From positions 14,818,445 through 14,882,444 of the forward strand of contig NC_087079.1 in assembly GCF_026151205.1 (NCBI RefSeq): DNA of 64,000 nucleotides, read 5' to 3'. A program made the translations under genes and the position numbers. Under the pieces are notes generated by a model, which saw nothing but the letters and a program-made list of their open reading frames with translations, was not told the origin of the DNA and did no database searches. Shown here piece after piece: positions 1 to 64,000 of the stretch (position 1 is its first letter; each line of letters opens with the position of its first letter). This stretch comes from Bolinopsis microptera. Its lineage: Eukaryota; Ctenophora; Tentaculata; Lobata; Bolinopsidae.

Positions 1-80
1 TTAAACTCTTAATATCATTCACTTTACAACAATGAATTAGTTTAGATGATTTTGTTCATGACATTCTCTCCTCTTTCCAG

Positions 81-1821
81 GAAGGATAACTTATCATCCC
101 CTCGACACACCACCAGAACTCCCTCCATCCCCAGTGCTGCACAGAACACCTCCCTCTCCACCTCCCCCTCTGTCGTGAGAACTAGAGCAGAGGTCACCGC
201 TCACGTTATGACGTCACAACCTCACACTATGACGTCACAGATCAGTCATGGGTCAACACAACCCCGCACTCCGACTGCTCCTCAACCTACTCCTGAACCG
301 AACACCGTCCAGTATGAACCTGAAAATAAACCCAGTAAACAGGTAAATGGACATTTTAATTAATCGTGTTTTTGAAAATGGCTTTTAGTAAACTGTTGCA
401 TTCCTCAAATCATAAATCTGCTCATTTTACTGTAAGATAATAAACATTCCCATGTACAATTTGGGAACAATCTCACCCAGTTTACAATACACGTAGAAAC
501 ATCTCACAGCAGATCATTAACAAGTTTCTCCTCAGTCGGACCTGTACCCTGCTCTACCTACCAACCAATCCAGTCCTCCTCCTCCTCCACCTAACCTCAC
601 CCCTTCTCAAATCAACACTCAGATATTCGGGAACAGCCCCGCTGTCCCTTTCCCGAACGCGGGAATTGTTCCCAACGTTCCTTTCATGTGGTTCCCCTAC
701 GGAGTCCCTCAGCCACAAGCTCCCGGGTACGCAGCACCGCCCCTCCAGCAAGCACCTCTTCCACCCAGTGTACCCCAGCTACCTCTATCAGAGAGCCAGG
801 CTTCTAATAGGATCTCTAAACGAAAGAAGATGCCAGAGTCTAAAGAGCACGACTGTATCGACCCCACTCTGTTATCTCAAGATCTTATTAGACACGTTAA
901 ACGCAGGTTCGTCGACTAACCTCAGTAACCACTAAATAATGACTAACCTTTGTAGCCACTAAGAATCGGTTATAGAGCGCACAAATCTAACCTGTTTCTA
1001 AATATAACATCAAGATTCTCTCGAATATTATCTCCTAGAAAGTTCAAGTAGGGCCCCCCCCCCAGTACTAACACCTCTCCCCCCCCCCCCCCCCCCCCCC
1101 CCAAGTACTAACACCTCTCCCCCTCAGTTGTGGTCTGAACAGTTCACGGTCCCGCACCGCAGCACGCGCCATCATCCAGTGTCTGGAGGACAGCATTTCA
1201 GACACCTTGAAGATACAGCTGTTATCTGAGCTGTTAACAGCTATGGATACCTCTTATCGGTCCAGAAGAAGTCAGGAACAGGAACCCGGCAGAAGAAAGA
1301 GAACTAGAGCTCTCGTTGAAGAGGTTGGTTTAGTTTTATGGTTTTGTATCCTGATATGACCTCGAAATTCATTATAAGTGGAACCGTTTCCATGAACCTG
1401 ATTTGATTTTCTTACTGATTACAATTTTAACCTAAATCGTCTCCAGGAAGGAAACGAAGTTCCTCGCAATCACTCCTGTAAGAAAGCGTTAAGAGAAGAA
1501 AGGATTCTCATGAAATACCTGCAGCAAGTACTCGAAATATTGGTGAGTACCCGTTTGAAGATCAACTTTTCATCCTAACTACATTTTAACAAGCCCTTTT
1601 TCGTTTATCGATTAAAATTGTAATCAAATATCTCTATCACTATCAGTCTTCCTTTAGTTTATGATTTTATCTTTACCCGTAACCCATTGCAGGAGGAGAT
1701 GTCCAGTCACCCGGACAAGGAGAACGAAACATTTCACATGTACTTCAACCTGGCTAACAGACTCCTCGACACCATGTACCATAAGGTCGCTAACAAGTCG
1801 GATCCCTTCGAGGCCAGCTAA
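81..1821 (+). CDS. 3' part of an unrecognised proline-rich, basic protein (five exons)
   Basis: I assembled five exons with matching phases: 81-342, 536-906, 1128-1323, 1447-1542 and 1693-1821 (TAA at 1819-1821). Each is bounded by AG/GT; the 906 donor (GTTCGT) is the weakest. The gene enters from the left of the window, so its N-terminus is missing. The first two exons are Ser/Thr/Pro-rich and low-complexity, with a run of six prolines and a Pro/Gln/Ala-rich stretch, and end in a basic patch (SKRKKM) that could be a nuclear signal. The last three exons look helical: a segment starting SCGLNSSRSRTAARAIIQC, a basic patch (GRRKRTRAL) and a leucine-rich C-terminus (LMKYLQQVLEIL, then FNLANRLLDTMYHKV). 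The shape is a disordered N-terminal part followed by a helical, possibly oligomerising, C-terminus. I do not recognise a family. The exon chain is convincing; the function is unknown. Confidence 0.72.
1053..1102. repeat. Poly-C tracts upstream of a splice acceptor
   Basis: Two C-homopolymer runs (about 1053-1064 and 1080-1102) are separated by a short AGTACTAACACCTCTCC segment, which recurs just before the acceptor at 1126-1127. The duplicated segment contains CTAAC, a branch-point-like motif. Run length in such tracts is often unreliable in assemblies. Confidence 0.6.
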
Positions 1822-2580
1822 GATGACGTCACTTGCGATGACGTCACGTGAGAATTGAGATGACGTGACGTCACGCCAGTGTCTTGTTTGATTTTGGGGG
1901 CTTTTAAAGAACATTTTGATAGGTTGCCCTGATGAGGATCTCATCGATATTGGATGTGATTTTGTGCCGAAACTGTTCATTACTCAGCGTAATTACTTTC
2001 AGAAGTTCTGTTTTCAGAGATTGTACCAATTCCTTTTTTAGGTTTTTGCTTTGAATTATGTACATAAATTATTTTTTATTGTTGCTGTAAGTTACAGAGT
2101 AACATTTGCGATATTGCACTTATTATGTATTCGCAATTTAATAATTTAACGTATTTTCCTCAGTCGTATGCTTGTAGATAGACTTGCTTGATTATTTCAA
2201 CTTATAGATTGACGAAAAATGGCTTATACTTTCGATTATTTAACTGCAGTGTCTGTTAAGTTATAAATTCTGACGTAATAACTTTATTTAACGTAGCATT
2301 GAAGTTATTCTTACTGTTTTATGCTAACATTATACGGTATACTGAACTAAATTAACTATTTTTTACCAACCTAAAATGTCTATTTTATTTGTTACCAATC
2401 TTATCCAAATTATTCGATCAAATTGAACATTTTGTAATCAGTAATGCTCCTTCCCTAATCCCTTTTATAGTAAAAATTTAACACGATAATATTGGTTGCC
2501 CCACTAAGTAGAGAAGTAGGTCCCTCTTTCTGATTCAATGACCCTTATCATCGGTAAATAAAGATATGGTTTGACACAGT
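1822..2580 (+). other. 3' UTR of the proline-rich gene, with candidate poly(A) signal
   Basis: The AT-rich sequence after the TAA has no continuing reading frame. An AATAAA hexamer at 2557-2562, about 740 bases after the stop, is the best candidate poly(A) signal. The first 52 bases contain three perfect TGACGTCA palindromes (see the separate entry). The UTR extent is inferred. Confidence 0.4.
1824..1873. promoter_or_regulatory. Cluster of three TGACGTCA (CRE-type) palindromes
   Basis: Perfect 8-bp TGACGTCA sites lie at 1824-1831, 1839-1846 and 1866-1873, directly after a stop codon. Two more occur in the coding exon at 209-216 and 230-237. TGACGTCA is the consensus for CREB/ATF bZIP dimers. 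Whether these act as enhancer sites is inference. Confidence 0.35.
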
Positions 2581-5500
2581 CAATAAGGTACGATCCAGCA
2601 CGCCCCGATTCGCCGTGGACATTTTCTTCCCCAAATAATACATATATTTAATGTACAAAATCAAAGCTACGGTTTTCTGCGACTTTTTCCTTTCACGGTC
2701 ACCCAAGCTCCTATGCAAATCGAGGTTTTATTGTGCACTATAGTTTGGAACCTAGAAAAGCTTAGGGCTAAGAATTTCTCGGTCTGTACTGCAGCCCATC
2801 ATTATAAACTATAATGTAGATGTGTCGAAATGGATCTTGCCAGGAACTTGTATGTGACACCTCCACACTGGCTGGAATGTGGAGTCAGGAAAGCGATGAG
2901 GCGATTTTATTTGTATAACCTTACAAATATTCACGGGTGTTATGAGAAATTATGCGATTTTAATTTAAGATTAAACTTATTATTTAACCCTTTGATTTGA
3001 TTGTCAAACTCAATAACAATTAACATGACTGAAGTTTAATTTCATGCAGTGCAAGACCTATAGTAAGCTGCTATATAATCAATAATTGCTACTATCCAGC
3101 AGTGATGGCTTGTTATTTCATTATTTCAAAAACAAGAATTACAGTGGCAAAACCATACAAGTTCACTACTTCAAGTTCAATAGACAATTTGGTTGACACT
3201 GCAACTGCACTGCAAGTGTACAATTGTAAAGACTAAAATGCAGTTGTTAATTAGATCAATTTTATCCGGTTGACTTACGAAAACTTAAAATTCCTGTTTT
3301 CTCTTCAAATATACTATTACTTGCTATTTGAATAAGACCTTTTGTTAGGTTGATATATATTTGCTCATGCTAATCATGCGGGAGCACTGATTGTCAATTT
3401 GTGTTACTAATAATTCGACAATTAACTTGAGACATTGATCGCCAATATGCAATAATGAACGACGAGCATATGATCTGACTACTATACGTGGTCATGGCTC
3501 CTGACTTGACATTGTGATTGAGCTTCCCGCTTCCGTAGAGGCAGTCAGTCGTTGCACGAAGATCGCGATACTAAGAGCAAAGAGTGATGATCGAATCTAA
3601 CTCTTAACTTTAAAACTCGTGGTCCATGACCCATGTAGATTGTAGCCGGTACGGGTAGGGGACCGTGTTGTCGGCACTCTCCACTCCCTCATATAGTAAT
3701 TTAAATTAAATAGCTGTATCACACGATGGCTGTTGTACCAATATATCTGTATGTGGTCAAGTGAAACGATTGGACAGCTAGAGCTATAGTGCTAACACTC
3801 ACGATCATCTTGTCACTATAGTAATTACCAAGTGACATCAACGAGCGTGCAGTGTGCAGTCAAAGGAAACTCTGATCTCTATATCTAAATCAGAATTTAA
3901 TCCGTAATCATTAATCAAGGTCATATTCATGAGCGAACTCTCAAGTGCAAATCTGTCAACCATCGGTTTGAGATCGAGAATAGCCATCAATCATAATTCC
4001 ATAAAACGATTGTCATTTGTCATGTAACTACATAGTGTACAAATACATGTGTTTTACTTTTCAGTCATTTGAGCCGCGCTGCACGTGCCAGTTGTTGTAG
4101 CGCGCTGTTCCGCCACATTGTCATTGTGTATTTTCACATCCTTCTTATAAACTGTGTCTGTTGTTCACACTCGTCACTCACAGTCCCTCATTTGTTTAGA
4201 TGGTTTGCCTTTATGCTTCATTTCACGTTCCCTCTTCCCATATCTGCTTGATTGAAGTTCGAACTTTGCCTGTGAGTCAATTATCCTAAAGTAAAAGTAA
4301 AACTAGATTTTCGGATTGTTTCCTTAGCCTAGTTCAGAACACGCTAAAATTGTATAATGAGTCAAACAGTATATATATGTATATACATTCAATAAAATCA
4401 AGTGATGCAGTTGGCAGAGCACAATCAAATTTTAAGTGTTTCAATTGGCAGAGCACAATATACATACCAATAATTTTTTTAAATGTTTAACATTAAACAC
4501 ATGATCTACTCCATTAATAATAATTAATTATAGGGGCCGGGATGAGGTTGTATGAGACTTCTGATAGATGAATCTCACGTTTGGTGTCCACTTTCTTTCC
4601 TCGGTACCCTCGTAGTCGTAGACATAGAGCAATAAGAGTAGTTCTCAACATTGCAAATCTTATCCTCGTTCTCACATGCCTTACTAAAATTGTTAGCCAA
4701 GCGAATGGAATGTTCTTCACCCCCTAGTCTATTGGAAGTTACATGGCATGACATGGACAGTAAATATCTTATGATCTACTAGCTTTTATAACAAATCTGT
4801 ATAGTACTAGTAGACCGTCGATAATGAGATTAGAATTTAGATTGTAATACTTCTATTATAACTACCGGCTGACTGACACGACTCCGACCGTGAGAATGAA
4901 CTAGCAGGAGCTGTTGAAACATTAAAAGATTAAATGAGGATATGTCCATCTGATGCCTGATTTTAAATTTTGTTCGGCTTCGATTTCCTGTTGAGTTCCA
5001 ACTATACCCCGATACGTTTCTTGTCCGGTATTCCGTGCGTCAATCTGATGTACTGTCCTGATAATGCCAAACAAATAACAATGTTCCTTTCTAACAAGAT
5101 ATAGCGGAAGTTTACAACCTGGTTAAGAGCAGATGTTTTCTCTCCGGATTCCGGCTCATGACATGATTAGTAATTATTACGGTCTCTTCTAACCAGCTCC
5201 ACAATCCTTCATGTGAATCCATCTTGATATAAATACGGTGTTTTTCTGGGAGAAACACGTAAAATAAAGCCAATTTTCCGCGGCAACCAGTATCTGTTGA
5301 TAAAATTTGGTAATTGCTGAATTTCTGTATCAGTTCAGTTTTAATTGAGTGTTTCATTAGTCTATAGTATTAGTATTGATACAAATACGCTAATATGTAG
5401 GAAATTTTTAGTGCCGAACTAAATGGATGTGCGCTTTAATTGACCAGTAACAAATTAAGTGACATCACCTAAACAGTAAACATTAAATTGTGTCTGATAT

Positions 5501-5980
5501 TAATTATTGATTATAATTAGATTTATATAGCTATAGTGTGTTTTCCCTGAAAAATTTGTAAGGCATGTATTGCACACTGTTGCTATCTATAACTACCTTT
5601 CCTCCTTGGGTTTCACTAATTTCTACGCAACTTCATAACTAGGCTTCGCCTAGGTTTAATTTGTTGCTCCAGTTGTTTTGTGAATTTGAAGCACTATGTT
5701 CTACAATCTACATGGCTTGTTTACGGCATCAATTTTGTCGACTAAACATGCGGTTTTTATTTAGTGTTAGCTGTTAATGTTAGTGAAACATTTTTCCTGT
5801 TGAAATCCGTGACATAATGCAAATGACCAAATTTACCGACCTGTTTCCAATGTGTACAATCTACCGTATATTTTTCTACACACTTCCGAAAAACCAGCTT
5901 GTTCAGTTTAGATGAATAATATTGATAACTATATTTTGTATATTACAGTATTAGTATTATGTGACTAGTGGTGCTTATCG
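2581..5980. other. Non-coding AT-rich stretch
   Basis: No reading frame here looks protein-like on either strand. The short ORFs (up to about 80 codons) have random composition and lack splice contexts. I see no tRNA-like B boxes. The stretch is intergenic, or possibly intronic. Confidence 0.5.
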
Positions 5981-6240
5981 CGGACCTTTAACATTTAAGT
6001 TTACGGCGATTGTTGAAATTCGACATCTAGCGTCATCTAGAGTCATTTAGCGTCATCTAGCGTCATCTACGGTCATCTAGCGTCATCTAGCGTGAAATGA
6101 CGCTAGATGATATTATAACTATGACGTTAGATAACGCTAGATGACGCTAGATAGCGACAATAAGCGAGGAACTTTTTCGATGTCACGATCTAGCGCTAGT
6201 CGATAGTGTCATCTAGCTTCATCTTGATGTTTATACGATA
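5981..6240. mobile_element. Decayed copy of the AGCGTCATCT MITE family
   Basis: The left end (GGACCTTTA, then GATTGTTGAAATTCGACATC) matches the terminal repeat of the intact element at 8708-8986, but with an insertion of about 11 bp near its start. It is followed by tandem copies of the 10-mer AGCGTCATCT, first in one orientation and then as the inverse complement. No clean right terminal repeat is visible, so this copy is degenerate. Confidence 0.6.
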
Positions 6241-7460
6241 CATGCATAATTACTAATAGACAGTTTTTGGGTTTTCCAAATAGTTTCTGATTATTCTGAT
6301 TTGCGACAAATGATATTGCACTGTTAGGATAAACGACGTTTCAAAGTAACAACTTCTTATTCATGCTGACAAAATTGGTAAATATGTGAGAAAACTGTCT
6401 CATAAAATTTATTAATCAAAAATGGCTAAACGACAACAAATTGTTCAAATACTCGACTAAAATTAGAATCAAAATCTATATATATACACCACTACTCGAT
6501 CTGCTATTCAATAAACTTAAAACATCCACTAAGTCTAAACAGCAAGTACGTGATTGTGATCGTGTGATGGAATGACATGTACAGTGATAACAGATGATAA
6601 GATGTAAGTGATAACAGATGATAAGGTAAAAGATACAATACATGTGAGATGGTGTATACACAATGTGAGTGAAATTATAGTGAGTGGTTACTGATTGTGA
6701 GCGAGATGTGAAAAAACATTAAAAATTACTACTGCTAGAAAACTGAAACTGTATGCAATAAAAAGGGAATGAAACTAAAATATCTAAAATTCTTCAGTAC
6801 TAGCTATGATAAAACGTTTAATAGTATCCAGTTCTTCTCTCTTGTTAATTGTAGGGTTCAGATTAATAATAAACATCGCTTCGAAAATCTTTCTTCTGAC
6901 AGTATTGGGCTCAATTCTTAAAATATCTACTTCTAAACTGGGATTTAACCCCTTATGACAGCTCGAATAATGTATGGCAAAAGCTTGACTAACATTAGAA
7001 GGGGTATAATTACTAAATTAGGGCTTGTTTTTGAAATGCAAAATTTGTATTTTGTGCTTTCTATGGCCCAGGCGTTTTGCCTTTTGGCTCAGGTCTCAGC
7101 AAAGGAGCCTATCGAGGACCGAGATTACAGAAGGAGCTTGAGAATAGCAATAATCTTCTCAAGGGTCGTAACAAATAAGGGTTGAAAGTAGAGTACTTTC
7201 TTGACGAAAGTCAAATACAAGGAAATACTTTCGAGAAAACCATAGTATATAGCTAACTTTAGCTAGGCAGTGTTAGTTATGTGCATAACCTGGTGAGCAC
7301 AGTGGATATCCTTGCTGTACGGCTATTTAAACAAGGAATTGAAACTGTGGGGCTCTGTGCAGACCAACCTACCTGTGACTAAAGCTCTAAACAAAACAAA
7401 AGAATACATTGTAGAAAATCTGTTTCCTACAAAACCTGATAATAACCCCTGTCTATTTAG
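6241..7460. other. Non-coding stretch
   Basis: AT-rich sequence. A weak local repeat of AACAGATGATAAG occurs at about 6586-6625. The short ORFs, such as the one at 6955-7185, show no recognisable features and lack convincing splice sites. I see no gene. Confidence 0.4.
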
Positions 7461-7464
7461 GGAG

Positions 7465-7692
7465 ATGGTATTATGGTTATTTCTACCTCTTCTCGTGACT
7501 CCAGTATTCAGAACACAAGGGTTCTTCAACCCCCCAGAATCTCACGAACTTGACCACGGAGATGGACCACAGGATGGTAAACTAACCCAAGCTGCAGGCA
7601 GAGGTCCCTCAAACTGCCAGAACAGAGAATGATCCAGATACTAGTGAGGAGAACGAGGGATCGATTAATAGTGCTTCTAGGAATCGTGTAAA
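7465..7692 (+). CDS. Weak candidate exon(s): signal-peptide-like start and acidic segment
   Basis: An ATG at 7465 opens a hydrophobic signal-peptide-like sequence (MVLWLFLPLLVTPVFRTQG) followed by a polar stretch ending in DHGDGPQDG near a GTAAAC donor at about 7577. A second open stretch, in another frame, begins after CTGCAG at about 7602 and reads EVPQTARTENDPDTSEENEG up to a GTGAGT donor at 7692. The two are too close for a normal intron and their frames differ. They are therefore alternative exons, a decayed gene, or chance. Confidence 0.22.
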
Positions 7693-8707
7693 TCGTGAGT
7701 AGCTTCAATAGTAATATATTTGTGTATATTATACTGAAGGAATCTGGTAGGAACTTCAAAGATAAAATGCTACTTTTTGCTTCAAAGCATTTTCAAAATT
7801 TCGAAAAGAGCTTGAGTTGATTGAAAATTTACTGAATTGTTACTCACAATATATTCTACTGTTCTGCTCCGACCTTTTTTAAACCACTACTGTCTACTGT
7901 ATATGTCTACAGAACCACCAATATCCTTACTTCTCCCTGTTATAAATTTGGAGGATTTACACCCTGTTTATTTAAACTTGAAGCAGCAGTTGGAAGATAT
8001 TGGGATACAAATTAGTATTTCAGTTTCTACAGTCAAAGGTTTCTGATGAAACCATTAACTCGTTACACTAACATCTATTGTGCGAGCATCAGAAATCAAT
8101 TGTCGGCATTTGGTTTGAGGTAATCCAGTTTCCATTCACCACAATACCCTGCGTTATATTACCTAATTAATCAATTACTATGTTCAAGGACAGATCCATG
8201 GACAGAACTGCCGATGTCTTCTATAATTAATTACAATTATTATTAACTCCAGTGAAATATAAAAATACTGAATTTGGATGAGGCCCATTTTATATATCCG
8301 TGTCGTTGGTCTAATTTAAGGGCATTTTCTGGACACTAATGTCTAATATAACTAATACTAATAGTAACTGTAAATTAGTATTACCATCTATTTTCTGTCT
8401 TTTATTGAGTCCTGTTACCTGTACGACATGCGTGGTTTTATACTTCAATTTTATATCATATCAAGGGAGATCCTGAGGAGTGAGGATGTTCATTGTCATA
8501 GGAAATTTATAGCTAATTGCCGTGTTGTACATACATATTTGGTATCGCCTGAGCCCCTCCCTAGTCCTGAGTAAGATGCAAGTTTAAAAAAATACAGGCA
8601 ATTCAAATGAACTTTTAGAAGGTTACTAAAAATGCGCATATCGATCATAACGATTTGGAATTTATGTTCAGTTGGTCTTCTCAAATATTGAAATTTATTT
8701 CAGCTAT

Positions 8708-8986
8708 ATGGACCTTTACCGATTGTTGAAATTCGACATCTAGCGTCATCTAGCGTCATCTAGCGTCATCTAGTGTTATCTAGCGTCATCTAGCGTCATC
8801 TAGCGTCATTTCACGCTAGATGACGCTATCTAGTGCCAGATCGCGACATTGAAAAGGTGCCACGCAATTGGCGACATTGTCGCTATCTAGCGTCATCTAG
8901 CGTAATCTAGTGCATCATCTAGCGTCATTTCACGCTAGATGACGCTAGAATCTAGATGTCGAATTTCAACAATCGGTAAAGGTCCA
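8708..8986. mobile_element. MITE with 35-bp perfect terminal inverted repeats
   Basis: The termini are exact 35-bp inverted repeats at 8709-8743 and 8952-8986, starting TGGACCTTTACCGATTGTTG. A possible 5-bp target-site duplication, GCTAT, flanks the element at 8703-8707 and 8987-8991 if one extra A is included at the left end. The interior is built from 10-bp units AGCGTCATCT in direct and inverted orientation, so the whole element can fold into a long hairpin. There is no transposase ORF, so it is non-autonomous. The superfamily is not determined from the termini. Confidence 0.85.
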
Positions 8987-9226
8987 GCTATCTGCTATAT
9001 CATATATTGGTATATAGGTATATGTATATGTATATAGGTAATGCTAATTAGTGGGTCCCCCACCCTTCGATATGGTAAGCTTTCGTACAACTTTAGTCCA
9101 TGCTTCATCTCTTGGATTTTATAAATGCATGTTGATTTTCCGAGATGCAAAATTTAGATCTCCAATTCTAACTGATTGTCACTAGAACAGTGGTACTGGT
9201 AGAGATTACAGTTGTCATTATTAAGT

Positions 9227-9352
9227 TCTGATTGGTTGGATTGTGTCACGTGGAGAAGGAAGAGTGTTCTGATTGGTTGGATTGTGTCACGTGGAGAAGG
9301 AAGAGTGTTCTGATTGGTTGGATTGTGTCAAGTGGAGAAGGAAGAGTGTTCT
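9227..9352. repeat. 41-bp tandem repeat, three copies
   Basis: The unit starts TCTGATTGGTTGGATTGTGT and repeats at exactly 41-bp spacing (G at 9230, 9271, 9312, 9353). Each unit contains an ATTGG pentamer (inverse CCAAT) and two units contain CACGTG. Direct tandem duplication is clear; a role is not. Confidence 0.85.
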
Positions 9353-9448
9353 GATTTGTTCAAATGTCTTATGTAATATGCCACAGCTGATCAGTTTACT
9401 CATTATAACCAGACTCTATAACTGTTCCATGTCTGTAAGGGCGAATAG

Positions 9449-9500
9449 CCGACCGGCTGTTAGAGGGCTGTTAGAGAGCTGTTAGAGGGCTGTTAGACGT
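9449..9500. repeat. GGCTGTTAGA(G) short tandem repeat
   Basis: Four imperfect copies of GCTGTTAGAGG lie in tandem. It is a low-complexity minisatellite in non-coding sequence. Confidence 0.7.
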
Positions 9501-12500
9501 CTACTCTCCATTAAAGGATTAACTCGTCTGCATTCTGTACAATAATGAATAGCTGGAAGGCAAATGATTTGTAATCTCACGGGTATACATATTTTGTCCT
9601 TATAAGGCACTTAGGCACTAGAAGAGAAAAAGAGTATGAGTATAGCACCTTTGCTCGTTCAGATTATGCCCAATCAATTCATGTTGAAGCTACAGTAATA
9701 ATTGATATGCACATATTATTAATCTCCTTAGTATTCCTCTGCAGATTTCCCCGCGTTAATCGTGCCAACTTATTATACATATATTATATTACTTTTACTT
9801 GCCGGTTATTCCGTTGTTCATCTGCCGTTCTAAAATTTCTAAGTATGCTCGATCTGATTCTGTTGATATTTCTTGTGTTGATCTTTTGCTGGTTAACAGG
9901 ATTTGGCTTTGTTTTACCGTTTTGCTCTCACTTAGTCAGGACTTCTTGTACGGTTTTAAGTAGGCGATGAGGGTCACACACTAAACTTCAGGACACAGTT
10001 CAGACTTCAGGACACAGTTCAGACTTCAGAGTAGTCTTAGCTAAACTCGATGTCTTCTAAATCTTTAGTTCAATCACGAAATGTTTATGCATCTTCAAAC
10101 ATCTTTTCAAAGCATTCTCACAGACTGAAGTAACAATGAATATTTGGGGTATTATATCCCACATCACAGGCGCAACATAACGACTAAATTTAGAGAAGGA
10201 TAATGTTTATAAAACACAGAATCTTGTCACTTGGACTGTTTCTGTTTGCATTCTAAAAAGTGGACCTCGGGCAACTCAAACCATCCTGGAAGTCAAATTT
10301 TAATTCTGAACCCGATTTGGCAGTCACTCACGTCCCGCGTTTACTTACATATGTTGTAGAATGTGTACCAACGCATCACCTTTGTTTTACCTATGACCAC
10401 GAATCACACATGAAATACCACAAATTTTTCACTTTCAGTCTTAAATAAGTAACTCGCTTTTTCCCCAGAGAGAGAAGTATCATCGCTAGTCTAAACCCTT
10501 GTATTCAAATGTTCACTGGCTCTTCAAAGAAGTCTTTGAGTAGCCACCGTAATTGAACGTTTTCTCCCTCCCGCTGTCTTTTCATCATGTTTCAGTTGAG
10601 CGAAGTATTTTGGCCTTTAGACTCTAGGTATGCAGCACAGAGCTCATGCTCAATACTTCTTCTGGTTTCCGGATGTTATAGCTAATCACAGTTACTGCTC
10701 GTTTGTTGACATTTGTAACCTTGCTTTGTGAATCATGAACCGTATCGTAGCCGATGAGTCAACGGACCTTCGCTTTGATCATGATACCTAACAGGAATTA
10801 TCAGCTCGAAGCAGACCTTATTAGTTACTGATAACAGTCACTCAGTCAGGCGTGGTACTCTAAATTCTGTAAACTGTTTTCCCCGTGAAAATCCAGCCAG
10901 GAAAATCCAGCTAGGAAAATAGAAAAATTTGACTCTTGTATCATTAGAAAACTGAACGTAAAGCAAGTTGAATCATTTCATTTACGCATATCGTTATTGT
11001 CATATATTTACATATTATATTTTTATTATTGTACAACTTTACAGTCTTACGGACATGCTCATAAAAGATCAACACATAATATTTAAAGCCATGTTCGTTA
11101 GTTTACGAAACATAAGTATTCACGCTAAAGGCACTAACTGCAGCACATGAGACATGGCGACAAACTTAAACCAATCAGAACACTGTTTCCTCTACACGTG
11201 ACAGTATGCAACCAATCATGAGTTAAATTAAATTAGGGAACAGAAAATTTATAGATTAGTAGAATTATTGGTATTTTTACTGGGGATTAGTTTGTTGAAT
11301 CCTGAAAAGTAGACAACATTTTTATAATTATATACTCTAGATATTTCCAACCATCGACTCTGCAAAGCTCCGATTTTGAACCTCAGTGACTCAGTCCCCA
11401 ACCCCGAGCCCTAAAGTTCTCGAATCCTCTGACCACAACTATTTCGTCAAATACGCGTCATTACCTGCCAGGATATTTGACGCAGCCTTCAATCTCATGT
11501 GTTTCAATTAAAAAATATAACAACATTATTTCTTTACTTGCATGAAAATATAAAGTTACCCTTACCAAATCTCTCGTCTAGACTTAAAAGTCTGCTTCCC
11601 TATCTGATTGGTCATGTAACTGAAACAATGACCTTAAAATATGCTTGGACAGTACAATTGGAAGTATCTGACGAATGAATGCCCTCATATCACCTTTACA
11701 GCAATTAAAATCATATAAATGATCCATCAACGAAAGAATTATATAAAACGTGAAGCCTCTCTCATCTCCATAATTGTAACATTTCCTCTCCTATTAGTAT
11801 TTCTATTAGTTGGGTGGCTTTTGGGTAAGGATTTCGTCTCTTCCTGATTCTTCTTTAACATTTTTAAAGATCTGGTCTTGGTACATCATTAACCTATCTA
11901 TTAACTTCCTCTGGTATTTATACCGTTAGGTAGGTAGTAAGTAGTTTCTGGATCAAGTTTTAGCGGCACGAAGCTTTGGGTCAGTTGACCATGTTCACTT
12001 ATTGAGCTATCCCATCCATGCCATATTAGACTACACTTTTATAATGAAGCGTTCGATCAATCTATTAAGTTGAGATCTTTTTCCTTATTGTGATGAGCTG
12101 ATGAGTGACTGTGAGCGCAAGATTTTATGGAATTTTGTTTTGTAACGCTGAAATTCCATATTTCCCAACTGACTTTTCACATCCATTTTTTAAAATTTGG
12201 TGAATCATGGATACCAAAGGTTTTCAACTTTTTATGACTACAACTTTGCCTCTTAGATGCAGATAACCTTGAAAGTCTTCTTACAAATTTTCAACATCGT
12301 CATGACCAAAGATATGTCAAGAATGTTTTTCTAACCATTTACAATTTACTCACTTTGGTCTAAGATCTTTATCAGTAAGATCATTCTAACTATAAGTACT
12401 AGACTCAAGATCGCTTCAAACTACATACTTTCCCGCCAAAAATGTGAGAACCTGCCAACAGTCGTGCTAGATTGCAATTCATACTAATGATTTCGAGCCG

Positions 12501-15500
12501 TACGTGTCAAGTAATACTCTACCACTCTTCAGTTCCCTGCATGTATTTACACTTCGTACTTTCACATCCCAATTCCATGAGTGACAAAGTTATCAATCGT
12601 ACTAAAAGTTTCCCTTTGTTGTTGACAACAATCTGAGTCTGCACTAATGTGAACTGCTCGGTCCTCCCAATCTCACTGTCTTTATGTTTGTTTTGTGCTA
12701 GCTTCTCGCTGAAACCACTCCCTCGATTCCAGTTCTGTGCTTAGCGCTTCTGCTATTCCAAATCAACGTTCCGCAGTTAACGAATGATGCAGGGAACTTC
12801 TTTAGTACGACTACGACAGTACGAGGTGCTCATATTTATTTTAGTCTTGGAATGAATACCAACGTTTCGAATGTCAGCCACCTCGCTGTCACGCACAAGT
12901 GCAGCCACTGTCCCTTGGAGTCTGCCCTTGCGACCCGGCTGGTGTCCCTAAAGTCTTGTGACCCACTCACAAAAGGGGTTCACTTCAAGCCACACTCACA
13001 ATTTATTCGTAACCCTCAAAATGCTGAAGGTTGAAACCCTTAAAGTACTGAAGACATCCAGCCCGGTATGTCGAACAAGTAATTCTTCAGCACGGTCATA
13101 TACTGCTGTAAACTTATTGATTTGCAACGTTCACGCTCCTTCATCCTAATAAACGAGTAGTTTTGAGATGTATGACACGTGCGCTAAACAGAAGATTTGG
13201 TGGCAAACAAATTGACATTTATGGCAGAGTTCACTTTTAGGATAGGCTAAAGTAGGCCTGGATTCCAATTCCAGACCTTAAATTAAAAACGTTCTAGGCT
13301 TACAGATTCTGGAAACCTGTGCGTTCTAATTTTGAGAACTATGCCAAAAGTAGATGTGTCGACGTTAGAGGCCATACTTTAGCTGACGTTTCATACCTTT
13401 ATCCATTATAATGGAACAATGTACATTGTCTTATCTACGGCTACCAATATGCTTTAAAATATTGATGCGAGCTAAAGTTATGGATGGTCAATTATACCGG
13501 CGTTCATAACTATGTGTGATTTAACGAATTGCTCGTGCAATTTTCCATCGCGATTCGGACATGTTTCCAAATAGAATCCCATATTCTTCATGTAGTTTTT
13601 GTTGGATGACTTTGAAACTTGGCAGGAACAAAGTATAGACCATATCCAGTAAGGCCTTTCAAGGGGAAATGTTTTCGAAAAATATATTTCATCAACTGTA
13701 ACAGGAACTGAAAGGCAACACTGCAACTACAGTATGAAAACTAAAGTATTATTTTTCACGACACTCCTGAGTACTATTTAAATGTTAGACCATAAGTCAA
13801 GTCCCAAACCCTAGAGTGCAGGATTTTATCGCCATTAGAGAAGTGGGGTCGAGTTCATTTTCAGAAAAAACTTTCATCATCCTTGATTTTTAGAGAAACG
13901 CTTTAAAATTATATTTTCCCCAAAAATCTGAAGACACTTCACTCTACCCAAACCCTATATTCTTCTACGAGCACAAGTTCATCAAAAGTATGTGCATGAA
14001 GTATGAAGTGTTTAGTGTCGGCTGTAGCCCTTAAGGATCCACCTAACAATAGTTCCACGTGTGCTGCATCCGGATTCTTGTGCAGTTATCAACCCCTTTA
14101 ATGTTAAACAAGTCGAGAAGAAGGATATCCCCATCATTAGATATTTGGGACCGGGGGTGAGAAGCCTATAAGAGCCGCTATTGTAAATCTACTGCACTAT
14201 AAACATTGACATTTGACAGCAACTTGAGCTTACTAATGATTATATTGGGTTTATTTACTGTCGTCAATTAGGAGAACAATTAATATGCGTTCATGAGTTC
14301 TTACAAATTACTGACACAATTGACGTACGTTCAAATTTGCAATTTTTTGTCATGAACCCTATTCTTGCCAAGAAGTTTATTTCAAACTCGTCATTGGCCA
14401 TAATTTCATATTATTCAGACTTAATGGCACACGTATTGTCTTCATTTTGGAAGTTTCCTGAGTTTGTATCTTCTCAATTCAGTCTATAAATCTTACATTA
14501 ATTGGATGTCAATTTTCACGAAGACCACTCCATCGTAAGCTCTTATATTCAGCTTTTTAACGCCAATCAGTTTTAAAGCCATGTTTGGTTGTATAGCTCA
14601 TATTGTCTTAACTCTGTACTCCTAAGTTATACAGTCAATGACTTAATTTCAAAATGAGCTCAACACTCGATATGAAAATCCTCACCATTTAATAGTTAGC
14701 CAACCCATGACACGTACATACTCAGAACTTTTAAACTTAATCCTAGCTCAACTTTTTAGGTGCGTCATAATTCGTAATTTTACTTTCCATTACGATGTCA
14801 CAAGATCATGCTCATTTTGAGTTTTGATGCAACGGAACCCCAGACCACTGTTTAAGTACCGAAACAAACCAACCAATCAGAGCTCAGGATAACCTCCTCG
14901 TGTTTTGTGAGAACAAGTAACCTATCACAATAATGATTGAGCACCAATGAGCAGTATGGCACCAGCACATCGACCACTCCAACTCAAGACTTCACGGCAG
15001 AAATATAACCGTTATGTTTTTCTGTGCCTGGCGGTGAACTAGGCAAAATCAATCGACCCAAACTTTTTGTATGTGCTCGGTTTACTTGATTTTGTTGGGA
15101 TAGTTTGACAGTTGACGATTTAAAACACTGCGTATTACTACATATTATTACCATTAATTGTACTTCTCTTTTCTAATGCGTTGTTTCCTTGGTGGTGGCT
15201 GAGTTATCACATTAGCACTTGATGTACATATTGTAGTGATTATAACGTGCCGGTCCTTTGACATCAGATAACAGTCCGGACACAGCCTGTACACAGCCTG
15301 TATACAGCCTGTACACTGCCTGTACACTGCCACATCAGCTACCGTGCTCTTACTCAGTCATGTCCACTCACTTTTAGAAATCTTTTTGTCTTGTCCACTC
15401 ACTTTTGGGTCGTATGAGAGAAACTGTATGATCCAAATGTGCACCCCTGACGGTACCCTAGTGAACGTATGGGCCTTAGGGTATCTGGGACATGTGTATT
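9501..15500. other. Long stretch with no supported gene
   Basis: About 6 kb of AT-rich sequence. There is a small direct repeat at about 9984-10027 (two copies of ACTTCAGGACACAGTTCAG) and a tandem CAGCCTGTACA-type repeat at about 15276-15335. The short ORFs on either strand look random and lack paired splice sites. Scattered regulatory or non-coding RNA content cannot be excluded. Confidence 0.45.
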
Positions 15501-15530
15501 CTTTCATATGACCCAATTTAAGCCTTAAAT

Positions 15531-15648
15531 CTCTCTCCTCCAATCAATTCTGACGCCTCTCGTTTGTTCTCGTTACTGGAGATGTTTGAAGCTGCGCTTC
15601 ACTCACTGAGCCCTGACCGAATCAGATGGATATTATCCGGAGCTGAGG
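15531..15648 (+). CDS. Orphan candidate exon
   Basis: A protein-like open stretch reads SDASRLFSLLEMFEAALHSL and then SPDRIRWILSGAE, ending at a GTATGG donor at 15649. It is amphipathic and helical in character and lacks stops from about 15525. The only upstream AG is weak (about 15521) and no phase-compatible next exon was found nearby. It could belong to an unresolved large-intron gene or be a decayed exon. I do not recognise a family. Confidence 0.3.
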
Positions 15649-15649
15649 T

Positions 15650-18600
15650 ATGGGTAAATGTGACAGTGCTCTCTGAGGTGTAGAGACATGTCCCCTACCC
15701 CTGAGACAAATCTATTTAGACATCATATTTCTGGAGTTTGACGTAATACTTCCTCATAGTTTTACAAGTCTGACGTGAGTACGTTTAATGGTAATTTCGA
15801 TTAACGGTTGCTCTATTTGTTTACTAATGGCAGTTGTGTCAAATATTTGAAACGTCCTGTATTTATCCGGCTTCAAAGCACGCAAGTTTCATCTTGGTAT
15901 TTGAGGATTCCAACCAAATTGAGGTACTCCCATTTAATTTTCTAACGTCATCTCACATATCATCCTTTGATCTACAGGTCCGGTTGTAGGATTTCTTAAG
16001 ATTTGCCAATAAAAGGTACAAGTTCTCTAATTCCGGACGTTATAAGGATTGGATCGATATTCTAGTTACCACGCAGTAAGATCAGCTATCACTTTTGGCA
16101 GATCCTTGCAACTCATTACAAGGATCCTGTTCAACTGAATCGTAGCCAAAAAGCCTTTAAATTGTTCTTCTCAATTCCCTATTTCGTTGTTCTGCGTTTC
16201 CTTCTTCACACACGGTTACACTATTCTTGCACTCACGATCAGACATGCGAGAAAGCCGAAGGTCTAGGTCTGGTCCTCGGGCTAAAAAAGTGCACGAATT
16301 CCGCCGTGAACGAAATAAAAATGCATACCTTTGAAACGTCTGTTAAAAGTTTGTTAAAATCTTAGTACTTTAGTACATGACCTGTGATATTCATTCCTTT
16401 CACACTACGGTCTGCACTTGATACTTTTGCTTTAACGGTAGTTGGTACCAATCGTAGCTATTATAATACAATGTACGTCCACAATTGTTAGAATATATTA
16501 TATTCTAACAATTGTGGACCTACATTGTTATGTTATACTTATATAGTCATTTAAGTCAATTAGTTATATGTTGACTATCCTGGTCTATCCTGGATGAGCT
16601 CAGCTATGTTGGTAAAATTAATCTACAACTTTAAATTCTCAGAGCTAATAATTTCTACAGAATCTGATAAATTCTCCATTCAGAAGCCCCTTTGTAATGG
16701 CTGCACCTTTATAAGGATTTAGGATTTCCTATTGGAGCATTGTATTGGTCTAGGTATTAATATTTCTGTGCTTTTACACGATCAAATCAGGTCGTGGTTA
16801 CAAGTGGTAAAGTTATTGACTTGGTTTGTCACACTTACAGTTTAGTCACTGAAGTCTCTTGTGACCATGTATAAAGCAAGACTGCAAACAGTTTGCATTG
16901 ATATTGAAAGATCAGGATATATAGATGATTTAAAATTAGAACCAGTTGACAAACTAATAAAACGTTACCTTCAAATATTATATTCCGCTATTTAATTTAT
17001 ATTCAAGGAAGTAAAGCTCCGAGCAAAGCCTTGTAAAAGATAAATTTCTCAGCAATAAGATCACCCGAAGCCTCCATAAACTTTCAAAAATTGACGGTTT
17101 GCTTGAATCACTGGAATGTGACGAATAATTACACACTAAGTAAGTGAGTAAGTTGGATTGTCTTTCTCCCGTTATTCACTGCTCATATTTTTATAAAATG
17201 TTTAATTTAAGGCATATATAACGCATATATTAAAGTTGATGCCGTCGTGTCAGTAAAATGGTACAGATATACCTATATATATCGTCTCGCTTTATACATA
17301 GTAGGATGTTTTATCTCAGCTTTATACTTTTACATCTTTTTAAGATTTCAGATAGTTGTCCTTCATGCAGGACTGGTTAAGTCTTTGGGATGTTATTCTA
17401 CTATCGGAGTGTTAGAATACAGTGTTATATATAATATCCTTATTAGAATTAGGCTACCGTTTAACACTCATCAGCTTTTGTTTAGGATACGAGATGAACC
17501 TGTGAAACGGTTAACGTTATACGTCATACACTTATGTTTTTCTTCTTTTCTCTCGTCACTGATCAACAAATAGTGGTATTACTCGCATGCCTTTTGGCAA
17601 TCCATCGTATGTATTTTCCAGCAGTGACCCCGCTGGATCCTGAATTCGTGTTCTGCGTGTCGTCAAAAAGGCATCGTGATAGGTTGTAGGGGGTATTTTA
17701 AGAGTAAATTGAATTAGTGAATAACGCATAGCTGCTGCCGATATTATGATCCTGAATGAAGCTCAAGTTTGTCAATTCTTAAACGTTTGTGTTGTATTAT
17801 ATTTATAGAAGTTAAGAAAATGAATTTTAAATGTCTTTGATCTTAAATGAGAATCGTCTCTTTTGCTGCCGTTTTCAGGTATCGAATACCGCGCTGCCTT
17901 TATATATAGGATCGATCTAGGGTCTCTAAAAATGAAGGGTTTCGATCTGTAGGTGTGTAAATAAATGATCACGCACTTCATAACACAAGAAACTGTACAA
18001 AATGTATTTTTAAAACAAACAAAAAAATGTTTTAAGCCGTTAAAAATATCAGTTATAGATAAATTAGACAACTCTCTAGCTGTTTCGTTTGTTGTATGCA
18101 ATTAAAATGAATTAAATTGGGGTAATTATATTTTTGACAAGATCTAATGATTTTACTGATTTCTATTCATTACTTTCAGCTATTATTTTTCACGTGTACA
18201 TTTGTGACGGACCAATTCTGCTGTAGAAAAAAGGACAGCAATGTGCTTTTACGCATTTCAAAAAACATGCATCCAATCAAACATGTTTAAACGAATGTGA
18301 TATTTGTTGATCTAGGCTTACTTGAAATCCTCAAAATGAAAACTCCTTTAAACCAATATAATAAGATTGGTAATGACCGTATTTCGGCGGTTTAAATTAA
18401 AGCTATTTTTTGTTTTTTTCAAAGTCAAAAGCTGACCGAATTAATGATCCCACTGGAATTTGGTCCTAAAATTTTGTTGTTAATAATTTGTGTCGATCAT
18501 TTTAATCAAAATATGGCGGCAATCTATTGATCTAGCAATTATATTGTTAACGTCCTTATAAGACGTTGATGTGTTAATGACTGTTGAGGTTGTTGGAACG

Positions 18601-18900
18601 CTAAATGCCTTGTAGATAATGAGAGGGTAAACAGCAAAAAATAGCTAGAACATTTTGATTTATATAAATATGCGTGTCCACCCCGCGTGAACGGTCAACA
18701 GAGTGTTAAGTGTTCGTCGACAGAATACCAAATCGCTGTTTTATTGCTAAAATTGTTACAAAGTTGATAGTTACATTGGCACTGTGAGGAAACATCATTA
18801 AGTAATATCGCGTGGGCGTCGTGTCCTCTGTTTTTACTATACTTTCGTACATTAATAATAAGTTGAATCTTATTCTAAGCAAAAGAAAGGAGAATGGTCC
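15650..18900. other. Non-coding stretch upstream of the receptor gene
   Basis: No supported exon on either strand. The ORFs at 17247-17573 (plus) and 17772-18101 (minus) are 108-109 codons, but their composition follows the AT-rich background and they show no motif. The region contains a near-perfect palindrome at 16469-16527. The promoter of the downstream receptor gene may lie here. Confidence 0.4.
16469..16527. repeat. 27-bp hairpin palindrome
   Basis: Arms at 16469-16495 and 16501-16527 are inverse complements with one mismatch, separated by 5 bases (TATTA). The arm begins CAATGTACGTCCACAATTGT. It may be a very short foldback element or an extruding palindrome. No flanking duplication is evident. 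Confidence 0.8.
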
Positions 18901-18919
18901 TGGAACTGATCCTTTTGTA

Positions 18920-18968
18920 ATGTTAAATCTCTTTCTCACGCTTGTGCTTGTTGTCGCAACGAACGCAG
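18920..18968 (+). CDS. Candidate signal-peptide exon of the adhesion GPCR
   Basis: An ATG at 18920 encodes MLNLFLTLVLVVATNA, a good signal peptide, ending at a GTAAAG donor (18969). It leaves one base of a codon, but the next confident exon (19602) needs two. Either a small exon lies between them, or the true first exon is elsewhere. Position and hydrophobicity make it attractive; the phase clash lowers confidence. Confidence 0.4.
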
Positions 18969-21900
18969 GTAAAGTTCCTTATTGTAGAAATCACTCAATT
19001 GACTAAGTTTCAACTTTATTGATCTATCATCACAATTATTAAAGTTATTTATTTATTTTATAACATGGTATCCAGCTTGTCTTGAGGTAAAGTTTTACAA
19101 CTCAAGTAATTTCGGTCAACAAATCTTCAGTTAAATTATACAAAATATCAGCATACTAAATTAGTTTCCGTTTTACAAAGTCGTGTACACTGTACAGGTC
19201 GGTTCGTGTCAAATTTCTGATTGCTTTTTATCATACTCAGTTTGAAAAAAAAAACCCATCATTATCCTTAGTGAAATCTGGTCAGAATATTTGAGAGATT
19301 TGATCGAATATTCCGTTAGCCAAATCTTGGATTTGGATGGTTTCCTAGGTCACACATCCCCAATTGCATTGCTTGTTTTTATAGAAATGCAAATATTCAA
19401 TTACTTCAGACTGCACGAATTGCTTACATAATTACTTTATCATGGAAGTGTGGTAGGTTTGATATCACTCCTGGATTACTGACCGATCATCTGACCTAAA
19501 AGTGATGAACTCTAAAACGATCGTCTAGCATGCAGCAAACAGTCTAATTATACAAATATCATCTGTAAGTCTGTGCACTACTCCCCTCACCTCTCCTCAA
19601 GTCTAACCGTGAAAATCTGTTCTGTAACTCTAAAATTAAACCCAGAAAATCTTTCAGTCAAGTTTCACGAAGAGATAAAATACGAACTGAACCCCAAGAG
19701 ATTTCCATGTTCGGACGAAAAGACCGTCACCTCGCTCACAAACAGGTTAGCAACCTTGAACACGACATGCTGTGTTATATTAATATTATGAATGAGCATT
19801 GTGTGGAGCTCCATAATAATTAACACACAATTTGCACTCAAATTCCATACATAACCTTAAAATTTAGTCATCAAAAATTCATTATTGCCTGAATATCTCT
19901 AGTAGATGATAAATTGATTCCCATAGCACAGCAAGTCACCAATATCTATAAAAATATCTAAGTTAAGTAAATAATACTTGATCTTAATACAATCAATGTA
20001 TGTACAATAATGTACATATTTGAATATATCGATAAATAAGTATTGTAATTTAATAATATCTGTGTAATTGTGAATACTAAATCCTGACAACATGACAAGT
20101 TACACAGGTAAAAACTCCAGGAATGCAATAAAGTTCATCACTCAAAGCTTAACTGTCACCAAATGAGTCAATTAGGGGAGACTACTATAATTGTTATTGT
20201 GTGAAACAAATAACACTGCATTACTGCATAGTATTGGTTAGGAGGCACACTCAGATTGGCTTGTTGTGACGAAGTTCAATTTCTTCCGAAACAGAATGGT
20301 GCGGTAGTTATATTTACGTAAGTTTGATGGGAGGTAACAATTTGAGGAATTTTTGTTAGGTATGCTGAGAATTTGAGATTTTGATATAGGAAGCATTCCA
20401 AGTTTGCTACAGCACACGTGGGGCAACTAACATGGTAGCAAATTCTCGTCTTTTCCTTTTAACTTATATCAGCAAAACAATTAACTCGTACGACAGCTCC
20501 ATTATTATTATGCTTTGTATAAATATGTTAGATATTAAGTATCATTATTAAGGCACGACAATTAACGCCTACCTGATGTGTCACATCTAATACCTTATTA
20601 TTGTGCAAAACAATTTTCATTATTCGAGAAAAAGGAAAAAACTTTTGAAAATTTAACATTAGCCCTTAAAAAGGATCGCGCTGCTTTCAGTTTTTTAGCC
20701 CCAATCACAGTTTAACCCATATCACAGCTACAAGCTTCCACTTTTAGCCCCTATATCACGGCAGTGTGAGACCTAACATGTTGCGTCTCTTACAGCGTCC
20801 CCTATAGCGTCTCTTACAGCGTCCGCTATAGCGTCCCCTATAGCGTCTTTTACAGCGTCCCCTATAGCGTCCCCTATAGCGTCCCCTATAGCGTCCTCTT
20901 GCTCTGAGTTTTGAGTTCTGACCATTTTTATGTTTCAGTCTGCTAGACGTACCTGAAAAGCTGATCTGTGTGAGGGAAGAGAAATGCCGAGTAAACTTCC
21001 ATCTACCACCCTGCATGATCAGAAAACGAAGAATTGACTCTGAAGATCTCAAACTCAATGTCACCATTGATAAACTGGATAGATATGATAACTTTGACAT
21101 CGTACGTGCTTTGAATAATTCTTTAACTCAACATAATTCTTTAACTCGACATAATTTACCTATTTTATTGTCAGATCTCAAGAAATAAATAAATGCACAT
21201 ATTTGCCATCAACGCCCATCCACAATTAAATCATCTAACACCACATAACACCAATTATCCTCAGAAATTTTCTCGAGAAGAGCTGAAGAGCGCCGTTACT
21301 GACGTTCTCTCTCCGTATCTTGTCAAGGATAACCCCTGCGGCTCAGGCAGAGTACTACTGGGAAGCGTTTGCCGTGAGTTTTATAATGAATCATAGTTAT
21401 TCTGTGTTTTTAAATTCCCATGCTTTGGTGAGTTAGAACGAGAATTTTCCCTAAAAATGTGTCGAAACCCTAAAAAATGTGTCAAGTATGTGCCTGTCCG
21501 ACGAGTAGTCTATTTGGGAGTGCAGATATGCCAGGGCCCGAGTTAATTCACCGGACCCATCTTTAACGAAGTGCTAAGAAGTCAACTGATTAAAAATTAA
21601 GGATTCAGAAAAAGAATCCGCAAATTTGCGTCCAGATCAATAGCCTTACTGTTAATGTCAATAATATTTTAGCACATATTTAGTTCTATCAAATGTTGCC
21701 AATCACATTTCAGTGGCACTAAGCAAAATGTGACATCTGGAATGTCATTTTGGCCAATATTTCGCAGGAAAAAAACACGTTCTCTGTAGTAATTTATAAC
21801 ACTTTTAAGTTTGTGGTTGAGATAACTGAATACATAATTTATTGTAAATTTGTATTTCAGTATTATGTAATGGGATGGAAGTACAGGTGTAGCCATTCCA

Positions 21901-24900
21901 CACCCTAGCTCCATAATATTAATATGAAGGACTTGTTTTAATTCTAAATTTAAACCTCAAATAAATCTTATATTCCTTACGATTTTAAACTTTTTTAAAT
22001 TATCGGTCAAATCTTGTATCTTCGATCCTAACCACCAACTTCTAATTTATGGAAAAGTCAGGCAAGAAAAGAAGCCACATTTCGGGTCACAACGGTGTTA
22101 CAATTTTAGGATAAATCAATCCATACATCGGGAAACACTTTTAGACTTTTAGTTAAAAGTAAAATAACAGTTTTATCTCTGGAATGAAACTTAATATAAA
22201 TGTTTTCATCAGACAGAAGTATTCGCAACAAATACTCATGTAAATCATAAACCTACTGTGTATTTATATTATACTAGAAAGCCCGTGGTAACAGGGACGA
22301 AGCTAGTAGTATTCTTTCAAAAAATATCCATCCCAACCGAACATACAGCCGATTTAAATATAATACACTTTAAACACAACGTTATTACCACAAAACCGAT
22401 CAAAATGACGTTAAAAAATCATTGCACGTGCATATTGTGTGCATTAAAACACCGTTGCTATGGAACGTTTTGGTTGTTACCTAAATTCCTATTTCTCATC
22501 TGATTTTCACGTGGGCGGTCGTACATACATACAACAAAAATAATTCTTTGAATTATAAGTAAGATTCAGTAATGGAACATCAGTTAAGGAATGGATATCA
22601 AATATTTATGTTACAGTAACTTAAGGGTGTAACAAGCTGTCATGTTCCGCCAGAAGAATGTCAAATTTCCCACTTTTGTGGATTCAACTTCCTGCCAAAT
22701 TTGATGTTTTTAAAGATATACCAAACAGTAAACTACCCCGTTATGTTACCAACAACCCCCTATATTTCAGGAATGTGTCTACCTGGAACGTACACCACTC
22801 AGTGGAACACGTGTGATGCCTGCCCAGTGGGTACCTACTCGGACTCTACTGGAGTAAAGGAGTGTTCGCCCTGTCCGGAGCACCAGACGACCCATACCAC
22901 TGGAGCTACAGGAATGGAACAGTGCCAAGGTAGGATTATACACTAATCAGATAGATTCCGCAATACCTGATAGAGGCTCACTGTACGGCAGATCATCTAA
23001 TGACCATTACTATTCGAGTATAATAGCCTAATGGGAATTCTTCTATACAATCGATTATAACCGGTATCAAGTGTGAGTCTCCGATTTAACCAGGCTCATA
23101 ATCTAGAAATGCATCGTTCTAAAGTTGATTTAGCGGTGTTAAATGTAGATCCAAGCCCATATCCAAAAAATTTTTAATTTCCTACATTCTCAATTTTTTC
23201 GTTTTCTGTGGCCCGCTCGCTTCGCTCGCATAAAATTTTACTTTTTTAGGGCCCGGAATGCTTTTTAATAGATAATCCTAGGTTACTTTTGGGGGCGAAG
23301 CCCCCGAAAATTTTGGAAATTTAAACTAGATTTGGCCTCCTGGAACGAATCTGACAATGGAGAACGATTTTAGCATACTTTTTTTTGATTTCAATTTTTA
23401 TTGGGATAAATTGTCTGGATTCTAGAATCCCTAAACACTTGGCTTAACTAAAGCACGAAATAGGAGACAGCATGAAGTATCAAGAGTTTATAATTTTGGC
23501 AAAAATGTTTTCTCATCTACTACCATCACTTTCTGCTTTCAAGCTATAAACTAATACAGGGTTAAGGGAATTTGGAGAAGGAAGCAAGTATGAGACCAAA
23601 TATTCAAGAAACAAGGAATTTAAATTTTCCAAAAATATAATAATGACTACCTTAATTCCCAAAAATTTGGGCGACAAAAAATTTGAGCGGGCCTCTCGCC
23701 CAAATTTTTTGCAGACCAAATTAATTGCATAAATCTTTTCCGTCTGCTAAATTTTTTGCTAACCAAACTTTTGGCATTTGGCCTGTGGCCCTGAAATCTA
23801 TAGAAAGATGGCTTTTTCTTCGTATCCAAGTGAAATAATATTTGAAATTTTAGTTTTCCAATCTGTCATTCATGGCTTGACCAAGTAAAAAGGCTTATAT
23901 TTTAAATGAATAGAAATAACTGGAATAGCTAACAGCTACTAATAAAACAAATGGATAGAGGTACGGATAGCTAGAGATTTAAACAAGATCTGCAAATGGA
24001 TAATCATCCACCGTAAAGTCTGATCTACAAGCATCAGTTATACCCGACTTCTCAAAGCCTTTTCCTTATGTCATCTGGCCTCCCTTTTAAATATACAAAA
24101 AGTTCGTTGATCCAACGAGCGTGTATTTCACGGATCACTGTCAAGCGGGTATCAATTTAACAATTTATCATCACTGTATTTTTTTAGTAGTTACTGGGCA
24201 GATCGTAAATTTCACAATGTGAAACAACTCAGACTACCACCTAAATGCTTAAAATTGAAAGCAAAATGACTGGAATAATAAGGAATAATAATGAACTAAG
24301 GCAAATATCTAACTGAAATTTTAGTGGAAAATCGTTCATTTTTCGAAGAATTTGTGCCCAAATTTTCGGTCGCCCAAATGAGTTCAAATTTTCTGCCCAA
24401 ATTTTTCGGGCTCAAATAAATTGTGCTCAATATAATGGCACACAAATTTTTGGGAACTAAGGTATTAGTATTTACTATTTAAATAAGATAGGAAACGCAA
24501 CAAAGAATGCTTATGCATTATGCATGTTTAGACGTATTACATCAACTCATAATACTATATAATGTTCTTTGAACTCCTGACATAAAGTTATTACAATTGC
24601 ATTGATGACCGTTCACAACATTACATGATTGATAATGCTATTATCAAAACTGGAATGGTAGTCTATATTGGGATTTGCAGAAGTTTTCTATAGCCGCCCC
24701 CATCCCCCCATGGGTGGTTTTTAGAAAAGAGTGCCCCTGACTGAGGACATTTAAATAACGGTCCAGCAACTTTTAGTCTGCTCTTTCACTTAAATTCCTA
24801 CTGAAATATTATCGAAAATTCTCAGAGTTGGCTCTCGAATTTCCTACTTTTTGTCAAAAATTTCCTACATTCTTAGAATGCGAGAATGCGGGTTTTTGGA

Positions 24901-27900
24901 TATGGGGATCCAAGGGTGTCCACAACGATGACTTACACCAAATTGAGCCCAAAGATGCTTATCTTATAATGTTTATGCAGTCATGTTCAGCTCTAGAGTT
25001 TGTAATGTGGTATTGATTGACACTGCAGTCTGCATGCAGGCACTGAAAATATGTCAATCTAATTGATAGAGGAAGTTGTAGCTGAGCTCTAATAAAAAAT
25101 ATATCAAGTTGGAAATTACTTACTACATTTACTACTTTTACTACTTTTATTATTAGACAACATTTCGTGAGATTCCTACCTTGTTTATCAGCTATTTTTG
25201 ACGTAGGTAAGCTATCAAATGTCTCCTCTAGTCTATGGAAGGACTGAGAGAAACCCCTTCATAAATTGTCACGTTGAGGAGTATTTAGGAACAATTTGAC
25301 TCTAGTCTATGGAGGGACTGCAAGGAAAACTCCTAGATGAATTGTCACGTTGAGGAGTATTTAGGAACAATTTAAATGTAAAACCTTTGAGGAATCAATT
25401 GCCTTAAGTTCAGCTATAAAAACCCAGATTACCTCTTAGCTTAGAACCCAAGAGTAGCACTTGCGGAATCCAGTTCCCTGATGCATTTCCTTCCTGGAGT
25501 TACTGGTACGTGAGGTGCTGTAGGGAGCATTGTAACTCAGTAGGGGGGGTTTCCAACATTCCGTGAACGAGTTTGCTCATTAATTTACTGAATTGAACTG
25601 TCCTGTTAACTTGTTATTAAATGATAAATGAGGTCCGTTGACAACAATGCATCATCACCGTTTACACCTTGAAGCTTACGAACACTTATTACTTATAGGA
25701 GTGACATTGCTCTCTAAATTAAATGCGAATCGCAAAGGCAGTCCGCTGATTTTTTTAAGCAACAAATCGGCTCCACGATTGACGTCTTGTTAAACAAGGC
25801 ATAACATTTAGGATTCTTTGACATGATAATTGAATCAAGAATTAGCCACAGAATGTTGTGCTATAATCTTGACCACATACCCGGAAAATCAATTTCCTGG
25901 AGCGGATCACAGTAGACCTGTGATTATAATAGACCGCTCAGGTCTGTCGGCGTAGGAACAGTGCCGAAATTAGAGGAGATGATATGTAAGGAATCAGATG
26001 TAATTGTAACTGCAGCTTACAGTTCCGGGATAAAACAAGCGTTGCCACTGATCCTCGTGCCAGTTTACGCAAAAATTCGAAAAAAGTACGGAATTAGTAC
26101 TCGAACTGGCTTCGTAAGATTAATTTTTCCTTGTGATCACTGAGATCACTACCAGTACTACTACTAGGGTCCTCACTTCAGGGCTTTAGATCCGAGACAA
26201 TATATTGCTCTCCTCTGATATGGACCATTCTCACTAATCAGCAGTAAAGTGTCGGTATTCCGAGCAGAATTACAGCATGCTTGCATTCCTGGATTCCAAG
26301 CAGTGAGAATTTGTTGTACGAGGTTGATATCAAGATTCTTAACATAACAAATACTTCCATTCCTCAGAAAAGTGCTGGGTTGATAAGAAGATATCCTCAA
26401 GACACAACCTAATGTTCCCGTCACCAAACGTGGTAGTTTCTGGAGCCATCGTCACGCTACATTGTGGTAGGCATTGGGCCTTCGACCACAGCGGGACCGT
26501 TACCAAAACAGTAAGTCTTACAGGGACTGTTACTAAAACACCCTAAAACAGTAAGTTTAACACAATCTTTGAGTATGGAATTCAAAAAGTATATCGCCCG
26601 AACTTGCAAATATATCATTCTGATATCCTTTGCCTTGGCTATTCAAACAACATTTTACCACAACTACAAACACAACCTCTCCCAGGCTAAATGTGGGGAG
26701 CCCCTCCCAACGTGCAGTGTCCGGTCCTGCCCGGACCCCTGTACAGCTGGTTACCTCTGCAACTCCTGTCAGTGTGTGGATATCAACGCTAGGTGCGATG
26801 GGGTGGAACATTGTGCTGACAACAGCGATGAAGCGGCCTGCCCTGCTCAAGGTTATTCTCTACCTTATCAGTGATAAGAAGTCATTAACATTAAGTGATA
26901 AGTTATTGTTTTATGTTAATGACTTCTTTCAATTATCTGGAAAACTCACAATTGGCTAAATTAAGTTCACGTAAATGCACATATCAGTATGAAGAAACAA
27001 CTCCTTGAGACTGATAGTTAGCACGAACCTTTGAAGTAAATCTGACTATTTTATCTATTTTTTATTAAAATATGTTATTTTACTTCCTAAATTGTTTACA
27101 AACTAAGATAGGCCAACTCTCCCCTCAGTGGATGCGCCCAGCTCTCTTCAGCTGTCCCGTGACGGTCTCACGTACGTTTCTGTCCCTCGCACGTGGTCCA
27201 GAACATCAGATATTGCTGTTTGTTTGTGGGCCCGACTGAAACTCTCCTCTTCCTTCTCCTCACTCGTCAGCTTCGAGCTAGCTGAATCTCACTCTCTTTG
27301 GATTCAACTCACCAGGTGAGATTTATTTTCAATTTCATTTTAAATAAAAGGCCAACAACGAGGTAAAGTTGATACCTCAGTTGGTTTTTTTATTTATTGT
27401 TTATTTATGTATTTGTTTTTATCCCGATCTACGCGATCTATCTTTATCCCGATCTACGCGTTGTTGGTTACTTCGTTCTAGCCAAGAGATACTAGAGTGT
27501 AAAGTGGTTGAATTTGATCTTGTTGGAATTCTTTCTTTAAATTTTATTAATTGTCTATTGAAGGAACATTGAAACAACAGAATACAGATTAAATCTAAAG
27601 AAATATTTAAGAACAGCTGTAGATCGCACTTTAAGAATGGGTTTTTTGTGGAAACCCATTTTAAACGTCCTCAAATTATCATTATAGAAGTGTCGACTCG
27701 TTGACAGTACCAAAAAACATTAAAAATTTTACACGGAAAACATTTCGCTCAGCTCAGAAAAGATAAAATCAATAAACTTCGAATAACATTTTCCAAAGTT
27801 ATAGCTGTTTCATAGCTTTATATTCAGCAATATTAATACCTCTTATTTAATTCGCCAATTTGACTTAATTGTTCAGTTTAACTTCTGGAATAGCTTTTCG

Positions 27901-30900
27901 AAACCAGACTATGATGTCTTAGAGGAGGTCTTCGTAGGATCTTCACCCTGATGAACTCTCTCAAACTGGGGATGGTAAGGTAGTACACGTAGATGTTAGA
28001 CATTATGTTAAGAGCGGTGAAAGGGGTGGCGAACCCCCAGAGCAAGCTTAAGTCAGCAGTCTTATCTATATATAAGTAGAGTGAAATGGACGAGATAGGA
28101 GTGACGGAGATGACATAGATGATAGCAGTGATCACCACAGTAGCAACACCTCGCAGCCTCGTTCTACCCCCACTCCTCTGTGCAACCCTCCTGGCCTTAC
28201 CAAGATAACAGAGGATAAGACTCGTGGTAATGATCATGATTATCACTGGGAGAAACAGAGTGATTCCGTTTAGGAAGTAAGCTAAATAGTTTACCGGCCA
28301 CAGAGTTCCTTGCATAATCACTTCGTACCCCACCGTCATTACAAGTATTCGGAAGGTTGCCGGTGAAATGTTCGCGAATAACCATATCAAGGCACATGTT
28401 ATATGAGCACTTTTAATGGTCCATCTTGGTATGTGAGCGGGATATTTTAGCATCAACAACTTGCTTGTGCTGAGAAGAGCGATTAGAATTGTGTTGGCTC
28501 CAAATATAACCTCATCCACATACCTTTGAATGTCCATCAGAGGGTCTTCTAAGACCCATCTGTTAGCGATCAAGGATGCTGCATTGGGTAAAACGAAAGA
28601 GAAGCATGAAATCAGGTCGGATACCGCGATATGCTGCATAATAGTGACAATGAACTTGTTTAGTCTTATACCATTGGGCTGTAATGAAGCAGCTAAGACG
28701 ATAGAATCTCCTATCAGAGATGAAATTAGGACGAACAAAAAATAAGCCACCAGCAAGTATCGGATTTTCACGTCTTCAGTCATAAATGATACCAGATAAG
28801 AAGTTGTACGAGGTACATCTGAGGTAGTGATAGAAGGCATTGAGTCAGAATATCACAAGCAGCAGGGACTAAACAATACAACGTCAAGTTAGGGCTGCCA
28901 GAGAGATCTTCAAACCTGGCTGATCATTGCTCCATAAATCCTGGAATTAAATATGTAAATTAAATACGTAAATTAAATTCGGTCTTAATTTTATAGTAAT
29001 TGTTGACTCGAGTAGGCTTAGAAAAGTTTTTAACATTATATTTACAATAAGTAAAATCATAAATTTTCTACAGAAATCGCAGGAAATAATCACTTGAGTA
29101 CCAAGAAATAAAGCTTTCAAAAGTAGAATTGCGGATAACTTACGAAGTTAAGCATGCGCGTCTTAGCCGTTTATAACAATTGATATAGTTTAGTTAAATC
29201 CCTCTTACGACACGAATAAAAGCAGAATATTCTAAAATTAAGCTACCAGTGGAGTATTTAATCCTAATTATCATATTTTATTCATTGAGGTGATGATTGA
29301 CAAGTGTGGACGCGAGAGAGACCTGAGCTTGATATCATCTCTCAACCCTTAATCGTGTAATTCTAAATTAAACCAAACTAAAATATGTTGTTGTGTATCG
29401 TACTCGTCGCAGTGTAGTACTTGATTTCTCACTTTAACCAAATTAAACTAAAATATGTCGTGTCCTTTATTGTATTAATAGTAGTAGCGCTGATATGATT
29501 TAGATTAAAAGAAGTAGAAAGTAGCAAGATAAGACAGGAGACCGATTACGCCTCACTCCACTGACGTATCAAATATAAATTGACTACACGTATCTTCTAA
29601 CTTGAAACAAAGAAGCTTCTAAAATATTTGAAACTAAATTCACTTTCTTAGCCCAAGTTCTGTCCTGTCCAGATTTACCATTTAGGGAAATCAAGTATAG
29701 TTATGCAAATAATAAATGGTGCAGAGTAGCTCCTTTGATCTTTTGATCTTTGGAGAAGTGCGACATTCTAACTTCTTAGTATGGCAGCTACCGTCATAAT
29801 TTCATAAGGGTAAAGGTAACGACCGAAGCGGCTATTACCAATCTTGAAACCGAATCAAGCCGGGGGTCCTTAATTCCAAAAGTAAAACTAAGGGGTGGTT
29901 GGTAGGGGGGCGGTCACGGGCCCTCTCGAAAACAAGTTCCACATACAAATCAGGGCGAACCCCACTTAGGCACCTAAGTCAAATAGAATAGAAACAAAAT
30001 CTGGTTTACCTAATTCCTGACTGAGCTGACACGGAACCAAAATTTCCTGATCTATTTTATATTCACCAAAATGAAATAACCTTATTGAATATTACATGTA
30101 TTCTCAAAATGAGCATTCTCAATTTGATAAACTTCAATGCATATGAATGAAATCAGGTTAATTAGATATTAAGTGATGTCTCATTAAAGTAGACAAATAA
30201 TGTCTTTACAAATGAAAATCGGTATCAACTGCAAACTAAAAGGTTGATCAATAGCAAGTTGATGAAATTCCGATTTAGAAATCCGACATGTATATGAGGT
30301 GAAATGAAGGTATACCGGAGCAAACCGGATATCGCTCTGGAATTCTGGCAGGTTCCTAGAAGACTTCATTATTGGGAAAATTTACAATGTTCGAGCCACC
30401 GATCAGAATTCTATTGCACCATGAAATTTGTAACCAGACGTTGCGTGGCATGACACGCCCACTGGACTGTCTGGGCCGTCTATTTGAAAAATAGTTGACG
30501 TCGCAACGTGAGACAAAACATTTTGCCGCATCAACGAAACTTTACCACTTCAACATAGACGTGCTACGTATCTGAGAGTGTCTAATTGCTGTAAGGTGTA
30601 AGACCTTACTTGCTCTCACTAAGATAATGTAGCAGGTAAAAGATAAAACCCAGTCATGCAATGAGCTGGCTTGAAGATCTGAGAGAAGAGCGGTATAACA
30701 TTAAGTCTTATACGAGGACTGGATTCCTCAGACATGTTACCCATATGAAGTTCATTATAATCTGTAAATTGTAAGTCATTAGAGGCGAGATTACAACGTG
30801 GGGAGGTCTGACAATTATTGCATAACCAGACCAAGACAGTGGCGTAACAAAGGGCCTGTAGACCAAGCTATGCGGGAGGGGAGGGGGGGGGGCATCAGAG

Positions 30901-33900
30901 GGCGGCGATTTTCGCGAATTGTAGGTCTTTTTTTAACGAAACATGATACGATTTGCAGAAACACAAACAACTTAACGGTCGACTCGAAACAATATTTTGA
31001 GGTACGAAAAGGTTCGGAAGGGGGCACCAAAAAGCTGTGGGTGGGGGGGGGGGGGGGGGGCACAAAAACGACCTGACCTTTTTCTTTTTTTTTCAAGGAT
31101 CTAAGGAAATTTGTGCCAATCCCCCCTCCGGCCTCCTTAATTAACCGTTATCAAGAACCAACCACCTCCCCCTCCTGGCAGCAATATTACGTAATCACTT
31201 ATCAAGGCCTGACCCCATCGATTACGTAATATGCGAACGACTCCTAATGTTGTTCATGAAATTAAACTTTGTGGCTGCCCTATGATTTATTGATAAGTAA
31301 GTACAAATCTTATGAATATCATGGTGTGCAGCAGTAAACAAATCATGGAAGATGAAGGGGTCCATATCATGACACCGTATAATAAAATATGTATAACCAT
31401 TTTGTCTAAATTATTGAATATTCATTCGAGTTGCAAAATTTTATAATTCAATTCAATTCTTAGACTAATCTTTCGTAAAGTGGTGGGAGGGGGTATTATA
31501 ATAGTATAATGAATGACGAAAATGCTATGCCAATATATGGGTATATAATATATACGCTATGGGTATATAATATATACCGTAATATGATAATAAATTAAAG
31601 TTTAATTAAGCTACAAATTTTACTCAGCAGTGTTTAATCTAGACAACCCAGAAATGTTCTGGAATATTAATAGGAATGAGACAAACATTGTATAACATAG
31701 GATACAACGCACTAATCTTGTGGGAGATGGCACCAACTATAGTAACAACAGTAAATAGAGAACAAGTGCATGTGACTAAAATTACTCCCAACTCAACTGA
31801 TATACGTACTCACTACTCAAGTTCGACACGCACTCTAGTTCGACACGTACTGTAGTTCGACAAACCCTAAGGTTCGACAAGAAAACTTCGACTGCGTCGA
31901 ACTAGAGTTTTGAAATCTCCGATCTCAATTCTCAAGCAACGATCCTTTACGAGCTTGAAATGTATTCGTTTGTATGATTTCCACTTGTTTCATGCTGTTC
32001 AGCTATGTGTATAATAATCCATATCTATGAACATCTAATTGACCTCAGACTCAATTGTTAGTTAGCAGAATTGTAGACTTAGCGGAGAGATAAAAGACTA
32101 TCGTGGTAACTCGTACTCCGTTTTATAGATCTAGATTGTTGAGTACGCTATATAAATATGTATCTACCACATATGACATAGGGCACATACCACACTTTAT
32201 ATTAAAACTATACTAAAAGGTTCTGGAATTGCTAACCGCTGGTTGCTAGATATCAGAAAATTGTTTTATCTGCCATTGAACCCTGTGATCCTATGATGAG
32301 GACCCGGCGGTCGGCAATAGCCGTTGGATCACATGCAGAAACTATTTGCCGAACTAGAGTACGCTACCTGGACTCTAGTTCGACACGTACCGAAGTTCGA
32401 CAGGGGCCGTGATATCTGGCGAACTTAAGTTGTCGATCTATAGTGCGTGTCGAACTAGAGTACGTAAATCAACTCAACTAGCCAGCAGCAATGCAACATC
32501 TCTATAGAGCTGTAGCTTTATAATCAAAGACGAGAGGAGCTAATAAGCAAATATTATTCAAGTTTATTAGTCATCCTATTCTCCTCCAGTTTCAGATCGA
32601 AAAATATCACGTTTTCATTGTCAACAACATCGAAAACGTGTGTTACGATACATTTATGTTTCGTTTAATGTCACTAAAATTATCGCAGAAAAAGTGAAGG
32701 AACATAAATTCGAAGAGTAAATAATTATCTGCACTATCACAATGCTGGCAAGCATGACCGTGCCTCTTATATTCACAATACTTATTACCCCCTTTACTTA
32801 TATTTACCCCCTTTACTTTTATACCCCTTTATTGTTTTTCAGGCATTAAGACTCATCGAAAGTAGTTCAGCAGGTATATTTAAGTTCAAATCATTCTAAT
32901 TCAATGTTAAAGATGACAGGAACAAGAAATAGTTATGTGGAGGTTTTTAAGAAATTTGCGCAAAATACGCGCCAGCGTGTTATAAATTCGGTAAAAAACC
33001 CAAAATCGCCATATTCAGGTGCCTTAAAACCATGTTAAAATTGAGCTAGCTCAATTTGGGAAAGCTCATGTTTCTGACGCTGTATAAACGCGACAAAGGT
33101 GCACGTGCATTTTGCAGAAAAGATGCTGCACGTGCAAAACAAGCGCTGCACGTGCAACCTATACAAGCTATAAAACTACGAGCCACAAGTGCTCTGAAGA
33201 TTACTCAGCCCATCCCTGTCTGAGGATAATCCATAACATCAGTAACAAAGAGATTTAAACATTCGTCTATAACATTTAAAAGTTATTGAGTTTAACCGCT
33301 GATGTTTGGTTATCACTTATTATCAAGTCCTGGTCGGTAATATTGTAATATAAAGGTAATCAGTGTAAAAGGGAACCGCATTAGAATTTAACATTGACGA
33401 ATAATGAATATCACTACCGAGCACTCTTACCATAGCTAGTCTAATAATTAAATCAGACATTTGACCTCTATCATCACTGCAACAAGTTAAAACATTGTTG
33501 CTTGACTAGTCCAGAACAGTATAATACCCACCGCGCCAAGAAATAAGAATCATATAAAAATTATTTGACTGTCTGGTCTCGAGACACCTCCGAACGTTAC
33601 AAAATAGTCGCTGTTAACAGCAACTAATATACCACCAATTAAGGAACAATCAGACTGAGAATTACTGGTTCCCAGACCTAATTTTTATGTGAAATTTTTT
33701 TAGAGAACAGTTTAGGAGAAGGTACAAAACTTCTGCAATTGAGGGCGTTATGCTGTTATTGACCATGGGTGATGGGTATATGCACAGGATGACCAAGGCT
33801 CGACCGAAATCCTGGTCCCGGTCAAAATCCCGGTCCCGGTCAAAATTTGGCATTTTAGCCGGGACCAAACTGGGATTTTCTCTAAATCATTGCTTATTTT

Positions 33901-36900
33901 TGTCAATCTATTATGATTCATGATGCATAGTTCGCAACCAACAATAAGTTGTTACGTAACAAAATGCAATTTAGAAACTAAATATAAATCACACAGGCAT
34001 TCCTGACGCATACCTGACATTGCTAATCAGTAATCTGCAACTGATAAAATTCTAAAAGAATGCAATACAAAGCTTTTTAGATGCTGTTATCATTACTGAT
34101 TGCACAGTAAAAGCTGATGACATAGTATAATATCTAAGGTCACGCGGTATGAAAAACAAATGTTTTATTGGTTGAGCAGTTATCTCAATAAGTAGATTGT
34201 GCGTAATAGATAAAGTGTCGCACTGATAGACCACAATGGCTACTGATCACTGCTCAGATTGTTATAGATACGGATAACCAAATACCATGATGAGTATGTT
34301 TTACGCTAAAATCAAAATGGGGAATATTATGGAAATCTAATATACTAATGAACCAAGTTGTTGACATAGCATACTGTTTAAATACACCTGACACCATTAT
34401 TAATCTATCACCCCAAGGTTTGACTGTTGAATCACCTCCAGGGATCCATTATGATAAAATTTGCCTCTATAATATAAATACGAAGTTTCTGAATATTTTG
34501 ATGTTCAGCCTGAGCTTCCAATGAAAATTCGTAACGTAAAAGTGTGTCCAGCCATTCAGGAAGTTATATTTGCAACATTTTCTATATAATATAGTCAGCT
34601 TGGAAATGTAATTTCTAATATGTAATGATAAACCTTGTTATTAATAATATTGACCTTATTATAGACATTTTTTCTGGATTTGTCAAATATTTGATTCGGC
34701 TGATAGACGGCTTTGCAAAGTGATTTATCAGATATGTGCAAAGTGATTTATCAGATATGTGCAAAGTGATTTATCAGATATGTGCAAAGTGATTTATCAG
34801 ATATTTGCAAAGTGATTTAATACTTTCAACACTTCTTAAAATAAATAATTTGATAATATGAGTATGACGTAAAAATGTCGAAACGTTATTCAGCTATTTA
34901 TTTCCATTAGAATCTGTCTTCACTGAGTCTATTCAGAAACAACCATAAATTTGAATGAAAGATATTATACAGAAACCAACTAGTTTCACAAAACCAATAC
35001 ATGTTTTCTGACGAACGCGCTTTCAAATAACAGTTTGTTGCTCGTATATTAAGATGCAGTGAAACTATCGGACCACGATGCATGGGGACTTGCCACCCCA
35101 TGGCAACATTAAAACATATCGGCTCTGTTACATCGTTTCCTCAAATTATTTGTGTTGAAAGTATTAAAAAGTATTAAATATAACACCTACTCCGGCTCTT
35201 TGCAGTTTTGAAGCACTTTAAGAATAGAAATTAGAAAAAACTACCGGGACTGAAGTTATAGATTAGATTTTAAGATCTATTGTATAATTTTATACGTCAG
35301 ATCACGAAGTTCAAAAGTTTCCGGTCTAAAATTGAACTATCGTACAAAACCAATGTGTCAAAGTTAGTATATCGTATCATATCGTATCGTTCATTAATAT
35401 TAAAAGTCTTTTTAAAAAATAGTTTAAAACGTGAAAATATGACGGGGAAAGGAAAACATTCGCACTTAACCGAATGTGTCTCAAATTATTGTTGAGTTTA
35501 TTTGTACCTTTCATCAAGACGTTTAGCTAATGTAATGTTAGTGGTCAGTAAATACACCGTGACTAAATTGTAAGGAACGGTAGATAAAAGAAGCTATTAC
35601 ACAGGATAAAACGGTCGATTTGGGGCCATTGATCTTGTCACGGTGTAATGTTATAATTTCATTATAACATGATAAGCTAGTAATTAGCGTATCATCCGTT
35701 AACTTTGATACAAAGGTTTGCTGAGTTCCCTTTGATATGCTGCATATGAAAATTAGTCGTTTATTCAATGAAACAAGATTTAACATTGTTAGGGAAAATA
35801 GTCAGAATCTTGAACAATATATAAATTATAAGGTGATGAATTTGATTAAATCAGAAATTTCATAAATTTTTGAAGGTAAAAAATAAATTGGCCCAAACAT
35901 TTCTACCCGAAAACAGAAAATACCTCAAAGATATTAGTAATGCGAAACCTAAGATTCAAAATATAAAAAACAGTAAGAAAATAATTTTCCTAAAAAGTTT
36001 AACCCAAAAAAAGGAACTAAAGTATCTTGAATCTTGATAATATCGACCTGAAAGAAAAACTTCAAAAAATCGGAGTTTAAGATGAATCACGTGATTCCCA
36101 AAGTTCATTCTAATTTCCACCGTATGAGCTTTGTTTCACCTCAGCCTTTTAATTGTCCTACCTTATCTTGGGTGATGTATTTAAACTCTTAGATCTTCTC
36201 CTTTAAACCACTCCTCTTTCATTTCAATGTATTTGGAGACAACACGCTTTCTCAAACATCTATAAAAGGTATCACCGGTCCTTCTGCTATCTTTGCTAGT
36301 CACGTGAAGTATTTCCAAGACAACCGCTATGAGAGAAATCATAATACCGACACCCAACATGAGAAAAAGGCCAGATAGCACCTGAATATCAAACCTAGTA
36401 GAATCCTGGGAGTCTTTGCAAAAAGACTTGCCATCAGCTGAATACCAATTCTCTATCGTTGATGTTAGCCATCCTTCTGAACGGTACTGTAAAAACTTCT
36501 TGTTGATTATTGGTGCAAAAGGGGAGTTGGCTCGCATTGCAACTGCCCAGTGGTTTATGAACTTCCCTGTCTTGATAATTGTTTTATTACAATCGTCTTT
36601 TAGGTTGAATTCTAGGACAGATGACTCGTCAATGAAGACGAACCCACCTTCTTTTACAATTCCTATCCCTTCATCCAAACGTTCAAATTTCCTTGCCTTC
36701 CGTGCTACTTCATTGTACTTTTTGTTCAGATGATCAGCCATCATACTGCCCATATTTCCTATCCGCCAACAGGCCCCAGGAGTAATCTCTCTGAGTCAGC
36801 AAGTCTTCTAGACTGTAGATATTTGCACCTGACCAGTTCATGGTCAGGTGAGCTGTCAGATTGGCTGTGTACATTGAAGTTAGTATCATAACGAAGAACC

Positions 36901-39900
36901 ACCAAGTGAAGAGAAGGAATCTTCCGGAGGGCGCCGTAGGTAGTTTATCTGTTCCTTGTAGGACAAAGCCTGAAATAAACTGATTTTTTAAATAAGTTTA
37001 AAGTTACTCCTTGCAGGTGACTTTTATATGATCTATTTATAGGTATTATATACAATATACATGTACGATATTGATGCAATTATTGATTACAAATCTGAAC
37101 ATACTTGATGTTATAAAAGATGATAATGAAAATGGCTCTTTACCTATACTATGGTATCCCATACTAAGCGGGCTAAAAATAATATTATTTAGATTCTTGT
37201 AAAACTTAGCTGGGGGTATAGGTATTTATGTATATTTATGAGGTTGCCCCCCCCCCCCCCCCCCCCCCCTTGTTACCTGTTCCTACCAGCCATGTTGTTA
37301 CCTGTTCCTATCAGCCATGTTGAATTACTTAAGTCGAGGGTATTTCCATGATCAAAAACTTCGTCAACCAAGCAATCGTGTGTCTTTGTATCTGCAAATC
37401 GACACATCCTTTCAGCTTTCACTTTCCTTCTAAGAAAGCATTGCTCGCAAGAACATACCTGCATTGAATGGATCTTCTTCCCGAAGTCTCCCAATGGAGA
37501 AAATTTACTTAGAAAGTTGGTCAACAAGGTAATTAGTACAACCAGTCCTATGATGGATACCCAAACTGATTGATGGAAGGGTTCTAGAAAGAAAAACATG
37601 TTTGAAGAACTCCGTGTTGATTTTGGGTAAACAGCCATTGCGAGTTGGTCTTCAAAGAAAGGAGATGAGAAGTCGATGACTTGAGAACGCGCAGCATTTA
37701 TAGCAAGAGCTGTCGTTAGGTCAATTCTTGACTCGATGATGTCTTTAACCATTCCATTCCAAGCTCCTGTGTCCTTTTGGAAGGCACCATATTTGTTCTT
37801 ATGAGGTCGTACATACTCATAGGTGAAATTCAGATCCTTTGAAAGTCGTTCGATTATGTCTGTACACCACCCGTACCAGCAGTCAGGGTCAGAAAACTGG
37901 TTTTCAGTGCAGCTATCACTCATCATGGCAATTGGTGGCTCATGAATTGTACCAACTCTGAGATGATAGCCGGTTAGACTACTACCGAAACCACTAGGTG
38001 AAGTGTAGTGTGGGCCTACGAAGACAATATCTTTTCTTTCTTCCCACGGTGTTAAACTGTTGTCTGGAGCAACCAGTCCTACGGTTTCTTGCCAACTCCC
38101 TACTTTCACAAAGGCCCTAAAATTGAAATTCATGACATCGTAAGTGGGATTTGCAATCCCGTTGGGAAGGCTCATTATTTCATCAAAAACTTCTATTCCC
38201 CCAAGCCAAGCATCACTCGAATCGCAGGTTTGAGAGGGCTCACTGTCCCAACTACCCTTTAAGTCCATCTTACTTAGTGCCCGGTGAACTAACTTTATTC
38301 CGTCTGAAACTTTAACAGACGATAAACGGAAATCAGAAGGATCACCTCCTGCAGAAACATAAGCAGCTTTGGTATCATTGTAGCTCTCCGAATCTTTACC
38401 ATAATTGGGCAATGTCGCTAGGTACCCACTATACATACCATCCTCGTTAGTTGTTACCTCAAGCTGGGCTGCAACACCGTCCGTGGCGATCCAAACAAAT
38501 CCCTCCTCCATCAACCCCATTTTATGTGCCTCCCTGAAATATTTGTAAGTTAATTTACAAATTACTTGTCAGATTTGAGGATAGAACATAATTCCTACTT
38601 AGCAAATTACGTTATGTAATGACTTTACGACTTTACGAGATTGGCAGGATAATGGTCAAAATTGGGACAATCCAATTATAATTTACTAAACCTGACGATG
38701 GTATCTGCGAATCTGGTACCACAGTTTAGAACGATAACTTTTTCCAGTGAGTCTTTGATCAGCGTAAGTTCTTTAGTGAACATATCCACGTTAATGTCGG
38801 CTACGTCAAGTGCAGCATTAAAATACTGAACGGTATTCGTTTTGAATTTGCCACTCTGCGAAGCTAGATGCTGCAATTGTACTACCCCGTCAATACCGTA
38901 GTCATCGGCCGAGGCAAGGATTGAAAACTGGTGCCATTTGTACGTCTTCAGCAAGTCAAATACAGCTTGACTTTGATAGATATCTGAGGGTGAAAGTCGA
39001 ACTATATCAACTTTTCCACTGCCTGCAGATTCCAGAAATGGATTCGTAGCTGTACCAGAAATAATAGGGATGTTAAACTGGCTAGCTATGTTAACTTGTA
39101 CCTTTGTCAAAGTGGAACCTGACGCAGAAAGTATTGCTACAACGTTTCGTTCCAGCAGTGAGCAGATACTCTGCATAATACTGAGATAAGTTGGTTCATA
39201 AGACACTTCCTGGAGATGAACAGTAGTGCTGGATTGGTCTAGCTGTGTCACAGTGAAAGCGGAGAGTCTCCTGATGGCAGCTGATGTTTCCGGACTGGCA
39301 GCGTTTAGGAGTAGGCCGACTTCATAGCCATGAAACATGGACACAGCCTGCATCGCTAACATAAGTAGAGATTGTCGCAACATCCTATCGATGATTGAAT
39401 GATGTATCGTCAAGAGAACTGTTGAGATGATGGTCGACAAAGAAAATATTGATGGATTCGGCCTTATCTCATCGATAATAAATGCTCTCAAGAATCTTAA
39501 AGCTATAACTGGTCCAAAGGGAGATGTTTGTAAATGATTAAATAGTCTCATTATCGAAGATTCTGGTTAACTTATTATTAATTTCTAATATCATCCAAAT
39601 ATCAATCATAGGATCCATTCTTAATGGTGAATTTATTGCCAGTGCTTATTATAATACTTAAAGGCACCACTTCAAAATATACTAGAACATAACCTATAAA
39701 ATCTGCTTATTAAAAAGTTATTACTGTCATCAAATAAGATCCAGCGATTTCTTCGCAACTTTTAATATACATAGAATAAAATAATCGATATCCTAATTCA
39801 TGATATAATATATAATATCATAATTGATTACTTATCAGTTATAGATTATCGACCCACGTACCTTATAGCTAGGTTCTTATGGTATTCACAGAGCCAGAAA

Positions 39901-42900
39901 GAATTAATAAGCTCAATTATTAGGCTTTATAGTTTATCGTATCGTGGCGCGATAAAGTGTCTTTTTAATTGAATAAACAACTCGATAGCTTATGAAACTT
40001 TTTTAAACCGCCATTATATAACTCAATAAAAATTGAATCTCATTTAATTCGATGTAAAAGATTCTCTTAACTAATTGTGTTTCAGTGACGCACTGTACGT
40101 GCAGCTCAACAAAATGGTGTACAAGGAGGTACGGTTCCCTTACGCTCTGGACAGAAAGTGGTTCAGCATGTGTCTAAGTGTGGACAGAGAGTTCCTAGAT
40201 CTGTACCTGGATGGTGCTCCCTTGTTGCACGGCCAGAACCAGGATATATCTTCTGTTCAGGGTGAGTTTCTTGAGGAAATATTCTTCCCTTTCAAGTCGC
40301 TCATACCATCACCCACGTCAATAGATTAATTTGATATTGACTCATATGATATGACAATTGACAATTCAAACGGCCATGTTTATCATTTGATGGGATGAAT
40401 TTTACTTCTTTCCGTACTACTAATCAGTAGTGACAAAATGAACGTGTTATCAGGTTTGGAGATATCAGGAGATATGGTTATCGGTGGTATGCCCCATGAG
40501 TCACATCCTCCGTACCTTGCGGAGGGTCTTATCAAGGACTTGTCCGTCTGGAACAAACCCCTGTCTCCAGAGCAGGTTGACAGATTGACTTATACATTGT
40601 TTTAATGTTAAACATTGTTTTAATGTGTTCTTTTAGTTCCGTCTTTTATGTTTATTGGCTATTTTCATTTTTGAGAGTTTTACGATTTTACGCTACGCGT
40701 ATTTGGACTTGAACAATCGGATCTCTTTGTAATCCAAGCGGTATAGCTTATTACGACATCACGCGACTCTTGATCAGGTGGAAGAGTACAGTAAGGGTTG
40801 TTTGATTCCCCAACCTGATGACATCATAGTTGCCTGGTCCACCATCATGAACCACACTGTCCCGGACCTCCTTCTCGACCAGACATATTCCGGGTCTTGT
40901 TCAGGTATGGAATATATATTTATCAGATAAAAGTAATCTTCGAGATAGTGATATTAAAATTAATCACGAAACAAAATAATATTGGCTCACAATTCAAAAT
41001 TGATGCAAATAAATTTCTTTTATCTTTATCAATTTCTCACTCATTGCTTAACACAATTAACTCGTTTTGTGATAGTGATATGGGATGGCGTGAACTTGTG
41101 AATTGTAAAATGAATTATATTATTTAATTCCTCATATTTCTATATATATATATAATTATAATAACCCTCCCCATAATCATGAAACTAAAACTATCAAATT
41201 ATTGTTTGTCATATATGTATTGATGATAAACATAATAATAATGTAATACTACTCTCAGGCCCGGTTCCGTCTGGATCCTGTCCCCCGGACATGTGGGAGT
41301 GCGGTTCCGGAGACTGTATCCCTCTTATTGAGAGGTGTGATCGTATCCCTGATAACTGTCTGGACGGCAGCGATGAAACCGGCTGTCCTCTTCTTGGTGA
41401 GTTTTAATGTAGAAGACAATGACTGAGAACAGAGTTATGGTTGAGAACAGAATATAGTTAAACCGATTACAAGATTCATATCAACTTACAAAGTTAGATA
41501 TTCTGATGTCACTGAGTATAGAAAATGGATGTTCTACAACATCCTGTCTTTCAGATGGACAACTGGTTCTGATAGAGGACTCCCTAACTTCCGACTTAGC
41601 TGAAGAAGCCTGTCTGAAGTTGGGTGGTAGTCTGGCTCTACTCAGTACACCCTACATGAAGGAGTATGCCAAGAACATCCTTGTGTATTACGATTACGAC
41701 AAGGCTTGGTCCAGTAGCCCTAATGGGGAAGGTGAGTTTTGACCTTTTTCTTTTCTTTGCAAATAAAAACTGTAACAGCTCGCTGCTTTTGCTTGACACT
41801 TAAAATCTCTTGTGTGGTCGCATCTTTGGTTTAGCGATTAAAAGATACTGGATACTTCTGGATCAGTGCAAAGTTATCACCTGTCCGGTCTTACGTATCT
41901 TTGGCTTCCACATTCCTGTTATCTAGACTTAGGTTTCGCCCAGTTGTCATCGAAACAAATTAAAGGGCGTCGTATCTAACTTCTTCCGAGTTCCGTTATG
42001 AATTATTGACGACCTAACTAACTAGCATTAGCACCTAACATTTTTCTAACTTTAAACATTATTCATTATTAAGCTTTTGACTTATGACAAGTAAAATAAC
42101 TAATTCTGAGGTTTTTATTACTGAATCTTCTTCAGGACCTGGTCTGCTGACCAAGCTTGGTACCTGGCTAAAAGCGGAGAAGGAGAGTTCCGCACGTGCT
42201 GTTCTCTGTCAGAGAACCAGAAGTAAGAAGTTTTATTGATTTTAGCTAAGATTTAATTAGCAAGTGATCAGCACATTAAATGTGTTAATAGATTATTGGA
42301 CTTTGTAACGCCCTAAGTCTGCGTGGGTAATTACTAATTAGATTATTAATTACTAATTAGATTATTAATTACTAATTAGATTATTAATTACTAATTAGAT
42401 TATTAAATACTAATTAGATTATTAATTTCTGGTGATGTAGTAAAAATCGTAAAGTTAGACAAACCCATTCTGTTGTGTCTTAGTACACTAACAAATATTA
42501 TTTAAATATTTACACAATCGATTACTTAAGTTTGTACAAAAGTGTGTTAGTCTATACAATTATACCTTTAAAATATTTATCAAATTTTCAACAAAAATAG
42601 GGAAAAAAACGCTAATATTATGAACTCAAACATATATTTTCAAACTATAGTCCTCAAAAGTCAAAACGCTCCTTCAAATCCAACTGGTTTGAAATTGGGG
42701 ATCATTCTATCTTCTATTGTTCTTCTATAGGCCTTTAACCTCAAGTTGTATGGGACACCCTGGGAAGACCTTGTCTGCTATGAGCAGGTTAAGAGAGTAA
42801 GTTCCATTTCCCTGGCTGGGTGAGAATCCCAGGTTGATCGTATCGTCATCAACTATCGTGCACTGGAAAGGGGAAATATGGTTAGTTGGTTTTGAATAAG

Positions 42901-45900
42901 ATTGTTTGAGCTAGAACTCGTCTAAATAAAAATTCGGATAAGAAAAAGAAAGTCTTTCATGTCAGCTATTATATCTAAAAGATGATAGTTTTCTCACGTT
43001 GGTGGGGACACTGCTCCCGTCCGGGCCAGTACAAGCTGTCTTCAGGTTCTCCTGATGGTGTTTGGGGCAGGGCAGCTTGATGTTGATGTTTTGCTGAGCT
43101 CGGGGCAGACTGAACTGGCCGGACACTATTGTTTGTTGGGTAGCAGCTGGCACTGAACTCTTCGTCTAAGATTAAGAATGTGTTATCGATTTGTTGTTTG
43201 ATTTGAGGAATTTGTTCCTGGCTGTTAAACTGTTTTTCCTTTTCCTAACGAGCTGTTAATTATGCCTAGTTTTTAGATTGTTAGTGCTTGGTGGTACCAT
43301 GCTGCCTGGGTTGTGAACACAGATAAGTCAACAAGAAACTGTTAATTAGTCTGATTCTGAAGCCTGGTGGACGGAGGTTTAGGTGGGACACTCCTTATAT
43401 TCCCACTGCTAGGGAATGTTACAATTGGTCACTGTGATTTAAAGGTCTTTAATAGGTCAAATCTGTCAAGCTGATGATAAGTCAAGATATGGAAGCTATC
43501 TTGTGGCGGCTAGAAGGCACCAGCTATTGGAATTTAATTCAGTATAAATAAAATATGTTATAAGACAAAATTTCTAGGTCTTGGTCTTGAGCTGTCAGAG
43601 GATTGACAAAGGTTTCACACATTAGTCTTGACCAATCAAATGCTTTAATTATCAGGATAATTAACCCAAATTAACAGCATAATAACTCACGATAGTGGTG
43701 GTAGTTCTGGTGGTTCGGGAGCTGTAGTTTGGCTCCTCCTTATTGGTGGTGGTGGTTTCACTTTCTGCTTGCTCCTCGTCGGGCATCCTGTGAGAGGTGG
43801 GTGAAGACTGGGTTAATATGTTCTGCTGGTGATGACTGGTCACATGACTGGTCACATGACTGGTCACATGACTGGTCACATGACTGGTCACATGACTGGT
43901 CACATGACTGGTCACATGACTGGTCACATTACTGGTCACATGACTGGTCACATGACTGGTCACATGACTGGTCACATGACTGGTCACATGACTGGTCACA
44001 TGACTGGTCACATGACTGGTCACATGACTGGTCACATGACTGGTCACATGACTGGTCACATGACTGGTCATTGGTATGTGGACTCATATTGATGGGCTAG
44101 ATTACACATGAATTTACTATTCTGAATGTAGTGACGGTTTGTTCAGGGGTGAAGACTGGGTTAATATGTTCTGCTGGTGATGACTGGTCACATGACTGGT
44201 CACATGACTGGTCACATGACTGGTCACATGACTGGTCACATGACTGGTCACATGACTGGTCACATGACTGGTCACATGACTGGTCACATGACTGGTCACA
44301 TGACTGGTCACATGACTGGTCACATGACTGGTCACATTACTGGTCACATGACTGGTCACATGACTGGTCACATGACTGGTCACATGACTGGTCACATGAC
44401 TGGTCACATGACTGGTCACATGACTGGTCACATGACTGGTCACATGACTGGTCACATGACTGGTCATTGGTATGTGGACTCATATTGATGGGCTAGATTA
44501 CACATGAATTTACTATTCTGAATGTAGTGACGGTTTGTTCAGGACTGATGAAGCTCCGCACGCGAAACCATAGTCAGTGGGTGTGTCAAATACTTATTAT
44601 CAATATCATAGAACATTCTTGAAGTTTTAACACTCACGAGAACATGACGGTTCCATCCTCGTTCTTTACAACGTTCATTCCGGGGATATCAGCGTTCACT
44701 TCAGTCGTACTTCCGTCCTCTCCCTTCAGCCTATTAAGGTCGATCAGATTAATTTAAAATTGACTTCATATTCAATGTGTTACCCTATCTATAGTCTATA
44801 TCCGTATATTTTTAATATTCCAATACACCTATGTATAGCAGAAGTACCCCCTTTTTAAAAGATGTTTTAAAAAGAAGTTACAAGCTAGCAGATAGACGGT
44901 CAATGTCTGAGGCAAAGCATTACCGCCCTACTTACAGGAAACTCATGCTGCCATCATCATTGGGTTTAACATCAAGACCAGGGATGTTCAGAGCAAAGGA
45001 GTTGACATCTTGTGTAGTTGTCGTTGTAGCTTCTTGAGCCTGAAGTGGTTACTTTTTGTGGAAACTGTAAGTTTGGTTGGAATAATGACTAGGCATATAG
45101 GGGCAGTGTTATCCGAGTGAATGGTCAGAAAATTTGTCTAATCCCAGCACGATAAATAGAACATTTTGGGTCTGTTTGGTACGTTTGTTAGTTTCCTAAA
45201 CGTAGAATACCTTGTTGGAACCGCTGATCTTGATGTTGCTGATGTTGGAGAGAACACCGGGGTCATAGTCAAACTCAAGCTCGATCTTATATTTACCCTT
45301 CTTCTCAGGAATAACACTGATATCCTGGCAAATACCACGGGACACCTGCGTTACCTCAACCTCTTCGTTCGTGTCCAGAGAGATGCACGAAGCCTGAGTG
45401 GGAGATCTGTTAGGGATTTGTCTCAGTGTCAGGTTGATGAAATGGAGACTTGAGAGCTTCAAAGCCTAGATCTCTGTTTAACATGTGGCAGTGGACCATT
45501 ATCATCGCCAAAGGCTACAGTAAAAAGCACTGAGAACGTAAAAAACGTCTATCATCATTACCTTGGTGAGCGGGGAGGGGAATCCAATGTAGACCAACTT
45601 TGCCATAGCTAATAAGAGAGATACTCGATTAACTCACAATAATAAGGATAAAATGGACAAAGTGAGCTGGCCAGTTAAAAGTGGAGCTAGCTGGCTGAAA
45701 ACGACAAAAATCTGATTACAGCGGAATGTTATATAGTGCAGAGAGGACTGCTGCTGGAAAGCAGCACGGACTCTTTGCTACTGCACCGAGAATATGATAA
45801 CTGCACTGATAACGTAGTTCCGAAAACGTTGGAGAATGCGAAAAATGTGGGCTGGAGAGAGAGAGAGATTGCTGAACTTTCACCGGTATAATATTTGGGA

Positions 45901-48900
45901 GTTAATCTGTAACCCCCCAATTTACCGTGGATGACAAGGCGATGAGTTAACGTTATATTACGAGTAACATTCTCCCGGCTTCTGCGTCTAACGAGATCTG
46001 GTAATCCTACCCCGGACAAAACATGAAACAACCCAATAAACATATAACTAATATTGACGTGCTCGTGTGTGCATATAATGTAAGGAAAATAACATAATAG
46101 TGCGGTGGTGAGAGAGCGAGCTCGTCTCTAATCAAGGTTGGAGAGACTGGTGTAGTGGTTTCAGGAAAAGCAAATAAGTGAGGGGTTGTTATAGGCGGGG
46201 TGATGCTGAAGTGCGCGTTAACCTCTCTTCAAATATTCAAAATATCTAAATAAAATGTCACGTTGTTCTCAGGTCCAATTAGTGTGCACTTGAGGGAGAG
46301 AGTCTCAAAGAGCGCTCAAGTGTCATCATGTTCTCAAGTTTCAGGAGGGGTTGGGGTGTTGCAGTGGCGGCTCATGCATCCGATCAAAACTATGCAGGGA
46401 GTTGTGTTTCATTCAGTTCAAAACCAGAAAAGTGTAAAAAGTAAATTTTGTTCTATGTACACCGTACGGTAGCATGCCAGTCCCCGTAACTCAACATCTA
46501 GATCGTATTCAGAGGAAAAATGTTGGTCTGCAAAGAAGGAAGAATTTGAGAGTTATGGAAAGGCTTGAGTATATATACACTTTTATTCGGGCACTTTTAT
46601 TGCTGCCACGAGGACGCAGTTTGAACTAATTCTATATTTGGTGGTTTTTAAAGTACTAATTGTCGAATGATTAGGATAAGGTGCCATGCGCTGTTAACCG
46701 TCAGAATATTGAGTTATTTTCACGTAAAACTACGAAGGCGTGTCCAGAAAAAGATGGAAAGTTCAATTTTAGTATGCGCTCAAATTATTTCGATTAAATT
46801 TAAATTGAATTACCCGTCTGACATTTTCCTGCGTTAGGCATGTCTAAAAGTTTGAAGAAAAATCGGCCCGTATTCCTGATTAATTCTAATTGGAAACGGA
46901 ATCAACCACAACTAGTACTAACCACAGTAATAGTTTCTAACATGATGGTATGTTAATGTACCATGTGTCAAATTTGATGCCGGATTATTGATTAATAACT
47001 TTGGGAAAACTTGTGAATACTTGGAAAATATGATAAGCAAGACCCAGAACTATATTAGTTAACGGCACCGCAAAATATGTGAGCAATTTAACATTTCCGC
47101 AACATCACGTACTATGTGAACTTGTAAGTCTCCTGTGCTAACGTGTTAAAATCACAACGAATAAAATAACATAATATAACTTATATATTATGTATTATGC
47201 AATATAGAAGAATGTTATGTAAGTTGTAATTCTCGTCTCCCCTATCAGCCAGCGTGTACCGTTACTTCGACACACCCGCTACCTATGACGAAGCACATGA
47301 CACGTGTACGGGGATTGACGGTGAGATGGCTACCATTACAACTAAACCTCAGTTTGAGATCCTACAGAAACTGATCACTAGTCAGCAGTTTGAACCAAGG
47401 TTAGTGGCAGAGAAATGGTAAAGATACCGAGGTAAAGTAGTCTGCAAGATATAAGCTGCAGTGCTTTGCTTCAGCCTAAAGAGTTGCTGTGACGAACGTT
47501 CATTATATCTTTTAATTTTATAATCTATAAATATACATGATTTCTTCCCATTATAATTAAGACATCGTTTTAGTTGACCGACAGTGATTAATATAGATGG
47601 TATGACAAAGGCGCGGCATGCAAACAATCGCACAACCCTTCAAACCACGAACCAGAGATTTAATTAAGAGTCGGATTAGACTTTCTTCGAAAAAAAAAAC
47701 AGTCTACAGATATCTGGAGTGGATTCTGTGAAGAGGAGCTATAATGCTCAGTTTTAAAATTTGACAACGGAGAAATAAAATTAATTATGTAAAAGCTGTA
47801 GTTAAATATCAACGTCGTACAAAAGCTTTTCTCTGACATTTTTTATTAGTTTAATTATTCTTTTCCACTACCTGACCACAGCCAGCTTAAAGCGAAGACA
47901 AGTGTTCAGTATATAATTTGTTGGATTAGTTCGGGCCACTGCACTGCTTTATCCGGTAATTGCTGACAGGTTAACTTTCAAACTTCAAAGTTAACTGGAT
48001 ATTTAATATTTATCAATAAACAAAGGCGGGTTTTTCATGTCTTCAAAGTTCCATTGGCACGCCTTTACCATGTTATATCATGTAACAGGTAACTGTTATA
48101 TCATTCTAAAATAGGCAATGTCACTTGTAACATCTGTTACATGGAAGAAGCTTTTAGATGGAACTTCAAAAGGACTTGAAACCATTGAAATTACTATCAA
48201 AGAAAAAGACAAAAGATTAAACAGTTAATTATAGAATGAAACAACTTGAAATATTATAAATCTATTTGCAGTAGAATGAGATGCCCTGTAACTGAATTAA
48301 ACAACTTGCAAATTAAAATACCTGATGAACTAATTTTCTGTTAATAGTTATTGTCCTTAAACCTCACGTACTATTGAATATTGAGCTTCTACGAATCAAA
48401 TTTCGGGCGTGCGCCGTGCATGATTAAGGAATTTAAGATGTAGAAGTGGAATTTCTGACGTTCTCTGCAAGAATCAAGCCTTTTACCAAGAATGGTCTCC
48501 AAGAGAAGCAATACACCAGACTTCTCAATTTGTTGATTTGTGTTTAACATGTGACATAACCCCCCTAATAATTGCTGCCTGCAGTGGTGCTGCCTGGGTT
48601 GGAGGTGGCAAGAAGGCTGGGTATCTGACATGGGATAACGGTGACATTTTCTCTGATCTTAACCAGGTGATTATCTTTACTTATCTTAACTGACTTATCT
48701 TTACTGACTTATCTTTACTCGTTTATCTTTACTTACTTATCTTAACTGACTTATCTTTACTCGTTTATCTTTACTTGTGTTTACAATACAAGGTTAATCT
48801 CGGGATCTTCCCAATATTCCCTCGATAAGAAACTGTGTGATTTGATTGGTGTTTAAAATTCTTAAAATTCTTTACTGATACTCAATTGAAATAGACGAGG

Positions 48901-51900
48901 ACCAAGTTTTCCTGTTCAAATGACGCATTCTAGCAATATACTCGAATATACACGAATATACACGAATATACACGAATATGTAAAATATAAACGAATATAC
49001 ACGAATATGTTAAATATACACGAATATGCCAAATATACACGAATATGTTAAATATGTAACACGAATATACACGAATATGTAAAATATAAACGAATATACA
49101 CGAATATGCCAAATATACACGAATATGCCAAATATACACGAATATGTTAAATATGTTATTTTACAAATACCGCCCTTATTCACACCAGCTATTTAGCTCT
49201 TTTTCCAGGAGCCGAGGTATGTTAGCGGAGACAAGCTTTCAGTAGACAGATCCGGGTTGTGGGAGTTGAGAGACAAGACTGAGACACTGCCTTTCGTCTG
49301 CATGGTTGAGACCGGTCAGTAAGATTGAGACTCACTTTGATTGAGATTTATATAATAGACATCTACCAATAAGTATAGCTTTACAAAATAATTTATTTCA
49401 AGTAACAGTATTGAATTTGAAATATTCTGCCCGCGAAGTAAATGTATTCTTTGAATACCATCGATGGCTATTACACGTTGTTAATGTAACTCCTGTTTTT
49501 CAGCGTACAATCACACCACTTCTATGGAGTTTGGAAACACAGGGGAGCCCCTGGTGCGGATAACAGACCCTATATCTGGGATCACGGTGCTGGACACCAC
49601 TACTTGCGCTTCCTTCAAATCAGCCAAAGCAAACGGTAAATATATGTTTCATGGAATGTCTCAATTCCAATTTAGGTTTTCGAACAGAACAACAAAATCT
49701 TGACTGACATCCTAGTAACCATAGTTACTGATAATTCTGTAATCTGTCAGGAACGATAATATCGTACGCTACTGATAACAACGATAACGAGATGTTGGTC
49801 ATGGTCACTAACCAGGCTTTAGTCATCATGGTCCACAACGTTCCTTACTTCGTCAAAACAGGTTTATAGTAATTCGGGATTTAATCTCCATGTAACGAAA
49901 TAACAACCTCTCAAAAAATGAAAAATGTTGCTAACCTGCAACCATTCATATAGTTAAGATATCAGATTTAGATATTAATTTAGAGCCAAAAAATTGAATT
50001 GGCTACTTTTACTACTACAACAAAGGGTTTTTATGATATTTTCTAAGATTTTTATTGAATTTTTATATAGAATTTTACCAAAACCCATAATCATGGGTAG
50101 AGTGGACCGCTGCCAGTGTCTCTCTTTCCCAAACAAAAGGAAATGATATTAATTTGATTGACCGTTCTCAAATGCAAAATGATACCGAGAATGAAATCGG
50201 TCGCTCGCTTTTCCCATTCATTCACGGCTTACAATCAATCACATGCTGTAAAAATTCCTTTGGGTTGCGTTCGGGTCGATATACCTAGTATTTCGGGATA
50301 AGGGTGGTACTGGTAGTTAGTATTCATTCACGGCTTACAATCAATCACATGCTGTACAAATTCCTTTGGGTTGCGTTCGGGTCGATATACCTAGTATTTC
50401 GGGATAAGGGTGGTACTGGTAGTTAGTAAATTAGCTGAAGTTTATTGAATCTTTATTGCTGAGTACAGCTGCCTTCGGGTAGTTCTTCTTAATCTATTAG
50501 TAGTAGTAGTAAATCTTTCAAAGTACGAAATATCTCTTTAAAAGAGCATCCTAGGCACCTTATAGATATCAAAACGCATAAAAAAGAAAACAAAAACATC
50601 AACCATCTTCTAACTTCTTCCACTCCTCCCTATCTAAAGCTAAAAATCTAAGGTCTTCGAAATCAGTCAAATTCTTAAGTCTAATATCAAGATTTCTACT
50701 AGTCAAGTCTTTTCTAATAACATCTAATAAGTTTAAACATGGTCTACCCCGTCTCCCTTCCATAAAAATATCAGAATTTATAGCAAATAACATAGAGGTG
50801 TATGCTGGTGAGTCTTCCTGTCCTCTTAAGATATGTCCTAACATTCTCCATCGAAACTTAGAGACTCTCACAGACAAGGGAGTGACATAACAACGAGCAT
50901 AGAGTGCCTCATTAGAAATAACCCCAGTAGGCCATCTGATGTTGAGGATTCTTCGGAGGTGTTTGCGATGAGCAATATCAAGTTCATTCAACGAAGCTAG
51001 TGGTGCAGCCCAGGAGTTGCAGTTGTAGAGTAGAATAATCTATTACAATTGTAAATTAATGGAAAAAGCGAGCGACCGATTTCATTCTCGGTATCATTTT
51101 GCATTTGAGAACGGTCAATCAAATTAATATCACTTCCTTTTGTTTGGGAAAGAGAGACACTGGCAGCGGTCCACTCTACCCATGATTATGGGTTTTGGTA
51201 AAATATCATCTCTTTTTGATTATAATGTCATATCAGGATACTTTATAAAATCGAAATATAAACTGATGTCTTCATTAATAAGGAGGAAGTTTCAACGATT
51301 TCGAAATTTTTACTTTAAAAACATTTCCTTGTGTTTAAGTAAGCATATCGGTCTATCACTGACTGAACATAAAACATTATAATCATTCAAGTTGCCATTA
51401 ACTTCATTTATAATGACATTGAACTGTCGTGGTAAAGCAGAATTTGTTCGAAATCACGAATGAGCATAATTCTCACCGTTCGCACGTGCAAACTTTGAGC
51501 GGACGTTACGTGCGCATCCAATACTGAATCGCCGTAAATTTTTGCATAGCGGTATTTTATATATAGTTTGATAAGCGTGCAAAGTTTCAAAAGATTTCAA
51601 ATAGAACTTGGATCACAACGGGACTCCAAAGTTGATAAAAATCGTGAAAACACCAATTTTCAGTGATTTTAGCAATTTTTAATCAATTTGGGCGTGTCCC
51701 CACGTGTGCAACTTTTTGATTTTCAACTTTAAAACTAGCCTAATGCACAATTTATACCTATAGGAAGCAGAACTGAGCTCCACAACCCAAGGGATAGCCC
51801 AACACCAGAGAATACTAAATCGCAAAATTGACGTTTTAAAAAAATAATTTTTCAAAAAAGCACTAATTTCAAAGGCAAATATCTTTATGAAGGAGTAAGA

Positions 51901-54900
51901 TAAGAAAACTTTCCGGTAGATTTTCAGAATGCTTGAACAATTATCTAAGATGAAAATTTCCTCAGATGTTGAAAAAAATTACTTTTAAATAGTGTTAAAT
52001 CAATTTTAGAAGTTATTACTTTGTCGAAAATCAAGTTTTAAAAACGGTTAACTTGATGACGTCATCAAGGGGTGTTTATGACGTCAAATAATTTTTTTTA
52101 TACAATGTAAACTAAAGTGTAAACAATTATTTTAAAGACCTGTGGTCGGAGATGGCTGTATCTTTTATACTTTTGAATCTATGGACACCTAAATTTAGGA
52201 TACAATTGACTATATTTGACTGTCAAAGCGTCTATCCCTGAATATGTATCACGATAATCTGTCGTAAAACAGGGGTTCTAGAAAACCCACTTCCCGATGC
52301 TCCTGAAGCCTGAAACCTTTTTTGCAGTCGATTTGGTCAACGTCTAGACGCTCTGAAAAATTTCAGATCTCTAACTCAATTTTAATATGGTTTTTAAGGC
52401 ACCTGAATATGGCGATGTTGGGTTTTTTACCGAATTTCGTATAAGATAACAGTGCTGGCGAGTATTTTATGCAAATTTCTTAAAAATCTCAACATAACTA
52501 TTTTTTATTCCTGTCATCTTTGACATCAAATTAGAATGTTTTGAACTAAAAATAAATCTGCTGAACGACTTCTTAATGCCTGAAAAACTCCTGCCGGAGG
52601 CGGCGGCCTTCGGCCGCCGCCTCCGGCCGGAGTGCACGCTTCGCGTGCACGAAAGAAGCTTGTAACGTGTACCAAAGGGGGTATAATTATAGTAAAGGGG
52701 GTATAATAATAAATGGGTACATAGTATACCCACAATAAATGCAACGGTCGTGCTTGCCAGCACTGTGATTTGTATATAGGGTTATTATTATATTATGTGT
52801 ATATTGTTTTCATAGTAGTAAATAAATTATTTTCAACTATTATTGATTGAGTCGCTTTTTTGATTAATGAAATCCAATCTCAGATCTGACGGACGGTATC
52901 TGGCACACAGTGTGTTTCAGGTACTCAGATGAGGAGGGACAACTAACCATCTTCATAGACGAAAAAGACTGGTCAATTAAGCGAACAATCGACCCTGGTT
53001 CGTGAATATTTATTACGCTTTATTCACAATTGTTGCTTGCTCAGCTATTTTTCCTTACAGATACATAAGAAAAACAAAACATGAAAATATTCTCCTCGCT
53101 TATTATTCGCTGTAATATGTTTATGATTATAATGTATAATGGACAATTAATTTAATCTGTAATGTATTACAGCTGGGATAGGAAGTTATGGTAGTATGAT
53201 TCTTGGAGCGGAGCAAGATTTCCAGGAGAAATCAACTCTCAGAAAGTTGGACAAGTTCCAATATTTCGAGGGAAGTATTTCCAACTTCAATATGTGGCAG
53301 GTAAATGCCCCTTTATTGGAATTTGTATCGATAATATAGCTATAATAATAGGATCGGGTACTTGTACTGTAGAAAGATAACACGTGGGATTTAAAGTTTA
53401 ATCATTGATGGTTCATATTTTATTGAAGCTACAAAATACCTAAATATAGAAAAAGTTAAATTACTCTAAACATTTATAAATATCTCTGAATATCTCTAAA
53501 TATCTCTAAATATCTCTAAATATCCCTGGATATCTCTAAATATCCCTATATATCTCTAAATATCTCTAAATATCCCTGGATATTTCTAAATATCCCTATA
53601 TATCTCTAAATATCTCTAAACATTTATAAATATCTCTAAATATCTCTAAATATCTCTAAATATCTCTAAATATCTCTGAATAGTGTCAGTAAATATCTCT
53701 GAATATCTCATCTTTCAGGCGTTGCTTTCAAAAGAAGAGATGCAGTATCTGTCAGGTACCAGTGCTATCTGCAAAACCAAGCTAACAAAGGACGAGAGGA
53801 TAGTGTTACGCTGGGGTGATGTACTGAACTTTGGGAGTAAGACTGTTGAGCTGGGATCTATGAGTGATAACGAGATGTGCCGTAAGTAGGAGGGATCTTT
53901 AAAGATCTCTAAATATCTCTAACTTTAGATTTGTTTGGGGAGGCGAATCATACACAGTTTAGTGTAATTTATCTAAATAACTTTAAATATGTGTCGTAAG
54001 TTAAGATATTAAAACTTTAAATATCTCTAAATAACTTTAAATATGTGTCGTAAGTAGGAGGGTCTCTAAATAACTCTTGATAACTCTAAATATCTCTAAA
54101 TATGTGTCGTAAGCACTAAGAGAAGGGCTGCTGTAGATTGCTTGGTTGACAATATAGCTCCACAGTCCACATGGTGGTGGAAATGTATACTAAAGTACTA
54201 ATTTGGCAACTAACATTTTCGGCAACTAACGTTTTTGAGATTGTAACTCAAACTTACAAACCACGACAAACCATAACAGGGGTATCTTTCGTAGGATCAT
54301 TTGGTGTAGACGAACAGCTAAAACTAGAGATCAACGGAAAACCTGTAGTTTACGAGGACTCTGTTTTCAAGCTTTGTGATAGGTCAGAATGTGAAGCAGT
54401 GGATCTAAAGCTGAAGACATCCGGTACTAGGACTTTTGTTGGGGGCAACATGACTGTGGTTCTTAGCTCTGATGAAAGTAAGCCTTGAGTTTATATTAAT
54501 TGTTGTTTCACTTATCCGTTTATAAACAAAGTAAGTGAGTATAGGTCCTTTTATTTAGAAATTTAATTTTTGGCGAATTCAAGTGAAAACGGAATGTCTA
54601 TACTCTCTCCAACTCTATATTTTAGATAATAATAGGATTTTTCCAGGTTCAGGTATGAACTGTGACAAGAGCAGCTGTACTCTCTCCTCCTCAACCCTCA
54701 CTCCATTCCTCATACAATCCGAGTCCAAACGACCCGGTGAGACACTAGAACCCAGCGACCAGTTCTACTTCACGGATACCACCGGTCTAGTCTTGCGGTG
54801 CACCACAGAGAAATGTTTCCTGGCAGAGGATGAGCCGGGGACTAGTAACCTGTTCTCTACCGTTATTGAGAGGAGGGGTTGGGATGATTGGGAGGAGGCG

Positions 54901-57900
54901 GAGGAGTGCAAGGGAACCTGCGGTGACAGCTACCATATCTTCACCAGGTAATATTTCCTTATCCGCTGCTTCTGTCTGTGTTAATTTCTATTATATCGTC
55001 TGGAAGCATTGGTTGTGATAAGTAAATCTAGACTATTATCTGGTAAGTTACAATCTCTAATCTCCATATATCCATCTAGGAAGTGTCTCGCTCCTTCGCA
55101 CCTGTCTGAAACTCTGAAGTCGCTTTACTGTCCTGGAAGCCCGGAGAAAAGAGTCAACTGCCAGCTAGACACTTGTGAGAAAACAGGTATAAATCAGGCT
55201 CTTGATAACTTTAGATTAATACTAGAATTGTATCTCTTCTTACGTAGTGGTGGTAAAAGAAGTAATTGACAATGATCCTTACCACACCCCTCTCAGAGAA
55301 GTGCGGTCCTGGGGTGAGGGACACCAAGTTCAGAGGGGTGTTCAAATGGGGACAAACATACCGGGTAAACTACACCGTGGACATTCTCTGTCCTGCAGGC
55401 AACTATAATCAGCGGGAGTAAGTTTTTTGTATTATATTATGCTGATTATTCTCCAATTATCATCTCATTATTTGCTAAGTATTTTAACTTTACCAGGTCT
55501 TGTCTTTCTGCTAGACCGTTATCAGTGTATTAAGATAGTCGTATTCTGCAGAGAGTAGTAATTGTGTGCTGTGTGAGCCTGTAATTATCAATATCATCAC
55601 AATATTTGCTTCATAAAATACATTTTTCCGTTATCGATATTCTATTCATTGAAGTCTAATAATGAAGATTGAAGACTGAAATGGTAACGTTCAGTGAGTA
55701 ATACTGATTGTGTGCTATACGCCTGCAATGTTCAGGTACCCGCTGGTGGTTAAGATGAAGTGCTCGAGGGAGGGATACTATGAGAGCGACTTTGTAACTA
55801 ACATTGAGAAATGTGCGTTCCTCAGCGAGAGTGCCCAGCTTCTTCACAGCCTACTATCGGTGTGTATGTGTTGCGTGTGCGTGTGCGTGTGCGTGTGCGT
55901 GTGCGTGTGCGTGTGCGTGTGTATGTGCGTGTGTATGTGTGTGTGCGTGTGTAACTGTAAGTGTGCATGCCCGTGAGGTGGTACGTCCGTACGTTTGAGT
56001 GAATTGATATGGAATTATGTGAGTAAGTCTGGTTTACCATAATATAATTTCACAATCTGTATGTTGAAAATTAAAAGTCGGCTGTGCTTCTTCCTGCAAG
56101 TCGCACGAGATACGAAGCTTTTTAACTAAAATCCAACAAACAAAGCTTTTATCATAATTTATCATTTTGTTAACATCGATCAAACATTGATGTAGTAAAG
56201 AAGCGAGCTAGGACGATATTTCCTGTTCGACACAAAATAATAAAACAGGTTACTGAATAAGGGAAAGAGATTTAAAATAGCCGTCACTAACCATATGTCA
56301 GTACAGACTGCATTACAGGGAGATGTAACGGCCGGTAACGTGTTACAAGTGACAACGGACATGAAGACCATTCTGGAACGAGCTGACGACGTCAGCGCTC
56401 TGCATCTCGAAATGATACGCAATCTTACAGGTTCTTAATCAATATTTTTCTCTGATTACAGTATGGAATTTGAAAGATTTTATTTCTATGATTTCAGCTT
56501 ATCGTTGAATGTTTCTAACATGTATTATCTGGATGCAAATCTTAACGGAATTTTAAAATTCCTATGGTGTTTCAGATCGAGCACTAGCTACTGGAAACGT
56601 GACCCTGGCAGTTCAAGACAACATCATAGACGCTGTGGAGACTATAGCATCTAAAGTGAAGGTTGACGAGTTGTGGATTGCTCAAACAAAGAATCAGATT
56701 GTCAGAAGGTACGGTTGTGTGTTCTTTATTTTCATTATTTTTGAATAATTGAAAGATGGAACAATTGAAAGGCAGGACCAACTGAATATCATTGTTCAAA
56801 ATGTTTAAAATCGTTTCATCTTGCCAAAAAGAGCTACCTTTGAACGTTATGTTTTATATTCTTCAGATACTGTGTAAGTTTGCCCTAAGTTTCTCTTACC
56901 AAAGCACTAATTTCAAACGCTCTCACTCTGTTTCCAGCATTTTGGAGATGATAGACAAGTCGGCGGACATGGTAGATCTGATGGGTAAACCCGGCTCCGC
57001 TACAATCCGAGAAAACATTGCCCTGTTTGTAGACAAAGTGGACCTGACAACGTCCCTGCTTGTGAACCTGAACATAGCGGACACTTCCAACCTCTACACT
57101 ACAGAGCTGGTCATGACAAACACTGAGAAGAAAGATATAGTAAGGAGGGGGTTTAGGAATTTTTTTAGGAATTTGTTTTGGTCGCTCGTTTGCGGTTTTT
57201 TGTAGGATATTTTATAACTTTCTGCTGTAGAGAAGGACATATTAAGGATTTAAGACTGTTATTATTAAAAGAATAACCAATTTGTCAATATAATTGTTGT
57301 GCCTGACAACCATTAACCCCACACATTAACCATATAGCTGCAGGAAACCACCGGTATAGGTATCTACATTCCCGCCTCTATCCGCTCCTCCGCTCAGCAG
57401 GAGATAGACAGGGTCTGGTTCTCCGTCTTCAAGACTGACCGGCTCTTCCTCAGTAATGTACGTGGTATTCTGTTTTATTCCTCAGTAATGTACGTGATAT
57501 TCTGTTTTGAAGTTCCGAAACTCATATGAATGATTGTTATTCAGAATTCGATTATGTTATTGTGGTGTTGCAGGTGTTCTGTTAGTATGTAGTTTTCTTC
57601 AGAACTTTTATAAAAGCTGAACATCCATGTATTAAGGAATAATTATTAATAATGTATATTTTAGGTCCAATCATACCAATTTTTGACCAAAAAGTAGACT
57701 AATAGAAGATTTTATTTCTCCAGGAAACTTCAGAGCCAGGAATGGTGCTGGCTTGTAACGAATCGTGCGAAGTTTCAGGAACTATTGTCGGTATTGGTAT
57801 CGGTAAGAACTACGGCAACATTACAAATCTCAAAGATGATGTCCGGATTCAGTTCTCGCCGCCCTCGGTAAATTTTTAAAACTCTATCAGGATGGTTCTG

Positions 57901-59451
57901 TGATTATCGTAGATGGGATTATTGTTTGTAAAAGGTGGGTTGATATATTTCTTATCATCCATCTGCTTGCAGTTATGAACTGAAACTCACGTAGTCTGAA
58001 CCATTACGGACTATATCTCCAATTGTACATTAATAATCGCACAATTTTCAGTCGCAGCGTTTTAACCCCACGGCGTCTTGTGTGTACTGGAACGTTTCTA
58101 CAAGCTGGTGGTCAAACAAAGGAGTGAAGACTAAGCTGGACTTGAAGAATAACAGGGTCACCTGTGAGGCAAACCACCTCACCAACTTCGCTGTTCTCAT
58201 GGTGGGTTACTGTGGGTTACTGTGGGTTACTACCATGGTTACTACCATGGTTACTAACATGGTTACTAAACTCTCATATAATTACTTCCTTCTACCACCA
58301 GCTCCACAGTCTCTTTAATTGGTTACAAAAACCAGATTACCAACTTTGGATTATCTCCTTAATATGATCCACCACTAACTCCTTAATATAATATCACATT
58401 AATAATCTCCTTAACAACCTCCCTAACTGCCCCTCAGAATAACTCCTTAATATAATATCTCATTAATAATCTCCTTAACAACCTCCCTAACTGCCCCTCA
58501 GAATAACTCCTTAATATAATATCTCATTAATAATCTCCTTAACACCCTCCCTAACTGCCCCTCAGAATAACTCCTTAATACAATATCTCATTAATAATCT
58601 CCTTAACAACCTCCCTAACTACCCCTCAGAATAACTCCTTAATATAATATCTCATTAATAATCTCCTTAACAACCTCCCTAACTGCCCCTCAGAATAACT
58701 CCTTAATATAATATCTCATTAATAATCTCCTTAATAACCTCCCTACCTGCCCCTCAGAATGTAGGTAACGTGGAGATAATAGGAGTGCACATAACAGCTC
58801 TACAGACCATTACCCTAGTGGGAGGTGTTGTCTCCATCGTCTGTCTCTTCCTTACTGTTGTCGGACTCGCCAAGTTCAAGTACCTTCAAACTTTTTTATA
58901 GTCTTTACCCCATTTATTTCATTAGAAACATTGCATTATATCAAGCGTAGAAACTAAATCTGATAATTACACTAAAATGTACCTACAAAAGGAAAAGTTG
59001 ACAAACCTGAATTTAACCTGAATGAAATTTACGAACTAAACCTGCGCAGGTCACTAAGGAAGACCCCAACAAACCAGATCCACATCTCCCTGAGTTTCAC
59101 TCTAATGATGGGACTAATCTTCCTCCTTGTGGGACTCGACAACTGGACTGAAAACGCGGTTTGTTAAAATTATGTAGTTCTATTCTGCGAAAAAATACCG
59201 ATATGATAATATATTGGTCTATAATCCGGATAATCTTTTGTACGTTCTCTCAGACAACTCAAAAACTTAATTTATCAATCCTCCACCCCTACAGGCAATC
59301 TGTACGATGTTTGCGGTTCTGATTCATTACTTCTACTTATCTGCCATATCGTGGATGATGGTAGAGGGTGTGAACCTCTACATTGCCTTCATCCAGGTCT
59401 TCACGGGGGGACAGACTCACTTCTACAAAAAGTGTGCCCTCTTCGCCTTCG
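18920..59451 (+). CDS. Giant multi-domain adhesion GPCR (about 35 exons, 3' end not found)
   Basis: I assembled the exons by splice site and phase: 19602-19745, 20939-21101, 21265-21373, 22771-22929, 26368-26510, 26686-26851, 27129-27315, 40086-40261, 40454-40575, 40778-40904, 41259-41396, 41555-41731, 42136-42222, 47249-47399, 48585-48666, 49209-49314, 49504-49635, 49751-49861, 52884-52997, 53173-53300, 53719-53881, 54166-54477, 54647-54947, 55080-55186, 55297-55417, 55736-55859, 56307-56430, 56576-56708, 56938-57139, 57344-57457, 57724-57867, 58052-58201, 58758-58879, 59050-59158 and 59295-59451. Every junction from 19745 on keeps phase. The product is a cell-surface receptor with a long adhesive ectodomain, GAIN/GPS autoproteolysis site and a family B2-type 7TM. 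Adhesion GPCRs are known to signal through a tethered agonist after the GPS. The ligand is unknown. TM4-TM7 are absent before 63.2 kb, and the signal-peptide exon is uncertain. Three antisense genes lie in its introns. Confidence 0.85.
19602..21373 (+). CDS. Adhesion GPCR: unassigned N-terminal region (three exons)
   Basis: Exons 19602-19745, 20939-21101 and 21265-21373 encode about 138 residues. They are polar with several cysteines (KICSVTLKLNP, RFPCSDEKTV, LICVREEKC, PPCMIRKRR, NPCGSGRVLLGSVC). The segment DNFDI|KFSREELKSAV crosses a phase-0 junction. I recognise no domain. A 12-bp minisatellite sits just upstream of the second of these exons. Confidence 0.65.
20782..20897. repeat. 12-bp tandem repeat AGCGTCCCCTAT just before an exon
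   Basis: About nine copies of AGCGTCCCCTAT or the variant AGCGTCTCTTAC lie in the intron, ending about 40 bases before the acceptor at 20938. The unit length is a multiple of three, which gives a spurious Arg/Gly/Tyr-rich ORF on the minus strand. Confidence 0.85.
22771..22929 (+). CDS. Adhesion GPCR: GCC2/GCC3 (ephrin-receptor-like) Cys-rich domain
   Basis: One exon encodes about 53 residues with the pattern CxPGTYTTQWNTCDACPVGT, YSDSTGVKECSPCPEHQTT and TGATGMEQC. This is the GCC2_GCC3 / ephrin-receptor-like EGF-type motif (C..G.Y...GA..C..CP..T). It is bounded by TTTCAG and GTAGGA, phase 1 at both ends, which is typical of shufflable modules. Confidence 0.85.
23641..24474. mobile_element. 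Inverted-repeat element, about 0.83 kb
   Basis: Ends of roughly 28 bp are imperfect inverse complements. The left end at 23641 reads CTACCTTAATTCCCAAAAAT and the right end inverted reads ATACCTTAGTTCCCAAAAAT. Internal segments near both ends are rich in GCCCAAATTTTTTG-type sequence. There is no transposase-like ORF, so this is a probable non-autonomous element. Confidence 0.5.
25229..25378. repeat. Two-copy direct repeat, about 75 bp
   Basis: Two adjacent copies share CTAGTCTATGGA and AATTGTCACGTTGAGGAGTA followed by TTTAGGAACAATTT. They differ at several positions and are intronic. Confidence 0.75.
26368..26510 (+). CDS. Adhesion GPCR: Sushi/CCP-like exon
   Basis: This exon is 143 bases, starting after TTCCTCAG and ending at a strong GTAAGT donor. 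The phase fits both neighbours exactly (1 in, 0 out), which is the main support. It encodes KCWVDKK, then SPNVVVSGAIVTLHCGRHW and FDHSGTVTKT, resembling the Sushi core (G..V..GA.VTY.C..G......S.T.TC). The fourth cysteine may come from the next exon (AKC). Divergent. Confidence 0.6.
26686..26851 (+). CDS. Adhesion GPCR: LDL-receptor class A repeat 1
   Basis: The exon encodes a cysteine-rich segment ending with the LDLa signature: CQCVDINARCDGVEHC followed by ADNSDEAAC, including the acidic D..SDE calcium-cage residues. The upstream half (CGEPLPTCSVRSCPDPC) has extra cysteines beyond a single LDLa, so it may include a linker or be shared with the Sushi-like exon. Acceptor CCCAG, donor GTTATT. 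Confidence 0.85.
27129..27315 (+). CDS. Adhesion GPCR: pentraxin/LamG-like domain 1, first exon
   Basis: About 62 residues matching the start of a pentraxin fold: SSLQLSRDGLTYVSVPRTW, then TSDIAVCLWARLKL and LVSFEL. In pentraxins this corresponds to (L.F....YV.V.....FT.C.W.R). The exon ends in a GTGAGA donor with two bases of a codon, completed 12.8 kb away at 40086. Confidence 0.85.
27878..28840 (-). CDS. Intronless divergent class A-like 7TM receptor
   Basis: A 320-residue single-exon ORF with seven hydrophobic segments, probably an orphan G-protein-coupled receptor of the plasma membrane. TM1 carries IGDSIVL in place of the usual GN..V. TM2 has IAVSDLISC (the conserved L..D context). The TM3 end reads TSKLLMLKYP, so the DRY arginine is not in its usual context. 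TM6 has ISVTPISS (CWLP weakened to SVTP) and TM7 has NIYVYY instead of NPxxY. No extracellular TM3 cysteine is apparent. A basic C-tail (RRPPLRHH) follows. The length is typical for the family, and the start ATG at 28840 precedes a short Ser/Thr-rich N-terminus. It lies antisense in an intron of the adhesion GPCR. Ligand unknown. Confidence 0.85.
   Translation of the reverse strand: MPSITTSDVPRTTSYLVSFMTEDVKIRYLLVAYFLFVLISSLIGDSIVLAASLQPNGIRLNKFIVTIMQHIAVSDLISCFSFVLPNAASLIANRWVLEDPLMDIQRYVDEVIFGANTILIALLSTSKLLMLKYPAHIPRWTIKSAHITCALIWLFANISPATFRILVMTVGYEVIMQGTLWPVNYLAYFLNGITLFLPVIIMIITTSLILCYLGKARRVAQRSGGRTRLRGVATVVITAIIYVISVTPISSISLYLYIDKTADLSLLWGFATPFTALNIMSNIYVYYLTIPSLREFIRVKILRRPPLRHHSLVSKSYSRS
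31787..32483. mobile_element. Inverted-repeat element rich in TTCGAC motifs
   Basis: Left sequence from 31787 (CTCAACTGATATACGTACTC, then AGTTCGACACGCACTCTAGT) is an imperfect inverse complement of the right end near 32420-32483. Between and within the arms, TAGTTCGACACGTAC-type units recur in both orientations. About 0.7 kb, no ORF, probable non-autonomous element. Confidence 0.5.
32735..33050 (+). repeat. Interspersed repeat family, copy A
   Basis: This segment is homologous, with many substitutions, to the inverse complement of about 52370-52775. Shared blocks include GCTGGCAAGCA, TACCCCCTTTACT, CAGGCATTAAG, TTCTAATTC/TTGATGT, AGATGACAGGAA and CGCCATATTCAGGTGCCTTA. This copy lacks the GC-rich hairpins of copy B. 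Confidence 0.75.
34714..34819. repeat. 23-bp tandem repeat, about 4.6 copies
   Basis: The unit TGCAAAGTGATTTATCAGAT plus ATG repeats head to tail with near-identity. It is intronic and non-coding. Confidence 0.9.
36181..39551 (-). CDS. Ionotropic glutamate receptor subunit (three exons, with a frameshift)
   Basis: Exons on the minus strand: 39551-38692, 38533-37302 and 36969-36181. The start may be the downstream ATG at 39383 (MLRQSLLMLAMQAVSMFHG, signal-peptide-like). Exon 1 is the amino-terminal (PBP1/ANF) domain. Exon 2 holds the rest of it, lobe S1 and M1. S1 includes NAARSQVIDFSSPF, whose arginine aligns with the glutamate-carboxylate-binding arginine. Exon 3 holds pore loop M2 (FVLQGTDKLP), M3 (SMYTANLTAHLT, the SYTANLAAF gate), S2 with IDESSVLEF (its Glu aligns with the ligand-binding acidic residue) and M4 (LSGLFLMLGVGIM). 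Two S2 cysteines (DDCNK, SFCKD) match the conserved disulphide. Oddity: an extra base in the CCC run at 36749-36751 (GGG on the coding strand) breaks the frame inside S2. It is either a sequence error or a real lesion. Confidence 0.9.
37271..37320 (-). repeat. 25-bp tandem duplication carrying a second splice donor
   Basis: Two 25-bp copies (37271-37295 and 37296-37320, one mismatch) span the exon 2 donor of the glutamate receptor. The upstream donor (after 37302) gives the correct protein. The duplicate donor, 25 bases further on, would shift frame and reach a stop within nine codons. A poly-C tract (about 37248-37269) follows in the intron. Confidence 0.8.
40086..40904 (+). CDS. Adhesion GPCR: pentraxin domain 1, remaining three exons
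   Basis: Exons 40086-40261, 40454-40575 and 40778-40904 continue the domain opened at 27129. Visible pentraxin features are DRKWFSMCLSVDREFLDLYL then DG, GDMVIGG, GLIKDLSVWNKPLSPEQ, and GCLIPQPDDIIVAWS, matching the W..C......YLDG, LGG, I..LNVW...L and G..W elements. The calcium-site acidic residues are only partly evident, so metal binding is not assured. Confidence 0.88.
41259..41396 (+). CDS. Adhesion GPCR: LDL-receptor class A repeat 2
   Basis: One phase 1-1 exon encodes a textbook LDLa: SCPPDMWECGSGDCIPLIER, then CDRIPDNCLDGSDETGC. All six cysteines and the D...C.DGSDE calcium-binding acidic cluster are present. Confidence 0.95.
41555..42222 (+). CDS. Adhesion GPCR: C-type-lectin-like domain 1 (two exons)
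   Basis: Exons 41555-41731 and 42136-42222 encode about 88 residues with C-type lectin features: SDLAEEACLKLGGSLALLST, then AWSSSPNG and ESSARAVLCQR. The first helix cysteine and LGG.LA pattern are clear, as is the terminal LCQ. The domain is short, and the EPN/QPD and WND carbohydrate motifs are not seen, so sugar binding is doubtful. Confidence 0.78.
42328..42427. repeat. 19-bp tandem repeat, about five copies
   Basis: The unit TAATTACTAATTAGATTAT repeats with almost no change. It contains TAAT-core homeodomain-type motifs, which may simply reflect AT richness. Confidence 0.9.
42725..45606 (-). CDS. 275-residue protein with two filamin-repeat-like segments (seven exons)
   Basis: Minus-strand exons, all phase-compatible: 45606-45562 (MAKLVYIGFPSPLTK), 45393-45211, 45039-44936, 44730-44638, 43787-43691, 43165-42998 and 42862-42725 (TAG). 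No signal peptide, so probably cytoplasmic. Residues about 16-76 (ASCISLDTNEE...GICQDISVIPEKKGKYKIEL) and the C-terminus (ACTGPDGSSVPTN, CTIVDDDTINLGFSPS, GNGTYSLNLLIADKVFPGCP) both resemble the second half of a filamin/ABP280 Ig-like repeat (GP...V.C.V.D....V.F.P...G.Y.L.......PG.P). The middle has two related exon motifs (ALNIPGLDVKPNDDGSMSF and ADIPGMNVVKNEDGTVMF) and a Thr-rich linker (SETTTTNKEE, RTTRTTTTI). The family call is tentative. The gene sits antisense within an adhesion-GPCR intron. Confidence 0.7.
43800..44543. repeat. Duplicated minisatellite block: (TGGTCACATGAC)n twice
   Basis: Two macro-copies (43800-44147, 348 bp; 44148-44543, 396 bp) share identical flanks and contain 12-bp arrays of about 20 and 24 units. 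The 48-bp length difference is exactly four units. Each array has a single variant unit (ACATTAC). Every unit carries CACATG and GTCAC. As 12 is a multiple of three with no stop, long spurious ORFs appear on both strands. It lies in an intron of the antisense gene. Confidence 0.95.
47249..49314 (+). CDS. Adhesion GPCR: C-type-lectin-like domain 2 (three exons)
   Basis: Exons 47249-47399, 48585-48666 and 49209-49314 encode about 113 residues: YRYFDTPATYDEAHDTCTGI, DGEMATITT, AAWVGGGKKAGYLTWDNGD and ETLPFVCMVET. This is the canonical lectin fold order (Y....A...C...G..LA.I, WIG......W.DG, ..FVC). No EPN/QPD calcium-sugar motif is visible, so it is probably a protein-binding CTLD. Tandem ACACGAATAT repeats (about 48935-49150) and TTATCTTTACT repeats (about 48665-48780) occupy the intron between the last two exons. 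Confidence 0.88.
48935..49150. repeat. ACACGAATAT-type tandem repeat
   Basis: Alternating CGAATATACA and CGAATATGTAAAATATA units lie in tandem for about 215 bp within an intron. They produce a Tyr/Ile-rich spurious ORF on the minus strand. Confidence 0.85.
49504..53881 (+). CDS. Adhesion GPCR: pentraxin domain 2 (five exons)
   Basis: Exons 49504-49635, 49751-49861, 52884-52997, 53173-53300 and 53719-53881 form a complete pentraxin: SMEFGNTGEP, TCASFKSAKANGTIISYATD, DNEMLVMV, LTDGIWHTVCFRYSDEEGQL, GSMILGAEQDF, YFEGSISNFNMWQALLSKEE and IVLRWGDVL. The HxC, LGxEQD and F.G.IS.FNMW signatures are much closer to classical pentraxins than in domain 1, and the EQD motif is the pentraxin calcium-site segment. 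The 3-kb intron after the second exon (49862-52883) has been invaded by repeats. Confidence 0.92.
50216..50428. repeat. 106-bp tandem duplication
   Basis: Two units (50216-50321 and 50322-50427) starting ATTCATTCACGGCTTACAAT differ at essentially one base (GTAAAAATT versus GTACAAATT), which indicates recent duplication or homogenisation. Confidence 0.95.
50599..51040 (-). pseudogene. Non-LTR retrotransposon ORF2 C-terminal fragment
   Basis: An open frame of about 147 codons reads ILLYNCNSWAAPLASLNELD, then IAHRKHLRRILNIRWPTGV, RWRMLGHILRGQEDSPAY and GRRGRPCLNLLDVIRKDL. This pattern (LLY....W, H.K.LRRIL.I.W, R.R.LGH.LR, G.R.RGRP) is typical of the region downstream of the reverse transcriptase in LINE-type polyproteins. 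The polymerase core is absent, so it is a truncated relic on the strand opposite the host gene. Confidence 0.75.
52370..52775 (-). repeat. Interspersed repeat family, copy B, with GC-rich hairpins
   Basis: Inverse-complement homologue of 32735-33050. It differs by an inserted GC-rich block (about 52591-52651) made of two perfect hairpins, a 16-bp stem at 52593-52627 and an 8-bp stem at 52632-52650, each closing as C-TTCG-G. The copy sits in the intron inside pentraxin domain 2, on the opposite strand. Confidence 0.75.
53461..54115. repeat. AAATATCTCT tandem arrays flanking one exon
   Basis: A 10-bp unit (TCTCTAAATA, variants TCCCTGGATA and TCCCTATATA) fills 53461-53711 up to the acceptor of exon 53719-53881. 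A more degraded version continues at about 53893-54115 after its donor, including two copies of ATGTGTCGTAAG that mimic the exon's own end and donor (ATGTGCCGTAAG). Confidence 0.85.
54166..54947 (+). CDS. Adhesion GPCR: unassigned region leading into TSP1
   Basis: Exons 54166-54477 and 54647-54947. The first encodes a beta-rich stretch (TITGVSFVGSFGVDEQLKLE, KLCDRSECEAVDLKLKTSG). The second encodes MNCDKSSCTLSSST, DQFYFTDTTGLVLRCTTEKC and the start of the TSP1-like domain. I do not recognise the first 140 residues. The acceptor at 54165 is the least certain in this part. Confidence 0.65.
54870..55186 (+). CDS. Adhesion GPCR: thrombospondin type 1-like domain
   Basis: Across the junction 54947/55080 the protein reads GWDDWEEAEECKGTCGDSYH, IFTRKCLAPS and YCPGSPEKRVNCQLDTC. 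This matches the TSP1 plan (W..W..C...CG......R.C.......C.G......C....C) with the first tryptophans and six cysteines. TSP1 modules commonly precede HRM and GAIN in adhesion GPCRs such as the BAI group, so the position is sensible. Confidence 0.75.
55297..55859 (+). CDS. Adhesion GPCR: hormone-receptor-like (HRM) domain
   Basis: Exons 55297-55417 and 55736-55859 encode CGPGVRDTKFRGVFKWGQTY, VDILCPAGNYN, VVKMKCSREGYYESDFVTNI and EKC. This follows the HRM pattern (C....G...W..T......CP.G......R.C...G.W......C). The second exon ends at a GTGTGT donor that runs straight into a GTGTGC microsatellite (55862-55965). Confidence 0.7.
55862..55965. repeat. (GTGTGC)n microsatellite abutting a splice donor
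   Basis: About 100 bp of GTGTGC/GTGTAT repeats begin two bases after the exon ending at 55859. The donor itself (GTGTGTATG) is part of the GT-rich array, so exact donor choice cannot be fixed by eye. The phase of the next exon supports 55859. Confidence 0.85.
56307..57867 (+). CDS. Adhesion GPCR: GAIN domain (five exons)
   Basis: Exons 56307-56430, 56576-56708, 56938-57139, 57344-57457 and 57724-57867. They encode an alpha-helical subdomain A (VLQVTTDMKTILERADDVS, NIIDAVETIASKV, ILEMIDKSADMVDLM) followed by the beta-rich subdomain B (TTGIGIYIPASI, DRVWFSVFKTDRLF, SGTIVGIGIG, VRIQFSPPS). This is the order expected for the GPCR-autoproteolysis-inducing fold next to a GPS. The acceptor at 57344 could instead be 57338, which adds Leu-Gln without changing frame. 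Confidence 0.85.
58052..58201 (+). CDS. Adhesion GPCR: GPS autoproteolysis exon
   Basis: One phase 0-0 exon encodes SCVYWNVSTSWWSNKG and then RVTCEANHLTNFAVLM. HL|T is the canonical self-cleavage triplet, with the scissile bond between 58180 and 58181; TNFAVLM is the tethered-agonist start. Typical GPS motifs have four cysteines. Here the second (WWSNKGV instead of ..GC) and the fourth (CEANH instead of C.CNH) are missing, so only the first and third remain. Confidence 0.95.
58202..58757 (+). repeat. Intron built of two minisatellites, including the splice acceptor
   Basis: The 5' part (58202-58266) is tandem GTTACT(GTGG) and GTTACTACCATG units starting at the donor itself. The 3' part is a 64-bp repeat whose end, CTGCCCCTCAG|AATAA, is nearly identical to the true acceptor context CTGCCCCTCAG|AATGT. 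Acceptor-like AGs fall at 58437, 58501, 58565, 58629 and 58693; the one at 58757 is real. Reading on from a decoy in phase 0 meets TAA, after five codons in most units. Confidence 0.92.
58758..59451 (+). CDS. Adhesion GPCR: transmembrane helices 1-3
   Basis: Exons 58758-58879 (TM1: ALQTITLVGGVVSIVCLFLT), 59050-59158 (TM2: QIHISLSFTLMMGLIFLLVG) and 59295-59451 (TM3: HYFYLSAISWMMVEGVNLYI). The N-Q-I-H-I-S-L and W-M-x-V-E-G-x-x-L-Y signatures are diagnostic of the secretin/adhesion class. The last exon ends at GTTAGT, leaving one base of a codon, so more exons must follow for a functional receptor. Confidence 0.93.
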
Positions 59452-60530
59452 GTTAGTAAAACGTTTAAAATAAACATTTTTCCGAGATGCTTTTTATTTA
59501 TAATAAAACTGGAGAGTTCGAAACTTTTATAGCTGAATATTTTATGCCTAATGGCTATCGCAGCTGTTTTTATTCCAAGTAGCTGTGTAATTTCCTAGTT
59601 CTTATATGTTTTTACTTTTTAGGTCCTTTTCCAGTTTCTGTATCCCATTATATATCACGTAATTAGCGGTATAGGTTTAGTTATTTTTTAAATATACCTG
59701 TCCCCAATCTCGTATTGGAAAATGATCCAACTAAATTCTGAGTATAAATACGGGTGATACCTGCAAGGGTATTTATTATCATATGGCTGTTTTTAGGTCC
59801 TTTTCCAGTTTTCAGAAGTTGATAAAAGTTTTCTGATTATTAAATAAGTTGCCAGGGGTACAGCTATAACTCTATATAACTATAAGTATTAAATATAAGT
59901 TGCTGCCCACGCAGCGAACACGGGCGAGTTAAGTTATAATTAAAAAGCTATAATTATCTTTTTATGCTTAAATGGTGCATCTTAACACGAGGGAACTCTA
60001 ACTTTTTGTTTAATCCTTAGTCTAAATAAATAAATAGTTTAATAAATAAAATTGTCTGCTGTGACATTAACTATAGCAGCTGCGATGCGGATAGATTTTA
60101 TAATTTTCATATTTTCATGTCTTTAACGATGCGCTATGGTTATACTTATAAATATACAGGGTGGCCCAAAAGTAACTACCCACACGCAACCCTTTAATAA
60201 CAGCTGAAGACGATTTACACAAGTATTTTGAAAGCTCCTGCTAATAAAATCTCTCGTATCACTTATATGTTTTAAATATCCCCTTCCAGCTTTAATAACT
60301 CACTTAATTCGTCTCCGAATTGCACAAAAATTTCAGAGATTATAAATATGGGTCAACTTAGATTTCCTGAAAGTTTCGTAAGCCTGAAGCCCCGCCAAAT
60401 TACAGTGGGCCGTGGGCGTGGCGTGACACTCCCTCTTTTTCACTATTGTCTTCATAAAATGAGAACGCTTTAAGCTAGGAACTCAAAATTTGTTGCACAC
60501 ATTTGTACATATTAGAGAACCTTACTTAGG

Positions 60531-60997
60531 GAGCGTTCACATATGACGTCAGCAGCCGAGGGGGGAGAAATGCTGACGGTTGCTGACTGGGGGGGGGGGG
60601 TCTGAGCCTTGCTGACTGGGGGGGGGGGGGGTCTGAGCCTTGCTGACGTCAGCAAAAAAAACGTTAATTTTGTTGGCAAAAAGTTGTTGCTTCAAATCAA
60701 TTTTATTAACAATATAACTTCGCCAACTTCGCATTTGGTAGTAGTACTTGAACTGAACTCTGTTGAACAACTGTTTAAATCAGTCACACATTAATTTTCC
60801 CTACCTCCACCCCTTCCCCCCGTCAGCATTTCTATACCCCCTTATACTTATAGCTGGCTGGCAGGATCCTGATTGTATTAAGAAGGCAAAGGGAGGGGGG
60901 TCTGGCAAATTCTGACAGTTGCTGACAGGGGTGAGCTGGAGGGGGGGGGGGGGGGGGTAATTGGCCAAAATCTTGCTGACGTCATATGTGAACGCTC
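60531..60997. mobile_element. MITE with 24-bp perfect terminal inverted repeats
   Basis: Termini 60531-60554 and 60974-60997 are exact inverse complements, starting GAGCGTTCACATATGACGTC and each containing TGACGTCA. The interior has TGCTGACGG/TGCTGACTG segments alternating with G homopolymers (about 60591, 60620, 60942). No ORF of interest and no convincing target duplication, so it is non-autonomous. Confidence 0.82.
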
Positions 60998-61020
60998 ACT
61001 GTTTTCACTCTATTAATTGG

Positions 61021-62136
61021 CCATGGAACTAGAGGGTAGGAAAGTCATATATTTGCGCCTAGGGGTAATGTAATTTAGGAATTTTGCACCCTATAAGGTT
61101 GAAACTACTAATAGAATTTGCGTACCTTATCAATCCTGGTTTAGAATGACCTTACAAATGATCCTGTGTTTAGAAACGTTGCAGACACTGAAAAAAATAA
61201 GCATTTTGGGCCTTCATGACCCTCATAGTGCCATTATAAACATGTACATTGCGGTCATTTTAAGCCCACCTTTGAGTCTTTAAAACCTTCAGAAGCTGAG
61301 ATACAAATTTCCCATATTCGCACATAATATGAAATATGGGCGTGGCTCCACAGGGTTGAAACTACTAATAGAATTTGCTTACTTTATCAATTCTGATTTA
61401 GAATGACCTAACAGAGGACCCTGTGTTTAGAAATGTTGTAGACACTGAACTGCTTACTCGATTTTTACTCAATTTCTAGTGTAGATTTTTTACTGGCGCC
61501 CAAGTGAAAATTGGTTTTTCTGAATTTTTTCCAAAAATAAGCATTTTGGGCTTTCATGACCTTCATAGTACATGTGCATTGCGGTCATTTTAAACTCAAG
61601 TTTGAGTCTCTAAGACCTTCAGAAGCTGAGATACATATTTCCCATATACACACCTGATATGAAATATGGGCATGGCTCCACAGGGTTGGGACTAGCGACA
61701 CAATATGCGGCCCTCGATTTTTTGAGTTACCAATGACCTATTTAACCCGATTCAGCAGCAAAAAACTCTGTACATCGAAGTGCACACTCAACTCGATTTT
61801 CCCTGCTACTGGAGTAATTATGATATCGATTACCACCGCAGCGACTGTATTTTTCTAATATATTTTTGACATAAATAGTACTATAAATAGTACAGACAGA
61901 TCCATCTGAAAAAAATCGATTTTCCCTGCTACTGGAGTAATTATGATATCGATTACCATCGCAGCGACTGTATTTTTCTAGAGAATAATTTTTATGCGTG
62001 AGCCCATTCACGAATTTTTTAAGCTCAATTATTTGAGTGAATCGAAAAGAGAGAGCCAAAAAAATCGGAAATATTTGTTTGAGTGTATTAATACAGTGAA
62101 AAATACGGTAAAAATTTGCCATGGAACTAGAGGGTT
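61021..62136. repeat. Tandem degenerate repeats bounded by direct repeats
   Basis: A 17-bp sequence CCATGGAACTAGAGGGT occurs at both edges (61021-61037 and 62120-62136). Inside, a unit of about 257 bp starting GGTTGAAACTACTAATAGAA recurs at 61097 and 61354, with a poorer third copy at about 61684. A 123-bp unit (CCCTGCTACTGGAGTAATTA) is duplicated at 61801 and 61924. No coding content. Confidence 0.7.
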
Positions 62137-62277
62137 AACAGTTTTCAGATAATTATATGCCATAAGACTATAATAGTATGGCTAATTACTGCTCGTACGC
62201 AAACACGGTGCAGTTAAGTTAATTATTTCCGATGCATAATTATCTTTTTATGCTAATATTTTGTTGACATAAATAGT

Positions 62278-63060
62278 ACTATGAATAGTACAGACAGATC
62301 CATCTGAAAAAAATCGATTTACCGAAACAAGAATCTTTCAGATATTAGAGGATTTTTGACGTTTTTTAGTTTCATTCGGTGTCCTTTAAGGCTGACCAAC
62401 TTTTCCGAACTTTTCCGAACTTTTCCATGTGTCTTATGGCCACCTTTTACCACTTTTTACTACTTTTGGTCACTTTTTACCACTTTCTTTGTAAGTCGAA
62501 TATTTATAGTTATGAACATCGTAGGAGGTTGCAGATTGATTGAGGGTGTTCATTTTATCAATGTAAAAACCTTTGTGACGAACATTTTCTCGTCAGATTG
62601 TCAGATAATTGTCTAATTAGCTAATTGCTAGTTTTTTAAATTGCTAGTTTTTTTAAAGTATACTTTTCGAAAATGTTTCACTTAACATTTTTGAGAATTC
62701 AAAAAATTTCAAAAAATAACCGTCCAAAGTGATTAAATTGCATGAGACGTGGCGAAAAGTAGTTTTTAGAAAATTTGTGTTCTCGTTTAAAGTGCAGTTA
62801 ATCTCAGCAGATTTTTGAGTTTTAGGAGTTTTTTAGTGGAAAGGTTATCACTCATTAGAATTTCACTTTCAGGAGTCATGATCAATTAGATGGCTAGTAA
62901 TGGCTGTTGTCTTTAAGTTCAATTGATAAGGCTATATATTAATAACAGCCATTAAGGACACCGAATGGAACTCAAAAACGTAAAATATCCTCTGAAAGCC
63001 TCTTGTTTCGGTAAATCGATTTTTTTCAGACGGATCTGTCTCTAGTCTCTACTAGTAAAG
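62278..63060. mobile_element. Inverted-repeat element with arms of about 115 bp
   Basis: The left arm (62278-62395, includes GAAAAAAATCGATTTACCGA and TTCGGTGTCCTTTAAGGCTG) is an imperfect inverse complement of 62945-63060. The outer part of the left arm (ACAGACAGATCCATCTGAAA) also occurs alone at about 61897. About 0.78 kb, no transposase, probable foldback or MITE-type element. Confidence 0.7.
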
Positions 63061-63302
63061 TTGCTTTAAGTTTTTAATCATATTAAGTCCTTGTCCTAGG
63101 TCGTTTCCACTTTTCTTAGGCGTTCAATCATTCATTCTTGCTGCTTTGTGGCGGTTCGAACATATAAATCTCTTTCTGGCGTGCTTTTCAAAGATAAATC
63201 GTATTTATTTCAGATCCTTAGAAGTCTGCCAACCAATAAGAGGCTCTAAGTGTTACTATTATTATTTGACTTTACAGGTGTATTAAAAAATAAACAGAAA
63301 GT

Positions 63303-64000
63303 ATGATATTGTTCAATGATCCCTCTACCTCGACCCCCATGACCGTCCTAATTCTAACCCTCATCATTTTAAGCTTTATCGTCTCTTCAATTCTCAACCC
63401 GACAGTTTTCTTCTTCAACAGGAAAAAAACTTCCATAGCTGGTTTACTCTTCCGTATCATTTCGGCCACTGATTTTACGATTTGCATCTTTCTGCCAATC
63501 ACTGCTCTCTATTACGCAGCCACTATCAATCTAGAGGAAATGAACTGCACTGAAAATGAATCAGTTCCCAGACAACCTCAGAACTGTTATACCGAAGTAA
63601 CATCAACATCTCTAGCTATAAGTATAACCACTGCCGCTGGCCTGCTCAACAGTATTGTTTTCATGACAACTGGGGTCTTAACGATCGTCCGAACCATCCA
63701 GATAAAATATCCGTTTTATCATGTCAGAAAATCCCGCGTGTTGTTCATCTTGGTTTTGGCAGTTGTAACTAATGGGGCAGCGTTTTCATTTCTTTGCTTG
63801 TCTCCTTTAAGTGAGAAACAATTTTATCCGGCTAGATTTGTTGCAACAGCTGTAAACCCCTACGGTTTTGAAATCGGAGAATCAGAAGGAGCCTTGGAGA
63901 GAGTGGGGATCATTTCTCTCCACATCTCATTTATACCTCTTGGTATTGTGGAAATATTGGCAACTTTTGCTTCAGTCATTACCGCAGTTACACTTTTTCA
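63303..64000 (+). CDS. Divergent 7TM receptor, 5' part, cut by window end
   Basis: The frame is open from the ATG at 63303 to the last base (232 complete codons, no stop). A TTTACAG acceptor at 63278 just before the ATG suggests a 5' non-coding exon. TM1 is in TVLILTLIILSFIVSSILNP, TM2 has IISATDFTICIFLP (conserved Asp), and TM3 is preceded by NCYTE (the conserved cysteine). The TM3 end reads TIVRTIQIKYPFY, so DRY is replaced but the KYPF context is kept. TM4 lacks the usual Trp. TM5 has FIPLGIVEILATF with the conserved proline. It is class A-like and shares the odd K-Y-P motif with the antisense receptor at 27878-28840. Ligand unknown. Confidence 0.82.
   Translation, partial: MILFNDPSTSTPMTVLILTLIILSFIVSSILNPTVFFFNRKKTSIAGLLFRIISATDFTICIFLPITALYYAATINLEEMNCTENESVPRQPQNCYTEVTSTSLAISITTAAGLLNSIVFMTTGVLTIVRTIQIKYPFYHVRKSRVLFILVLAVVTNGAAFSFLCLSPLSEKQFYPARFVATAVNPYGFEIGESEGALERVGIISLHISFIPLGIVEILATFASVITAVTLF

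Follow-up and report, generated by a model that had tools for sequence, protein, structure and literature searches.

The question raised by this locus is whether one gene can join pentraxin, C-type lectin, LDLa and GCC2/GCC3 modules to a seven-transmembrane receptor, or whether neighbouring genes on one strand only appear to do so. The window, which is the whole stretch of 64,000 nucleotides that was analysed, lies on contig C8 of the 264.7 Mb genome of the ctenophore Bolinopsis microptera. The sequence-only reading had proposed a phase-consistent chain of exons at 18920-59451, with modules in the order GCC2/GCC3, sushi-like, LDLa, pentraxin 1, LDLa, two CTLDs, pentraxin 2, a module of no known family, TSP1-like, HRM-like, GAIN, GPS and 7TM. 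The chain and its module order were borne out by a splice-aware model and by a phase test. The 7TM region was only partly in the place proposed for it, since TM1-TM3 are coded there but TM4-TM7 at 64644-65474, beyond the window.

The splice-aware model predicts a protein of 2251 aa from 47 plus-strand exons (18920-68812) that read in a single frame up to a terminal stop, and an AATAAA lies at 69001, downstream of the stop at 68812. The window contains 36 of the 47 exons; the donor at 59451 follows TM3, and the exons coding TM4-TM7 and the tail lie past the window end. An automatic gene-finder model, which had doubtful small exons inside the big introns, was replaced by hand-resolved exons. Splice score, phase and domain content were used to fix 46 exons at first, and the junction 55859/56307, which superseded an early donor at 55812 and acceptor at 56302, was settled later together with the terminal exon, giving 47. 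The terminal exon is the top-scoring option of those compared and is less certain than the others. The Pfam tests of the joined protein and of single pieces, the alignment to human receptors and the GAIN-7TM matches to paralogues used the earlier 55812/56302 junction.

When the splice sites flanking peptide cores were picked purely on score, phase agreed at 22 of 24 adjacent junctions, the figure for non-adjacent ordered pairs being 249 of 732 (34%), and this test is not fully blind because the core limits were slightly trimmed and the core frames were taken from the model after it existed. A more favourable test, with windows set at the model's own boundaries, gave agreement at 42 of 45. Of 46 exons, 40 gave their top codon score in the frame used by the model when stops were ignored, and 44 did so when stops were penalised. 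In addition, modules that are split by introns rejoin in the model, namely pentraxin 1, pentraxin 2 (five exons), the TSP1-like and HRM-like modules and 7TM (seven exons). Pentraxin 1 is interrupted by the largest intron (12,770 bp, 27316-40085), and its Laminin_G_3 match (profile positions 5-149 of 151, protein 311-458) extends over three exons and needs 27315 to be joined to 40086, a phase 2 junction with a strong donor (7.9). Because the junction phases agree and pentraxin 1 spans the largest intron, a single, large, predicted adhesion GPCR gene is the likely explanation. Scanned against Rfam at gathering thresholds, the window had no match.

All modules of the predicted receptor are on the plus strand. 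The putative exon 1 (18920-18968) codes a Met and a hydrophobic, signal-peptide-like leader and ends in phase 1. It is followed by an N-terminal region without a known domain (exons 19646-19745, 20939-21101 and 21265-21373), which is phase-consistent and is the lowest-confidence part of the model; the codon score of these four exons (18920-21373) is about background and that of exon 1 does not exceed it. The GCC2/GCC3 exon (22771-22929, phase 1-1) is matched by Ephrin_rec_like at 4.6e-9 in the joined protein, where Ldl_recept_a (1.2e-8) matches two stretches, LDLa 1 (26686-26851, 1.6e-5 when tested alone) and LDLa 2 (41259-41396), which carries a DGSDE motif and is the best stretch (520-556). 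Two stretches each were also matched by Pentaxin PF00354 (9.4e-21, best at 792-939) and Laminin_G_3 (4.2e-13). They are pentraxin 1 (exons 27129-27315, 40086-40261, 40454-40575 and 40739-40904), which when tested alone matched Laminin_G_3 at 1.4e-7 and not PF00354, and pentraxin 2 (exons 49504-49635, 49751-49861, 52884-52997, 53173-53300 and 53719-53881), to which the best Pentaxin score belongs. Lectin_C (9.2e-7) was found in CTLD2 only (exons 47249-47399, 48585-48666 and 49209-49314), and among PDB chains the CTLD1-CTLD2 piece matched echicetin at 0.00064, likewise over CTLD2 only, while no solved relative of pentraxin 1 was found.

The remaining modules fared differently. Single-piece tests of ten pieces gave no Pfam match for the N-terminal region, for CTLD1 (exons 41555-41731 and 42136-42222, recognised by pattern) or for the module at 54280. 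The sushi-like exon (26368-26510, the module running on into the beginning of the following exon) had no Pfam Sushi match and one spurious match only; its four-cysteine pattern and spacing remain. The module of no known family and the start of the TSP1-like module are coded by exons 54280-54477 and 54653-54947, the 5' edge of which is uncertain, the frame being open to 54150. The remainder of the TSP1-like module (55080-55186) follows, and TSP1_spondin reached 0.08 and 13.7 bits, under its cut-off of 41. The HRM-like module (exons 55297-55417 and 55736-55859, with an alternative donor at 55812) scored 0.0086 and 16.9 bits with the donor at 55859, under the cut-off of 26.2; it scored 0.13 with the donor at 55812 and 0.0044 with a piece carrying one extra cysteine. 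Given these Pfam results, the predictions for seven modules (GCC2/GCC3, two LDLa, two pentraxin/LamG, CTLD2 and GPS) and for 7TM are firm, and sushi, CTLD1, TSP1 and HRM are weaker readings of cysteine pattern and position. Hence the module list first proposed was supported by Pfam on the joined exons for all of the former, but not for sushi, CTLD1 and the 54280 module, which had no match, nor for TSP1 and HRM, which stayed below cut-off.

What type of receptor is it? The GAIN region and GPS are coded by six exons (56307-58201), TM1-TM3 by exons 58758-58879, 59050-59158 and 59295-59451, and, after an intron of 5192 bp (59452-64643, of which the window holds 59452-64000), TM4 by 64644-64722, TM5 by 64871-64988, TM6 by 65121-65279 and TM7 by 65404-65474, followed by a C-terminal tail of 435 aa. 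With the exons past the window included, the 7tm_2 match is complete (1e-35, positions 3-250 of 250), and GPS is matched at 1.1e-10 in the joined protein and at 3.3e-11 in the piece alone. There is no Pfam GAIN match, and the stretch before GPS aligns with the GAIN region of ADGRL3. Among human receptors the GAIN-GPS-7TM part matched ADGRL3 (8.6e-49), ADGRD1 (1.1e-40) and ADGRG6 (1.2e-39), and the L3, L2 and D1 chains that lack the large ectodomain reach similar scores (133.1, 130.3 and 129.1 bits, respectively). Other loci of the same genome match the GAIN-7TM part at about 25-48% identity, with one 22-residue stretch at 73%. The GPS exon ends in NHLTNFAVLM, that is, HL/T and a hydrophobic segment after it, which we take to be the cleavage site and the tethered agonist, respectively. 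Two of the four cysteines of GPS are substituted (KGV and CEAN where ADGRL3 has QGC and CSCN), so the two GPS disulfides are not both kept; the lost cysteines are apparently partners in one disulfide. Retention of both disulfides was not treated as a strict criterion for membership, and the best call from 7tm_2, GPS after a GAIN-like region and HL/T with its putative tethered agonist is an adhesion GPCR (class B2). Because two cysteines are replaced, autoproteolysis is uncertain, and cleavage at GPS is no more than plausible.

As originally claimed, a single adhesion GPCR whose ectodomain is unusually rich is still the best reading, but a separate short receptor from about 54.18 kb is possible, if rather unlikely. 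There would then be two transcription units or isoforms, one for a secreted protein of pentraxin and lectin modules that terminates behind pentraxin 2 and the other for a short receptor with the 54280 module, TSP1-like, HRM-like, GAIN and 7TM, starting from an ATG at about 54171-54183, and the two may coexist with the long form through alternative promoters. Left unspliced at 53881, the frame runs into a stop at 53887, which is not telling because an unspliced phase-1 GTAAGTAG donor always does so. An ATTAAA lies at 54008, which would suit an end here, and there is no AATAAA within 53881-54700. A start in the open frame at 54150-54280 is suggested by MYTKVLIWQLTFSATN, which by eye weakly resembles a signal peptide, and by an in-frame ATG at 54183 before a short hydrophobic stretch, and the acceptor at 54280 has only a moderate score (2.5). 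However, the 53881 donor has the sequence GTAAGT and agrees in phase (phase 1) with the exon that follows, and the last exons of pentraxin 1 (CS) and pentraxin 2 (C) both end just past a cysteine at a phase-1 intron, as intraprotein modules should. The 53881-54280 junction is thus the weak link of the single-gene model, and the true acceptor may lie upstream of 54280 because the frame is open and, by eye, protein-like to about 54235.

A division further upstream, with 18920-27315 belonging to a different gene from 40086 onward, is very improbable. It would be in keeping with the two minus-strand genes that lie in between, but the Laminin_G_3 match requires the 27315-40086 join, and both the phase and the donor score of that junction fit.

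If the locus is a single receptor gene, the next question is what its ectodomain could recognise, a pattern- or glycan-sensing role having been suggested from its two pentraxins and two lectin domains. Pentraxin 2 matches neuronal pentraxin-2 (5.3e-10), ADGRG4 (5e-7) and C-reactive protein (1.7e-6). The residues D60, N61, E138, Q139, D140, E147 and Q150 of C-reactive protein are presumably its Ca2+ ligands, and in the alignment six of these seven are identical in pentraxin 2, with E147 replaced by D. Where C-reactive protein has F66, part of its phosphocholine pocket, pentraxin 2 has M, and therefore the ligand need not be phosphocholine. In pentraxin 1, which shares 19% identity with pentraxin 2 where the two align, the CRP-type Ca2+ ligands are not kept and the aligned positions differ. 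The motifs EPN, QPD and WND, looked for as signs of Ca2+-dependent sugar binding, are all absent from CTLD1 and CTLD2; CTLD2 has two cysteines, and the CTLD1 piece has three, including one that is part of the preceding LDLa. Hence the suggested role keeps the Ca2+ site of pentraxin 2 in its favour, but glycan sensing by the ectodomain is only partly supported because pentraxin 1 and both lectin domains are without canonical ligand residues. That the gene is a decayed receptor, either a pseudogene or a non-signalling decoy, is highly unlikely, since in spite of the lost GPS cysteines and the absence of canonical lectin residues and pentraxin 1 ligands, 7tm_2 is complete and the 47-exon model has no premature stop, whereas the other two frames of 46 exons hold 260 stops in total, although the absence of stops is weaker than it looks because the exons were chosen to be open.

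The preferred reading, a single adhesion GPCR, can be compared with known systems. ADGRL3, the best GAIN-GPS-7TM match, has NFAVLM after the cleavage site in common with the predicted protein, but two GPS cysteines are replaced here, and the rhamnose-binding lectin and olfactomedin domains given for ADGRL3 in the available part of a recent review are unmatched (PMC13197933). Four human adhesion GPCRs (ADGRD1, ADGRD2, ADGRG4 and ADGRG6) resemble the present one in having a pentraxin-like module (PMC10687090). According to the accessible text of that source, the ADGRG4 pentraxin is without a typical Ca2+ site, whereas pentraxin 2 here keeps it, and GCC2, LDLa and CTLD are not named there for the four (PMC10687090). 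The present protein also differs in having two pentraxin/LamG modules. Amphioxus adhesion GPCRs described in 2008 have Lectin C-type, LDLa, TNFR and CUB domains, and so are alike in their lectin, LDLa and TNFR modules; the available portion of that report describes neither the present module order nor a pair of pentraxins (PMC2246102). Pentraxin 2 resembles C-reactive protein and the neuronal pentraxins in sequence and in its Ca2+ residues and differs from them in being built into a receptor and in the replacement at CRP F66.

As far as the partly available literature examined goes, no adhesion GPCR was found to be reported with a sushi module or with one called GCC2/GCC3, the amphioxus TNFR being nearest to GCC2/GCC3, and the term 'C-type lectin' is absent from the available text of a 2026 review (PMC13197933) and of a holozoan GPCR survey (PMC12716839). 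None of the titles and abstracts among the matches listed has the present module combination, supplements and most subscription papers being outside the scope of this search. The claim of an undescribed receptor type therefore stands in part, in that no matching module order was found among the matches listed, but pentraxin, C-type lectin and LDLa modules had already been reported. Novelty would lie in the combination, because C-type lectin, LDLa, TNFR and pentraxin modules are already in known adhesion GPCRs, and the best call is an adhesion GPCR in which the combination of modules is new.

A pentraxin of the C-reactive protein type is normally a soluble humoral factor. We tentatively propose that the gene may encode a membrane-bound pattern recognition receptor, in which a CRP-type pentraxin would act through a GAIN tethered agonist on a G protein, within a locus that would be a nest of four receptor genes. 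In the mechanism that goes with the preferred single-gene reading, the ectodomain would keep a ligand or matrix component off the membrane, mainly through the CRP-type Ca2+ site of pentraxin 2, which would grip its ligand in a Ca2+-dependent manner, and the remaining modules would form a long spacer that contributes to reach and folding and makes additional contacts. A ligand bound under pull would shift or remove the 1538-residue N-terminal fragment at HL/T, and the exposed TNFAVLM could then act as a tethered agonist on the 7TM for signalling via G proteins, while the 435 aa tail may dock cytoplasmic partners. If both Ca2+-dependent binding by pentraxin 2 and activation by fragment release are true, a humoral-type recognition module would be linked directly to G proteins. 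Because the Ca2+ site of pentraxin 2 is intact and that of ADGRG4 is lost, the comparison bears on the original purpose of the pentraxins of adhesion GPCRs.

Quite apart from the host receptor, this locus is of interest for the receptor genes nested in it. The intron within pentraxin 1 contains two of them on the minus strand. One is a predicted class A GPCR of one ORF (27878-28852, 324 aa from stop to stop, PF00001 3.7e-12), and the other is an ionotropic glutamate receptor gene that extends over several ORFs and whose ends are not fixed (36184-39566; ANF_receptor 1e-20, Lig_chan-Glu_bd 7.8e-26, Lig_chan 5.3e-18). The TM3-TM4 intron holds an intronless plus-strand ORF of 346 aa (63303-64340, running past the window) which had no Pfam match of weight and one chance-level match among PDB chains (0.7). 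It is a family member because it has 32 matches in the genome including itself, the best other at 40% identity, and it is GPCR-like by eye from its hydrophobic pattern and an NPIVF near its end. Counting this ORF and the two minus-strand genes, the adhesion GPCR gene would host three other receptor-like genes; a literature search on nested genes found nothing.

Among 39 scored of 278 candidates elsewhere in the genome there was no close copy of the ectodomain, the matches being 37-38% identical over the GCC2-sushi region (contig C4) and 46-48% over LDLa. An adhesion GPCR of the same genome at C11:10522500-10529500 has, as judged by eye, several GCC2/GCC3-like repeats; a pentraxin about 20 kb from it made it look like a relative of the present gene, but that pentraxin is in a separate stop-ended ORF. 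With 150 of 159 candidates scored, the pentraxin profile has at least 144 matches genome-wide, and many of them lie in open frames 200-600 aa long, which is a large pentraxin repertoire. The STING and GFP families had no match in this genome, which says little since all 14 control genomes were blank as well; COX1 had none either, against 8 of the 14 controls with a match, but a nuclear assembly may be without the mitochondrion. TRPM loci are present, and the best identity to a fragment of the TRPM2-like chain 6co7 was 28%; if that chain is from Nematostella vectensis, the genome is probably that of another species. Several introns contain repeats. The CTLD1-CTLD2 intron has a 12 bp repeat, ATGACTGGTCAC, of 52.9 copies by the finder (43832-44466), long parts of which are open in two frames. 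The sequence around the GTAAGT donor that follows the last exon of pentraxin 2 occurs in copies at 53882, 53996 and 54050 (within 53882-54113), the latter two copies sitting in an intronic tandem array. Finally, a minisatellite at 58376-58760 consists of six copies of a 64 bp unit, each with a CCTCAG acceptor-like site, and the last CCTCAG is the acceptor of the TM1 exon.
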